IMG/VR virus record: IMGVR_UViG_3300017773_004998 | Span: 1 to 51,052 of that record | DNA: 51,052 nt | Source: a virus | Reading direction: 5' to 3' (one strand) | In this document: piece after piece, positions 1-51,052 of the stretch | How the letters are laid out: each line of letters begins with the position of its first letter | Numbering within the stretch: the first letter of the stretch is position 1 | Notes under the pieces: model-generated | Told to the model about the DNA's origin: nothing | Databases searched by the model: none | The model's input: the letters and a program-made list of their open reading frames with translations, nothing else | Translations under genes and position numbers: made by a program

Positions 1-230
1 ATATTCCTTATAGAAGAAGTAGTAAAATAAAACATTTAGTACACAACAATAATGGGTTTACAGATGGAAATTGGAAAGATAAAATGACAAGATGGAACCA
101 GTTAAAATATCATAATGAAGTTTCAAAAGGATTTCATGATATAGAAAAAGACGGTATTAATTCATTAGATTTTAAATTGAATAAGAGAAGTACAGTTAAT
201 AAGTATATACATTTAAACGTAGAATTATGA
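1..230 (+). CDS. GT7 (beta-1,4-galactosyltransferase-like) protein, C-terminal part only
   Basis: An open frame reads from position 3 to a TGA at 228-230 and is cut by the left edge of the window. The visible 75 residues resemble the last third of beta-1,4-galactosyltransferases. A basic segment with KIKHLVH is followed by EKDGINSLDFKLN, which lines up with the DGLNSL motif near the end of family GT7, and by a final beta-strand-like IHLNVEL. The stop overlaps the next gene's ATG (ATGA), so the two are probably translationally coupled. The next gene also begins with a GT7 domain, so this is the downstream member of a tandem pair's upstream copy. The family assignment comes from motif resemblance only; donor and acceptor sugars are unknown. 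Confidence 0.6.
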   Translation, partial: IPYRRSSKIKHLVHNNNGFTDGNWKDKMTRWNQLKYHNEVSKGFHDIEKDGINSLDFKLNKRSTVNKYIHLNVEL

Positions 231-1645
231 AACTAGGAGTATGTGTCCCTTATAGAAATAGAGAGTTACATATGCATGAATTTATTCCTAAGGTAGGAAA
301 ATATCTTAAGAATAAAAATATTGATTTTCAAATATATTTTTGTCATCAAGTAGATGATAAACTGTTTAATAGAGGAGCTACAAAAAACATAGCAGCTAAA
401 CACGCATTTGAAGAAGGATGTGATTATATAGTTTGGCATGATATTGATATGATACCTGAAGAAGGAGGAGGAGCAGATTATTCCTTCCCCGAAGAACACC
501 CAAGACATATCGCTACTAAAATATCTCAAATGGACTATAAACTAAAGTATCATGAATATTTCGGTGGTGCTGTAGTATTTAGTAAAGAACAGGTTGAAAG
601 AACTAATGGGTACTCAAATGATTATTGGGATTGGGGAATGGAAGATGACGATCTTTTTTGGAGATGCTATAAAGAAGGGTACACCAATGATACATATTTA
701 TTAAAAAAAGCTATCAAACAAAAGTTTTTATCCTTTAATGGTTCCGATTCGGTAGTTAAAATACCATATACTAGAAGTATTAAAAGTATACCTTCTCGAT
801 CACATACCATTTCAGTCTTATGTAGAGCATATCAACAACCTGATAAACAAAAAATACACTTAATAGGTGATAATGAAGCTAAGTACGTTGAATACCCTAT
901 TTTAAGAATACCAGGGTACGACTACGGATTATCATTTAATAATTCTAGAGCTCTTTCGTTACAGTTTTGGAATATGTTTCATCAACATAACTATATGTGG
1001 GTTAAAAGGTATGATAGTCAATGGTCTTGGTTAACAGTAGTAATTGATGATATATCTAAAAAAGCTCACTTTTATTTAAACGGTACAGAAGTTGATTCAA
1101 AAGGAGGCTACGGTAGTCCTTCTCCATTAGAATTTAACGGTAGACTTTTAAAGTATGATTCAAAACATATTTATTTAGGATCATCGTTACATGAAAAAAA
1201 TGATAGCGCTGCTAAATACTTTAAAGGAGATATAGCAAGAGTTTATGGGTGGAATAGAGCTTTATCACCTAAAGAGGTTGCTAACTTACATAAAGAATTA
1301 CCTCTAGACGAAATTGCAATTAACACTAATTTTACTAACGGTATACCTGAAGAGTATAACGTAGTTAACGTAGAATTAAAAGAAGAAGAAGTAAAGATAC
1401 CTAACTCTATACTACCACATAGAGTAGACGGTAAAATGAGATGTTTACCTCATAAAGACGAAGGATTAGTAAATGGAAAGTGGGCTAAAGGAGAAACAAC
1501 AGCTGCTAATGAAAGAAGGTATGTATTAAAAATGCAACAAGATAAATTAAATTATAAACAAGATGGTATCAAGCAAGTTAAATATGAGTTTGTTAAAGAG
1601 ACTAAATTTACTCCTTGGGCTAAGATGATAGATATAAAATTATGA
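227..1645 (+). CDS. Bidomain protein: GT7 galactosyltransferase-like + LamG/concanavalin-like domain
   Basis: Residues 1-160 match the GT7 catalytic fold. They show the PYRNR opening (8-12), the FNR motif (47-49), a metal-binding DID (72-74, in WHDIDMIP) and the acceptor/catalytic segment WDWGMEDDD (134-142), equivalent to WGWGGEDDD of beta-1,4-galactosyltransferases. Residues of about 190-365 look like a LamG-type jellyroll, with the typical LTVVIDD, HFYLNGTEV and GDIARVYGWNRALSPKEV pattern. About 100 further residues are not recognised. By family knowledge the first domain transfers a hexose from a UDP-sugar, and the second may bind a glycan acceptor. The start overlaps the previous gene by 4 nt and the end overlaps the next by 4 nt. 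The substrate is unknown. Confidence 0.75.
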   Translation: MKLGVCVPYRNRELHMHEFIPKVGKYLKNKNIDFQIYFCHQVDDKLFNRGATKNIAAKHAFEEGCDYIVWHDIDMIPEEGGGADYSFPEEHPRHIATKISQMDYKLKYHEYFGGAVVFSKEQVERTNGYSNDYWDWGMEDDDLFWRCYKEGYTNDTYLLKKAIKQKFLSFNGSDSVVKIPYTRSIKSIPSRSHTISVLCRAYQQPDKQKIHLIGDNEAKYVEYPILRIPGYDYGLSFNNSRALSLQFWNMFHQHNYMWVKRYDSQWSWLTVVIDDISKKAHFYLNGTEVDSKGGYGSPSPLEFNGRLLKYDSKHIYLGSSLHEKNDSAAKYFKGDIARVYGWNRALSPKEVANLHKELPLDEIAINTNFTNGIPEEYNVVNVELKEEEVKIPNSILPHRVDGKMRCLPHKDEGLVNGKWAKGETTAANERRYVLKMQQDKLNYKQDGIKQVKYEFVKETKFTPWAKMIDIKL

Positions 1646-3057
1646 CAGCAGAAACTTCGAAAATTTCTTTTACTAATCCTGACTATATAAATACTAAGAA
1701 AAAGTTAGATAAGGTAGGATGTGGAATGTGTTTAGCAAAATGGACACAAGTAACCATACACTTACAAATGGGTCAAACTCATTCATGTCACCACCCGTCT
1801 ACACATCATATACCGGTAGGAGAGCTAAAAAGAAACCCATCAGCATTGCACAACACTTTATACAAAAAGCAGAAAAGAAAAGAGATGCTTGAAGGTAAAA
1901 GACCTAAAGAATGCGATTACTGCTGGAATGTAGAAGATAACTCAGATTCATTCTCTGATAGGACTTTTAAATCTAACGAAAGTTGGTCAGCTCCACATTA
2001 CGATGAAATAGTTAATTTAGGTTGGAGACAAGATTTCAACCCCCGTTATGTAGAAGTAGCCTTTTCTAATAATTGTAATTTTAAATGCTCTTATTGCGGT
2101 CCTTCTTTCTCGTCAGCTTGGGTTCAAGAAGCTAAAGAACACGGTCCTTACCCTACTGATGATAGGTTTAACGATATAGAGTATTTAAAAGCTAATAAAA
2201 AAATGCCTATACACCATAAAGAGTATAATCCATATGTAGAAGCATTTTGGAAATGGTGGCCTGAATTATATAGAGATTTACATACATTTAGAATAACAGG
2301 TGGTGAACCTCTTATGGCTAAGGATACTTGGAAAATTTTAGATTATATTATTAATGAACCTAATCCTAATACTAATTTAAATCTAGCTATTAATTCAAAC
2401 TTAGGTATTAACGATGGATTAGTAAATAAGTTTATAGAAAAAATTAAACAGATTGAAGATGCTGGTAAAGTAAAAGAATTTATTATATTCACCTCAGTTG
2501 ATGCTTGGGGTGAACAAGCTGAGTATATAAGAAATGGATTAGAATTTAATAGATTCTGGGATAATATGAATAAGATATTAACAGCATGTCCTAGAGTAAA
2601 CCTAACTATTATGTCCACGTTTAATGGATTATCAGTTCCTAGTTACAGAAAGCTTATAGACGGAGTATATAAATTAAAACAAGATTATACCTCAACTGAT
2701 AGATACTGGGCTTCAGCAGTATTTTTGGATTCTTCTTATCTAAGATTCCCTACTCATCAAACATTGCAGGTAATTCCATCTGTATGGGCTAACGAAGTTC
2801 TTTCTTTTGCTCAATATGCTGATTATTTAGGCATACCAAAATTTGATAATAAGTTAGTAGGTTACTCTGATGTTGAAATACAAAAATTAAAAAGAGCGTA
2901 CGATTGGATGATTTCTCCTAAAGACGAACAAAAATTATTAAATCAAAGATCTAACTTTGGAAGATACTTTAGAGCACATGATGAAAGAAGAGGAACCGAC
3001 TTTAAAAAGACATTTCCTGAATTAGCTGATTTTTACGAATATACTTTAACTTTATAA
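1642..3057 (+). CDS. Radical SAM protein with N-terminal Cys-rich (twitch-like) region
   Basis: The radical SAM [4Fe-4S] site is CNFKCSYC at about residues 145-152 (CX3CX2C), followed by the RITGGEPLM motif expected for SAM binding. An unusual set of cysteines precedes the core: CGMC near residue 27, a CHHP near residue 50 and CDYCW near 92. This resembles the auxiliary-cluster (twitch/SPASM-like) part of related phage radical SAM proteins, but placed before the barrel rather than after it. The protein is 471 residues, soluble, with no membrane segment. It lies between two sugar-related genes (4-nt overlap upstream, 1-nt gap downstream), which suggests a radical modification of a sugar or peptide acceptor. 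The substrate cannot be deduced from sequence. Confidence 0.8.
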   Translation: MTAETSKISFTNPDYINTKKKLDKVGCGMCLAKWTQVTIHLQMGQTHSCHHPSTHHIPVGELKRNPSALHNTLYKKQKRKEMLEGKRPKECDYCWNVEDNSDSFSDRTFKSNESWSAPHYDEIVNLGWRQDFNPRYVEVAFSNNCNFKCSYCGPSFSSAWVQEAKEHGPYPTDDRFNDIEYLKANKKMPIHHKEYNPYVEAFWKWWPELYRDLHTFRITGGEPLMAKDTWKILDYIINEPNPNTNLNLAINSNLGINDGLVNKFIEKIKQIEDAGKVKEFIIFTSVDAWGEQAEYIRNGLEFNRFWDNMNKILTACPRVNLTIMSTFNGLSVPSYRKLIDGVYKLKQDYTSTDRYWASAVFLDSSYLRFPTHQTLQVIPSVWANEVLSFAQYADYLGIPKFDNKLVGYSDVEIQKLKRAYDWMISPKDEQKLLNQRSNFGRYFRAHDERRGTDFKKTFPELADFYEYTLTL

Positions 3058-3058
3058 G

Positions 3059-3784
3059 ATGAAAATAGGTTTTGATAACTCTTATCTGTTTCCTGCAGGT
3101 AATAAAAACAAATTAGTAAGAAACGAACCCGATGCTATATGGACTAAAGACTGTACTGTAATGGTCCGGTTCACCCCAGATGTAGATAAGTTTGTAGAAG
3201 AATTAGGTGATGAATGGAGAAAAGCTGGCTGTGTAATAGGTAAAAACGGAAAACATATTGGAGTATTTTATGCATTAGGTAGATCAGGAGAAGATATACA
3301 CCACTTTGTTATGTTTGAATATTGGTGTTATAATGAAGAAAAAGGAGATGATGATATAAAAACTATTATGTTTGATGTAACTGATAAAAAAGATAGTGAA
3401 TATTTTGATGTTATTATAAAAAGGAGAGGAAATAAATTTATCTTTTCTTTAAACGGAGAAGAAAAAGTAGAAGAAATTCAAAAACTTGCTGATTATAGTT
3501 ACAGTTTTTTATGGGTTGGAGCAGCTACTAGAGTTAACCCTGATCATAATGATATATTTTATGGTGATATAGATAGAATGCATATACAATACGGCATTAC
3601 ACCTGAAAGGGATATTGAACTATTTTTTAATAATTACGAAGAATTCAATAATAAAACTAAGTCTCTTACTAATAAAGAAAATATATTTACATCAGACTTT
3701 AAAAATCTTACTCAGTATAAAATATTAGATCAATCATCTAACGGTAACCACCCAATAAAATATAGTAAGGAATGGCTAGATTAA
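3059..3784 (+). CDS. Concanavalin A/LamG-like domain protein
   Basis: This 241-residue protein has the beta-strand rhythm of a LamG/ConA-like lectin fold: TVMVRFTP near 34, a central FDVIIKRRGNKFIFSLNG (about 118-137, the usual 'strand + ligand-free NG turn'), and FYGDIDRMHIQYG near 168-180, comparable to the closing strands of the LamG-like part of the gene at 227. It has no signal peptide or catalytic motif. It may be a glycan-binding partner for the neighbouring transferases or a virion lectin. Its last 13 nt overlap the next gene. The fold is inferred from pattern; I cannot distinguish a binding from a structural role. Confidence 0.5.
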   Translation: MKIGFDNSYLFPAGNKNKLVRNEPDAIWTKDCTVMVRFTPDVDKFVEELGDEWRKAGCVIGKNGKHIGVFYALGRSGEDIHHFVMFEYWCYNEEKGDDDIKTIMFDVTDKKDSEYFDVIIKRRGNKFIFSLNGEEKVEEIQKLADYSYSFLWVGAATRVNPDHNDIFYGDIDRMHIQYGITPERDIELFFNNYEEFNNKTKSLTNKENIFTSDFKNLTQYKILDQSSNGNHPIKYSKEWLD

Positions 3785-4626
3785 ATTTTAAAACTCTGTA
3801 CACTAACGGTGATAGCTGGACCGCAGGTGATATAGTTGATCCTGAGCTTTTTGGAGATAATCTTTCTAAAGTAAACGATCCTGATAATAAACCATATAGG
3901 TTGCCAAGAGTATGGCCTCATAAAATAGGAAAAGAGCTTAATATAGAAGTGATAAATAATAGTCATGCAGGAGCATCTAATGATAGAATATTTAGAAGTA
4001 CTATTAATGATATAGTAAATTTACTTAAAACTAATAAACCAGAAGATTTATTAGTAGTAATTGGATGGTCATCACCGGAAAGAAGAGACTTTTTTTATAA
4101 ATGGCATGAACAAGATACGGGAGAATGGGAATGCCTCTATCCTGGTGAACTAGAACATTGGACATCAGAAAGAAAAGAGTTATTAGACTTCTACAAGTTA
4201 TATGTGACAAACCACTGGTATCCTGAAGAATTTATAACAAGACACTGTTTAAATAATATTTCTTTACATTATTTTTTAAAAGGATTAAATATTAAACACA
4301 TATTTTTTAATAGTTTTTATGAGAACAAAGAAGATGTAATAGATAAAGATAAACACCAGTTATTAGAATCTCCTAAGTTTGATACTTTTATCAATGATTT
4401 TTACAACGATACAGATATTAAGACTTTAAAAAGGTTAGAAATTGACAACGTATTAACAGAGTATACTTCTGTTTATAAAAATGTATTTTTTAAAGATACT
4501 TTTATTTCTTATTTACTATCTTTTGATATAGAAGAGAAAATATTAGATTACCACCCTACTGAAAAAGGACATGAACTATGGGCAAAGTATTTAAGTAGTT
4601 ATATATATGATAAGTTTAGAAGATAA
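3772..4626 (+). CDS. SGNH-type hydrolase/acyltransferase-like protein
   Basis: The sequence opens with YTNGDSWTAG, which fits block I of the SGNH fold (Ser in GDSW). NNSHAGASNDRIF supplies the Gly/Asn blocks, VVIGWSSPERR continues the fold, and the C-terminal DYHPTEKGHELWAKYL carries the Asp-x-x-His pair of block V. Members of the fold remove or add acyl groups on glycans. The protein is 284 residues, cytoplasmic by appearance, and is one of four proteins of this type in the same operon; its closest relative here is the one at 21884 (both begin NGDSWT.G). It overlaps neighbours by 13 and 20 nt. Whether it deacetylates or acetylates a sugar is not visible. Confidence 0.65.
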   Translation: MARLNFKTLYTNGDSWTAGDIVDPELFGDNLSKVNDPDNKPYRLPRVWPHKIGKELNIEVINNSHAGASNDRIFRSTINDIVNLLKTNKPEDLLVVIGWSSPERRDFFYKWHEQDTGEWECLYPGELEHWTSERKELLDFYKLYVTNHWYPEEFITRHCLNNISLHYFLKGLNIKHIFFNSFYENKEDVIDKDKHQLLESPKFDTFINDFYNDTDIKTLKRLEIDNVLTEYTSVYKNVFFKDTFISYLLSFDIEEKILDYHPTEKGHELWAKYLSSYIYDKFRR

Positions 4627-5887
4627 TTTTAATCAAGTAAGTTTACATAATCCATCTAAAGAAATACTTTCTTTATATGAAGGTGTAACTGAAATAGAAG
4701 AATTCGATCCTAGGGGATATAGAATGGTAAGACCTTTATTTTCACATTCCGATATGCCAAGATTTATTAATATAAGAAAGGTTAAAGAAGCTGATTTTAA
4801 TTGGGATCAAGAATTTATATACCCAGTAGTTTTACATCATAATAATGAATTAGCTGCTAAATACTTAAATCTTATACCTTCTCATATTTTAGAAAAAATT
4901 AAATCTAAACAATGCAAATTAGTTTTAGATAATACCATGGAGGGAGATAGAGTAGCTAAGTTTTATACAGCTTTATACAGGTCTATTGATGGGCTAGGTC
5001 TTCCTGCATCTCAAATATATTACGTTACTAATAGTTTAGTAGGAGAAGTAGAACATGAAACGTGGAAAAATAAAAATTATAGACAGCATAATAATATAAA
5101 TGTTATCTCATTTATGTATAATGTTATGGATGTACAACGTTTAAAAGGTTTAGGTCATTTACCCGAAGTAGTAGATATAGAAAAAGAAATACAGTACAAA
5201 AGAGATAATTTTTTAAATATAAAAGAGTTTTTAAAAGTTAATAGAACAGGAAGACCCGAACGTAATCTTTTTATGTTTCATATTAATAAAAATAGACTAT
5301 ATGATAAGTTTAACATAAGCTTCCCTGAACTCCCTGATTATACTTATCCTTCTATAAATTTTGGAGATTTACTAAATATTGATAATATAAGGGAAGTAAA
5401 AGAAAAATGCCCTATAGATATCGATAAAACTGATGCTACTAACCATGGAGAACCTGGCTTCGGTGAAGGTAAGTTTAACGCAGATTTACCTTTTCAGCCT
5501 ATACATTATAGAAATACCTTTATAAGTGTAGTTATGTGTGCATTTCCATTTGTTGAAAACTGCTGCCATTTGCATAGCTCTACGTTTAATCCTATATACT
5601 GTGGTCATCCTATATTACAGTTTGGTCCTCATAAACATTTAGAAGTATTAAGAAATAATGGATTTAAAACTTTTGACAAATGGTGGGATGAATCTTACGA
5701 TGAGTTACCAGAAGGATGGGATAGATTTAAAGGAGTTCTAAAAAATATAGATATTTTGAGTAAAAAATCTAAAAAAGAAATATTTGAAATGTATGTAGAT
5801 ATGAAAGAAAATTTACAACATAACTCTGATTTAATTCAGAACTATAACGGCAGTAATATACTAAGACAAAGAATAATTAATGAATAA
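4607..5887 (+). CDS. Putative glycosyltransferase-like protein of unknown specificity
   Basis: This 426-residue protein has no motif I can assign with certainty. The C-terminal half contains FISVVMCAFPF, then a segment running from SSTFNPIYCGHPILQFGP through EVLRNNGFKTFDKWWDESY. That segment resembles the 'nucleotide-binding' half of GT-B-like proteins found in phage and polysaccharide clusters (E/S-x-K/P-x-x-x-G-x-P-x-I-x-F/Q-G-x...GFKTF). It is placed within an uninterrupted glycan operon, overlapping neighbours by 20 and 8 nt. The start ATG at 4607 lies inside the previous gene, which is normal for this operon. A glycosyltransferase role is therefore inference from weak motif and context. 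Confidence 0.45.
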   Translation: MISLEDNFNQVSLHNPSKEILSLYEGVTEIEEFDPRGYRMVRPLFSHSDMPRFINIRKVKEADFNWDQEFIYPVVLHHNNELAAKYLNLIPSHILEKIKSKQCKLVLDNTMEGDRVAKFYTALYRSIDGLGLPASQIYYVTNSLVGEVEHETWKNKNYRQHNNINVISFMYNVMDVQRLKGLGHLPEVVDIEKEIQYKRDNFLNIKEFLKVNRTGRPERNLFMFHINKNRLYDKFNISFPELPDYTYPSINFGDLLNIDNIREVKEKCPIDIDKTDATNHGEPGFGEGKFNADLPFQPIHYRNTFISVVMCAFPFVENCCHLHSSTFNPIYCGHPILQFGPHKHLEVLRNNGFKTFDKWWDESYDELPEGWDRFKGVLKNIDILSKKSKKEIFEMYVDMKENLQHNSDLIQNYNGSNILRQRIINE

Positions 5888-6293
5888 CGATTTTTACAAC
5901 AGTAAGTTTACTATTAGCGGAGATATAGATGATATTGATATACCATTTAACTTTGACATTTACTCAGGAAGTAATAGTTCAATATATATGCAAATTAAAG
6001 AATATGAATTTAATAATGATGAATTTTATGACGGTCATTTAATAGTAAGAGATAAAAGTAAATTAAAGGATATAGATTTAGACAATTTAAATAAATATAA
6101 ACTTACTCCTAACAATGTATACTTTTATAAAGTTGAACATAGTGGATTTGATTGGGATTGTAAAGTAGATGATAGCGTGATTTTATGCAGCTCCTGGGTA
6201 GTACCATTCGTGCTAAACGAACATAAAATTGATAACTCACTGTATGGAGAAATGGCAACCCATAGAGTAGAAATAAAAGAATTTAATCAATGA
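5880..6293 (+). CDS. Hypothetical acidic protein in glycan operon
   Basis: I do not recognise this 137-residue protein. It is acidic and Asp-rich at the N-terminus (SGDIDDIDIPFNFDIYSG), has no membrane segment, and ends with ATHRVEIKEFNQ. It overlaps the gene before by 8 nt and the gene after by 4 nt (ATGA), so it is surely translated as part of the operon. It may be an accessory subunit of a neighbouring transferase, but nothing in the sequence shows this. Confidence 0.6.
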   Translation: MNNDFYNSKFTISGDIDDIDIPFNFDIYSGSNSSIYMQIKEYEFNNDEFYDGHLIVRDKSKLKDIDLDNLNKYKLTPNNVYFYKVEHSGFDWDCKVDDSVILCSSWVVPFVLNEHKIDNSLYGEMATHRVEIKEFNQ

Positions 6294-7069
6294 GAATAGC
6301 AGTTTGTATTAGCGGACAACTAAGGAAATGGAAGGTAGGTCACCATAATCAAAAATGGTTCTGGTCTACTGTTAACCAGCCTAATGTTCAGGTAGATTAT
6401 TTCGGACATACTTGGACTTATAGCGGGGATAGACAAGGAGTATCTCAGCCGTATATTAATAGAGAAGTTAAAGAAGAGGAATTTTTAGAATTCGCAAATG
6501 CATTTAAGTTTAAAAAAATCCTTTTCGATGATAGACGTACTCCTTTTTTCTATAATAATGATCATTGGAGTAGTTTATTTTATAGTTTAAGTAAGTCTCT
6601 TATGTTAAAAAGAGAGTACGAGATAGAAAATAATTTTACTTATGACGTAGTAGTTAAGTCTAGACCTGATGTAATATTTAGTCCACGAAAGCATTTTGAA
6701 ATACCTCCACTATTTAACAACTGCCTTCACTCTACTCATGGCGGCCCTATGGGTATGGAGTTTAATAAGTATAATTTTAATGATTGTGTGTTTTTGGGAA
6801 ATTCCTATACTATGGATCTTTTAACTAATTTATACTTTTACAGACAAGCAGGTATTAATGAAAATACAAAAGGTAATAAGAATATACATCCTTTAGGACC
6901 AGGTACATTAATGATGGAATATTTTAGTGAATACGGTATTACACCATTTTTTGATTTATATTTTCAAGAAACGTTGCTAAAAGAGGGAGGTCCTGAAGGT
7001 TTAGATTTATTTGATATAAAAGACTATCATATTATGAATAAATATTTTACAGAGTGGTATAATAAATGA
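6290..7069 (+). CDS. Putative glycosyltransferase of the 'SGQLR...RPD' type
   Basis: The protein begins MRIAVCISGQLRKW and carries a later YDVVVKSRPDVIF (about residues 117-129) and a GHPLGPGTLMMEY-like segment. The Gly-Gln-x-Arg start and the R-x-D motif in the middle are the two signatures of a family of putative viral/bacterial glycosyltransferases. The same two signatures recur in the C-terminal third of the fusion protein at 13628 (AICFWGQTRTY and DYIVWTRSEILF), so the window carries two members. It has 259 residues, with 4-nt overlaps on both sides. Catalysis is not proven and donor sugar is unknown. Confidence 0.55.
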   Translation: MRIAVCISGQLRKWKVGHHNQKWFWSTVNQPNVQVDYFGHTWTYSGDRQGVSQPYINREVKEEEFLEFANAFKFKKILFDDRRTPFFYNNDHWSSLFYSLSKSLMLKREYEIENNFTYDVVVKSRPDVIFSPRKHFEIPPLFNNCLHSTHGGPMGMEFNKYNFNDCVFLGNSYTMDLLTNLYFYRQAGINENTKGNKNIHPLGPGTLMMEYFSEYGITPFFDLYFQETLLKEGGPEGLDLFDIKDYHIMNKYFTEWYNK

Positions 7070-8001
7070 AAAAGAAGCTAGCTATTTTTGTATGTTCTAA
7101 CGGATTAGGACACTTTAGTAGGGTATTAAAAATTACTAAATACCTAACATCAGTTTATGATGTAGATATATATTGCGAAAAATTTCAATACGAAAAGTTT
7201 AACCCTAATTCTAATGCTAAATTTATATTCTATCAATTAAGTAATATAAGATGGGATGAAGCATTAAGATCTAACCAAGTTAATAGTGAAAACTATCAAA
7301 AATGGTGCGCCTTATATGGACCAGTTAGTTTAAAGTACGATACAGTAATTAGTGATAATATTGTCGGCTTACTTAGGTATAGGTCTGATATTATTTTATC
7401 AGGTTCGTTTTTATGGAAGGATGTATTTTATAATAAATTTAAAAATAATAAAATTACCGATTTTGATTCTGAACTACTTGAAAAATATAATCCGTTAATA
7501 CTTACTAATAAGTATGTAGAGACTGGTTCTTTAAAAAACTATAATAATAAAGTAGGATTTGGATGGGGATGCGATATTAAGAAAAATAATACTTGGGATA
7601 TATCTAAAAAAATAGTATTAGCTAAACCTAGTCTGAATTATTTAGATTCTTATACTAAGTTTTTAGATAAAATTAATAGCTTAAATTTAAATTTTAAAAT
7701 AGAAACTAGTGTGCATAAGACTGCTAACTGCACCTTTATTATTAGACCAGGAGTAGGAATGTTAACTCACTGTATTGAAAATAGCATACCAGTATTAGCG
7801 TTATATGATATGAATGATTCAAATGAAATAATTGAACTAGCTAAAAAAGTAGATTCTCTTGGTATAGGGTATTCCCATAATATTAATAAAGGTTTTGATA
7901 TAAAAAAGTTTATGGATAATACAGGTAATACTATTTATAATAAATTAAAATTTGATAAAGAAGGTTATAGAAAGGTAGCTGAGTATATAAAACAATTATA
8001 G
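7066..8001 (+). CDS. GT-B glycosyltransferase-like protein (GT1/GT28-like)
   Basis: The N-terminus KKKLAIFVCSNGLGHFSRV matches the Gly-rich loop of MurG/GT28-type GT-B enzymes (N-G-x-G-H-x-x-R). Near residue 220 the segment FIIRPGVGMLTHCIENSIP matches the donor-binding region (S/R-x-G-x-x-T-x-x-E-x-x-x-x-x-x-P) that precedes a loop positioning the nucleotide sugar. The protein is 311 residues, about 40-50 shorter than typical MurG. It is presumably cytoplasmic or peripherally membrane bound. It overlaps the previous gene by 4 nt and is followed after 2 nt by a dehydrogenase that may supply its donor sugar (inference). Confidence 0.65.
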   Translation: MKKKLAIFVCSNGLGHFSRVLKITKYLTSVYDVDIYCEKFQYEKFNPNSNAKFIFYQLSNIRWDEALRSNQVNSENYQKWCALYGPVSLKYDTVISDNIVGLLRYRSDIILSGSFLWKDVFYNKFKNNKITDFDSELLEKYNPLILTNKYVETGSLKNYNNKVGFGWGCDIKKNNTWDISKKIVLAKPSLNYLDSYTKFLDKINSLNLNFKIETSVHKTANCTFIIRPGVGMLTHCIENSIPVLALYDMNDSNEIIELAKKVDSLGIGYSHNINKGFDIKKFMDNTGNTIYNKLKFDKEGYRKVAEYIKQL

Positions 8002-8003
8002 TT

Positions 8004-8771
8004 ATGAAAATAGGAGTTATAGGCATTGGAGTAGTAGGTACTGCAATAGAACAGGGTTTTAAAGATTTAGGTCATATAGTTAAGACTCATGATATAAAAC
8101 ATAATACTAAAATAGAAAATGTTTTAGATACTAAAGTAGTCTTTTTATGCCTTCCTACAAACCCTAATAGGAAAGGAGAATGTGATACTAAAGCACTCTT
8201 TCAAGTAGTAAGAAGATTAAATCATTTAAGATATAAAGGAATTATAGCTATTAAGTCTACCATTATCCCAGGTACCTATAATGAACTTTCAAAAGAATTT
8301 GACGAGGAAAGAATGTGTCATGTTCCTGAATTTTTGAGGGAAAAATTTGCTTATGAAGATTTTACTGAAAATCATAACGTTTTAGTAGTAGGAGCACCAA
8401 ACTTTAATGTATCTAGAATAGTTATTAACTGTCATGGAGACTATCCAAAAAACGTAATTGAACTATCGCCTCAAGAAGCAGAATTTGTTAAATACTATTC
8501 TAATGTTTTTAAAGCAGTTAAAATTACTTTTGCTAATTCATTTGGTAAAATATGCGATAAGTTTGATGTAGACTACTCGTCCATATTAAAGGCATTTGAA
8601 TTAGAAAACGTAAAAGAAACAAGTTATTTAAAATACTCAAAAGATTTAGGAGGTTTCGGAGGAATGTGTTTACCTAAAGACGTACAAGCTCTTTCTAAAT
8701 TAGTTGATAACGAAGGTATAGAAGTTGATTTATTTAAATTTATATTAGAAGAAAATGACAAATTTATTTAA
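8004..8771 (+). CDS. UDP-glucose/GDP-mannose dehydrogenase-like, lacking C-terminal domain
   Basis: The N-terminal Rossmann motif GVIGIGVVGTA (4-14), then FLCLPTNP (about 47-54), IAIKSTIIPGT (about 81-91), the HVPEFLREKFA block and the active-site segment GGFGGMCLPKD (catalytic Cys about residue 222) match nucleotide-sugar dehydrogenases that oxidise UDP-hexose to UDP-hexuronate in two NAD-dependent steps. At 255 residues it stops soon after the catalytic cysteine, so the C-terminal sugar-nucleotide-binding domain of the usual 390-440-residue enzyme is absent. It may act on a different substrate, or use a separate partner. Its 3' end overlaps the next gene by 17 nt. Confidence 0.75.
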   Translation: MKIGVIGIGVVGTAIEQGFKDLGHIVKTHDIKHNTKIENVLDTKVVFLCLPTNPNRKGECDTKALFQVVRRLNHLRYKGIIAIKSTIIPGTYNELSKEFDEERMCHVPEFLREKFAYEDFTENHNVLVVGAPNFNVSRIVINCHGDYPKNVIELSPQEAEFVKYYSNVFKAVKITFANSFGKICDKFDVDYSSILKAFELENVKETSYLKYSKDLGGFGGMCLPKDVQALSKLVDNEGIEVDLFKFILEENDKFI

Positions 8772-9612
8772 ATCACAAGGAATAAATAAATCTGAATTAA
8801 GTGATATGCTTATAGCTAATAATGGTGAAGCTAATAAAACCTTTAATTGGCGATCCTCAGATTCCGAAGACGCTTTTAAAGTAAATGTAAAAGAAGGTGA
8901 AAAACTTTATTGGTTAAACAAAAAAATTGAGTACAAATACAATAATGAAGGTTTTAGAGCACCTTACGATTTTAATAATGAAGATAATGGTATAGTAACA
9001 TTAGGGTGTAGTTTTACAGAAGGAGTAGGGTTACCTTATGAATATTCCTGGGGGTATAAACTAGCTAAACATTTAAATTTAAAACACTGGCAGCTAGCAC
9101 AAGGATCTATGGGATTAGATACTGCTTTTAGGTTACTTTTAGCATGGCATCAAAAACTAAAAATTAAACAAGTATTCTTATTTGTTCCTCCTATGTTTAG
9201 AAATGAATTTATAATTAGTGATAATAATCTGATAAAAATTTATTTAGATAAAGGAGAAGATGTATCATTTATTCATACATTAGGAACTGATTTAGGCAGA
9301 CAGATATTTGCTAAAATAAAACACGGATATGAAACTTTTTTTAAGTCTATGATTTTTGGTAGTAACCAAAACGAAATAATGAGACAAATGAGAGGAATAT
9401 CAGCAATTAAAGGACTATGTTGTGAATTAGGTATACCCTTTTATTATCAAACACATAAAACTTTTAACACAGCACCTAATCATAAAATAGCATCTGAAAT
9501 ACCAGATGAAATTTGTCCAGATATACCAGCTAGAGATCAACATTGGGGAGCAAAAGCTCAGCATCTCATCTATACTAACTTTTTAAAATTATATGAAAAT
9601 AATAACGGGTGA
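8755..9612 (+). CDS. SGNH-like protein
   Basis: A conserved NNEGFRAPY stretch (about residues 62-70) leads into IVTLGCSFTEGVGLPYE, where Gly-Cys-Ser-Phe-Thr fits SGNH block I. LAQGSMGLD fits the second block, VFLFVPPMFRNEF the third, and a C-terminal ARDQHWGAKAQHLIY gives the Asp-x-His pair. The 'N.G.R...' lead-in is typical of SGNH proteins of polysaccharide and phage clusters. It is 285 residues and overlaps its neighbours by 17 and 20 nt. Function as an esterase or acyltransferase on a glycan is family-level inference. Confidence 0.6.
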   Translation: MTNLFKSQGINKSELSDMLIANNGEANKTFNWRSSDSEDAFKVNVKEGEKLYWLNKKIEYKYNNEGFRAPYDFNNEDNGIVTLGCSFTEGVGLPYEYSWGYKLAKHLNLKHWQLAQGSMGLDTAFRLLLAWHQKLKIKQVFLFVPPMFRNEFIISDNNLIKIYLDKGEDVSFIHTLGTDLGRQIFAKIKHGYETFFKSMIFGSNQNEIMRQMRGISAIKGLCCELGIPFYYQTHKTFNTAPNHKIASEIPDEICPDIPARDQHWGAKAQHLIYTNFLKLYENNNG

Positions 9613-10435
9613 ACATATACAAGATTTATGCGGTGTTAGTATAAGCAAAAGAGAGCATAAACCATTAGAGAGTCAAAATCAACTTGATTCTATTGATATA
9701 GATAATTTTAATTTTAAAAATTATGATAATCCTTCTATAGTATATGTAAACAGTTCTTTAATTAATAATACTAAACCTAAATTAGTAGAAAGTAGATTAT
9801 ATGAAAAATTAAACCAGTTAAAAAATCCTTTTAATTTAGTTTTACATAATTCTGATGATTCTTTTGACAGTATTCATTTAAAGTACTTTGATATAAAAAA
9901 TATTAAAAAAATATTTACACAAAACATTAATACTGAACATGAGAGATTATTTCCCTTACCTATAGGGTTAGCTAATTCTATGTGGGATTTTGGAGATATA
10001 GAATATTTTTCATCTCATTTAAGTAGTTTACCTAAACAGGATAAGTTTATTCATTTTAACTTTACTGTTGAAGGAGGAGCTCGAAACGAATATAGACCAC
10101 AATGTTATAAAGCAGCAACCAAAAAAGGAATAGTAAAATCACCAGCTTATAAATTTAACGAGTATGTAAAAGAGATAGCAAGGTATAGATATTGCCTTAG
10201 CCCAGAAGGCAACGGGATTGATTGTCATAGGATGTGGGAATGTCTTTATTTAAAAGTTATACCAATATGTCATAGAAATATCTTAACTGAATATTTTTCT
10301 AAACTATTTCCTATCGTTTTAGTAGATGATTGGAACGATTTAGACCTAAGCTATTTAACAAATGAATATAAACCAGATTGGTCTAATTATCATTTATTAG
10401 ATTTAAATAACTACTTAAATTATATAAAATGGTAA
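9593..10435 (+). CDS. Exostosin-like (GT47-type) glycosyltransferase-like protein
   Basis: The segment LFPLPIGLANSMW is followed by RYRYCLSPEGNGIDCHRMWE, then YLKVIPICHRN and LFPIVLVDDWNDL. This is the donor-binding half of exostosin-like GT-B transferases: SP-x-G-x-G-x-D-x-x-R-x-W-E-x-L-x-x-x-x-x-P-I-x. The N-terminal 110 residues are not recognised. The length of 280 residues is close to one and a half domains, so the acceptor half is small. It overlaps the SGNH gene by 20 nt and the sulfotransferase gene by 7 nt; exostosin-like enzymes and sulfotransferases work together in known sulfated polysaccharides, but that link is inference here. Confidence 0.65.
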   Translation: MKIITGEHIQDLCGVSISKREHKPLESQNQLDSIDIDNFNFKNYDNPSIVYVNSSLINNTKPKLVESRLYEKLNQLKNPFNLVLHNSDDSFDSIHLKYFDIKNIKKIFTQNINTEHERLFPLPIGLANSMWDFGDIEYFSSHLSSLPKQDKFIHFNFTVEGGARNEYRPQCYKAATKKGIVKSPAYKFNEYVKEIARYRYCLSPEGNGIDCHRMWECLYLKVIPICHRNILTEYFSKLFPIVLVDDWNDLDLSYLTNEYKPDWSNYHLLDLNNYLNYIKW

Positions 10436-11073
10436 GTCACAAACATAAGTTTATATTTTTACATATTCCAAAGTGTGCTGGTACTTCAATAGGAGAAACT
10501 TTAAATTCATATTTTGATGAATACTGGAACTATAGTGGTTTTAAGATACACCATGATGATTTAACTGAAAAAATGTTAAAAGAATACTTTGTATTTACTA
10601 TAGTGAGAAACCCTTGGGATAGGCTATTTTCTCAATATAAGTTTAGACCATGGTTGAACTGTGACCCTTTTGAAGATACAGTTAATAATTTAGAAGAAAA
10701 ATTTGAATCTGCTTATAATAAGTCTGTAAGAAATATTCCGGAACATATTAATCCTAAATTAGATAATGCGTTTAATAGAGCTAACTGGTTTGATGAATTT
10801 GTTCATATACCATCTCAAGTAGAGTTTTTAAACGGAAAATATAATGATAATATGAAAAAAATTTCGTATATTGATTATATAGGAAGGTTTGAAGATTTAG
10901 ATAGGTCATGGAAGTATATATGTGAAAAACTAAATATACCGGAAATTCCATTACCACATAAAAATGTAAGTGAAGGAGAAAAAGATTATAAAAAAATATA
11001 TACTGATGAAACAAAAGCTTATGTAGCTAAGAAGTATAGTGACGATATAAAACTATTTAATTATGAATTTTAA
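10429..11073 (+). CDS. Sulfotransferase (PAPS-dependent, Sulfotransfer_2-like)
   Basis: FIFLHIPKCAGTS (about residues 8-20) is the 5'-phosphosulfate-binding loop. FTIVRNPWDRLFSQY (about 57-71) is the 3'-phosphate-binding segment with its Arg and Ser. YIGRFEDLDRSWKYIC (about 145-160) is the usual third block of carbohydrate sulfotransferases. It is 214 residues, a normal size for this soluble family. It transfers sulfate from PAPS to a hydroxyl, most likely of a glycan given the operon. PAPS must be supplied by the host, as no PAPS synthesis gene is visible. It overlaps neighbours by 7 and 11 nt. Confidence 0.85.
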   Translation: MVSHKHKFIFLHIPKCAGTSIGETLNSYFDEYWNYSGFKIHHDDLTEKMLKEYFVFTIVRNPWDRLFSQYKFRPWLNCDPFEDTVNNLEEKFESAYNKSVRNIPEHINPKLDNAFNRANWFDEFVHIPSQVEFLNGKYNDNMKKISYIDYIGRFEDLDRSWKYICEKLNIPEIPLPHKNVSEGEKDYKKIYTDETKAYVAKKYSDDIKLFNYEF

Positions 11074-11866
11074 TTATACCGGAGTTAAGTATTGGGGTGA
11101 ACGTTTTAAAAAGTTTAACCATTTTGATATTATACCTTATCAAGATGTAGTTGATGCTTATATTAAAACCTCAGATGATTTAAAACCAGATCACGAAAAA
11201 TTTGGCTGGAATGAAAGACCAATTAATTCTGATAAAGACGAGTTTAAACCCGAAGCTAATTGGAACGGATTTGATCCACTTTACTTTAATGTAGATCCTA
11301 CGGAAGAAACAGTAGTGATGGCTAAAGCAGATGTTATATCAATGGATATGTCAGGAGTCGGCAATACATGGGATAAATTTCTCTATCTTACCCTGCCTTA
11401 CGAGTTAATTAATAAACATATGACTAACATGCACGATAATAGTGATGTAAGTACAGCTAGAAACTTTATAAAGGAAGTAGAAGAGACTGTTGGGTGGGAA
11501 GGAGATAATTGGAAAGCTGTAGAGAAAAAGTACGATTACCATCATCCTGATACTTCTACCTATACTGATATGTACGAAACTCATACATGCCTTAAGTGGA
11601 AACAGGATTTTGATATAAGACAGTATATTTCTATAAAGAAAAATGGTTTATTATTTCCTGTGTGTTATAATAGTATGTACCATATGTTAAGAAGAGGTAC
11701 TCATAGAGCAGTTTTATTGGCTATGACCAATAGTGATGTTCCTATTTTTTTACAAGTACCTAACGAAAAACATTATAAAGTTACTACACCAGAATTTTTT
11801 GGAGGTAGAAAATTAGAAATGTGGGTTGATATTAATGATAAAAAATTAGATTTTAATTTAGTATGA
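11063..11866 (+). CDS. Unknown protein with 'HR' motif; paralogue of the gene at 12819
   Basis: I do not recognise a named family. It shares an architecture with the product of the gene at 12819: a VKYW sequence within the first ten residues, a central FLYLTLPYELI (FIYIELPYQLF in the paralogue), and a C-terminal RRGTHRAVLLAMTNSDVPIFLQV (RNSHRMAFCYKNKSDVPFFYEV in the paralogue). An x-G/S-HR...VP pattern occurs in ParB-like N-terminal-fold proteins of polysaccharide clusters, so this may be a nucleotide- or sugar-binding accessory protein. It has 267 residues, overlaps the sulfotransferase gene by 11 nt and the next gene by 4 nt. Confidence 0.6.
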   Translation: MNFNYTGVKYWGERFKKFNHFDIIPYQDVVDAYIKTSDDLKPDHEKFGWNERPINSDKDEFKPEANWNGFDPLYFNVDPTEETVVMAKADVISMDMSGVGNTWDKFLYLTLPYELINKHMTNMHDNSDVSTARNFIKEVEETVGWEGDNWKAVEKKYDYHHPDTSTYTDMYETHTCLKWKQDFDIRQYISIKKNGLLFPVCYNSMYHMLRRGTHRAVLLAMTNSDVPIFLQVPNEKHYKVTTPEFFGGRKLEMWVDINDKKLDFNLV

Positions 11867-12537
11867 AAAGTATAGCAGTAATAATCCATGCTAGAAGACA
11901 GAGTAGTAGATGCCCTGATAAGCATTTAAGAGACTTAGGAGACGGTAATACATTAATTGATATTGCAATAAATAATGTATGTAAAATAGATAATGTTGAG
12001 GAAAAGTACTTAGCATCATATGAACCAGAACTTATTGAAAGAGCTGAAGGTAAAATAGATATATTAGAACGAAAGTACGAAGCAGTAGCACCCGGGAATG
12101 CTCATCATAGTATAATGTATGAACACCTATCTAACGTAAAAGCAGATTATATTATAAATTATAATCCCTGTCAACCCTTTTTAAAAGTAGAAGAATTACA
12201 GAAAGTAATAGATTGGTTTAAAAAATCTCCTTTAGAAAGTGCTATAACTGTAAAAGAGACAAGAAACTTTTTTTGGAAAAATGACGCTAGACCAGTTAAC
12301 TTTAAACCTAATGATAGGTTATCAACTACAAGTGGACCTTTTTTATGGGAAGCTACTCATTCATTAGTTATGTACAAACGTTCTTATATGTTAGAGAATT
12401 GGGAGCTTTTCCCAAACACATTTTCAGATCCTTATCCTTATCTAGTTGAGTGGAAGGAGGAAGAGTTAGTTGATGTAGATACTGAATTAGATTTTAAATT
12501 AGTAAAATTATTATATGAAAAAGAAATACGTAATTGA
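11863..12537 (+). CDS. CMP-sugar synthetase-like cytidylyltransferase
   Basis: The N-terminus VIIHARRQSSRCPDKHL (about 6-22) follows the pyrophosphorylase signature of CMP-Kdo/CMP-nonulosonate synthetases (I-x-A-R-x-x-S-x-R-x-P-x-K). IINYNPCQPFLKVEELQKVI (about 96-115) corresponds to the segment that usually reads L-Q-P-T-S-P-L-R. The length of 224 residues suits the monomer core. By family, it would couple CTP to a 3-deoxy sugar acid such as the product of a NeuB-like enzyme; a NeuB-like gene is present at 21054. It overlaps the HAD gene by 23 nt. The exact sugar is unknown. Confidence 0.6.
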   Translation: MKSIAVIIHARRQSSRCPDKHLRDLGDGNTLIDIAINNVCKIDNVEEKYLASYEPELIERAEGKIDILERKYEAVAPGNAHHSIMYEHLSNVKADYIINYNPCQPFLKVEELQKVIDWFKKSPLESAITVKETRNFFWKNDARPVNFKPNDRLSTTSGPFLWEATHSLVMYKRSYMLENWELFPNTFSDPYPYLVEWKEEELVDVDTELDFKLVKLLYEKEIRN

Positions 12538-12832
12538 TATAGATGATACTATCTGTATAGAGAAAGGCCCGGTAATAAGTAGAGTACCTTACCGTGACAG
12601 AATAAAAAAAGTAAATGAGCTTTATGATAAAGGTCATACTATTATTTTTTATACTGCTAGAGGTAATAAAAGCGGCAGAGGAGAGAAGTACTATAGACCA
12701 ATAACCGAAGCTCAATTAGAGTCCTGGGGAGTAAAATATCACCATTTATATTTCAAACCTTTTGATGCAGACATATTTATAGATGATAGATCTGTTCATC
12801 CAGATCAGTTTTTTGATAATGAAGATTTATAA
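12515..12832 (+). CDS. Small HAD-family phosphatase-like protein
   Basis: DIDDTI at residues 8-13 is HAD motif I (nucleophile Asp8, acid/base Asp10). HTIIFYTARG (about 41-50) is motif II with its Thr, and ADIFIDDRSVHPDQFF (about 87-102) is motif IV with paired Asp. At 105 residues it is a minimal HAD without a cap domain, like the small capsule-biosynthesis phosphatases. It could dephosphorylate a sugar phosphate feeding the adjacent cytidylyltransferase. It overlaps the gene before by 23 nt and the gene after by 14 nt. Confidence 0.75.
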   Translation: MKKKYVIDIDDTICIEKGPVISRVPYRDRIKKVNELYDKGHTIIFYTARGNKSGRGEKYYRPITEAQLESWGVKYHHLYFKPFDADIFIDDRSVHPDQFFDNEDL

Positions 12833-13631
12833 AAATAATAAGGTTAAGTACTGGACTCCGTGTTTTGACGATCTTAAATCTTTTGATATATTAGATATTA
12901 AAGATATAAGTTTAAGGTATGATAAAGCTTATGAGTGTATTAGAGATGAGTACGAAACTGTGGAAGAAAACCTAGATTATGACTATAGGTTACAATATGG
13001 AGCAATGAAATGGGCAAATCCGGTTGTAGATAACGCTTCTAATATAGTTAAAAGACATTTTAATGATTTTACTAACTCTAAGTTTATATACATAGAACTA
13101 CCTTATCAGTTATTTGAAGATTATTTCAATACTTGGCTTTATAGAAACCCAGATAATGGTCCTACTACTACACCCTGGTCTAAGATAGAGAAATATATAG
13201 ATAAAAATGAAGAATGGGGAAAAGAGATTAAAGCATTTAAACATAATAACGGTAAGACTGTAAGAGAGCATGAAGATGTTACTTCGTATGGAATATGGTT
13301 AACCTATTTAATTTATGGCTTAGGAACTCCGGTGTTTAATAATGGAAGTTATTTTCCTAAAAGAAATAGTCATAGGATGGCATTTTGCTATAAAAATAAA
13401 AGTGATGTACCTTTTTTTTACGAAGTACAGGATGATAGTAATTTTAATTTAGAGTTTGTTCCGTTTAGTTTAAATCCTGAAATAGGTGGATATGATCATG
13501 AAAACTTTAAACCAGATGCTGAACTTGATTACTATTTTAAAGATATTAAAAAAGCAGAAGTAGATATAAGAAATAAAAATATTACTTTTTATAATAAAGA
13601 TAATAATAGTATAGCTAAATATATAAAATGA
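12819..13631 (+). CDS. Unknown protein, paralogue of the gene at 11063
   Basis: The start ATG at 12819 is preferred over an ATG at 12783 because it puts the shared VKYW motif near the N-terminus (MKIYKNNKVKYW), as in the paralogue at 11063, and gives the short overlap usual in this operon. Other shared stretches are FIYIELPYQLF, a RNSHR motif and SDVPFFYEV. The ~270-residue protein has no membrane segment. The two copies flank the cytidylyltransferase and HAD genes, suggesting duplication with two genes between. Its function is unknown. Confidence 0.6.
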   Translation: MKIYKNNKVKYWTPCFDDLKSFDILDIKDISLRYDKAYECIRDEYETVEENLDYDYRLQYGAMKWANPVVDNASNIVKRHFNDFTNSKFIYIELPYQLFEDYFNTWLYRNPDNGPTTTPWSKIEKYIDKNEEWGKEIKAFKHNNGKTVREHEDVTSYGIWLTYLIYGLGTPVFNNGSYFPKRNSHRMAFCYKNKSDVPFFYEVQDDSNFNLEFVPFSLNPEIGGYDHENFKPDAELDYYFKDIKKAEVDIRNKNITFYNKDNNSIAKYIK

Positions 13632-15283
13632 AACAGTTTTTCAACATAGTATTACCGATGGCAGGAAAAGGGTCTAGGTTCAGAAAAAATGGTTATAAAG
13701 AGTCTAAACCGTTTATAGATATTAATGGACGGTATATGATTGAACATGTAATACAGAACTTAGGAATTCAATTTGATAGTAACTTTAAATTTATTATTAT
13801 ATGTCAAAAAAGTGACTTTAATAAATATGATTTTAATTTTATTAATAAATTGATAGGACACGATAATGTTGAAGTAATTACTTTAGATAAAACAACAGAA
13901 GGTGCAGCATGTACTTTACTTACCGCCAGAGAGTTTATAGATAATAAAGTTCCTCTATTAAGTTTTAACTCTGATCAAATGATTGATTATGATGCTAATG
14001 AAACTTTTAGTAGAATGAGTCTACACGATGGAGGTATGCCTTGTTTTTATGGTGAAAGCGAAGATTGGAGTTATGCCAAAACTGATAAAGATGGGTATGT
14101 ACTAGAAGTAGCAGAAAAGAAAAAAATATCTAATGATGCAACAGCTGGTTACTACTATTGGAGTAGAGGATCTGATTATGTTAAATACGCAGATCAAATG
14201 ATTGCCGCAAATGATAGAATAAATAACGAATTTTATGTAGCCCCAGTTTATAATTATGCTGTTAAGGATGGTAAAAAGATAGTTATTACTCATGTTGATA
14301 AAGTATATGAATTAGGAACACCTCAATGGTTGGAAGAGTATGCAACCAAGTATTTAAGATTTGCAAATGAAAAAGATTTTGATAGGGGTATATTTTATGA
14401 AACTCCTGAAAATGGACTTTTTGAAGTAAGATGGCCAAAAGGCAATCTTAGGTACCAATGGGAGTATAAAGATGGAATAAGAGCAGATGGCATATCTAAG
14501 AGCTGGAGACCAGATGGAAGTCTTAAGTATAAAACTTATTGGAGAGACGGTAAAGAATATAAAAGAGAATTAATTAAAAAACAAAGAGTAGCAATATGCT
14601 TTTGGGGACAAACCAGAACATATAGTGCTTTAGAAAATTATTATAACTTATATCATGAAAATATACAATTCGATTATTTCATAAGTACATGGGATGATTT
14701 TAAAGATAAATCTCCATTAGATAAGTGTACTAAAAAAGAATTTATAGATCCGAATATTACTAAATTTAAAAATAATACCGATAGAGCTACATACTTAATT
14801 CATAGGGTAAATAATTTAAAATCAAAACATGAATTAGATAATGGATTTGTTTACGATTATATAGTATGGACTAGAAGTGAAATATTATTTCAAAATGACC
14901 AACTACTTAATTTTATAGTAAGCAAATTAAACTTTACTAAGTACGATGAAAACCAAACACCTTTTGAAGTAAATACTTTAAGTGAATTAAGATTAGAACC
15001 AGACCCAAATAATAATAATGAAATGGTAGACAGAATAGATGCTGATTATTCTTTTTTTGGTACGTCTTTAGCTTTTGATTTATATTCTTCTATATGGAAA
15101 TACTATTTTAAAAGCTATAAATGTGATAACTTAGTTCAAAAAGGATTTGGAGGGCACCATGCTCATGCATTAGCTATCAAAAAATTTAACCTAGAACATA
15201 AACTGATAAATCCAAATAACGAAAGATCCAAAAAACTCGCACATAAATCCCAGTTCTTTAAATTAAAAAAGAAAGAAGTATGA
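13628..15283 (+). CDS. Three-part fusion: sugar nucleotidyltransferase + YwqK/MORN-like repeats + GT-like domain
   Basis: Residues 1-245 form a sugar-1-phosphate nucleotidyltransferase: LPMAGKGSRFRKNGYKESKP (about 9-28, NTP-binding G-x-G-x-R-F and Lys), SFNSDQMIDYD for the metal Asp, and a C-terminal KVYELGTPQWLEEY. Residues about 250-310 contain short repeats (VRWPKGNLRYQWEYKDG, SWRPDGSLKYKTYWRDG) like the YwqK/MORN_2 pattern. From about 317 onward AICFWGQTRTY and DYIVWTRSEILF match the 'GQxR' putative glycosyltransferase at 6290. The protein is 551 residues, one continuous frame. It would activate and transfer a sugar in one polypeptide. The first domain is paralogous to the C-terminal half of the gene at 22657. 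Confidence 0.75.
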   Translation: MKQFFNIVLPMAGKGSRFRKNGYKESKPFIDINGRYMIEHVIQNLGIQFDSNFKFIIICQKSDFNKYDFNFINKLIGHDNVEVITLDKTTEGAACTLLTAREFIDNKVPLLSFNSDQMIDYDANETFSRMSLHDGGMPCFYGESEDWSYAKTDKDGYVLEVAEKKKISNDATAGYYYWSRGSDYVKYADQMIAANDRINNEFYVAPVYNYAVKDGKKIVITHVDKVYELGTPQWLEEYATKYLRFANEKDFDRGIFYETPENGLFEVRWPKGNLRYQWEYKDGIRADGISKSWRPDGSLKYKTYWRDGKEYKRELIKKQRVAICFWGQTRTYSALENYYNLYHENIQFDYFISTWDDFKDKSPLDKCTKKEFIDPNITKFKNNTDRATYLIHRVNNLKSKHELDNGFVYDYIVWTRSEILFQNDQLLNFIVSKLNFTKYDENQTPFEVNTLSELRLEPDPNNNNEMVDRIDADYSFFGTSLAFDLYSSIWKYYFKSYKCDNLVQKGFGGHHAHALAIKKFNLEHKLINPNNERSKKLAHKSQFFKLKKKEV

Positions 15284-16203
15284 CACAACCTATAACATAT
15301 GCTTATTTAGAGACTACAAATTACTGTAATCTACAGTGTTCGTTTTGTAATAGACACGAGGTTATAGGAGCACTTCAACATATGCCCCTATCTAAGTTTA
15401 GAAAAATGTTAGAAGGGCTAAAACATCATCCTATTACTGAAGCTAAACTTATGGGAATGGGAGAACCAATGCTTCATCCTCAATTTGATGAAATATGTAA
15501 AACTTTTAAAGAGTTCTTTCCAAAAGCTTTCTTAATAGTAGCTACAAATTGTCAATACCCTGTAAAACCTCATACTAAAATGGGTATTAAATTCCAGAAC
15601 TGTATGAAGTATATAGATTTACTTTATTTTAGTATAGACGGATATAAGGATTCTTACGAAAGAGATAGATCACCTGCTAAATGGGGGAAATTAATATCGT
15701 TTTTAGATAACTTCCAGTATATGGATAGACATACATGTAGAGTTACCTGTAACTACGTAGTAAATCCACAAAATGTTTACGATATTCCGTTAATACAGGA
15801 AAGAATAGTAGAGACTTATAAGTTAGAAGAGTTAAGATTAAATATAGCACAAGATTGGTCTGAAGATAAATCTATGCCTGGTGGCTATTCTGAAAAAGAT
15901 TTACTATATTTAAAGAATAACTGGAAGGATAATATAAAAGGAAAATCCGATTGGGAATTCCCAGATTGCTTTTGGGTAAAGAATGGTATATATACTACTG
16001 TAGAAGGACACATTAAAATGTGTTGTCTTAATACTGGAGCTAAACCTTTCGGAAATTTATTTGAAAATACTATAGATGAAATTAGACAGAGTGAAGATTA
16101 CTTAAATGTAAAAAATGGGTGCTCATCGAACAAACCCACTTCTCATTGTAAAAACTGTTCGTATAAAGAGTTAACACCTATGTTATCTTTAATTAGAAAT
16201 TAA
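15280..16203 (+). CDS. Radical SAM/SPASM protein
   Basis: CNLQCSFC at residues 16-23 is the radical SAM CX3CX2C cluster site, and KLMGMGEPMLHP (about 58-69) is the GGE-like SAM-binding motif in the GMGEP form. The C-terminus has CCLNTGAKPFGNLFE with cysteines followed by GCSS and SHCKNCSYKEL, which is a SPASM-type auxiliary cluster region. Length is 307 residues. SPASM enzymes modify peptides or carry out dehydrogenations on sugars; BtrN-type examples act on aminocyclitols. Located between the nucleotidyltransferase fusion and an SGNH gene, a role in sugar maturation is likely but inferred. Confidence 0.85.
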   Translation: MTQPITYAYLETTNYCNLQCSFCNRHEVIGALQHMPLSKFRKMLEGLKHHPITEAKLMGMGEPMLHPQFDEICKTFKEFFPKAFLIVATNCQYPVKPHTKMGIKFQNCMKYIDLLYFSIDGYKDSYERDRSPAKWGKLISFLDNFQYMDRHTCRVTCNYVVNPQNVYDIPLIQERIVETYKLEELRLNIAQDWSEDKSMPGGYSEKDLLYLKNNWKDNIKGKSDWEFPDCFWVKNGIYTTVEGHIKMCCLNTGAKPFGNLFENTIDEIRQSEDYLNVKNGCSSNKPTSHCKNCSYKELTPMLSLIRN

Positions 16204-16206
16204 GTT

Positions 16207-17226
16207 ATGGAAAAAATAAAATTTAATACGAGATCAGAAAAAATATTAGTTACAGCAGGCTGTTCTCATACACAAGGATCTGCTTTTCTTAAATCCAATT
16301 TCTTTAATCCTCAAACAGGTTTAAGAAATAAAAAAGGAGAAAAACTATATGAATTCGCATCTTATAAACTTAAACAAAAATACGGTGAAGATTTTATAAC
16401 ATCAGAATGGTTAACTAAAAACTTAACCTGGAGTGGTAAATTAGCTAAATTACTTAAAACCGATAATGTTTATAATTTTGGTTTAGGAGGGCTTGGTATA
16501 GATGGAGTTTGTAGGTCTATATATAATTACACAAAAAATATTGTTTCTTTAAGAGACCATCTCTTTGTAATTCAAGTACCATCTCCTGATAGACAAGAGA
16601 TAATAGCTAACGAATTTAAGGTACACCAAAGAGTAAATGATCAACTTATTGAAGATAAATGGGGATTAACTAATATTAAGCATTATGCGAATCTATATGG
16701 AGATAAATTCGGTTTTGCTAATGATCAAGATTTTAAAAAAGAATACTACTTAAGACACTATAATGCTAAATTTGTACAATCAGTATCTTTAAAGCAATTA
16801 ATATTTCTACAGCAGTATATTGAAAGTAAAGGAGGGCATGTAAGAATGTTTATTAAACCTTTTACTAATCTTATACCTTTAGAAATAAGCGATGAAGAAC
16901 AGTATGGTAAATTATATTATAATTTTGAAAGTATAGCATTTCACAGTGAAGAAGTAAAACATTTATCATTTAAAGAGATATATGATACACTAAATATTAT
17001 TAATTTAGAAGATTTACAAAATTATAGAATTAAAGCTAAATGTCAAAAACAATGGACGTTACATAGCGACGGTACTTTAATAGGGGATCATCATTATAAC
17101 GAATTAGGTAATAAAGCATTAGCTCAATGTATCTATAATAATTTTGAAAATAAAGAACTTCCTTACGTTTACCAAAATACTGAAAAAAAAGAAGGTAAGA
17201 AGGTACTAGGTAAATCTCTATTTTAA
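16207..17226 (+). CDS. SGNH-like protein
   Basis: ILVTAGCSHTQGSAF (about 13-27) fits SGNH block I as G-C-S-H. VYNFGLGGLGIDGVCRSIY gives the Gly block, FVIQVPSPDRQE the third, and DGTLIGDHHYNELGNKALAQ has an Asp-His pair near the C-terminus. It is 339 residues, the longest of the four SGNH proteins of the operon, with an insertion between blocks. It is separated from the radical SAM gene by 3 nt and its TAA shares an A with the next ATG (TAATG). It may acylate or deacylate a glycan; enzymatic direction is not visible. Confidence 0.6.
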   Translation: MEKIKFNTRSEKILVTAGCSHTQGSAFLKSNFFNPQTGLRNKKGEKLYEFASYKLKQKYGEDFITSEWLTKNLTWSGKLAKLLKTDNVYNFGLGGLGIDGVCRSIYNYTKNIVSLRDHLFVIQVPSPDRQEIIANEFKVHQRVNDQLIEDKWGLTNIKHYANLYGDKFGFANDQDFKKEYYLRHYNAKFVQSVSLKQLIFLQQYIESKGGHVRMFIKPFTNLIPLEISDEEQYGKLYYNFESIAFHSEEVKHLSFKEIYDTLNIINLEDLQNYRIKAKCQKQWTLHSDGTLIGDHHYNELGNKALAQCIYNNFENKELPYVYQNTEKKEGKKVLGKSLF

Positions 17227-18245
17227 TGAAAAGCTATTTAAAGGATATTATAAGAAAAGTAGGACAGGAAGATAAAAGTAAATACGAAATTAACCTTTCT
17301 CAAAACGAAAGAAATAGTAGTTTACCTGAAACCCTATTTAATAAGTTTAAGGATAGTATAAGCGAAAAAGATTTATTCTTCTATCCTAATACATCTATTC
17401 TAAAAGATAAAATTAGTAATTACCACGGACTACAGCCTGATAATATAATGCTTACACCAGGTTCAGATATTGGAATAAAAACCTTATTTGAAGTATTTGA
17501 TGTAAAAGATAAGAATATTATAAGTACTAATTTTTGTTTTCCTATGTACGATGTATATAGTAGACTTTATCAAACTGAGTTAAGAAAAGCCAGGTATACT
17601 AATACTACGTTTAATATAAGAAACCTATATGATAAAATCGATAAAGATACACAGTTTATCATACTAGCTAACCCTAATTCCCCAGTAGGCGACTATTATG
17701 ACTTTAAAAAAATAGAAAAGCTTTTAGATACAGGTATTTACGTAATAATAGATGAAGCATATCAAGAATTTACTGGAAAAGAAAGTTTTGTTTCGAAAGT
17801 TAATAAGTATAAAAATTTAATTGTATTAAAAACTTTTTCAAAAGCTTATGGTGCAGCAGGCTGTAGAGTTGGTTATATTGCAAGTCATAAAGATAATATT
17901 GAAATTATAAGTAAATTTAGATTTATGTACGAGGTTTCTAGTATAGGAATGAAGTATGCTGAATTTGTTTTAGACAATATTGAATACTATAACAGGTATA
18001 TAGACAAGACGATAGAATTTAAAAATAAGACTATAAAAAAATTATCTATGAAGACCATTAAACTTATAGATACCTCAGCAAGCTGGTTTTTTATAGAATC
18101 TAATCGTAAAGTAGAAAGAATATTTGATAAAAATAAAGTTAGTTATAGACTTTGTGAATTGCCAATCAAAGGTAAATTTATAAAAGTAAATTATGATTTA
18201 ATTTTAAAAGATTCTCAACTTATAAAAGACCTACTTAATGTATAA
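17226..18245 (+). CDS. PLP-dependent aminotransferase, histidinol-phosphate aminotransferase-like (class I/II)
   Basis: INLSQNERN (about 22-30) and MLTPGSDIGIKTLFE open the fold. FIILANPNSPVGDYY has the Asn of the PLP site, VIIDEAYQEF the Asp that contacts the pyridine nitrogen, and LKTFSKAYGAAGCRVGY (about 202-218) the Schiff-base Lys and phosphate-binding Arg. The HisC-type order is clear. The 339-residue length is normal. In a glycan operon such enzymes are more likely to place an amino group on a keto-sugar or a small phosphorylated precursor than to make histidine, but this is inference. It overlaps the next gene by 8 nt. Confidence 0.8.
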   Translation: MKSYLKDIIRKVGQEDKSKYEINLSQNERNSSLPETLFNKFKDSISEKDLFFYPNTSILKDKISNYHGLQPDNIMLTPGSDIGIKTLFEVFDVKDKNIISTNFCFPMYDVYSRLYQTELRKARYTNTTFNIRNLYDKIDKDTQFIILANPNSPVGDYYDFKKIEKLLDTGIYVIIDEAYQEFTGKESFVSKVNKYKNLIVLKTFSKAYGAAGCRVGYIASHKDNIEIISKFRFMYEVSSIGMKYAEFVLDNIEYYNRYIDKTIEFKNKTIKKLSMKTIKLIDTSASWFFIESNRKVERIFDKNKVSYRLCELPIKGKFIKVNYDLILKDSQLIKDLLNV

Positions 18246-19644
18246 TTACAGTAAAAATAGTAAGGAGTCTATGGAATACGTTCTCAAAGAGAGTGATATA
18301 TACCATGTAACTAAACTACCTGTTAGTTTTGCAGCTTTAGATGCTACTTGTCAAAAAAGCGATCCTGGTTTTCTCTCATTTCAGTGGCTATACGATAGGT
18401 TAGGTTTTTTTAATGGTATGGTTGGGTATAATTCTTTTGTTAAAAGAATATTAGAGTTTCAACAGTATGGAGACTACTTAAAATCTTTGAGGCAGAGGTT
18501 TAATATAACTCATGAAATGATTAACTGCAACCTTAACAGTAGCCTTCCAGTACATATATCAGTTTCCAAAAAAAAAAATATATCAGAAAAAATAGAATTA
18601 GATTTAAGATCAACCTCAGATACAGAATTTGCAGTTACTATACACCCTGGTCAAACAAGAGCACAAGGTAGCGTGTTTTTAAGAGATCCAATTAAAAATG
18701 TTATTTTATATATTAATAAAGAACATAAGATAAAATTAAAAAAATATAGTTTTATAAAAAAAATAGAAACTATAGAAGATTTACTTCCTATATATAGAGT
18801 TGATAACACATTTAGTAGTGATAAAACCGGTACTATAGATTTTTATATGCCTGGTAGAGAGCATATTAAAGATATAAATAAAGGTTTAAAAAAACATATT
18901 CAAAATAATACTCATATTTTAAAAGCAAATGCTATATATTCTGAAAATGAGAAAAAGGAAAAAATTAGTCTACATTCTAGTACGCTTTATTTACCTAAAA
19001 CATTTACTACAATGAATAATTTCAGTAGAATATTTTTTAATAACGATATAAACATATACGCTGAAAATCAACCTGAAGCAAAAACTATTATACAACAAGG
19101 TAGAAAAAGTATTCTGTCTAGGGTATTGAATGATGAATATGGTAAAAAGTACTTTTTAGATGCTACAAGAACAGCATCTCAAAAATTAAAAGAACCTGAA
19201 CTAAATGGAGGTACAACTTGGGGGAGATGGGCTTCTTTAGGTAAACGTAATCATGATTTTATTCATCATAACTTAACCAATGAAGAAAGTATAATATCAG
19301 AAGTAGCGAACGTAATAATTGGACTAGAAGGTAAACCAAAACAAAAATTTTCTGGATTCATTTTACGTACTCCATTTGAAACTAAAATAGACGATTTTAA
19401 AGGAATGGTAATGCTTAATGATTATCGAGGATTTTGTATTACTTTAGATACTAAGAAACTTAAAAAGGGTATTAATAGAGATATATACGAACTTTTTTTC
19501 TGTATTCCTTCTACTTTTTCAATCGCAAAAACTAAAAACAATAGTATATCTATAATTAACTGTGAACATGAATACTGGAAAACAGAGCAAAATTATAAGG
19601 AGTATATTATAAATAATGAATTTTTTCAAGAATGGCAACAATAG
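18238..19644 (+). CDS. Hypothetical protein, no recognised family
   Basis: I do not recognise this 468-residue protein. Visible stretches that look conserved in character are FAVTIHPGQTRAQGSVFLRD (about 132-151), YMPGREHIKDINKG, and NGGTTWGRWASLGKR (about 321-335). There is no membrane segment, nucleotide-binding loop or metal-binding cluster I can name. It is embedded in the glycan operon between the aminotransferase and a dehydrogenase, overlapping them by 8 and 13 nt. A single large coding frame with the same base use as its neighbours argues that it is real. Confidence 0.6.
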   Translation: MYNYSKNSKESMEYVLKESDIYHVTKLPVSFAALDATCQKSDPGFLSFQWLYDRLGFFNGMVGYNSFVKRILEFQQYGDYLKSLRQRFNITHEMINCNLNSSLPVHISVSKKKNISEKIELDLRSTSDTEFAVTIHPGQTRAQGSVFLRDPIKNVILYINKEHKIKLKKYSFIKKIETIEDLLPIYRVDNTFSSDKTGTIDFYMPGREHIKDINKGLKKHIQNNTHILKANAIYSENEKKEKISLHSSTLYLPKTFTTMNNFSRIFFNNDINIYAENQPEAKTIIQQGRKSILSRVLNDEYGKKYFLDATRTASQKLKEPELNGGTTWGRWASLGKRNHDFIHHNLTNEESIISEVANVIIGLEGKPKQKFSGFILRTPFETKIDDFKGMVMLNDYRGFCITLDTKKLKKGINRDIYELFFCIPSTFSIAKTKNNSISIINCEHEYWKTEQNYKEYIINNEFFQEWQQ

Positions 19645-20456
19645 GTTTTTTAACTCCATATAAGCATCTTCCTAATTTTTGCAAATCTATCAAAGGTAGG
19701 TTTAAAGATTTAAATTTAAAAGACATAAAGAGAAATGATATCAAAATATTTCAAGGAATCGATTATTTATTTGCTGCTCCGAATTATTTAAATTATATTT
19801 TAGAAGAAGAAGATATTGAAGGTATGAATTTAAAAGGTATTATTTCTCCATCAACAGGTATAAATCATATTAATATAACGTCTAAACCAATATACAGTAT
19901 AAAAAATGACTCTATACTTGAAGAAATAACTTCGACTGCTGAACATAATTTATTTCTAATATTATCATTAGTAAGAAACTCTGATAAAATAGAAGAACTC
20001 AGTACTAAGACTTTAGGTATTTTAGGATATGGAAGATTGGGGAAAATGCTATACAGCATATGTGAGAATATATTTAAGGATGTAAAAATTAGTGACGATA
20101 GCTACACAGATGATGATTTTTTTGAAAAAACTGATATTTTAAGTATTAATATAAACTTAGAAGATAGAAATATAGATTTTATTAATAAAGACTATATTAA
20201 TAAATTCAAAAAAAATATACTGATTGTAAATACTGCTAGAGGAGAAGTAGTTGATGAAAATGATATATTAGATACTATTACCGAAGGTAAAGTTTTAGGG
20301 TACGGTACTGATGTAATAAAAGAAGAGCATACACCTAAAGCAACTAATTTAAAAATTACATCAGATCCTAGAATTATTAGAACTCCCCATGTTGGAGGAA
20401 CAGCAATCAGTGCTCAAGAAAAAGCATATAAGAGAGTAATCGAAAAATTAAATTAG
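19632..20456 (+). CDS. D-2-hydroxyacid dehydrogenase-like protein
   Basis: TLGILGYGRLGKM (about 125-137) is the NAD-binding G-x-G-x-x-G loop. LIVNTARGEVVDE (about 200-212) contains the catalytic Arg, and RTPHVGGTA (about 254-262) the catalytic His, as in phosphoglycerate dehydrogenase-like enzymes. The 274-residue length is about 40-50 shorter than usual (N-terminal substrate domain is reduced). With the aminotransferase upstream it could form a keto-acid/amino-acid or sugar-acid step. It overlaps the preceding gene by 13 nt and is followed after 2 nt. Confidence 0.8.
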   Translation: MATIGFLTPYKHLPNFCKSIKGRFKDLNLKDIKRNDIKIFQGIDYLFAAPNYLNYILEEEDIEGMNLKGIISPSTGINHINITSKPIYSIKNDSILEEITSTAEHNLFLILSLVRNSDKIEELSTKTLGILGYGRLGKMLYSICENIFKDVKISDDSYTDDDFFEKTDILSININLEDRNIDFINKDYINKFKKNILIVNTARGEVVDENDILDTITEGKVLGYGTDVIKEEHTPKATNLKITSDPRIIRTPHVGGTAISAQEKAYKRVIEKLN

Positions 20457-20458
20457 GT

Positions 20459-21070
20459 ATGACTAATCAACAACGTATAACATTAGACTTTATTTACAAC
20501 AGTCCAAACTTTAAGGTGTACCGTGGAATTTTAGGTAAAGATGGAAAGTACTTTTCGGCACTAGAGTATATAATAGCAAATAAACCTAAGTTAATTCTTG
20601 AATATGGAGGAGGCAAGAGTACATTTATTATAGGTACATTACTCAAAGAATTAAACTACGGTGGCAAAATAGTAGGATTCGAAGATTCAAAAAAGTATTA
20701 TGACTACCACGTAGCCAAAGGCTATAACGTAGACAATAACATAATATACACCCCAGAGTTTGTATTTGATAACAAGGTTTCTATAAAGGGAAAGACGTTT
20801 ACTTATATTCACGATTTGGAACCTTATAAAGAAGTAGACTTTATTATTTTAGATGGTCCTGATCAAAGGGTTACTCTTACAAGTATTACTTTAAATTTAG
20901 AACTATTTGTTGATTATTTAGAAAAAGAAATTCCTTATTTTATAGACGGACGAGGAGGTACTGTAGACTACTATAAAAAAGTAAAGAAATATAAATCAGA
21001 AGTAGTTGATATAAAAAGAGAAGAGTTATATCAAGAACTGTTAAAAGAATATCATGAAGATAATATCTGA
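20459..21070 (+). CDS. Putative SAM-dependent methyltransferase-like Rossmann protein
   Basis: LILEYGGGKSTFIIG (about 41-55) resembles motif I of class I methyltransferases (V-L-E-x-G-x-G-x-S-T), KIVGFEDSKKYYDY gives the acidic residue after strand 2, and DFIILDGPDQRVT (about 133-145) looks like motif IV. The protein is 203 residues. The last segment IDGRGGTVDYYKKVKKY is typical of small sugar O-methyltransferase-like proteins. The identity is by fold pattern only; a nucleotide-binding role other than methylation is possible. It overlaps the next gene by 17 nt. Confidence 0.5.
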   Translation: MTNQQRITLDFIYNSPNFKVYRGILGKDGKYFSALEYIIANKPKLILEYGGGKSTFIIGTLLKELNYGGKIVGFEDSKKYYDYHVAKGYNVDNNIIYTPEFVFDNKVSIKGKTFTYIHDLEPYKEVDFIILDGPDQRVTLTSITLNLELFVDYLEKEIPYFIDGRGGTVDYYKKVKKYKSEVVDIKREELYQELLKEYHEDNI

Positions 21071-21887
21071 GCTTTGCCAAAACCATAATGGAGATAGGGC
21101 TATTCTTGAGTCTATGATAGAATATGCTGCTTGTGATAGTGATATACTAAAAATACAATCAATCAAAGCAGATACGCTTTCTAAGAGAGAAGAGTATGAG
21201 AACTTCAGACCATATAAAGAAGAGCATAAAAGATTAAAAGGAATTGAATTATCATGGGAAGATGAAAAGTTTTTTATAGATAAATGTAAAGAACATGATG
21301 TAGAATCTATGACTACGTTATTTACACCTAATCATACAGAATACTTTAATTCTTTAGGGTACGATAATTTAAAACTATCTGGGTATTCTATTCCGGCATT
21401 TGATTATGGTAAAAAATTAAAAGATTTAAACTTTAAAACTCTTTTCTTTTCAGCATCAAGTTTAACTTTGAAAGAAATTGGTAAAACAATAGCTAATCTA
21501 AAAAAAATGGATATAGATTTTTATCTTTTAGGATGTACATGTGTATACCCTACTCCCTTAGAAAAAGCTAATCTACAAAATATAGATTTTTATAAATTTT
21601 ATTTTGCCTTAGATAAGATTGGGTATAGTGATCATTCTAATCCTCATGAAGATAATTTACTTACTGCTAAACTAGCTATATTTCAAGGTATAGATGTATT
21701 AGAAAGGCATTTTACAGTCCTAGAAATAGATGAAACTAGAGATGGAAAAGTTTCAATGACCCCTTCAATGTTATCTGAGTTAAAAAGATTTAGTAATTTA
21801 ACTATTTCTGAGCAATATGAAGAACTTAATGAGTTTAACGAACAGCAAATTTTTAACCATAAATACTATAGAGGAAGATTCGAATGA
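21054..21887 (+). CDS. neuB: NeuB-like N-acetylneuraminate/nonulosonate synthase, core domain only
   Basis: ISELCQNHNGD (about 4-14) matches the NeuB opening E-x-x-x-N-H-x-G. DILKIQSIKADTLSKREEY gives the K-x-Q motif, TTLFTPNHTEYFNSLGYDNLK the PEP-binding barrel part, and IGYSDHSNPHEDN plus VLERHFTVLEIDETRDGKVS the conserved GYSDH and E-(R/K)-HFT-x-D signatures. It condenses PEP with an N-acetyl-hexosamine-type substrate to give a nine-carbon sugar acid. At 277 residues it lacks the C-terminal SAF (antifreeze-like) domain of 340-350-residue NeuB. It overlaps the neighbours by 17 and 4 nt. Confidence 0.8.
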   Translation: MKIISELCQNHNGDRAILESMIEYAACDSDILKIQSIKADTLSKREEYENFRPYKEEHKRLKGIELSWEDEKFFIDKCKEHDVESMTTLFTPNHTEYFNSLGYDNLKLSGYSIPAFDYGKKLKDLNFKTLFFSASSLTLKEIGKTIANLKKMDIDFYLLGCTCVYPTPLEKANLQNIDFYKFYFALDKIGYSDHSNPHEDNLLTAKLAIFQGIDVLERHFTVLEIDETRDGKVSMTPSMLSELKRFSNLTISEQYEELNEFNEQQIFNHKYYRGRFE

Positions 21888-22660
21888 TTTTACTATGCAA
21901 CGGAGATAGCTGGACAGGTGGAATGGTTCCATCTCAAACACCAAATTTTGATTCTAAAAAAACTTTAGATTGGTATGATATAATACCTCATTTTGGCTAT
22001 GCGCACAAGATTAATAAACCTATTGGTAAAAATAGCTATAAGTATTACGATTCCTCTGTGTGGCCTAAAGTACTAGGTAAAAATTTAAACTTAGAAACTT
22101 GGAATGCTGGTAGAGCTGGAACAGGTAATCAAAGCATAGCATCCAGAACCATTACCAGTGTAGAGTATTTAAAGAAACTAGGTAAAAAAGATATTTTTGT
22201 AGTAGTATGCTGGTCTAGTAAGTATAGAGTTCATATATTAGAATATAGTCCTAATTCGAAAAAGTACGGTCCACATAATATTAGACCCCAACATCAAAAT
22301 GGCTATGCTTTTAAATTATTAAATAAAGAGATTAACGAACATATATTTGTAAATGATTGGATAGAAAATATACTTTTACTACAAAATTATTTAAAAGTAA
22401 ATAATATAAAATACTTATTTTTTAATGCATTTGATCATCCTGTTATTACTAAAGATAATCCTCTTGGTCATTTAATTGATAATAAAGACTGGGTAAATAA
22501 TACTATAGAAGAAAGTCATTTCAAAAATTTTATATCAAATAAATATAACACCTCATGGGATACTGATAATAAGTACTTTACACACAGTCATCCTCAAGAC
22601 ATATCACATAAAGCTTGGGGTGAATACTTAGTTGATTATATAGTAAAAAGTAAACTATGA
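21884..22660 (+). CDS. SGNH-type protein, related to the gene at 3772
   Basis: MILLCNGDSWTGGM provides block I, nearly identical in pattern to the protein at 3772 (YTNGDSWTAG). TWNAGRAGTGNQSIASR (about 72-88) has the Gly and Asn blocks, FVVVCWSSKYRVH corresponds to VVIGWSSPERR in the paralogue, and SHPQDISHKAWGEYLVDYI gives the C-terminal His block. It is 258 residues, with 4-nt ATGA overlaps on both sides. An O-acetyl-modifying role on a glycan (perhaps the NeuB product) is an inference. Confidence 0.65.
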   Translation: MILLCNGDSWTGGMVPSQTPNFDSKKTLDWYDIIPHFGYAHKINKPIGKNSYKYYDSSVWPKVLGKNLNLETWNAGRAGTGNQSIASRTITSVEYLKKLGKKDIFVVVCWSSKYRVHILEYSPNSKKYGPHNIRPQHQNGYAFKLLNKEINEHIFVNDWIENILLLQNYLKVNNIKYLFFNAFDHPVITKDNPLGHLIDNKDWVNNTIEESHFKNFISNKYNTSWDTDNKYFTHSHPQDISHKAWGEYLVDYIVKSKL

Positions 22661-24036
22661 AAAAAGTAATAAATTTAATTATATTTGATTTAGATGGAGT
22701 TCTAGTAGAAGCTAAAAATTTACATTTTCAAGCTTTAAATGAAGCACTATCCGAGATAAACCCGGGGTATAAAATAGACTGGAGTGAACACTTAAATAAG
22801 TACGATGGGTTAAAGACCTATCAAAAATTAAGTTTACTCTCAGAAGAAAAAGGCCTGCCTAAAGAAGTACATAATAAGGTATGGGAAAGAAAACAACATC
22901 TTACTCTTAGTAAATTAAGTACTTTGAAGAAAAATAAAGATTTGATAGAAACTTTTGTACATCTGTATAACCAAGGTTATAAATTAGCAGTTTGTTCTAA
23001 CTCCATTAGAAGAACATGTTTAACGGTATTATCAAAATTAGGTTTGATAGAATATTTAGATTTAATTATATCTAATGAGGATGTAAAAAATAGTAAACCT
23101 CATCCTGAAATGTACTGGAAAGCCATATCTATGATGAGCTGTCTACCCGAAGAAACATTAATTATAGAAGATTCACCATATGGGTTACTAGCAGCAGCCC
23201 GCTCTAAGTCCTATATATTACGAGTTAAAAATCCTACTGAAGTTACATATAATAGTATAAATAAAAAATTAAATGAAATAAACATGGGTAAACAACAAGT
23301 TACACCAGCATGGAGAGATCAAAACTTAAACGTTCTTATTCCTATGGCTGGAGCAGGTAGTAGATTTGAACAAGCAGGGTATACATTTCCTAAACCTTTG
23401 ATAGATGTAAAAGGAAGACCTATGATTCAAGTAGTAACTGATAATTTAAATATAAAAGCTAACTATATTTACGTAGTTCAAAAAGACCATAGAAAAAAAT
23501 ATAACTTAGATACCCTATTAAACCTTATAACACCAGGATGTAAAATAGTAGAAGTAGAAGGTGTAACAGAAGGAGCAGCTTGTACTGCACTATTAGCCAA
23601 AGAGTACATAGATAACGATAAACCATTATTCTTCGCTAACTCAGATCAGTTCGTAGAATGGGATTCAAATGAGTTTTTATATAAAATGAACGAAACTGAA
23701 GCAGATGGAGGTATGGTAACATTTAAAGCTACTCATCCTAAATGGTCATTTGCTAAATTAAACAGTGAAGGACTAGTAACTGAAGTAGCAGAAAAAAATC
23801 CTATATCAGATACTGCTACTGTTGGGTATTACTACTGGAAAAACGGCTCTGATTTTGTTAAATATGCTGAACAAATGATCGATAATAATATAAGAGTTAA
23901 TAATGAGTTTTATGTATGCCCAGTATTTAACGAAGCTATAAAAGATAATAAAAAAATAAGAACCTATAATATTGAAAAGATGTGGGGGTTAGGTACTCCT
24001 GAAGATTTAAAGTATTATATAGAAAATTATAAATGA
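22657..24036 (+). CDS. Fusion: HAD phosphatase + sugar nucleotidyltransferase
   Basis: Residues 1-215 are a beta-phosphoglucomutase-like HAD: FDLDGVLVEAKNLHFQAL (9-26, Asp nucleophile), VCSNSIRRT (motif II), and NSKPHPEMYWKA...IIEDSPYGLLAA (motifs III/IV). Residues about 220-459 are a nucleotidyltransferase: VLIPMAGAGSRFEQAGYTFP, FANSDQFVEWD for the metal Asp, and WGLGTPEDLKYYI. The second half is paralogous to residues 1-245 of the gene at 13628 (shared EGAACT, AEKNPISDTAT/AEKKKISNDAT, VNNEFYVCPV/INNEFYVAPV). A phosphatase or mutase and an activating enzyme in one chain points to channelling of a sugar phosphate. Overlaps are 4 nt at both ends. Confidence 0.8.
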   Translation: MKKVINLIIFDLDGVLVEAKNLHFQALNEALSEINPGYKIDWSEHLNKYDGLKTYQKLSLLSEEKGLPKEVHNKVWERKQHLTLSKLSTLKKNKDLIETFVHLYNQGYKLAVCSNSIRRTCLTVLSKLGLIEYLDLIISNEDVKNSKPHPEMYWKAISMMSCLPEETLIIEDSPYGLLAAARSKSYILRVKNPTEVTYNSINKKLNEINMGKQQVTPAWRDQNLNVLIPMAGAGSRFEQAGYTFPKPLIDVKGRPMIQVVTDNLNIKANYIYVVQKDHRKKYNLDTLLNLITPGCKIVEVEGVTEGAACTALLAKEYIDNDKPLFFANSDQFVEWDSNEFLYKMNETEADGGMVTFKATHPKWSFAKLNSEGLVTEVAEKNPISDTATVGYYYWKNGSDFVKYAEQMIDNNIRVNNEFYVCPVFNEAIKDNKKIRTYNIEKMWGLGTPEDLKYYIENYK

Positions 24037-24479
24037 TACTAATATCACATAGAGGTAATATAGATGGTCCTAATCCTGAAAATGAAAATAAACCTCCATA
24101 TATTCTTGATGCTATAATTAAAGGGTATGAGGTTGAAGTTGATTTTTGGTTTTCTAATAATAAATTTTATTTAGGTCATGATGAACCTCAATACGATATA
24201 CCTATAGAATGGTTAGAAAATAACTATAGAAAATTATGGATACATTGTAAAAATGTAGATGCTATAAATAAACTACATGAATTAGATAGAGGAGGTTTTT
24301 ATTTAAATTATTTTTGGCACGAAAATGATAAAGTAACCTTAACATCACAAGGGTATCTTTGGGCTTACCCAGGTGTTGACTGTTCCAATGGGATATCTGT
24401 TATGCCAGAATTAGCAAAAGATTTTAAACTTAAAAATGTATTAGGTATTTGTAGTGATTATATTATAAATTATGAATAA
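24033..24479 (+). CDS. GDPD-like (glycerophosphodiester phosphodiesterase) short protein
   Basis: HRG at residues 6-8 with Glu35 and Asp37 (EVEVD) and the LGHDE at 47-51 reproduce the four catalytic/metal positions of the GDPD/PI-PLC-like TIM barrel. The protein is 148 residues, about 60 percent of a normal GDPD, so the barrel is probably incomplete or highly reduced. It hydrolyses phosphodiesters in known families; here it might act on a phosphodiester-linked sugar or lipid. It overlaps its neighbours by 4 and 8 nt and has no signal peptide. Confidence 0.65.
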   Translation: MILISHRGNIDGPNPENENKPPYILDAIIKGYEVEVDFWFSNNKFYLGHDEPQYDIPIEWLENNYRKLWIHCKNVDAINKLHELDRGGFYLNYFWHENDKVTLTSQGYLWAYPGVDCSNGISVMPELAKDFKLKNVLGICSDYIINYE

Positions 24480-24720
24480 AATAAAATTAAAAAAAGAGCA
24501 TTTATTAGAGGTAGAAGAACTATCTAAAATGAGAGCTAATTTAAAGAATGAATTAGCATCTGTACAAGCTACTGAAATAGAATTAGAAAATTCAAAAGAC
24601 GTTGCACGAGTTAATTATAATAAGGTTAAAGCCTATGAAATAGAATTAGGTAAAAAATTAACCAATATATACGGTAACGGACGAATGAATTTAGACACTA
24701 AAGAATTTATTTCAGAATAG
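24472..24720 (+). CDS. Small coiled-coil phage protein
   Basis: This 82-residue protein starts MNKIKLKKEHLLEVEEL and consists of a long predicted helix with heptad-like Leu/Ile spacing, ending IYGNGRMNLDTKEFISE. The short terminal YG-x-G-x-(I/M)-N-L-x-T-x-E pattern is seen in small coiled-coil proteins of many T4-like marine phages as I remember them. It is the last gene of the glycan operon, overlapping the GDPD-like gene by 8 nt. Function is unknown; a structural or regulatory dimer is possible. Confidence 0.5.
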   Translation: MNKIKLKKEHLLEVEELSKMRANLKNELASVQATEIELENSKDVARVNYNKVKAYEIELGKKLTNIYGNGRMNLDTKEFISE

Positions 24721-24765
24721 TATAATTTTCACCTATCTTCTGTATATTTATATATGTGAATAAAG

Positions 24766-24785
24766 ACCATTATATTTAAAATGGT
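24766..24785 (+). terminator. Weak hairpin after the glycan operon
   Basis: ACCATT and AATGGT (24766-24771, 24780-24785) form a 6-bp inverted repeat with an 8-nt loop, followed by TTCGATTTT. The 116-nt gap (24721-24836) between the glycan operon and the sheath gene otherwise holds AT-rich promoter-like sequence. The stem is short, so a terminator role is uncertain. Confidence 0.3.
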
Positions 24786-24801
24786 TTCGATTTTCCTTAT
24801 A

Positions 24802-24810
24802 TATTTATAA
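24802..24810 (+). promoter_or_regulatory. Candidate late-type promoter element before the sheath gene
   Basis: TATTTATAA sits 35 nt before the sheath ATG. The identical 9-mer precedes the tube gene (26616) and the gene at 30703 (30684). A near copy TATTTATAT at 28241 precedes the tape-measure gene. T4 late promoters have TATAAATA at -10; the resemblance is partial, and the AT-rich background makes chance matches possible. Confidence 0.4.
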
Positions 24811-24836
24811 TAGACGAAATATAAACTTAACCGAAC

Positions 24837-26600
24837 ATGGCAGAAACAATTATCTCCCCAGGTGTTTTTCAAAGAGAAAACGATATCTCTTTTATTAACC
24901 CAGCACCAGTTGAAGTAGGAGCGGCAATACTTGGACCAACCGTAAAGGGACCTGTTGAGATTCCTACGGCTGTAACTTCTTATAACCAATACGTAAGACT
25001 ATTTGGTGATACATTTGACAATGGATCAGCAAAAGATGAATATTTAACTTCTATGGCTGTTAAAAGTTACTTTAGCCAAGGAGGTGACACAGTATTGATT
25101 ACAAGAATAGTATCAGCATCCAGTACATGGACAAATGCTGCAAATACTCACATTTCATCATCTAAAAATGCAAGTGTACAACCATTCACTTTAGCAACAT
25201 TAGGAAAAGGAAAAATATACAATGCAGGTACAGGATCTGGCGATGCATTAAATCCAAAAGCCAACTATGCAAATTCTGATAATTCATTAGTTAGCGGATC
25301 AAAAGATAACCTTAGATGGGAAATTACAAATAAAAACGAAACTAAAGGTACATTTACCCTTTCAATTAGAAGAGGTGATGATAGCCACAATAACAAAGTA
25401 GTATTAGAAACATTTAATAATATTTCACTAGATCCTAATAGTGAAAATTATATAGAAAAAGTAGTAGGTACTCAGAATTCAGCAATCTCTGCTGACGCTA
25501 CTCAAGTTACTTCTACAGGTGATTATGTAAATAAATCAAATTTTGTTAGAATATCAGCAGTAAATAATAAGACATTAAATTACTTATCAACAGATGGTAC
25601 AACAGTACAATCATCTTCTGCTGGAGTAGGATTTAAAGATTTACTTCCAATAGCTACCTCAGGATCATTTTATAATGCAAATGGCTTAACAGCAATAGCA
25701 TCAGCATCGTTAAACTTATATCAAAATATAAGCACAGCGACTCAAGGTCTTGTAGCAACTGATTATAATAACGTAATTACTTTATTAGGTAATAAAGACG
25801 ATTATAAATTTAATGTAATATCTACACCAGGTTTATTCAAAAATAACCACTCAACACAAGTTGATAATGTTATATCATTAGCAGAGAGCAGAGGAGACTG
25901 TATCGCAGTAGTAGATTTATATCCTCACGGAGCTTCAGTATCCAACGTAACAGGACAAGCAGATGTATTAAATTCATCTTATGCAGCAGCTTACTGGCCT
26001 TGGTTACAGACTCAATCAGGTACTGGTAAGAACGTATTCGTTCCAGCATCAGTATTTATTCCAGGAGTATATGCATTTACAGATGGAGCAGCAGCACCAT
26101 GGTTTGCACCTGCAGGATTAGTAAGAGGAGGAATTGTTGGAGTAATTCAAGCAGAAAGAAAGCTTTCTAGATCTCAAAGAGATACATTATATGACGCTAA
26201 AGTAAACCCAATAGCTACTTTCCCTGGATCAGGTATAGCAGTATTTGGTCAAAAGACTTTACAGACTAAAGCATCAGCTTTAGATAGAGTAAACGTTAGA
26301 AGGCTATTAATCGAGCTTAAAGAGTTTATTGGTAATCAAGCTCAAAATTTAGTATTCGAACAAAATACTATAGCAACAAGAAATAAATTCTTAGCAGCTG
26401 TTAATCCATTCTTAGACTCAGTAGTACAGAGACAAGGTCTTTTCGCTTTCAGAGTTGTAATGGATGATTCAAACAATACTGCTGACGTAGTAGATAGAAA
26501 CCAATTAGTAGGTCAGATATTTATCCAACCAGCTAAAACAGCAGAATTTATAGTACTAGACTTTACAGTAGAACCAACAGGAGCTACTTTTGGTCAATAA
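24837..26600 (+). CDS. gp18: Contractile tail sheath protein (T4 gp18-like)
   Basis: The N-terminus EPSVFQR-like ISPGVFQRENDISF and the segment VEVGAAILGPTVKGPVEIPT are the conserved opening of phage sheath proteins. SGIAVFGQKTLQTKASALDRVNVRRLLIELK near residue 465-495 and FIVLDFTVEPTG at the C-terminus are the conserved domain that packs onto the tube. It is 587 residues, a typical sheath size (T4 gp18 is 659). It forms the outer contractile cylinder around the tube encoded just downstream. It is the first gene of the tail module with a 116-nt leader; the ATG follows ACCGAAC rather than a Shine-Dalgarno site. Confidence 0.9.
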   Translation: MAETIISPGVFQRENDISFINPAPVEVGAAILGPTVKGPVEIPTAVTSYNQYVRLFGDTFDNGSAKDEYLTSMAVKSYFSQGGDTVLITRIVSASSTWTNAANTHISSSKNASVQPFTLATLGKGKIYNAGTGSGDALNPKANYANSDNSLVSGSKDNLRWEITNKNETKGTFTLSIRRGDDSHNNKVVLETFNNISLDPNSENYIEKVVGTQNSAISADATQVTSTGDYVNKSNFVRISAVNNKTLNYLSTDGTTVQSSSAGVGFKDLLPIATSGSFYNANGLTAIASASLNLYQNISTATQGLVATDYNNVITLLGNKDDYKFNVISTPGLFKNNHSTQVDNVISLAESRGDCIAVVDLYPHGASVSNVTGQADVLNSSYAAAYWPWLQTQSGTGKNVFVPASVFIPGVYAFTDGAAAPWFAPAGLVRGGIVGVIQAERKLSRSQRDTLYDAKVNPIATFPGSGIAVFGQKTLQTKASALDRVNVRRLLIELKEFIGNQAQNLVFEQNTIATRNKFLAAVNPFLDSVVQRQGLFAFRVVMDDSNNTADVVDRNQLVGQIFIQPAKTAEFIVLDFTVEPTGATFGQ

Positions 26601-26615
26601 TTTAAAGAATATAGA

Positions 26616-26624
26616 TATTTATAA
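26616..26624 (+). promoter_or_regulatory. Candidate late-type promoter element before the tube gene
   Basis: TATTTATAA, followed by TAAATA, lies 21 nt before the tube ATG in the 36-nt gap after the sheath gene. It is the same 9-mer as at 24802 and 30684. It would allow separate high-level expression of the tube protein. Confidence 0.4.
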
Positions 26625-26636
26625 TAAATAAAGAAC

Positions 26637-27122
26637 ATGGCAATACTAGACGCAAACGACATAATGTTTAGAGCTTTTGAACCAAAGGTTCAGAATAGAT
26701 TTGTATTAAACATTGATACTATTCCAGCCTTTATGGTGAAGAACGTAAAAGCTCCAACTTTTACAGATAATGTAGTAAAGCTTGACCATATTAACTCTTA
26801 TAGAAAAATTAGAGGAAAAAGAGAGTGGGATGATATAACAATGGTATTATATGATCCAATTACTCCTTCTGGAGCTCAAGCAGTAATGGAGTGGGCTAGA
26901 CTTTCTTATGAGTCAGTAACTGGTAGAGCAGGTTATTCTGATTTTTACAAAAAAGATTTAACTCTTAATATCTTAGGACCAGTAGGTGATATAATTGGTG
27001 AGTGGGTAATCAAAGGAGCATTTTTAACAAATGGAGACTTTGGTCAATACGATTGGTCATCTGATGAAGTAGTTGATTTATCAATTACAGTAGCAATGGA
27101 TTATTGTATACTAAATTACTAA
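26637..27122 (+). CDS. gp19: Tail tube protein (T4 gp19-like)
   Basis: The 161-residue product follows the sheath gene and matches the size of T4 gp19 (163). The N-terminal FEPKVQNRFVLNIDTIPAFMVKNV, the KREWDDITMVLYDPITPSGAQ (about 61-82) and the closing WSSDEVVDLSITVAMDYCIL are the conserved tube-protein blocks. Hexamers of it stack into the inner tail tube along which DNA passes. It is 36 nt from the sheath gene and is followed by a good terminator at 27146, so the pair forms a structural unit. Confidence 0.9.
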   Translation: MAILDANDIMFRAFEPKVQNRFVLNIDTIPAFMVKNVKAPTFTDNVVKLDHINSYRKIRGKREWDDITMVLYDPITPSGAQAVMEWARLSYESVTGRAGYSDFYKKDLTLNILGPVGDIIGEWVIKGAFLTNGDFGQYDWSSDEVVDLSITVAMDYCILNY

Positions 27123-27145
27123 GAATCATACATACATTTTAAATT

Positions 27146-27169
27146 AACCCAGCAAGTCTGGGTTTTTTT
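27146..27169 (+). terminator. Rho-independent terminator after the tail tube gene
   Basis: AACCCAG (27146-27152), a 5-nt loop CAAGT, and CTGGGTT (27158-27164) form a perfect 7-bp stem followed by a run of T to 27169. It ends the sheath-tube transcript. The next promoter-like element begins at 27181. Confidence 0.85.
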
Positions 27170-27180
27170 ATGTAAAATAG

Positions 27181-27210
27181 TTGTTTTCAAAATATTTTTT
27201 TACTATATTT
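27181..27210 (+). promoter_or_regulatory. Bacteroidetes-type promoter candidate before the tail assembly gene
   Basis: TTG (27181-27183), exactly 20 nt, then TATATTT (27204-27210). It resembles the Bacteroidetes -33/-7 form TTG-N(17-23)-TAnnTTTG. The same TTG-N20-TATATT(A/T) arrangement occurs before 36325, 38185 and 50887. It follows directly on a terminator, which supports a new transcription start here. Confidence 0.6.
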
Positions 27211-27242
27211 ATTATAGAACCGGTTTTAACTAAATAAAATTT

Positions 27243-27986
27243 ATGGAATCAAAGTTTAAAATACCTACAGAAACGGTAGAATTACCTTCTAAAGGGTTAT
27301 TATATCCTAAAGATTCTCCTCTAGCAAAAGGTGTATTAGAAATGAAATACATGACAGCAAAAGAGGAGGATATCTTAACAAATCAAAATTACATCACTAA
27401 AGGTACTGTTATTGATAGATTAATTAAGTCATTAATAACAACTGAAGGATTTAATTATGATAATTTATTAATTGGAGATAAAAATGCTATTATGGTAGCA
27501 GCAAGAATACTATCTTACGGCCCTGAATATCAAATTCAGCATAATGGTGAAAAAGTTACAGTCGATTTATCTAAAGTTGACAGTATTGCTATAAAAGACG
27601 AAAATTATAAAAATGGTAATAAGTTTGATCTCAAATTACCTTCTGGTAATGAAGTAGAATTTAAATTACTTACACATGGTGACGAAAAAGCAGTAGATAG
27701 AGAAATTGCAGGTTTGAAAAAAATAGATAAAAATTCTTCGCCTCAAGTAACTACTAGATTAAAAAGAATGATATTATCTATTAACGGATCGTCTGAAGTT
27801 AAAGATATAAGAGAATTTGTTGATAAATATATGCTTGCAACAGATGCTAGAGCACTAAGGAAAGAGTATTCTAGGTTGCAACCAGATGTTGATCTTACGT
27901 TTAATTATACTAATGAAGACGGCGGTGAGGAGGACGTTGCTATACCCATAGGGATCGGCTTTTTTTGGCCTGACTCAGGAGTATAG
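27243..27986 (+). CDS. T4 gp26-like baseplate hub/tail assembly protein
   Basis: The product starts MESKFKIPTETVELPSKGLLYP and continues SPLAKGVLEMKYMTAKEEDIL and LLIGDKNAIMVAARILSYG. The PSKG..YP and TAKEEDIL...GDK...ARI.SYG signatures are those of gp26-type baseplate-hub assembly proteins of T4-like phages. It is 247 residues (T4 gp26 is 208). It lies between the tube and tape-measure genes, where tail assembly chaperones sit. It ends IGFFWPDSGV* at 27986, but a second reading frame (27952-28230) continues with a conserved-looking protein; see the frameshift entries. Confidence 0.75.
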   Translation: MESKFKIPTETVELPSKGLLYPKDSPLAKGVLEMKYMTAKEEDILTNQNYITKGTVIDRLIKSLITTEGFNYDNLLIGDKNAIMVAARILSYGPEYQIQHNGEKVTVDLSKVDSIAIKDENYKNGNKFDLKLPSGNEVEFKLLTHGDEKAVDREIAGLKKIDKNSSPQVTTRLKRMILSINGSSEVKDIREFVDKYMLATDARALRKEYSRLQPDVDLTFNYTNEDGGEEDVAIPIGIGFFWPDSGV

Positions 27987-28230
27987 ACCTTCTTTATTTA
28001 CTCAAATTCATGAAATAGTCTTCCATGGTAAAGGAGGGTACGATTGGAATACTGTTTATAATATGCCAATATGGCTAAGAAAATGGACATTCCAGAAAAT
28101 TAAAGAATTTTACGAAGAGCAAAATAATGCCAATAAAAAAGCATACGATAAAAGCTCTAATAAGAAAAGAGGTGAATTAGCAAGACCTAATATTAAACCT
28201 TCTTATAGTACAAAGGCTTCAAACAAATAG
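27952..28230 (+). CDS. Frameshifted C-terminal extension of the tail assembly protein
   Basis: In the +1 frame relative to the 27243 gene, a stop at 27949-27951 is followed by an open frame to TAG at 28228. It encodes YRPSLFTQIHEIVFHGKGGYDWN, then VYNMPIWLRKWTFQKIKEFYEEQN and a basic tail. There is no ATG, GTG or TTG before this block; the first ATG is inside YNMPIWLR. Coverage of the tail-assembly position before the tape-measure gene and a continuous, structured-looking peptide suggest it is made by programmed frameshift from the upstream gene (as in lambda G/GT or Mu tail chaperones). A sequence error in the T run is the alternative. Confidence 0.65.
   Translation, partial: GSAFFGLTQEYRPSLFTQIHEIVFHGKGGYDWNTVYNMPIWLRKWTFQKIKEFYEEQNNANKKAYDKSSNKKRGELARPNIKPSYSTKASNK
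27960..27966 (+). other. Candidate slippery site: run of seven T
   Basis: T7 at 27960-27966 is read GGC TTT TTT TGG in the zero frame. A shift of +1, or of -2, re-pairs a TTT codon perfectly and enters the frame of the 27952-28230 extension. A -1 shift instead meets TGA at 27971. An AGGAG at 27977-27981 lies just before the zero-frame TAG (27984-27986). The exact slip position inside 27952-27986 cannot be decided by eye. Confidence 0.5.
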
Positions 28231-28240
28231 AAGCCTTTCC
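28212..28240 (+). terminator. Hairpin terminator at the end of the frameshifted frame
   Basis: AAAGGCTTC (28212-28220), a 9-nt loop, and GAAGCCTTT (28230-28238) form a perfect 9-bp stem that spans the TAG stop at 28228. The following TTTCC tract is only weakly T-rich, so termination may be partial. It lies 30 nt before the tape-measure gene. Confidence 0.6.
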
Positions 28241-28249
28241 TATTTATAT
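28241..28249 (+). promoter_or_regulatory. Candidate late-type promoter element before the tape-measure gene
   Basis: TATTTATAT, one change from the TATTTATAA copies at 24802, 26616 and 30684, begins immediately after the hairpin terminator at 28212-28240 and 29 nt before the ATG at 28270. Position fits a promoter for the tape-measure gene; the sequence alone is weak evidence. Confidence 0.3.
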
Positions 28250-28269
28250 TATATAACCTTATATAATTT

Positions 28270-30678
28270 ATGGCAACTGATAAAGCTAAACAAAATTCTG
28301 AAGAGGTAAAAAAGAATACCCAAGAAACTGCAGCCGCAGCAAAGACCTTTAAGGAAACCTTAAACGACCTAGCCAAAACGTTAACCGGTATTGAGGTAAC
28401 GATGAAAGAGATTACCGCTAATAATAAAGAAGCGGCTAAATATGCTGGGGATAATGCTACATTAGTTGATGAAACCGCTAAACTTCAAAAATCTATAGCT
28501 AATGATGTAGGAGCAATTAATGAAATAGCTCGTAAGACTGCCGCAGGTGAGAAACTCACAGTAGCACAAAAGAAAAAAATACTACAGTTTGAAGCTAAGA
28601 GAACTAAATTAAATGACTTACAGGGGATATATCAAGAGCGTTTAGTTAATGCTGAAGGGGAAGAAGAAAAACAGCTATTAAGATTAGTAGAAAGAAATAC
28701 AGATTTTGTTGATAAAACAGATGAGGCAGTAAAAGCCTTTGATAAGTTAAAAGATATAAATGAAGACTTAAACGAAAAGACAGGCTTTTTTGATTCATTT
28801 TCAGAATTTGCCGATAAAATACCTGGCTTAGGTAAAGTATTTGGAGAATTAGGTAAAGCATCAAAAGCTTCAAGAAAAGCAGCATTAGAAGGAGGAGACG
28901 CTTTTTCAGCAGGAGCTGCTCAATTAACCGGAGCCGCTGGTAAATTAACAGGTTTATTTACTTTAGGACTTTTTGTAAAAGGGATATCTAAAGGACAAGA
29001 AAAAATAACAGCATTAGCTAAAGATCTTAATATTACTAGAGAACAAGCTAATGAACTTAAATCAGAGTTTGTAGGTATAGCTGCTGCAACCCCTGGTATA
29101 GTATCTAAAGATTTAGTAGCCTCAACAACAGAGTTTTCCAAACAAGTAGGATTCTCAGCTAAATTTGCTAAAGAAGATGTAGTAGCATTTACAACTCTGA
29201 CACAAAAGTTAGGTTTAAGTGCTGAACAAGCAACTCAATTAGCTAAGTTTTCTGCAGCAACCGGTACTAGTATTTCAGAAATGAATACACAAATGGCAGG
29301 TTTTGTATCTCGTCAAAATTTAGCCAATAATACTACTATAAGATTTCAAGATGTATTTCAAGATATTGCAAGTTCTAGCTCAGCTACTAGTTTAACAGCG
29401 GATAAATTTGCAGGAGGTATTGAAAAAGCAGCATACCAAGCAAGAAGATTTGGTCTTTCAATGCAATTGCTTGAATCTGCTGGTCAAAATTTATTAGACT
29501 TTGAAAGTTCTATAGCTAATGAATTAGAAGCTGAATTACTTACAGGAAGACAGTTAAATTTAGAAAGAGCAAGAGCAGCAGCGTTAACTGGTAATCAAGC
29601 AGTACTTGCAGAAGAGATAGCTAAAAATGTAGGAGATATAAATCAATTTCAAAGCCAATCAGTATTAGCACAAGAAGCACAGGCTAAAGCTTTAGGAATG
29701 AATAGAGATCAGTTAGCTGATATACTATTACAGCAAGAAACTCTTAAAAACTTTACTGGAGATCAAAATGCATCATTAGCTGAAACAGTAAAAAATAGAC
29801 AGGCTGAAATAGATGCTGCTAAAGAAGCAGGTGATTTTGATAAAGCTAAAAGATTAGAAAACGAATTATTAGCTTCATTAGGAGATGATCAATTATCTCA
29901 ACAAGTAAGAAATAGAACTTTAGCTCAAAGACAAGCCGAAGCAATGGAAAAATTAGCAGACGCTGCTGGTAAGTTTTCTCTAGCTTTTGATAAAGTCGGA
30001 GCTATATTTGATGCAATAGGATCTGCTCCTAACGATATGGTTGTAGGCCTAGTAAAGGTAAGTAATAAACTAATGGCACTCGGTAAAATGTTTGCTAAGA
30101 ATATTACCGCACCAGCTACTTTTGCAATGAAACAGTTTAAATCTATTGGAAAGTACTTATCCGGTGCTGGTATTAAAGCAGCATCAAAAGGTGGTATAAA
30201 AATGATCTTAAAAAAAATACCGGTAATAGGGTTACTTGTAGGAGCTTATTACGGAATTAAGAGAATGATAGGAGGTGATGTGATTGGAGGATTATTAGAA
30301 TTTGGTTCTGGTATTGCTTCTTTATTCCCCGGCTTAGGTACAGGTGTATCAGTAGCAATAGATGCAGGGTTAATGGCATCAGATGCAGCAGGCTTAACCG
30401 GTCAGAAAAAGATAGCTAATAATAAAAAAGAAAATCCTTCAACAGGTCCAGCCGAGTCAGATTTTATCAGTAGACCTGGTGGCGGTATTACATCTTTCAA
30501 TAAAGGTGATTTAATACTAGGCGGTACAAATCTAATGGGAGGCGGAGATGGAATGAATCAGATGTTAGAAAGACAGAATCAATTATTAGAACAAATATTA
30601 AATAAAAGCAGTGACGTTAAGATGAATACTTATTCAGTTCAATCAGCGCTGGTTGTAGATAACTTTAAAAACGGATAA
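28270..30678 (+). CDS. Tape-measure protein
   Basis: The 802-residue protein is mostly alpha-helical with long Ala/Lys/Glu/Gln-rich coiled stretches (residues 1-190) and a Gly/Ala-rich hydrophobic segment at about 640-710 (IPVIGLLVGAYYGIKRMIGG and later SLFPGLGTGVSVAIDAGLM), as usual for tape measures. The C-terminus has PGGGITSFNKGDLILGG followed by LERQNQLLEQIL. It sits directly after the tail assembly genes. Its length sets the tail length; at about 1.5 A per residue 802 residues would suggest a tail of roughly 120 nm (inference from known proportionality). It is separated from a small virion gene by 24 nt. Confidence 0.75.
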   Translation: MATDKAKQNSEEVKKNTQETAAAAKTFKETLNDLAKTLTGIEVTMKEITANNKEAAKYAGDNATLVDETAKLQKSIANDVGAINEIARKTAAGEKLTVAQKKKILQFEAKRTKLNDLQGIYQERLVNAEGEEEKQLLRLVERNTDFVDKTDEAVKAFDKLKDINEDLNEKTGFFDSFSEFADKIPGLGKVFGELGKASKASRKAALEGGDAFSAGAAQLTGAAGKLTGLFTLGLFVKGISKGQEKITALAKDLNITREQANELKSEFVGIAAATPGIVSKDLVASTTEFSKQVGFSAKFAKEDVVAFTTLTQKLGLSAEQATQLAKFSAATGTSISEMNTQMAGFVSRQNLANNTTIRFQDVFQDIASSSSATSLTADKFAGGIEKAAYQARRFGLSMQLLESAGQNLLDFESSIANELEAELLTGRQLNLERARAAALTGNQAVLAEEIAKNVGDINQFQSQSVLAQEAQAKALGMNRDQLADILLQQETLKNFTGDQNASLAETVKNRQAEIDAAKEAGDFDKAKRLENELLASLGDDQLSQQVRNRTLAQRQAEAMEKLADAAGKFSLAFDKVGAIFDAIGSAPNDMVVGLVKVSNKLMALGKMFAKNITAPATFAMKQFKSIGKYLSGAGIKAASKGGIKMILKKIPVIGLLVGAYYGIKRMIGGDVIGGLLEFGSGIASLFPGLGTGVSVAIDAGLMASDAAGLTGQKKIANNKKENPSTGPAESDFISRPGGGITSFNKGDLILGGTNLMGGGDGMNQMLERQNQLLEQILNKSSDVKMNTYSVQSALVVDNFKNG

Positions 30679-30683
30679 AAAAC

Positions 30684-30697
30684 TATTTATAAATAAA
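30684..30697 (+). promoter_or_regulatory. Candidate late-type promoter element
   Basis: TATTTATAAATAAA contains TATAAATA at 30688-30695, which is the T4 late -10 sequence, 15 nt before the ATG at 30703. It falls in the 24-nt gap after the tape-measure gene. It shares the TATTTATAA 9-mer with 24802 and 26616. Confidence 0.4.
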
Positions 30698-30702
30698 CAA
30701 TT

Positions 30703-30909
30703 ATGGGAATTTTAAAAAAATTTGAAGAAAGTCCAACTTCATTAAGTAGAAAAGGAGTAACTCCTGAAAATTTACCAGGAGCAAATAAAGCTTCTGCAAT
30801 ACATACTAATGAATTAGAAAGATCTTTTGATGGACAATTAGATTTAGATGGTAAAACTCCTTCTTCATACCAAACAAAAATTGGTGGTTTGAAGTCGGGT
30901 AATGCATAA
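30703..30909 (+). CDS. Small virion-associated hypothetical protein
   Basis: This 68-residue protein begins MGILKKFEESPTSLSRKG and ends SYQTKIGGLKSGNA. It has no membrane segment and no catalytic motif. The next gene also starts MGIL, suggesting a shared N-terminal motif or a duplication of the start region. The position between the tape measure and the baseplate genes indicates a tail or baseplate role (inference). Confidence 0.5.
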   Translation: MGILKKFEESPTSLSRKGVTPENLPGANKASAIHTNELERSFDGQLDLDGKTPSSYQTKIGGLKSGNA

Positions 30910-30921
30910 AAACTAAAATAA

Positions 30922-32448
30922 GTGGGTATATTAAGAAACTATATTAATAACGGAGTCCCTGTGGCTAACCGTATAAAGTTTGAATCTGGTAATAAACCTT
31001 TGGTCGTTAAAAACGTACCTCTGGTTGCAGATGCTAAAGTACCTACATACACTACTGAGGCTAGTCGAAGACTTACTGATTTAGAAAGAGTAGCAAAGTT
31101 AATGATTAAACCAGAAGGTTTAAAGTTTTTAGCTAATAATGCTGCCTTAAAACAACTTCAGTTTAAAACTGATACTAAAAAAAGCCCAGCAGGTAAAGTA
31201 CTACAAAGAGTAGGTCAAGGTTTAGCAGATACTGCTAAGTTAATTGGTTCTACTTTAGCTCAAACGCCAGTTAATGGAACCGGTATTCATTTTGTTCAAA
31301 GCTTTGCTGGTATAAAAGGAACTTATTTAGAAGAAAAAGGACAGATAGAACAAGGAGGTGTTCCTCCTCATGTTATGGTATCACCTGGTTTTGCTCCTCT
31401 TTTTATAAAAGATGATAGTGATAATGATAAACAACTTACCGGTAAAGTTCCTATTAGTACAGCAAATACTAAAAAAAATGAATCTGTTAAAGTTGATGGA
31501 CAGCTAAGTGTTAAAGGCCCTGCTGGTAAATTATACCCTACTAAACCAAAGCCTGGTTCTCAATTTGTAGGAGCCGACGGTACTTACAATCTAGACGGCA
31601 CACCAATTGCTCAGAATACAGCATTTGGAGGAATAACAGGTGACGATGAAGTTACTGAAAAAGATGAAAAAGCAACCGCATTACCTATTAGGATAAATCT
31701 CGGAGATCCCGGATTACCTGTGAATGATGAAAATGAAAGTTTGAGACAAGATCAAATAAACCTATTAGGACCTTCCTCAGAAAAATTAGACGGTACAAAA
31801 GAAGCTAGAGATTTAATAAAATTTAGAATAGAAGTAATTACTCCTGGAGATAAAAACTCTGAGCCTAAAGTAAAATATTTATATTTTAGAGCTTATTTAG
31901 ATAGCTTTACTGACGGATTTTCTGGTAAATGGAATAGTTACAATTATGTAGGAAGAGCAGAAAATTTCTATACCTATCAGGGTACAGATAGAAAAGTAAA
32001 CGTAGGATTTAAAATATCAGCTCAATCATCAAAAGAAATGAGACCATTATATCAAAAGTTAAATATTTTAGCTTCTTCAACTACTCCGACTTATGATAAT
32101 AATTTTATGAGAGGTACACTAGTTAGGCTCACAGTAGGAGACTATTTACATAGACAACCAGGTTTTATTGATAAAGTAGATTTCAAATGGGATAAAGACT
32201 ACCCTTGGGAAATTGCTATGCAAAGACCTGAAGGTGAAGAAAGAGATATTCCTCATCAAGAATTACCTACTGTATTAGATGTTAGTATAGGATTTACACC
32301 AATACATAATTTCATACCTACATCTCAATATACTTTACCTTCAACAGAACAAATAAAGAAAGGAGAAGGAGTAGTAACCGGTCCAAGATATGTTTCTTTC
32401 GGTTCAGATAAAAGTAAAAACAGGTATATAAAACAGTCAAATGAATAG
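30922..32448 (+). CDS. Baseplate/tail-tube-associated protein
   Basis: The GTG at 30922 is used as start because the frame then begins MGIL like the upstream small protein, 12 nt away. The 508-residue product has a Gly/Pro-rich middle (for example PTKPKPGSQFVGADGTYNLDG) and a conserved-looking C-terminal half from KYLYFRAYLDSFTDGFSGKW through YVGRAENFYTYQGTDRKVNVGF to VRLTVGDYLHRQPGFIDKVDF and VLDVSIGFTPIHNFIP. That half is like the domain of tail-tube initiator and baseplate proteins (gp48/gp54 type). It overlaps the LysM-like gene by 8 nt. The exact T4 counterpart is uncertain. Confidence 0.6.
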   Translation: MGILRNYINNGVPVANRIKFESGNKPLVVKNVPLVADAKVPTYTTEASRRLTDLERVAKLMIKPEGLKFLANNAALKQLQFKTDTKKSPAGKVLQRVGQGLADTAKLIGSTLAQTPVNGTGIHFVQSFAGIKGTYLEEKGQIEQGGVPPHVMVSPGFAPLFIKDDSDNDKQLTGKVPISTANTKKNESVKVDGQLSVKGPAGKLYPTKPKPGSQFVGADGTYNLDGTPIAQNTAFGGITGDDEVTEKDEKATALPIRINLGDPGLPVNDENESLRQDQINLLGPSSEKLDGTKEARDLIKFRIEVITPGDKNSEPKVKYLYFRAYLDSFTDGFSGKWNSYNYVGRAENFYTYQGTDRKVNVGFKISAQSSKEMRPLYQKLNILASSTTPTYDNNFMRGTLVRLTVGDYLHRQPGFIDKVDFKWDKDYPWEIAMQRPEGEERDIPHQELPTVLDVSIGFTPIHNFIPTSQYTLPSTEQIKKGEGVVTGPRYVSFGSDKSKNRYIKQSNE

Positions 32449-32743
32449 ATACGAAACCATAGAAAAATTTAAAACTGAACGAGGGAAAACTTATATAACT
32501 AATCCTATATACCCTGCTATTCCAGAATCAGAAGATGATATCTATATTATAGCAGGTATTGCAGATAGATATGATGTTTTAGCGTTAGAGTTTTATAATG
32601 ATTCTTCATTATGGTGGATAATAGCTTCTTCTAATAATCATCAAAGAGCATCTTTAAACGCTACACCTGGTAAACAACTAAGAATACCAGCCGATAAAGC
32701 ATTAGCATTAAGATTATTTGAAGAGGTAAATAAAAGTAGATAG
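32441..32743 (+). CDS. LysM-like baseplate protein (gp53/tail protein X type)
   Basis: Its 100 residues hold one LysM-like module: IYIIAGIADRYDVLALEFYNDSSLWWIIA (about 32-60) then NATPGKQLRIPADKALAL. The Y-x-x-I-x-x-G-x-x-D-R-x-D-x-L-A-x-x-(F/Y)-Y-x-D-x-S-L-W-W pattern is that of baseplate wedge gp53 and of phage tail protein X. The N-terminus NRYETIEKFKTERGK is typical of the gp53 group. It likely joins the wedge to the hub. It overlaps the upstream gene by 8 nt and is 2 nt from the hub gene. Confidence 0.75.
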   Translation: MNRYETIEKFKTERGKTYITNPIYPAIPESEDDIYIIAGIADRYDVLALEFYNDSSLWWIIASSNNHQRASLNATPGKQLRIPADKALALRLFEEVNKSR

Positions 32744-32745
32744 TT

Positions 32746-35679
32746 ATGTCGTTAGGATGGACACCAAACTCAGTAATACATACTGGCTTATCAATTAAAA
32801 CTTTAAATCAGATAAAAAAAAGAGGAGAAACTCTCAAAAAAGTATCTGGTAGAACTACTAATGATCTAATTTATCTCAATAGTAAAACCAGTTGGGTTAA
32901 AATATCATCAGCAGTAGATGTAGATCCAGATGGAGGAAATAAGTTTTCTAGTCAAACTGCTAAGTCTAACGTATTAGCAGGTGGGGTATTAAATAGTAAG
33001 CAAAAAATGAGAGCAGGTATTTTTAATAATACCGATGATGCTTATATTTTAGATAGTGTTGGAAGTGGTTATAGACCTATACCCGGAATTACAGGATTTC
33101 AATCAGAAATATTAGGTACTTATGGTACTTATCAAAGAGTAGCAATAGATTTTCAATGTAATAGCATAGACCAGCTATCAGTAATGGAGCAACTTTACTG
33201 CAGACCAGGTATGAATTTATTAGTTGAATGGGGGCACACTATATATAAAAAAAATAATGGTGAAGTAGTAACCACTATACAGACTATATCTAACTTTTTT
33301 GACAATATAACTAGCGATAAAGAAAAAGAAAATAACAAAAAAAGAATATACGATCAAATAAATACTCTAAAAGAAAATAGCGATGGTAATTATGATGGAT
33401 TCTTAGGACGTATAACTAACTTTAATTATAAGTTTAACATTGACGGTACATATAACTGCCAAGTAGTAGTATTAGCTCACGGTGCATTATTAGAATCAGT
33501 TAGATTATTAATTAGTTCTACAACTTCTGAAGACACAACAACCTCTACAGCAAATATTGCTAAAGATATATCTAGATTTACAAAATTTTTTAATATTATA
33601 TTAGATCAAGGTTTATTAGGGACTACAGAAGAAACTATTAAAGCTTTAAAAGACGGAATTGCTGAAGATTATAATTTATTTGAAAAACGACTAGAAAAAA
33701 GTAAACGAGACTTAAAAATACTGTCTATTGGAAAAGCAACAGCAGAAGGAGAAAAAGATGAAATAATAAAATTTGTACCATTATCAGTCGTATTAGAAAT
33801 GATTAACTTAATATTCTGTCCTAAGAATGATGTTGATGAAGATATTAATGATGTTGAATTTTACACAGAACAAGGAGATAAAGAAACATCTTACCTTACA
33901 TTCCCAGGTCATTTTTCGATTAATCCAACAATATGTTTTCTTCCTAAATCAAGAGCTTTAAATTTTCCACTTTCATACTTTTTTACCAACGCTGATTCTT
34001 CTATATTACCTTCTAGACAAGATGATATATTAGATATTATGGTGAGTATAAACTATATATTGAAAGTATTTAACGACATGATAGATCCTAGTAAAACTGA
34101 TAAAAATGATCAATCAGTATACGATTTTGTCAGAGTAATTTTAAAAGGAATAACCGATTCTTTAGGGGATATAAATTTATTTGATTTTCATTACGAAGAT
34201 CAAGAAGATAAAGTTTATATAGTAGATAGAAAAATAACTCCTCAATCAAAAGATATAAAAGATTCCTTATTAGAAATTAGAGGTACTGAAACTTCTATGT
34301 TTAATTTCTCAATTACCAGTAAAGTACCTGCTAATTTAGCTACAACTATGGCTATAGGAGCTTCAGCTCAAGGTACTGATTTAGGTGAAGATATGTTAAA
34401 TGTTCAATCATGGAATAAAGGTTTAAGAGATAGATTTAATCCTAATCCTGGTTTTTTAGGAGATAATACTAATGAAGATCAAGCAGAAGATAGTATATCA
34501 CAGCAAAAATTTGGTAAACTTATAGACTATATATGTGATGTAGATAGATCTGAAATAATTGAAGGATCAAATGGTAAGTTAGAAAAGAAAATTAGAGATT
34601 CAGCATCAACTCAAAACGACCCTTTTTATTATATTAATTATAATGCAAACGATGCATCTGCTATTAGACCGGTGTATAATAAAGTTATGCAAGATTTATA
34701 TAAAGCTCAGACTAAAAAAGAGCAACAAAATGCAGCAGGATTAATTCCTATAAATGTGGATTTTAGTATGATAGGAATTTCAGGATTTAAAATAGCACAA
34801 GCATTTACTATTCAAAAAGGAACTTTACCTGCTAAATATGATGATAAAGTAGGATTTATTATAAAAGGGCTATCTCATGTTATCGGATCAGATAATAAAT
34901 GGAAAACAGATATAACCGGTCAAATGTGTATTCTTTCTCAAGCTGAAATTAAAGGAAGAGAAGATTTCAACATAGATGATTTTATAACCGAAGGACTAAA
35001 GGTAACGGAAACACCAGCACCAGATACTCCTATATTATTCTGGCCAATATCTACTTCATTTAATCCATATAAATTTTCTGAAAATGGATTAGGTTCAGTA
35101 GGTAAAAGAAATTTCATTGATAGTAGCACTAGAGAGGGAGCAGGTACTACCGGTTCAGGTAAATTTGGAGCAAAAAGAGGAGCACGTCAACATGCAGGAT
35201 TAGATATTATAGCGAAATCTGATAGGCCTATTATTGCTCCTATAGATGGTTCTGTAAGGTTTATAAATGAGTTTACAGATAAAGGTGGACACGGTATAGA
35301 AATAACAGGTAAAGGTGACTATTTAGGGTATTCAGTTAAAATAGGATACATATACTTAGGTTATAATAAGGAAAGTATAGAACCCCTGTTGGTTAAAATA
35401 ATCAAATTAGGTTTAAATACTAAATCAAATCAAGTAACAAAAAATATATTTAAAGAAACAGTTAAAGCAGGAGAATTAGTATGTTATGCAACCGATATGG
35501 TAAATGGTTCTTTGAAAACAACCTCAGATGGGATAGTTACGACTAATAAAAATGATATCCCTAATTTCTTCCCAGGATATGGAGGAGATATGACAAATCA
35601 TATTCATTTAGAAATAAGATATAATGGAGCATTAATAAACCCTGTTAAAGCACCTTATCAAACTAAATCAATAGTCTAA
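32746..35679 (+). CDS. Baseplate hub protein with C-terminal M23 peptidase domain
   Basis: Residues 1-740 contain a beta-rich hub domain (TYQRVAIDFQCNSIDQLSVMEQLYCRPGMNLLVEWG near 125-160, FSINPTICF near 385). Residues about 770-977 form a lysostaphin-type M23 endopeptidase: RQHAGLDI with the zinc His/Asp near residues 815-819, and NHIHLEIRYNG with the H-x-H near 951-955. Such a domain cuts peptidoglycan cross-links, so it would open the wall under the baseplate at infection. T4 uses a gp5 lysozyme in the same place. It has 977 residues and overlaps the next gene by 1 nt. Confidence 0.8.
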   Translation: MSLGWTPNSVIHTGLSIKTLNQIKKRGETLKKVSGRTTNDLIYLNSKTSWVKISSAVDVDPDGGNKFSSQTAKSNVLAGGVLNSKQKMRAGIFNNTDDAYILDSVGSGYRPIPGITGFQSEILGTYGTYQRVAIDFQCNSIDQLSVMEQLYCRPGMNLLVEWGHTIYKKNNGEVVTTIQTISNFFDNITSDKEKENNKKRIYDQINTLKENSDGNYDGFLGRITNFNYKFNIDGTYNCQVVVLAHGALLESVRLLISSTTSEDTTTSTANIAKDISRFTKFFNIILDQGLLGTTEETIKALKDGIAEDYNLFEKRLEKSKRDLKILSIGKATAEGEKDEIIKFVPLSVVLEMINLIFCPKNDVDEDINDVEFYTEQGDKETSYLTFPGHFSINPTICFLPKSRALNFPLSYFFTNADSSILPSRQDDILDIMVSINYILKVFNDMIDPSKTDKNDQSVYDFVRVILKGITDSLGDINLFDFHYEDQEDKVYIVDRKITPQSKDIKDSLLEIRGTETSMFNFSITSKVPANLATTMAIGASAQGTDLGEDMLNVQSWNKGLRDRFNPNPGFLGDNTNEDQAEDSISQQKFGKLIDYICDVDRSEIIEGSNGKLEKKIRDSASTQNDPFYYINYNANDASAIRPVYNKVMQDLYKAQTKKEQQNAAGLIPINVDFSMIGISGFKIAQAFTIQKGTLPAKYDDKVGFIIKGLSHVIGSDNKWKTDITGQMCILSQAEIKGREDFNIDDFITEGLKVTETPAPDTPILFWPISTSFNPYKFSENGLGSVGKRNFIDSSTREGAGTTGSGKFGAKRGARQHAGLDIIAKSDRPIIAPIDGSVRFINEFTDKGGHGIEITGKGDYLGYSVKIGYIYLGYNKESIEPLLVKIIKLGLNTKSNQVTKNIFKETVKAGELVCYATDMVNGSLKTTSDGIVTTNKNDIPNFFPGYGGDMTNHIHLEIRYNGALINPVKAPYQTKSIV

Positions 35680-36278
35680 TGTACATACCAATATCAAAAT
35701 ATTCAAAAGCAAAATATTCAAGAGGAAATGATTTTACTAAATCTGATGGAACGTTCTATGTAGGTTGGTACTTTACAGATATATCAGGTAATTTTTTTGC
35801 AGGTAAAAAACCTTCAAATACTTCTTTTAGTTTAACTTTAGCAAATTCTGAATTAACAGCTCCAATACCAAAAATGGAATTTACAGGAGAGTATATACAA
35901 CCAAAAGAAGCTGATTATGATAACGGTTACTTCCTCAGATTTTTCCTACAAGATAAAAGATCTAAAAAGATTATAGAAGTAAAGAAAGAAAAATTTGATT
36001 TTTTAAAAAAATATAACTATATTATAAATTTACAAATAAAATGGTTGTTAGTAGGTCCTATTGAAAATATTAATAAAGGACCTTATATTTATTTTGGTTC
36101 AGCAGCTAGAAATAAAGAAACAGTTATGAATCAATCTGTAATAGATTTTCCTAAAAATTACTTTAAAAACTATTACGAATTCATTATAGAAGAGGATATT
36201 GAATTAACTCAAAAACAGATATCTGATCCTGAATTTGACCCTATAGTTAATGAAGAAAAAAGATCTTCTGGTTATTAG
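35679..36278 (+). CDS. Baseplate-associated hypothetical protein
   Basis: The 199-residue product begins MYIPISKYSKAKYSRGNDFTK and has a beta-rich middle (FYVGWYFTDISGNFFAGKKPS). The 1-nt overlap with the hub gene and the promoter after it make it the last gene of the tail transcript. There is no catalytic motif or coiled coil. A structural role in the baseplate is inferred from position only. Confidence 0.5.
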   Translation: MYIPISKYSKAKYSRGNDFTKSDGTFYVGWYFTDISGNFFAGKKPSNTSFSLTLANSELTAPIPKMEFTGEYIQPKEADYDNGYFLRFFLQDKRSKKIIEVKKEKFDFLKKYNYIINLQIKWLLVGPIENINKGPYIYFGSAARNKETVMNQSVIDFPKNYFKNYYEFIIEEDIELTQKQISDPEFDPIVNEEKRSSGY

Positions 36279-36308
36279 TTGGTAATTTAAAATAAATTAC
36301 TTATATTA
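36279..36308 (+). promoter_or_regulatory. Bacteroidetes-type promoter candidate before the polymerase gene
   Basis: TTG at 36279-36281, 20 nt, TATATTA at 36302-36308. The element starts in the base after the stop of the tail gene and is 17 nt before the GTG at 36325. It marks the change from late tail genes to replication genes. Confidence 0.6.
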
Positions 36309-36324
36309 TTAAAAAGGTTATAGA

Positions 36325-37650
36325 GTGTTTTACATATCAGAAACAGAATATCAGTTAGAGCGTTTAAAAAACTTAGCTAGATTCGGAGCTTTTGTTCATA
36401 TTATATCTTCTAACGATAATTACCATCCTAAATTAGCAAGTACTATAGCAGTTTACTTAAGACCAGTTAATAGTAAACATGGTTTTATCATTCCTATAGA
36501 TCATGATGAAGGCTTAAATGTTACTAAAGAACGTGTCTACAAACTTCTACAGGAGTTTAGTACTCTTTATACAGTTGATAAGAAAGAATTGCTATATCAC
36601 TTTAATATACAGGGAGCAATTGATCTTTCTTTACTATATTCAATGACGAAATTTGAAAGGTTAGAATACTCTAAAGAAAATTCTACTTTAAACTATTTCT
36701 ACCATAAAAATAGAGACTTTGTAGAAATAAATAAATTAATTCCTATTACTAAGTTATATGAATCTTGTGAAAAACTATACGATCAAGTTAAAGCTATAGT
36801 AAAATATAAAATACCTACCGGATTCGATTTTTATAATATAACCGGTATTAATGTTTTCTATTTAATCGAGCAAACTGGATTAGGAGTTTATTATGAAGCT
36901 TATAATGAATTATTTAAACCTCGAAATCCTTTATACAATACTGTTAATAACACAGTTCTGACCTACTACAACCTGTATAATGTTACATCTAGACCTACTA
37001 ATTCATATAATAGTGTTAATTACGCTGCTATCCCTCACTCTGAAAAGCATAGAAAAACCTTTAAACCGCAAAACGATTACTTTGTAGAGTTTGACTTTGA
37101 CGGTTATCACTTGCGACTACTTTGCGAACAGATTAATCACCCACTTACTAATGAATCCGCTCATAAGCAGTTAGCAAAGTTATACTTTGGTAAAGAAGAA
37201 ATTACAGATGATGAATACAGTAAAGCTAAACAAATAAATTTTCAAGCTATCTACGGTAAGATACCAGAAGAGCATGCATCTTTAGATGTTTTTGTAAAAA
37301 TAAATAAGTTTATTCAAGATTTATGGAAAGAGTTTGAAAAGAAAGGAGAAATAAAAGCTCCTATTAGTGAAAAACCCTTTACTACTAAGTTAAAAGACAT
37401 GCATCCACAGAAATTAATGAATTATGTTATGCAATCGTTGGAAACTTCAAGAAATATACTTATATTAAAAGAAGTACTCAAGTACTTAAGAGATAAGAAA
37501 TCAAAAATAGTTTTATACACGTATGATGCTATTTTATTTGATTTTTGTAAAGAAGATGGAAAAGAAACTTTAGAGGATATTAAAAATATACTAGAAGAAG
37601 GTAAAAAATACCCAATAAAGTTTAAATATTCCAATAATTTAGTTTTGTAA
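36325..37650 (+). CDS. Compact family A DNA polymerase-like protein
   Basis: Motif A is FDFDGYHLR with catalytic Asp257 and Arg264, spaced like DYSQIELR. The O-helix motif B is KQINFQAIYG with Lys302, Phe306 and Tyr310 at the usual four-residue spacing. Motif C is TYDAILF with Asp401; the usual His-Asp-Glu is Tyr-Asp-Ala here. A preceding TSRPTNSYNS...YAAIP segment corresponds to the TGRLSS...NLQNIP region. At 441 residues it has little more than the polymerase core; no 3'-5' exonuclease motifs are visible in the N-terminal 220 residues. The start is GTG, 17 nt after the promoter. It is placed directly before SSB, UvsX and helicase genes, so it is probably the phage replicase or a repair polymerase. 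Confidence 0.75.
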   Translation: MFYISETEYQLERLKNLARFGAFVHIISSNDNYHPKLASTIAVYLRPVNSKHGFIIPIDHDEGLNVTKERVYKLLQEFSTLYTVDKKELLYHFNIQGAIDLSLLYSMTKFERLEYSKENSTLNYFYHKNRDFVEINKLIPITKLYESCEKLYDQVKAIVKYKIPTGFDFYNITGINVFYLIEQTGLGVYYEAYNELFKPRNPLYNTVNNTVLTYYNLYNVTSRPTNSYNSVNYAAIPHSEKHRKTFKPQNDYFVEFDFDGYHLRLLCEQINHPLTNESAHKQLAKLYFGKEEITDDEYSKAKQINFQAIYGKIPEEHASLDVFVKINKFIQDLWKEFEKKGEIKAPISEKPFTTKLKDMHPQKLMNYVMQSLETSRNILILKEVLKYLRDKKSKIVLYTYDAILFDFCKEDGKETLEDIKNILEEGKKYPIKFKYSNNLVL

Positions 37651-37672
37651 AACAGTTTAATATTTATATAAA

Positions 37673-38122
37673 ATGGCAAATGTTATAGCCTCCAGGTTCG
37701 ATTACGATTTAGAACCTTTATATTTAAACGAAGATATGAGTAATAAACTGTTCTGTACTTTTGCTACAGAAGATTCGCTTGAGAGCGTACTTGAACAAAT
37801 TCAAGAACGTTATAAGATAATTTATAATAAAATATTCGTTCTTTACTCTAAGAGTCAAGATGAATATATTTGTACTTATAATGTTGATTTTGGCAATGTA
37901 GGAGCTTTTTTAGAAAATACAATTCTAGTCCATAGAAAGAAAGAATCTAATACTCTATATACTATTAATGCTTTAAATACTTTAATTAAAGAATTAAATG
38001 GAGGAGTCTTAGATACTACCTATAAAGTAACCTGGACAGATTACAGAAATTGTATACTTCTTACCAAAGGTCCAGATCTCAAAAGAATAAACACAAAATT
38101 ATACAAAATTTTAGAGATATAG
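37673..38122 (+). CDS. Hypothetical protein between polymerase and SSB genes
   Basis: The 149-residue product begins MANVIASRFDYDLEPLYLNED and has no motif I recognise. It has the alternating strand-helix pattern of a small globular protein (YICTYNVDFGNVGAFLENTILVHRKK, then TLYTINALNTLIKELNGG). It is 22 nt after the polymerase gene and 62 nt before the SSB gene, with a promoter in that gap. A replication or regulatory role is possible from position, nothing more. Confidence 0.5.
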   Translation: MANVIASRFDYDLEPLYLNEDMSNKLFCTFATEDSLESVLEQIQERYKIIYNKIFVLYSKSQDEYICTYNVDFGNVGAFLENTILVHRKKESNTLYTINALNTLIKELNGGVLDTTYKVTWTDYRNCILLTKGPDLKRINTKLYKILEI

Positions 38123-38152
38123 TTGGATAATAGAATATTATTACCTATATTA
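38123..38152 (+). promoter_or_regulatory. Bacteroidetes-type promoter candidate before the SSB gene
   Basis: TTG 38123-38125, 20 nt, TATATTA 38146-38152, 33 nt before the ATG at 38185. It has the same spacing as the elements at 27181, 36279 and 50851. SSB is needed in large amounts, which suits a promoter of its own. Confidence 0.6.
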
Positions 38153-38184
38153 TATTAAACGTTATAATTAAAATAAGTTATATT

Positions 38185-38988
38185 ATGGATTTAAATGCGA
38201 TCAAGGCAAAATTAGACGCCTTAAACAACGGTAATCAGCAACAAGAGAAAACTGATTACACAAAAATCTTCTGGAGACCTGAATTAGGTAAACAGACAGT
38301 AAGAATTGTTCCATCGGCTTTTGATCCCACTTTTCCTTTTAAAGAGTTAAAGTTTCATTACGGTATAGGGAAGTACCCAATGGTAGCTTTATCGAATTTC
38401 GGTAAGCAAGACCCTATAGAAGAGTTTGTAAAGGAGCTTAAAAAGACTTCGGATAAGGATAATTGGTCATTAGCAGGGAAACTTAACCCTAAGACTAGAA
38501 TTTTCGCACCTGTTATAGTAAGAGGTGAAGAAGATAAAGGTGTAAGGTTATGGGGATTTGGTATTACCATTTACAAAGCATTATTAGCATTAGCTGAAGA
38601 TGAAGATGTAGGTGATTTTACTGATGTAATCAATGGTTGGGATATGATTGTTGAACAACAACAAGGTAACCCTTACCCTACTACTTCGGTTAGAATTAAA
38701 CCAAAACAATCACCTTTATCAGATAATAATGATTTAGTTGATTCTTGGATTAAAACTCAACCTAATCCGGTAGAGGTTCATTCTCAATACGATTATGATT
38801 TTATTAAAAAACAACTTCAGAATTATTTGAATCCTGGATCAGCAGAAGAGAATACTCCAGTAGCAGGTTCGGAATCAAGCAAGCCAGAAAGCTCAGGAAG
38901 TCCTCAAAAGACTGACTTTACTTTGGAAACAGCTACCGCTGGCAACAAAGACACAGTTAGTAAATTTGATGACCTATTTAACGAGTAA
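38185..38988 (+). CDS. gp32: Single-stranded DNA-binding protein (T4 gp32-like)
   Basis: The product has a gp32-like core: YTKIFWRPELGKQTVRIVPS, FKELKFHYGIG, ARPVIVRGEE-like FAPVIVRGEEDKGVRLWGFG and IYKALLALAEDEDVGDFTDVINGWDM. This is followed by a Ser/Gly/Glu-rich linker and an acidic terminus SKFDDLFNE, the protein-partner tail of this family. It has 267 residues (T4 gp32 has 301). No cysteine occurs anywhere, so the zinc site of T4 gp32 is absent. It coats ssDNA and recruits the helicase, polymerase and UvsX encoded next to it. It is 2 nt before the uvsX-like gene. Confidence 0.85.
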   Translation: MDLNAIKAKLDALNNGNQQQEKTDYTKIFWRPELGKQTVRIVPSAFDPTFPFKELKFHYGIGKYPMVALSNFGKQDPIEEFVKELKKTSDKDNWSLAGKLNPKTRIFAPVIVRGEEDKGVRLWGFGITIYKALLALAEDEDVGDFTDVINGWDMIVEQQQGNPYPTTSVRIKPKQSPLSDNNDLVDSWIKTQPNPVEVHSQYDYDFIKKQLQNYLNPGSAEENTPVAGSESSKPESSGSPQKTDFTLETATAGNKDTVSKFDDLFNE

Positions 38989-38990
38989 AA

Positions 38991-40064
38991 ATGGCAAAAA
39001 AGAAAGAAGAAGTAAAAGCAAGAGCGACCTCTGCAGTACGTAAGTCGTTCAACTTAAGCAATTTTAAGAAAAAGAAAGGGTTTTCAAACTCTTCTGTAAA
39101 GTTTAAAGAACAAGGTTGGATACCTTTATCTAAAGCTTTTCAAGATATTACTTCCCTACCCGGTATACCTACCGGTCACATTTCTCTTTTAAGAGGACAT
39201 AGTGATACGGGCAAAACAACTGCCCTAATTGAAGCTGCGGTGAGTGCTCAGAAATTGGGCATTCTCCCAGTCTTTATTATTACTGAGATGAAGTGGTCAT
39301 GGGAACATGCTAAAGAAATGGGACTAGAAGTTAGCGAAGTAACTGATGCAAACGGTACTATCACTGATTATGAAGGTCATTTTTTATATGCTGATAGAGG
39401 TGTTTTGAATACTATAGAAGATGTAGCAGTATATATAGCAGATCTTTTGGATGAACAGGCGAAAGGAAATCTTCCTTTTGATATGTGCTTCTTATGGGAC
39501 TCTATTGGCTCTGTTCCTTGTGATTTATCAGTTCGTTCTAATAAGAATAATAACGAATGGAATGCAGGAGCTATGTCTACTCAGTTTGGAAATAACTTAA
39601 ATCAAAAGATTCTTTTATCTAGGAAAGAAAATTCTCCTTATACAAATACTTTAGTAGCAATTAATAAAGTATGGACTATGAAACCAGAGCACCCTATGGG
39701 TATGCCTAAATTACAAAATAAAGGGGGTATGTCTATGTGGTATGATGCAACCTTAGTAGTTACCTTTGGTAATATTACTAATCCAGGTACGTCTAAAATC
39801 AAAGCTATTAAAAATGGTATGCAAGTAGAGTTTGCTAAAAGAACTAACGTCCAGATAGAAAAGAATCATATTGGAGGAGTACAGTCTAGAGGTAGAATAG
39901 TTATGACGCAACATGGTTTTATAGCAGACGATAAGAAAGCTATAGATAAGTATAGAGATGCTCATAAAGAACACTGGTTAAAATTAGTTGGTAGCTTAGA
40001 TTTCGATCTAGTTGAAGAAGGAGATTTAGAAGAAGAGAAAATCACTACTAATTTACTAGACTAG
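38991..40064 (+). CDS. uvsX: UvsX-like RecA-family recombinase
   Basis: Walker A is GHSDTGKTT (about 69-77) and Walker B-like FDMCFLWDSIGS at about 160-172. Other RecA/UvsX landmarks are WIPLSKAFQDITSLPGIPTGHI before Walker A, FIITEMKWSW, and NTLVAINKVW with the L2-like KLQNKGGMSMWYDA. It is 357 residues, close to T4 UvsX (391). The acidic C-terminal tail ends EEGDLEEEKITTNLLD. It would pair ssDNA with duplex DNA in recombination-dependent replication. Its TAG overlaps the next gene's GTG (TAGTG). Confidence 0.85.
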   Translation: MAKKKEEVKARATSAVRKSFNLSNFKKKKGFSNSSVKFKEQGWIPLSKAFQDITSLPGIPTGHISLLRGHSDTGKTTALIEAAVSAQKLGILPVFIITEMKWSWEHAKEMGLEVSEVTDANGTITDYEGHFLYADRGVLNTIEDVAVYIADLLDEQAKGNLPFDMCFLWDSIGSVPCDLSVRSNKNNNEWNAGAMSTQFGNNLNQKILLSRKENSPYTNTLVAINKVWTMKPEHPMGMPKLQNKGGMSMWYDATLVVTFGNITNPGTSKIKAIKNGMQVEFAKRTNVQIEKNHIGGVQSRGRIVMTQHGFIADDKKAIDKYRDAHKEHWLKLVGSLDFDLVEEGDLEEEKITTNLLD

Positions 40065-41083
40065 TGGCATACGATAAAATACTAAAGAACTTAAAGCAGA
40101 CCCCACCCCGAGAGCTAAATGATCACATTATGGTGATCGATGCTATGAATATGTTAATTCGTAGCTTTTCCCTGCTCAAAGCAATGAGTCCAACAGGTCA
40201 CCATATTGGAGGCCTAGTTGGCTTTTTGCGATCTTTAGGATATGTTACTAGAATATTTGATCCTACTAGAGTAATAATAGTATGGGACGGTAAAGGAGGT
40301 TCCGGAAATCGTCAAAATATAGACCCTAATTATAAAGCTCATAGAGCTAATACTAGAATTACACATTGGGGATTATACGATACTAAACAAGAAGAAACTG
40401 AAGCACTAGTAGGACAATTATTTAGAACAAAAGACTATCTTGAATGCCTTCCAATACATCAAATTATGATGGAAAAATTAGAGGCTGATGATATTATAGC
40501 TTACTTAGCTCAAGAAGCTACTAATAATAAAAAGAAATTAACCATTATTTCCTCAGATAAAGATTTTTTACAGATGATAAATAAGCATGTAGAAGTATAT
40601 GCTCCTGTAAAGAAAAAAGTATATACTGAAAAAAATACTAAAGAAGAAATAAAAGTAATACCAGGGAATTATAATGTAGTAAAAGCATTACTAGGAGATA
40701 ATTCTGATGGTTTAAGCGGAGTGAAAGGTTTGGGTATAAAAACTATAGTATCTGAATTTCCTGATATAGTAGACAAACCAAACACTACATTAGATTACAT
40801 ATTTGAGATATGTGAAAAAAATCTAGAAGGTAAAAAAATATTCTCTAAAATTATTCATCAATGGGATAAAGTAGAAACTAATTTTAAATTGATGAATTTA
40901 CATGAAAGTGTGTTGGATAATAGAGAAAAAAATACTATATTAGATATTATAAAAAGTGGCGTACCTGATCTTCAAGCAGGAGCATTTTTACATCTATTAG
41001 ATTCTGATAGAATAGAGGGTGTAACGAAAAATACTGAAGGTTGGCTAGAAAACTTTAGGGGTTTAACGGTTTTTAAAAAATAG
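40064..41083 (+). CDS. rnh: 5'-3' exonuclease/flap endonuclease (T4 RNase H-like)
   Basis: HIMVIDAMNMLIRSF (about 21-35) carries the first metal Asp, RVIIVWDGKGGSGNRQNIDPNYKAHR is the arch/primer-processing segment, LEADDIIAYLA (about 141-151) and IISSDKDFLQM (about 162-172) hold further metal-binding Asp, and LLGDNSDGLSGVKGLGIKT (about 209-227) is the H3TH DNA-binding motif. It uses GTG at 40064, overlapping the uvsX stop by 1 nt. It removes RNA primers and flaps during lagging-strand synthesis. The 339-residue size fits T4 Rnh (305). It is 6 nt before the helicase gene. Confidence 0.85.
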   Translation: MAYDKILKNLKQTPPRELNDHIMVIDAMNMLIRSFSLLKAMSPTGHHIGGLVGFLRSLGYVTRIFDPTRVIIVWDGKGGSGNRQNIDPNYKAHRANTRITHWGLYDTKQEETEALVGQLFRTKDYLECLPIHQIMMEKLEADDIIAYLAQEATNNKKKLTIISSDKDFLQMINKHVEVYAPVKKKVYTEKNTKEEIKVIPGNYNVVKALLGDNSDGLSGVKGLGIKTIVSEFPDIVDKPNTTLDYIFEICEKNLEGKKIFSKIIHQWDKVETNFKLMNLHESVLDNREKNTILDIIKSGVPDLQAGAFLHLLDSDRIEGVTKNTEGWLENFRGLTVFKK

Positions 41084-41089
41084 GTTATT

Positions 41090-42436
41090 ATGACATTAAA
41101 AAGTCTTCAACAGTACGGTAAAGCATTTCAATTAAAAGTGCTAGGGTCATTACTTACTGATAAAAAATTCCTACTTAACGTTAGAGATGTACTGTATCCG
41201 GATTATTTTGATGCTGATTCTCATAAGTGGATTATCACCCAGATTGTAGAATACTTTGATCAATATCATACCATAGTTACTATGGATGTTCTTAAAGTAG
41301 AGCTTCATAAAGTAGAGAATGAAGTACTACAGGTAGCGTTAAAAGAAGAGCTGAGAAATTCTTATGCATCTTCTCGAGATGATCTTGATTATATTCAAGA
41401 AGAGTTTACTAATTTTTGTAAAAATCAAGAGATGAAAAATGCTATTTTAAATTCTGCTGATTTACTTAAGTTAGGAGATTTTGATGGTATTAGAGGTTTA
41501 GTAGAAAAAGCTATTAAAGCAGGGATGGATAAAAATATAGGACATGAATATAACAAAGATATTGAAACTAGATATAGAGTCGATTATAGACCTACTATAC
41601 CTTCTCCTTGGTCCCTACTTAATGATGGATTACAAGGAGGCTTTGGACCAGGTGACTTAGGAATAGTATTTGGTAGCCCAGGAGGAGGAAAATCTTGGAC
41701 TATGGTAGCAATAGCAGCACATGCTGTTCAATTAGGATATAAAGTTAATTACTATACCTTAGAGTTAGGAGAAGATTATGTAGGTAAAAGATTTGATTGT
41801 TATTTTACTGGGTATAATATTGACGAAATAAATAAACATAGAAAAGACGTTCAAGCGTATGTAAATAATTTAAAAGGTAAATTAATAGTAAAAGAATATC
41901 CACCTAAAGGAGCATCTATATCTACTATTAAAGCTCACGTACAGAAATGTGGAGATATGGATCATAAACCAGATATGATTATTATTGACTATGTAGATTA
42001 CTTAAGAGCTCCATCTAAGAGTAAATACTCAGAACGTAAAGACGAAATTGACGATAATTTTATAGCTACAAAAGGTTTAGCTAAAGATTTAAAAATACCT
42101 ATCCTTACACCTTCACAGGTTAATAGAATGGGTGCTAGAGATTCTGTTATTGAAGGAGATAAAGCAGCAGGATCATACGATAAGATGATGGTAGCAGATG
42201 TTTGTTTATCGCTATCTAGAATGAAAGAGGATAAAGTACTAGGAACCGGTAGAATTCATGTTATGAAAAATAGATATGGACAAGATGGTATGACATATAA
42301 CATTAAGATGGATACTAATAATGGACATATTGAATTCGAAGGTAAAGCAGATCCTTCAGATTTAGTACCTGACGAGTCAAAACCAACGTTTAATTTAGAT
42401 AGTGCGACTCTGTCAAAAATATTTGAAAAAAAGTAA
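41090..42436 (+). CDS. gp41: Replicative DNA helicase (T4 gp41/DnaB-like)
   Basis: The RecA-like motor has Walker A GSPGGGKSW (about 195-203), preceded by NDGLQGGFGPGDLGIVFG, and a Walker B-like DMIIIDYVDYLRAP (about 293-306). LTPSQVNRMGARDSV and HVMKNRYGQDG are the motif H3/H4 region with the arginine finger. Residues 1-150 form the helical N-terminal domain. It is 448 residues, typical of the hexameric helicases of this group, and opens the fork ahead of the polymerase. It is followed by a terminator-like hairpin at 42482, which ends the replication operon. Confidence 0.85.
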   Translation: MTLKSLQQYGKAFQLKVLGSLLTDKKFLLNVRDVLYPDYFDADSHKWIITQIVEYFDQYHTIVTMDVLKVELHKVENEVLQVALKEELRNSYASSRDDLDYIQEEFTNFCKNQEMKNAILNSADLLKLGDFDGIRGLVEKAIKAGMDKNIGHEYNKDIETRYRVDYRPTIPSPWSLLNDGLQGGFGPGDLGIVFGSPGGGKSWTMVAIAAHAVQLGYKVNYYTLELGEDYVGKRFDCYFTGYNIDEINKHRKDVQAYVNNLKGKLIVKEYPPKGASISTIKAHVQKCGDMDHKPDMIIIDYVDYLRAPSKSKYSERKDEIDDNFIATKGLAKDLKIPILTPSQVNRMGARDSVIEGDKAAGSYDKMMVADVCLSLSRMKEDKVLGTGRIHVMKNRYGQDGMTYNIKMDTNNGHIEFEGKADPSDLVPDESKPTFNLDSATLSKIFEKK

Positions 42437-42481
42437 AAATAATATCAAGAAACATGAATATATATGATATTTATTTTAGAG

Positions 42482-42512
42482 TCCTTGGGAGAGCCCTTCC
42501 AGGGATCTTTTT
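42482..42512 (+). terminator. Probable terminator after the helicase gene
   Basis: TCCTTGGG (42482-42489) pairs with TCCAGGGA (42498-42505) through an 8-bp stem with two wobbles and an 8-nt loop, followed by TC and five T. It lies in the 107-nt gap (42437-42543) between the helicase and nrdB genes, which otherwise holds AT-rich leader sequence. Confidence 0.65.
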
Positions 42513-42543
42513 GTCTAACCTAACGAGTAATATATAAAGATAT

Positions 42544-43521
42544 ATGAGTATAATAAAAGAAAGAATAGTTTATAAGCCTTTTGAATATCCAAAAGCTTTC
42601 GATTATTGGTTAAAGCAACAGCAAGCGCATTGGCTACACACTGAAGTACCAATGGCACAAGATGTAACTGATTGGAAATCGAATTTAAAAGATTACGAAA
42701 AAAATGTAGTAGGTCAAATTTTAAAAGGATTTGCACAAACTGAAACTATAGTAAATGACTACTGGTCTACTTTAGTTACTAAGTGGTTTAGAAAGCCTGA
42801 GATCATAATGATGGGTACAACACTTGGTTCAAGCGAAACTATACATGCAGAAGCTTACTCATTACTAAACGAGCAACTAGGGTTAGACGACTTTGCTGAG
42901 TTTTTAGAAGATGAAACTACTATGGCTAAAATAGAAGCATTAATGGACGTTAGAGATAACCACGACGGTACTCCTAACTGGCATAGTAGAGCTAAATCAC
43001 TAGCTATATTCTCAGCATTTACAGAAGGTGTTAATTTATTTTCATCTTTTGCAGTTTTACTTTCTTTCAAAATGAGAAATAAATTAAAAGGAGTAGGTCA
43101 GATAGTAGAATGGTCTGTAAGAGATGAATCTCTTCACTCTGAAGCAGGCTGTTGGTTATTTAGAACATTAATGAAAGAACATCCAGAATTTAAAACTAAG
43201 AAACTAGTAAAAGAAATTGAAGACGCAGCTCATTTAGCTTTAGAACTTGAATTTAATTTTATAGAAAAAGTATTTGAAATGGGTGATCTGGAAAATTTAG
43301 GTAAGGAAGATTTGAAAAACTTTATTAGACATAGAGTTAATACTAAAATGGCTGATTTAGGATTAGAACCAATAATTCCTTCATCAGAAATTGATAAAGG
43401 AGCACTTAAGACTATGAAATGGTTTGATGCTGTTATAGCAGGTAAACAGCATACAGATTTCTTTGCTAATAGAGTTACAAATTATAGCAAAGGACATTTA
43501 GATTGGTCAAACGCATTTTAA
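42544..43521 (+). CDS. nrdB: Class I ribonucleotide reductase, beta subunit
   Basis: The ferritin-like fold is recognisable. The di-metal ligands are ETIHAEAY with Glu98, His101 and the radical Tyr105, FTEGVNLF with the next Glu, and VRDESLHSE with Glu195 and His198. The His-x3-Tyr spacing is that of the tyrosyl-radical (class Ia) type. It is 325 residues, normal for phage NrdB. It generates the radical that NrdA uses to make deoxynucleotides for phage DNA synthesis. The gene follows the terminator at 42482 and is 12 nt before nrdA, so the two form an operon. Confidence 0.9.
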   Translation: MSIIKERIVYKPFEYPKAFDYWLKQQQAHWLHTEVPMAQDVTDWKSNLKDYEKNVVGQILKGFAQTETIVNDYWSTLVTKWFRKPEIIMMGTTLGSSETIHAEAYSLLNEQLGLDDFAEFLEDETTMAKIEALMDVRDNHDGTPNWHSRAKSLAIFSAFTEGVNLFSSFAVLLSFKMRNKLKGVGQIVEWSVRDESLHSEAGCWLFRTLMKEHPEFKTKKLVKEIEDAAHLALELEFNFIEKVFEMGDLENLGKEDLKNFIRHRVNTKMADLGLEPIIPSSEIDKGALKTMKWFDAVIAGKQHTDFFANRVTNYSKGHLDWSNAF

Positions 43522-43533
43522 CTAAAAGAAAAC

Positions 43534-45249
43534 ATGACAATACAAGTAGATTACTCCCAATGGGAAGCGGGTAAAGATTACCCTGAATGGATGAATGAAG
43601 TATCTTTAGCTACAATATCTAAAGGTTACTTATTACCTGATGAAACTCCTAAAATGGCTTTTAGAAGAGTTGCTAATACTGTTGCTGAAAGATTAGACAG
43701 ACCAGATTTAGCTAATAAGTTTTTTAGGTATATATGGAAAGGTTGGTTAAACCTTGCTTCTCCCGTGTTATCCAATACAGGTACCGATAAAGGTTTACCT
43801 ATTTCATGTTTTGGTATAGATACACCTGATTCTATTAGAGGTATAGGGTTAACAAATGCTGAATTAATGAGATTAACTTCTTTAGGAGGAGGAGTAGGAA
43901 TAGGTTTATCTAGAATTAGAGGTAGAGGCGGAAAAATAGGTAATGGAACATTAGGACAATCAGAAGGAGTAGTGCCTTGGGCTAAAATATACGATTCAAC
44001 TATAATAGCTACTAATCAAGGAGCTGTAAGAAGAGGAGCGGCATCAGTAAACCTACATATTAATCATCCAGATATACATGAATATCTTGAAATTAGGAGA
44101 CCAAAAGGAGATCCTAATAGACAATGCTTAAATTTACATCAATGCGTAATAGTAGATGATGAATTTATGCAAAAATTAGAAAGAAGAGAACCTGAAGCTA
44201 TGGAACTTTGGGTAAAAATACTAAAGTCTAGAGTTGAGACTGGTGAACCATATATTATGTTTGACGATAACGTAAATAATGCCAATCCACCAGCATATCA
44301 AAAAAATAACTTAGACGTTACAATGACCAATATTTGTTCTGAAATAACCCTCTTTACCGACGAAGAGCATAGTTTTATTTGTTGTTTATCATCAGTAAAT
44401 CTTACAAAATATCACGAATGGGAAAAAACAGACCTAATAGAAACTGCAATTTACTTTTTAGACGGTGTTTTAGAAGAATTCTTAGCAAAAACTTCTGGAA
44501 GAGAGTCATTAATTAGAGCACATAGATCAGCTAAAAAAGGAAGAGCAGTAGGATTAGGAGTTTTAGGATGGCATACTCTACTTCAAAGAGAAGGAATTCC
44601 TTTTTCTTCAGTTGCAGCAACTTCATTAACTCATAAAATATTTTCTCAAATTAAAAATCAAGCAGAATCCGCTTCAAGAAAATTAGCAGATGAATACGGA
44701 GAACCAGTATGGTGTAGAGGTACAGGAATGAGAAACTCTCATTTATTAGCAATAGCTCCAACAGTATCTAATTCAACTATAGCAGGTGGAGTATCTGCCG
44801 GTATTGAACCTATGCCTGCTAATGTATGGACGTTTAACTCTGCTAAAGGTACTTTTATTAGAAAAAATATAGCTTTAGTTGAGTATTTAGAAAAAAGAGG
44901 CCATAATACTGAAGAAGTATGGGATCAGATAATGAAAGATAGAGGTTCTGTAGTAAACCTACCAGAAGAGATAGTATCAGCTGAAGATAAAGAAGTATTT
45001 TATACTTTTGCTGAAATAAACCAGTTGCAATTAGTTGAACAAGCAGCAGTTAGACAGAAGTATATAGATCAAACACAGTCTTTAAACTTAGCATTCGATC
45101 CTTCTGACAGTCCTAAATTTATCAACCAAGTTCATCAAACAGCTTGGAGATTAGGAATAAAAACACTATATTATCTAAGAACCGACTCAGTTATTAATGG
45201 AGATATAGGGTCAAGAACTTCAGAAGATTGTTTAAGTTGTGATGGATAA
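43534..45249 (+). CDS. nrdA: Class I ribonucleotide reductase, alpha subunit without N-terminal ATP cone
   Basis: The catalytic residues are all visible: LPISCFG with the first redox Cys, NICSEI with Asn266, Cys268 and Glu270, CCLSSVNL with the second redox Cys, TLYYLRT with the radical-transfer Tyr pair (546-547), and the C-terminal CLSC (566-569) that exchanges disulfide with thioredoxin. The protein has 571 residues; E. coli NrdA has 761. The frame starts MTIQVDYSQWEAG and enters the catalytic domain almost at once, so the ATP-cone activity-control domain is missing. It partners the NrdB encoded just before it. A thioredoxin-like gene lies at 50887. Confidence 0.9.
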   Translation: MTIQVDYSQWEAGKDYPEWMNEVSLATISKGYLLPDETPKMAFRRVANTVAERLDRPDLANKFFRYIWKGWLNLASPVLSNTGTDKGLPISCFGIDTPDSIRGIGLTNAELMRLTSLGGGVGIGLSRIRGRGGKIGNGTLGQSEGVVPWAKIYDSTIIATNQGAVRRGAASVNLHINHPDIHEYLEIRRPKGDPNRQCLNLHQCVIVDDEFMQKLERREPEAMELWVKILKSRVETGEPYIMFDDNVNNANPPAYQKNNLDVTMTNICSEITLFTDEEHSFICCLSSVNLTKYHEWEKTDLIETAIYFLDGVLEEFLAKTSGRESLIRAHRSAKKGRAVGLGVLGWHTLLQREGIPFSSVAATSLTHKIFSQIKNQAESASRKLADEYGEPVWCRGTGMRNSHLLAIAPTVSNSTIAGGVSAGIEPMPANVWTFNSAKGTFIRKNIALVEYLEKRGHNTEEVWDQIMKDRGSVVNLPEEIVSAEDKEVFYTFAEINQLQLVEQAAVRQKYIDQTQSLNLAFDPSDSPKFINQVHQTAWRLGIKTLYYLRTDSVINGDIGSRTSEDCLSCDG

Positions 45250-45433
45250 AGTAAAAGGACTAGGGGACATAATATTTTTAATAACAAAATACACCGGTAT
45301 TAGGTGGTTAGTAAAGAAAGTTTGGGGGGATGACTGTGGATGTGATGAAAGACAGGAAATACTTAACGATTTAGTATCTTTTGAAGATAAAAACAGAGTT
45401 ATACAAAAACCAAAACCAACACCAAAGTTATGA
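45242..45433 (+). CDS. Small conserved-type phage protein with CGC motif
   Basis: The ATG at 45242 is preferred to an in-frame GTG three bases earlier because it follows the usual pattern of short overlaps with the gene before (8 nt with nrdA). The 63-residue product has GLGDIIFLITKYTGIRWLVK and then DDCGCDERQEILNDL. The combination of a GLGD start, TGI, and a DCGC-x-x-R-Q-E-x-L-N motif recurs, as I remember, in small proteins of other phages. Function is unknown; the Cys pair next to an RNR gene might be redox or metal binding. It overlaps the next gene by 4 nt. Confidence 0.6.
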   Translation: MDKVKGLGDIIFLITKYTGIRWLVKKVWGDDCGCDERQEILNDLVSFEDKNRVIQKPKPTPKL

Positions 45434-46713
45434 CAATTAAAAACGGTACAATTTTTGTACAGATTGCAAGTTATAGAGATCCAGAATTAAGAAAAACATT
45501 AGAGGATATCTTAGATAAAGCAGATAATCCTGATAGATTAAAAATCTGCGTAGCATGGCAACATACATCTGAGGATGAATGGGATACGTTAGATGAGTAT
45601 TTAAATGATGATAGATTTATTATTATAGATATTCCTCATACTGAAACTAACGGTACTTGTTGGGCTAGAAATACTATTCAACAGAAATATAACGGAGAAG
45701 ATTATACATTACAATTAGATTCTCATCATAGATTTGTAAAAGGATGGGATAGTGAATGTATTAGAATGATTAAACAGCTCCAAAAGAAAGGACACCATAA
45801 ACCTCTTTTAACCGGTTACATACCTTCATATGATCCAGCTAATGACCCTGATGGAAGAGTACAAGCTCCATGGAAAATGGATTTCGATAGATTCACACCA
45901 GAAGGAGTAATATTTTTCCTTCCTGCTACCATAGATGACTGGAAAGAAAGAACTGAACCAGTACCTGCTAGATTCTTTTCTGCTCATTTTACTTTTACTT
46001 TAGGTATTTTTTGTAAAGAAGTCCAACACGATCCTAAATATTATTTTCATGGAGAAGAAATAGCATTAGCAGTAAGATCGTTTACTTTTGGTTACGATTT
46101 ATTTCACCCCCATAAGATAATAGCATGGCATGAATATACTAGAAAAGGTAGAACCAAACATTGGGATGATGATGATACATGGGTAGAGAAAAATAAAACT
46201 ACATTTTATAGGCTGAAAGGATTATTAGGTACCGATGGTACTGTATGTACTCCTTGTATGAAAAAGCAATTAGTTCCTTATCATTTAGGAGAAGAAAGAA
46301 CAATAGCAGATTATGAAAAATATGCAGGTATAAGATTTAAAGATAGAGGAGTACAGCAATATACGTTAGACAAAGTAGGATATCCTCCTAATCCTATAGT
46401 TGAAGATTATGATAATTCATTTCATAAAGTATTTAAACACTGTATCGATATACACATAAATGATGTACCTGAAAAAGATTATGATTTTTGGGCAGTAGCA
46501 TTTCATGATAAAGACGGAAAAGATATTCATAGACAAGATGCTTCAAAAGAAGAAGTAGCTAATTTAATAGCTACACAAAAAGACGGATGGATAAACCTTT
46601 GGAGAACTTATACAGGAGCTCTTCCTTCAAGTTGGAGTGTATGGCCTTACTCAGTAAGTAAAGAGTGGTGTAAAAGATTAAGTGGTAATTTAGGAATAGA
46701 AAAGAATGGCTAA
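45430..46713 (+). CDS. GlcNAc-transferase-like protein (GT60-like)
   Basis: IFVQIASYRDPELRKTLED (about 8-26) is the hallmark opening of the GlcNAc-type glycosyltransferases (PF11397-like). TCWARNTIQQKY is the usual follow-up, and LQLDSHHRFVKGWD (about 96-109) supplies the Asp-x-His metal site. PARFFSAHFTFTLGIF with FHGEEIALAVRSFTFGYDL (about 213-231) matches the C-terminal part. The last 100 residues are unassigned. It is 427 residues, soluble, and heads the second glycan cassette that follows nrdAB. It would attach GlcNAc or a related sugar to a protein or glycan; target unknown. Confidence 0.75.
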   Translation: MTIKNGTIFVQIASYRDPELRKTLEDILDKADNPDRLKICVAWQHTSEDEWDTLDEYLNDDRFIIIDIPHTETNGTCWARNTIQQKYNGEDYTLQLDSHHRFVKGWDSECIRMIKQLQKKGHHKPLLTGYIPSYDPANDPDGRVQAPWKMDFDRFTPEGVIFFLPATIDDWKERTEPVPARFFSAHFTFTLGIFCKEVQHDPKYYFHGEEIALAVRSFTFGYDLFHPHKIIAWHEYTRKGRTKHWDDDDTWVEKNKTTFYRLKGLLGTDGTVCTPCMKKQLVPYHLGEERTIADYEKYAGIRFKDRGVQQYTLDKVGYPPNPIVEDYDNSFHKVFKHCIDIHINDVPEKDYDFWAVAFHDKDGKDIHRQDASKEEVANLIATQKDGWINLWRTYTGALPSSWSVWPYSVSKEWCKRLSGNLGIEKNG

Positions 46714-48286
46714 TATAGCATTTTACGGTTCTCATAATGCTGCTGTAGCTGTTGAACAAAATGGAAAAGTTCTTACAGTTATAGAGATTGAGAGGTTTTT
46801 AGGTCAAAAGAACGCAGGATATAGTCAATACTTGATTTCTTATACCAGACCCTACCTGTTAAAGTATATTTTAGATTATATTTACAGGGAATACGGTATT
46901 AAGAACTACGATACTTGTTATTACCAAAATACTGATACTATAGAAGATGGAGTAAAAACTCATTATGAAAAACTAATACCCGCTAAAAACTATATTAATT
47001 GTCTTCACCATTATAGTCATGCAGCATCTGGTTTATACCAAACTGATTATAATGAAGCAATAATTATATCATTTGATGGTGGTGGGAATGATGGTTTCTT
47101 TAACATGTATCATGCTAAAGATAGAAATACTATTGAATGCATATCTAAACATAAATTGGATTTAGGTTTTCCCTACATGATATTTGGCCAATATTTAAAA
47201 GATATAAAATTTGAACCGGGATTAAATATAGGTAATTTAGTATACTCAGGTAAACTAATGGGGCTTTGTTCTTATGGTAAAATTAATAATGAATGGTTAC
47301 CTCATTTTACTAGATTCTATATTCAAAAACCTGATGGTAATAATTACAAAGATTTTCTCAAAGAATTATCAAAAAATACAGGTATTAAATTTGATACAGA
47401 AAACAGAATTGAAGGTCAAGAAGCTTATGATATAGCTGCAACCTCTCAAGAAGCTTTTGAACAAGTATTTTTTCAACATGCAGATCCATTTGTAAAAAAA
47501 TACCCTAAATTACCTATCATATTAGTTGGAGGATGTGCATTAAATATTATTCTTAATAGTAAATTAAAATCAAGATATAAAAGAGAAATATTTGTACCCC
47601 CTAATCCTAATGATTGTGGATTAGCCTCAGGCATGATACTCGATCATATTAAACCTAAAAAAGCTATTGATTTAACTTATTCCGGAACTGAAGTACTAGA
47701 TAAAGATAGATTAATGTACTATATAGAACAACAAAGAGGTATAGAGTTAAAATATTTAGATGTATGTGATGATTTAATGAAAGGTCATATCATAGGATGC
47801 GTAAGAGGTACCTCAGAACATGGTCCAAGAGCTTTAGGTAATAGGAGTATATTATGTAACCCGGGTATGTTAAAAATGAAAGAGGTGCTTAATGAAAAAG
47901 TTAAAAGTAGAGAATGGTATAGACCTTTTGCTCCTGTTTGTAGATTAGAGGATGTAAATAAGTATTTTAATTTCAAAGATGAGAGTAGATTTATGAGCTT
48001 TTGCCCTACAGTCAAAGCTAAATGGCGTAAAAAACTATCATCAATAACTCATGTGGATAATACTGCAAGAGTACAAACTGTTACTAAAGAGCAAAATGAA
48101 TGGCTGTATAACTTATTAACAGAATTTGAAAAAGCATCAGGCTTTGGTGTGCTGCTAAATACTTCTTTTAACGTAAATAAAAAACCAATTTTATCTTCTT
48201 ATGCAGAAGCTATAGAGGTTTTTAAAAACACCAGAATGGATAAATTAATTTTAGAAGACTACTATATAAAATGGAAACACGTTTAG
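46706..48286 (+). CDS. NodU/TobZ-type O-carbamoyltransferase
   Basis: LHHYSHAASGLYQT (about 106-119) and IISFDGGGNDGFFNMYHA (about 127-144) form the YrdC-less Kae1-like domain of NodU/CmcH proteins with the metal-binding His pair. PIILVGGCALNIILNSKL (about 265-282), FVPPNPNDCGLASGM, TSEHGPRALGNRSIL (about 374-388) and SREWYRPFAPVC are the conserved C-terminal blocks. The full length of 526 residues is normal. It transfers a carbamoyl group from carbamoyl phosphate via an adenylate to a sugar hydroxyl. This decorates the same glycans that the neighbouring transferases build, by inference. Overlaps are 8 and 16 nt. Confidence 0.85.
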   Translation: MANIAFYGSHNAAVAVEQNGKVLTVIEIERFLGQKNAGYSQYLISYTRPYLLKYILDYIYREYGIKNYDTCYYQNTDTIEDGVKTHYEKLIPAKNYINCLHHYSHAASGLYQTDYNEAIIISFDGGGNDGFFNMYHAKDRNTIECISKHKLDLGFPYMIFGQYLKDIKFEPGLNIGNLVYSGKLMGLCSYGKINNEWLPHFTRFYIQKPDGNNYKDFLKELSKNTGIKFDTENRIEGQEAYDIAATSQEAFEQVFFQHADPFVKKYPKLPIILVGGCALNIILNSKLKSRYKREIFVPPNPNDCGLASGMILDHIKPKKAIDLTYSGTEVLDKDRLMYYIEQQRGIELKYLDVCDDLMKGHIIGCVRGTSEHGPRALGNRSILCNPGMLKMKEVLNEKVKSREWYRPFAPVCRLEDVNKYFNFKDESRFMSFCPTVKAKWRKKLSSITHVDNTARVQTVTKEQNEWLYNLLTEFEKASGFGVLLNTSFNVNKKPILSSYAEAIEVFKNTRMDKLILEDYYIKWKHV

Positions 48287-49170
48287 TTACAGCTTTTTAT
48301 TTCAAAAATAGTGAAGGAATACCAAATTATCCTTTTCATTTACATAATGTAATCGCTAGATACCATAGGTACCTATACTCTATAGTACAATTATCAAAAA
48401 TGAATTTACCTATAAAGGTAGTTTGCGGTGATAACGTATACGATGCATTAACTAATGAACTAAAAAGTAATAATGTTAAAAATGTAGAAGTAGAAGTTAG
48501 AGATTTATCTAGCTTCAAATATTCTAAAAAGATAGGAGAATTAAAAAATAAATATCCTGGAAAATTTGATTTTTATCATGAAATAGATTGGGCTAAATTA
48601 GACTTATTAGAAGAAGAAGTTAAAAAAGGTGCTGACTACACATATTGGATAGATTGTGGGTTATCCCACAGAGGATTATGGCCTGATAAATACGCTAAAA
48701 AACCAAAAGAACTTACAGGTATGTCTTATAATATGGAGAATTACAAGTTTGACAAAGTATTTACACCAGATTTTTTCAAACATATAAACAACTGGGTAGG
48801 AGATAAATTAATCAATATTAAAAATAAACAACATTTCCATCAATCATACGATATTAATAAGCTTTTAGGAGATATATTCTGCTGTAATGGTCAAACTATA
48901 GGTGGTATTTTAGGCGGCCATAGTACTAAAATAAAAGGTTTTTTAAATGAATTCTATAAAAGAGCAGAACAGTGTATTAATCAAGAATTTGTTTTAAATC
49001 ATGAAGGAATTTTAACTCATATGGCGGAAAGCAAACCTGAAGATTATAAATCTTGGTTATTTACTACCTGGTACCATGAAAACACAGGAGGAATGGACTG
49101 GATTACACCAGAATGGTTAAATACACAAACAAGTTTCTACCATTTTTTAAAAGAAATAGGACATGAATAG
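48271..49170 (+). CDS. HtrL/YibB-like putative glycosyltransferase
   Basis: RLVTAFYFKNSEGIPNYPF opens the sequence and GADYTYWIDCGLSHRGLWP (about 120-138) resembles the strand-end motif of HtrL/YibB-type proteins (Y-W-I-D-x-G/A). The neighbouring gene carries LYWIDAAIST at the equivalent place. CCNGQTIGGILGGHSTKIKGF (about 210-230) is a probable loop of the same fold. It is 299 residues. The fold is GT-A-like by analogy; the donor is unknown. It overlaps neighbours by 16 and 8 nt. Confidence 0.5.
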   Translation: METRLVTAFYFKNSEGIPNYPFHLHNVIARYHRYLYSIVQLSKMNLPIKVVCGDNVYDALTNELKSNNVKNVEVEVRDLSSFKYSKKIGELKNKYPGKFDFYHEIDWAKLDLLEEEVKKGADYTYWIDCGLSHRGLWPDKYAKKPKELTGMSYNMENYKFDKVFTPDFFKHINNWVGDKLINIKNKQHFHQSYDINKLLGDIFCCNGQTIGGILGGHSTKIKGFLNEFYKRAEQCINQEFVLNHEGILTHMAESKPEDYKSWLFTTWYHENTGGMDWITPEWLNTQTSFYHFLKEIGHE

Positions 49171-50842
49171 TAAAGTTACATTAGTTACAGGGTTATGGGA
49201 TATTAAAAGAGATTCTTTAGGAGTTGGTTGGAATAGAGGCTATGAAGAACATTATATTACCAAATTTAAAGAATTATTAAAAGTACCTTATAATCTAATA
49301 GTATTTGGAGATGAAGAACTAAGAGAAGTAGTCTTCAAAGAAAGAACTGAAGAAAATACCCAGTTTATAGTAAGAAGTCAAGATTGGTTTAAAAATGAAT
49401 TTTATGATAAAATACAGACAATAAGAAATAGTGATGATTGGAAAAATCAAGCAGGTTGGTTAGCTGAATCTACTCAAGGTAAACTAGAAATGTATAATCC
49501 ACTTGTAATGTCTAAGATGTTTTTATTAAACGATGCAGGTATTTTAGACAAATTTGACTCTGAACACTTATATTGGATAGATGCAGCTATATCTACAACT
49601 GTTAGCATTGGGTATTTTACGTCTGATCTTGTCTTAGATAAACTTTTAGATAAGGTTACTAAATTCTTATTCATTTGTTTTCCTTATAAGGCAAATACGG
49701 AAATTCACGGTTTTTCCTATCCTGAAATTAATACGTATACTAAAGGAAAAGATGTTAATAAGGTAGCAAGAGGAGGTTTTTTTGGAGGACCTAAAGATTG
49801 TATAAAAGAAATTAATAGTAGATACTATGACCTATTAAGCACGACATTGAATGACGGTTATATGGGAACAGAAGAATCTTTATTTTCCCTTTTAGTATAC
49901 CAGTTTCCTCGTGAAGTTAATTACTGTGAAATTGAGGATAATGGCCTAATTTATTACTTTTTTGAAAAACTTAAAAACGATCAATTAGAAATTAAAGCTG
50001 AATATACAGAACCAAAAAGTGAAAGATTAGATTATAGAAAAGTAGCTCTGTACGTAATCACTTATAACTCACCAGATCAGTTTGATACCCTATGTAAATC
50101 TTTTGAACAGTACGATAAGGATTATTTAGAATTACCTAACCGTAAGATATTATTAAATAATTCTATAGATAGATCTACTGATGAAAAGTATAAAGAATTG
50201 TGTAAAAAGTGGGGTTTTGAGGAAATAAAAAAAGATAATATAGGTATATGCGGAGGCAGACAATTTATAGCTGAACATTTTGAAGAGCAAGAAGACTTAC
50301 AACATTATTTATTCTATGAAGATGATATGTTTTTTTATAATGGAGATGAAAATACCTGTAAAAATGGTTTTTTAAGGAAAGTTAGCGGCTTATATAAAAA
50401 ATCATTAGATATATGTAATGTAGAAGAACTTGATTACCTTAAACTTAATATGACAGAGTTTTTTGGTGATAACTTAAAACAATGGGCTTGGCATAATGTA
50501 CCCGGTGATAAAAGAAAAGAGTACTTCCCAGCTCATCCTGTTAAGAATAATCATACTTTTGATTTTCCTAATACTAAATTTAATCATATTAAATCACATA
50601 AAGGGTTACCATACGCTACTGGCGAAGTTTATTATTGTAACTGGCCTCAAGTAATTACAAAAAAAGGTAGTAAGAAAATGTTTTTAGATACTAAGTGGGC
50701 TAATCCATTTGAGCAGACCTGGATGTCACATATATTTCAACTAACAAGGGAAAATATAGTAAAAACTGGCATATTATTGTTAACTCCTACAGAACACGAT
50801 AGATTCGACCATTACCCTAAAGAAGAAAGAAGAGAAAACTAG
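49163..50842 (+). CDS. Two-domain protein: HtrL/YibB-like + GT2-like glycosyltransferase
   Basis: The first ~285 residues match the HtrL/YibB (WlaTC) family: VTLVTGLWDIKRDSLG (about 4-19), LLKVPYNLIVFGDEELRE and YWIDAAISTTVSIGYF. From about residue 290 a second domain starts with ALYVITYNSPDQFDTLCKS, followed by RKILLNNS, NIGICGGRQFIAEHF and YLFYEDDMFFYNG; this is the GT-A pattern of GT2 enzymes with an Asp-Asp metal site. It is 559 residues. Such two-transferase proteins add two successive sugars in known cases; here that is inference. It is the last gene of the second cassette, 44 nt before the thioredoxin gene. Confidence 0.65.
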   Translation: MNSKVTLVTGLWDIKRDSLGVGWNRGYEEHYITKFKELLKVPYNLIVFGDEELREVVFKERTEENTQFIVRSQDWFKNEFYDKIQTIRNSDDWKNQAGWLAESTQGKLEMYNPLVMSKMFLLNDAGILDKFDSEHLYWIDAAISTTVSIGYFTSDLVLDKLLDKVTKFLFICFPYKANTEIHGFSYPEINTYTKGKDVNKVARGGFFGGPKDCIKEINSRYYDLLSTTLNDGYMGTEESLFSLLVYQFPREVNYCEIEDNGLIYYFFEKLKNDQLEIKAEYTEPKSERLDYRKVALYVITYNSPDQFDTLCKSFEQYDKDYLELPNRKILLNNSIDRSTDEKYKELCKKWGFEEIKKDNIGICGGRQFIAEHFEEQEDLQHYLFYEDDMFFYNGDENTCKNGFLRKVSGLYKKSLDICNVEELDYLKLNMTEFFGDNLKQWAWHNVPGDKRKEYFPAHPVKNNHTFDFPNTKFNHIKSHKGLPYATGEVYYCNWPQVITKKGSKKMFLDTKWANPFEQTWMSHIFQLTRENIVKTGILLLTPTEHDRFDHYPKEERREN

Positions 50843-50850
50843 TAAAATAG

Positions 50851-50880
50851 TTGTTTTATTAATAAATTTTAACTATATTA
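50851..50880 (+). promoter_or_regulatory. Bacteroidetes-type promoter candidate before the thioredoxin-like gene
   Basis: TTG 50851-50853, 20 nt, TATATTA 50874-50880, 7 nt before the ATG at 50887. It shares TAAAATAGTTGTTTT with the element at 27174-27187 as well as the spacing. The transcript would have a very short leader. Confidence 0.6.
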
Positions 50881-50886
50881 TATATT

Positions 50887-51052
50887 ATGAAAGATGTAAT
50901 TAAATTCCACGCCGAATGGTGTTCTCCATGCAGATATTATAAAACTGTATGGAATGAAGCTAAAGAAAAACATGGTGCTAACCATAACTTTATTGAAGTA
51001 GATATTGATAAAGATAATACCGGATTAGCAGCAAAGTTTGGAGTTAGAAGCG
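50887..51052 (+). CDS. Thioredoxin-like protein, cut by the window edge
   Basis: The frame starts ATG at 50887 and reads MKDVIKFHAEWCSPCRYYK, so the redox motif W-C-S-P-C lies at residues 11-15, as in thioredoxins (WCGPC in most). VDIDKDNTGLAAKFGVRS follows, which is the D-x-D-x-N...A-x-x-(Y/F)-G-(I/V)-R thioredoxin segment. Only about 55 residues are in the window. It could reduce the CLSC tail of the phage NrdA. Its own promoter is at 50851. Confidence 0.85.
   Translation, partial: MKDVIKFHAEWCSPCRYYKTVWNEAKEKHGANHNFIEVDIDKDNTGLAAKFGVRS

Follow-up and report, generated by a model that had tools for sequence, protein, structure and literature searches.

What does a marine phage build with a long block of sugar-active genes placed directly before its tail sheath, and where does the product go? 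The question is raised by a viral window of 51,052 nt (the whole stretch of DNA analysed), in which 29 ORFs on the + strand tile positions 3–24720, with a largest positive gap of 3 nt and all other junctions abutting or overlapping. The initial annotation read the block as a near-complete pathway for acidic glycans that could glycosylate virions, alter the host surface or make an exopolysaccharide. In the reading that we prefer, and to which we give about an even chance, soluble virus-encoded enzymes would make an acidic glycan and attach it to a virion protein in the infected cell before assembly.

Layout and gene content of the island

The ORF tiling confirms the uninterrupted run of 29 genes (Table 1). 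Its extent had been underestimated, as the window begins within the island: relatives carry extra upstream genes, which places the island start 4–5 kb beyond the 5′ edge of the window, and with this upstream part the whole island amounts to ~29 kb and ~35 genes. The 50 nt overlap of g16 and g17 is probably a matter of start-codon choice, since an internal ATG at 12819 reduces it to 14 nt. The phage is an uncultured member of a marine T4-like clade and is kin to Flavobacterium phage immuto. In relatives, including one 191-kb record, the island is flanked by fibre/neck genes on one side and by the tail sheath on the other.

Pfam searches (cut-off E≤0.01) supported most of the initial domain calls (g02, g03, g05, g10, g13, g15, g18, g19, g21, g25, g26 and g27), and 15 of the 29 island proteins had no match at this cut-off. 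The g23 dehydrogenase, absent from the initial list, was also found by Pfam. The counterpart of g01 is the first GT7-LamG gene of relatives, and the two halves of g18 are separate ORFs in G003, G004 and G006–G010. PDB profile searches gave no match for g14 or g22, and Foldseek found no credible PDB match for their AlphaFold models.

A second glycan cassette occupies positions 45430–50842. The phage encodes both a prolyl hydroxylase (PF13640) and a PF11397 transferase; a Skp1-type hydroxyproline-GlcNAc modification was considered and not adopted, because PF13640 occurs in just 11 of 39 PF11397-bearing viral records.

Table 1. Features of the window (GT, glycosyltransferase; fractions are relatives carrying the gene)
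Feature	Position	Strand	Assignment	Evidence
g01	3..230	+	5′-truncated by contig end; resembles GT7-LamG C-terminus	residues shared with g02 C-terminus and full-length G003/G008 copies
g02	227..1645	+	GT family 7 fused to LamG	PF02709 5.6e-20, PF13733 2.2e-15, PF13385 4.9e-11; 11/11; 225 viral stretches
g03	1642..3057	+	twitch-type radical SAM protein	NF033640 1e-104; 11/11
g04	3059..3784	+	LamG-like by eye, no Pfam match	11/11
g05	3772..4626	+	DUF6071/SGNH	PF19547 3.7e-17; GDS and DxH motifs
g06	4607..5887	+	GT-like by eye, no family match	11/11
g07	5880..6293	+	small protein	11/11
g08	6290..7069	+	GT-like, phrog_13607	resembles g18 C-terminal half by eye; 11/11
g09	7066..8001	+	GT-B-like 'NGLGH' protein	24–25% to cellular proteins, E 1e-5; 11/11
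g10	8004..8771	+	NDP-sugar dehydrogenase, NAD-binding and central domains only	PF00984 1.5e-21, PF03721 2.4e-14; catalytic-Cys motif FGGMCLPKD
g11	8755..9612	+	SGNH-like by motif	motifs; 4/11
g12	9593..10435	+	weakly RXYLT1_C/exostosin-like GT	PF24785 0.0058, below cut-off; 9/11
g13	10429..11073	+	carbohydrate sulfotransferase	PF03567 3.8e-18, phrog_3347 1.2e-21
g14	11063..11866	+	core protein, RGTHR motif	AF2 pLDDT 78.7; 11/11
g15	11863..12537	+	CMP-ulosonate-synthetase-like cytidylyltransferase	PF02348 (CTP_transf_3) 7.7e-11; 11/11
g16	12515..12832	+	small HAD-type phosphatase, EcbF/BcbF-like	TIGR01689 4.6e-07, below cut-off; phrog_1238 1.2e-23
g17	12783..13631	+	g14-family paralogue, likely start 12819	alignment; 1/11
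g18	13628..15283	+	sugar nucleotidyltransferase fused to GT-like half	PF00483 8.5e-08
g19	15280..16203	+	radical SAM/SPASM protein	PF04055 3.1e-11, PF13186 3e-07; 11/11
g20	16207..17226	+	SGNH-like by motif	motifs; 7/11
g21	17226..18245	+	HisC/CobD-type PLP aminotransferase, PLP lysine conserved	PF00155 7.4e-38, TIGR01141 6.5e-57, PDB HisC 1.5e-40
g22	18238..19644	+	core protein	AF2 pLDDT 78.8; 11/11
g23	19632..20456	+	D-2-hydroxyacid dehydrogenase, catalytic Arg/Glu/His invariant	PF02826 3.2e-28, alignment, PDB PGDH 4e-24
g24	20459..21070	+	class I methyltransferase-like by motif, by eye	35% to cellular ORF in L175; 6/11
g25	21054..21887	+	'short' NeuB-like synthase without SAF domain	PF03102 5.6e-32, PDB NeuB 4.3e-16; invariant active-site positions
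g26	21884..22660	+	DUF6071/SGNH	PF19547 2e-06
g27	22657..24036	+	HAD phosphatase fused to sugar nucleotidyltransferase	PF13419 2.1e-30, PF00483 1.4e-10; 57% identical in Synechococcus phages
g28	24033..24479	+	phosphodiesterase-like by eye, phrog_34507	7/11
g29	24472..24720	+	small coiled-coil-like protein, last before sheath	by sequence
tail sheath	24837..26600	+	downstream boundary of the island	PF04984 2.3e-13; 65% to immuto
g48	45430..46713	+	PF11397 GlcNAc-transferase	PF11397 7.7e-72
g49	46706..48286	+	NolO-type carbamoyltransferase	phrog_1601 5.9e-121, PF16861 1e-61
g50	48271..49170	+	no family match; second cassette	
g51	49163..50842	+	HtrL_YibB family, GT-like	PF09612 6.9e-13

Conservation and exchange among relatives

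Gene order is fully conserved in nine relatives (tau 1.00, p down to 7e-30) at 25–95% identity per gene, and half of the genes (14/28) are present in all 11 relatives examined. Every island gene found in G008, the nearest long relative, has a dN/dS of 0.025–0.36, showing that the island genes are under purifying selection. Catalytic sites are not inactivated: motifs are kept in g02, g13, g19, g21, g23, g25 and the four SGNH proteins. The phage glycan operon first proposed is real, and it is conserved; its enzymes cover activation, transfer, sulfation and acylation-type reactions.

Swapping of content between relatives, which the initial annotation had raised, is seen in part: order is fixed, but g10, g11, g13, g17, g20, g24 and g26 vary, relatives carry extra sulfotransferase, SGNH, SDR and GT genes, and island alleles recombine between relatives. 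Such exchange would suit a patchwork of unrelated auxiliary genes in a plastic region, yielding no single product. However, collinearity is perfect across this range of identities and every testable gene is under purifying selection; the conservation of order largely refutes the patchwork, which we consider highly improbable.

A short NeuB-like synthase at the core

The g25 protein contains the NeuB TIM-barrel domain, and its residues E6, K33, K107, S192-D193-H194, E217-R218-H219 and D230 are invariant in 11 phage sequences. Most of these align with NmNeuB residues, and one NmNeuB Asn corresponds to Cys163 in g25. Pfam found no SAF (antifreeze-like) match in the 277 aa of g25, in which the NeuB domain spans 25–245, and the Pfam matches of the 29 genes include no UDP-GlcNAc 2-epimerase, sugar dehydratase or DegT aminotransferase, functions that orphan genes or the host may supply. 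The description 'near-complete pathway' was thus too generous, as nonulosonate precursor enzymes went unrecognized by Pfam, g25 is without a SAF domain and g10 without its C-terminal domain. The classical sialic acid pathway is probably not the route used by the island, a view that follows from the recurrence of the 'short NeuB' gene set in marine Pelagibacter and others.

Cellular short NeuBs, found in marine Pelagibacter, SAR116, Thaumarchaeota and Prochlorococcus, align end to end with g25 at 32–39% identity. A CMP-sugar synthetase lies within 4.5 kb in 30 of 34 cases (the phage counterparts of the pair being g25 and g15), and nearby genes also include an NDP-sugar dehydrogenase (16/34), a 2-hydroxyacid dehydrogenase (6/34; in the phage, g23 is two genes before g25) and an NGLGH GT (6/34). 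The set g09-g10-g15-g23-g25 therefore recurs beside cellular short NeuB. These cellular loci share with the island the short NeuB, the CMP-sugar synthetase, the dehydrogenases and the NGLGH GT, but differ in that membrane proteins are usual and that they carry a longer dehydrogenase, fused to CBS. Neither g25 nor g02 had a match in the isolated-phage collection, and the literature searched contained no phage nonulosonate island, which is not proof of absence.

Possible destinations of the glycan

In a hydropathy test, which is crude, none of the 29 island proteins of the window had a transmembrane segment; among 323 ORFs of ten islands there was one match, with a single segment, whereas 19 of 25 cellular short-NeuB loci encode a protein with at least four segments. 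Beyond that single-segment match, the ten islands contain no membrane flippase, polymerase or lipid-carrier transferase. Because the island, unlike most of the cellular loci, has no membrane-like protein, cytoplasmic glycosylation of a virion protein is favoured over an exported polysaccharide. The three destinations named at the outset can thus be ranked: a phage-encoded exported polymer loses ground, and the virion is favoured by the position of this soluble machinery among structural genes. Host flippases may be used by the phage, which counts against the argument from missing export genes.

The host surface itself could be the target, if island nucleotide sugars and transferases altered O-chain or capsule precursors that host machinery then exported, so blocking superinfection by other phages. 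The same role has been proposed for GTs in the same genomic place in pelagimyophages (PMC7029224). A similar gene set is found in cell-surface loci of marine bacteria, and SGNH and sulfotransferase decorations would suit a change of serotype. However, without membrane proteins the ten islands have no initiating phosphoglycosyltransferase, flippase or polymerase, whereas known serotype-converting cassettes encode membrane proteins. Moreover, late expression is expected of a block among structural genes, and a surface change would by then be of little use. Overall, we regard remodelling of the host surface as unlikely. The T4-like late promoter TATAAATA was not enriched (15 found versus 22.5 expected), and sigma-70 and terminator scans were near the level of shuffled sequence, so that expression timing is read from position only.

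For a virion-borne glycan, we infer that the best acceptor candidate is a Ser/Thr-rich fibre-region protein. In relatives, its gene immediately precedes the island and adjoins a GT8-like gene and the gene for a fibre-type S74 protein. This candidate, a neighbouring protein of 183 aa and the GT8-like gene occur in 10/10 phages with a tail-side island and in 0/6 others. In G001 and G002, the island is on the terminase side and both the Ser/Thr-rich protein and the GT8-like gene are missing; therefore, an island can be maintained without either of them.

Sulfate activation is also encoded by the phage. An APS kinase (PF01583, 7e-16) is present on a contig of the same phage, 100% identical over g38–g51, and is kept in G058 (66%). 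It occurs in 8 of 12 glycan-gene-bearing records of at least 100 kb versus 1 of 9 others (one-sided p 0.016, which ignores shared ancestry and includes several records that are fragments).

A product other than a protein glycan, such as a sugar-derived DNA hypermodification or a small metabolite made by the radical SAM, aminotransferase and dehydrogenase enzymes, would account for components that are unusual for simple glycan assembly, namely the radical SAM proteins, the HisC-like aminotransferase and orphans g14 and g22. Phage DNA glycosylation is known. However, the DNA-modification genes of immuto (QueC/D/E, FolE, DpdA) lie elsewhere, an arrangement shared by G058, and no part in modifying DNA is apparent for the sulfotransferase, the LamG-GT7 protein or the tail position. 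The location of the 7-deazaguanine genes in relatives led us to reject DNA hypermodification as the main reading, and a non-protein-glycan product of either kind seems improbable.

A proposed pathway

In the virion-glycosylation model, g25 would join phosphoenolpyruvate to an aldehyde or sugar, giving an ulosonate-like acid, from which g16 or the g27 HAD domain may strip phosphate before g15 activates the acid with CMP. Another NDP-sugar would come from g18 and g27 and may be oxidized to a uronate by g10, and g23 with g21 could provide a keto/amino side branch. Chains would be assembled by GT7-LamG, g06, g08, g09 and g12 together with upstream GT8-like and GT2-like enzymes, sulfated by g13 and other sulfotransferases with PAPS that the phage supplies through its APS kinase, and capped by SGNH proteins and methyltransferases. 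The Ser/Thr-rich acceptor candidate would probably be modified first by the adjacent GT8-like enzyme, and the likely benefit would be virion shielding or tuning of adsorption.

More tentatively, the island may be a near-self-sufficient cytoplasmic glycan factory, in which a SAF-less NeuB/2-hydroxyacid-dehydrogenase ulosonate route, the phage's own PAPS and the unmatched folds of g14 and g22 would equip a dedicated appendage protein of the virion with an acidic glycan that carries sulfate, in convergence with giant-virus fibril glycosylation; we think this possible but doubtful.

Comparison with known systems

Among the Megavirinae (Mimivirus, Moumouvirus australiensis, Tupanvirus), blocks of 6–33 genes are described that produce nucleotide sugars and attach them to the fibrils of the virion, and both adenylyl-sulfate kinase and sulfotransferase are encoded in the clusters of M. 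australiensis and Cotonvirus (PMC10117803). The likeness lies in a virus-encoded block for sugar synthesis and transfer with sulfate genes; it is one of working principle and is not put forward as homology. These are eukaryotic giant viruses with other sugars, and no NeuB-like synthase is named in the passages describing their clusters.

T4-like marine pelagimyophages and cyanomyophages have a host-recognition cluster of GTs and UDP-glucose 6-dehydrogenase near tail-fibre genes (PMC7029224). The island likewise has GTs near the tail genes of such a phage, but that cluster is described as hypervariable with tail fibres mixed in, whereas the island is a separate block with a NeuB-like core, and neither its order (tau 1.00 in nine relatives) nor its content (14 genes common to all 11) is hypervariable. 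Synechococcus phages S-CAM9, S-PRM1 and S-8S55 share a HAD-nucleotidyltransferase fusion 57% identical to g27, without a relative of g25 or g02 among isolated phages. Mycobacteriophage glycosylation reportedly uses few transferases acting with host sugars, and differs in that it is not known to involve a biosynthetic island. The glycans of these phages are described on capsid and tail tube subunits (Freeman et al. 2023, cited in PMC12619734).

Biological significance

The sugar island takes up 29 kb, about one-seventh of the related 191-kb genome. Because so large a share is spent on sugars, and the order is fixed across divergent ocean phages, the product must matter to these phages. A concrete acceptor candidate and an enzyme set are now at hand for testing. 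If the glycan is virion-borne, it would alter our understanding of how phages adsorb and are shielded, and of the chemistry that their particles bring to seawater. More broadly, the island points to an uncharacterized ulosonate-type pathway common to abundant marine microbes, including Pelagibacter and Thaumarchaeota.

Organization of the glycan-gene island

The window, a 51-kb IMG/VR virus record with a GC content of approximately 30%, yielded no tRNA genes in a tRNA scan of its 51 kb. The initial annotation described an uninterrupted plus-strand block of glycan genes at its 5′ end, and this was borne out: 29 ORFs abut or overlap with gaps of at most 3 nt, the first (g01) being truncated by the contig end. 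The 3′ flank encodes the sheath, tube, baseplate, PolA, SSB, UvsX, exonuclease, DnaB, NrdB and NrdA in the order seen in Flavobacterium phage immuto, whose sheath is 65% identical.

About half of the 29 genes could be confidently named using Pfam, NCBIfam and PHROGs, and the enzymes keep intact catalytic motifs wherever these are readable. Pfam returned no match for 15 of the 29 proteins, and the assignments of g04, g06, g08, g09, g11, g12, g20, g24 and g28 come only from motifs or weak similarity. The nucleotidyltransferase/glycosyltransferase-like g18 is a single 551 aa protein in the window and two adjoining ORFs in most relatives, a case of gene fusion or fission.

Coordinates and content of the features discussed
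Feature	Location	Content
Island	3-24720 (window)	29 ORFs
Named island families (profile searches)		GT7-LamG; twitch and SPASM radical SAM; DUF6071/SGNH; Sulfotransfer_2; CTP_transf_3; NTP_transferase; HisC-type aminotransferase; D-2-hydroxyacid dehydrogenase; NeuB; HAD-nucleotidyltransferase fusion; NDP-sugar dehydrogenase (two of three domains)
g10	8004-8771 (window)	NDP-sugar dehydrogenase
g13	10429-11073 (window)	Sulfotransferase
g18	13628-15283 (window)	Fusion protein
Second glycan cassette	45430-50842 (window), after NrdA	PF11397 GlcNAc-transferase, NolO-type carbamoyltransferase, unknown, HtrL_YibB-like protein
Continuation in contig L270	15458-20939 (L270)	Thioredoxin, QueC, sulfotransferase-like (by eye), GT-like protein; APS kinase, HAD, 2OG-Fe(II) oxygenase, nucleotidyltransferase, g14-family protein
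Island start in G058 (locus L434)	~114-116 kb	Second prolyl-hydroxylase-like oxygenase, sulfotransferase-like gene

Conservation and allele exchange among related phages

Two viral scans gave 80 sheath loci and 21 NeuB loci, from which long records were fetched and annotated. The island lies between neck/fibre genes and the sheath in G003, G004, G008, G009, G011 and the 191-kb G058; its start is visible in G006 and G007, and its end together with the sheath in G010 and G018. In these relatives three genes precede it, encoding a fibre-type protein with an S74 chaperone, a protein of 183 aa and a Ser/Thr-rich protein; its first genes encode a GT8-like enzyme (DUF6734), a methyltransferase, an enzyme resembling GT2 and an additional GT7-LamG protein. 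Its full extent is about 29 kb, with about 35 genes. Gene order is identical in 9 of 11 records (tau 1.00) and near-identical in the other two (0.83), and 14 of 28 testable genes are common to all 11, although the presence of g25, for which these records were selected, is uninformative. A sheath tree places 37 of 38 island-bearing loci within one group of 46, the base of which is weakly supported. The island is absent from immuto, G005, G012 and G017, and related phages without its core (loci L044, L045) have only radical SAM genes resembling g03 ahead of the sheath. In a more distant phage (G001/G002), the island keeps its gene order but sits on the terminase side, not next to the sheath.

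Compared with G008, island genes showed dN/dS ratios of 0.025-0.36, values that are rough because dS is near-saturated. Synonymous divergence was ~0.8-1.6 for most island genes versus 0.25-0.48 for the adjoining sheath and tube. The NeuB-like g25 is 88% identical to its counterparts in G014/G007 and 87% to that of G001, whereas the adjoining g21 and g23 reach only 34-56% in the same phages. Alleles have thus passed between lineages with gene order preserved, which answers a question raised by the initial annotation, whether content swaps between relatives: alleles are exchanged and some genes are variable. Extra genes in relatives encode sulfotransferases, SGNH proteins, an SDR, a KdsB-like enzyme and further glycosyltransferases. 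Both g10 and g13 are missing from G010, G011 and G018; they possibly form one decoration branch, judging from three records and few independent cases.

Probable sulfate supply and a second cassette

A second glycan cassette follows NrdA; its PF11397 gene is very common in viral contigs (332 stretches). Contig L270, identical to the window across g38-g51, continues into genes that include an APS kinase. Of 12 records of at least 100 kb that bear glycan genes, 8 have this kinase, as against one of nine others (one-sided p 0.016, uncorrected for kinship).

A short NeuB core

In g25 the NeuB barrel is present and active-site positions are conserved; Pfam searches found no SAF domain in the protein and no recognisable nonulosonate precursor enzymes among the island genes. 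Short relatives of NeuB turned up in a scan of genomes, among them uncharacterised loci (L154-L188) of marine Pelagibacter, SAR116, Thaumarchaeota and Prochlorococcus. Neighbours of 34 cellular short NeuB genes include a CMP-sugar synthetase (30), an NDP-sugar dehydrogenase (16), a D-2-hydroxyacid dehydrogenase (6) and an NGLGH glycosyltransferase (6), counterparts of g15, g10, g23 and g09, respectively. We therefore interpret the phage core as a form of an ulosonate-type pathway found in cells, with a putative product, and probably not as sialic acid synthesis.

Virion or cell surface

An exported lipid-linked polymer normally requires membrane proteins. A Kyte-Doolittle test gave membrane-like segments in none of the 29 window island proteins and in only one ORF across ten islands (323 ORFs); a protein with at least four such segments is encoded in 19 of 25 cellular short-NeuB loci. 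All ten phages with a tail-side island have the GT8-like gene, the Ser/Thr-rich protein and the 183-aa protein next to it, which are absent from all six other phages, some of these being fragments. The scarcity of membrane proteins and this co-occurrence lead us to favour, short of proof, cytoplasmic glycosylation of a virion protein.

Among phages, the nearest precedent is the host-recognition region of pelagimyophages, which is rich in glycosyltransferases and for which the authors favour a change to the host O-chain (PMC7029224). Unlike that region, the island has a fixed order and a NeuB-like core and is separate from the fibres. Its closest working analogue is the fibril-glycan clusters of giant viruses, some of which likewise pair an APS kinase with a sulfotransferase. 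What is new here is the short-NeuB route, two core proteins, g14 and g22, whose folds went unmatched, and the Ser/Thr-rich protein as a candidate acceptor.
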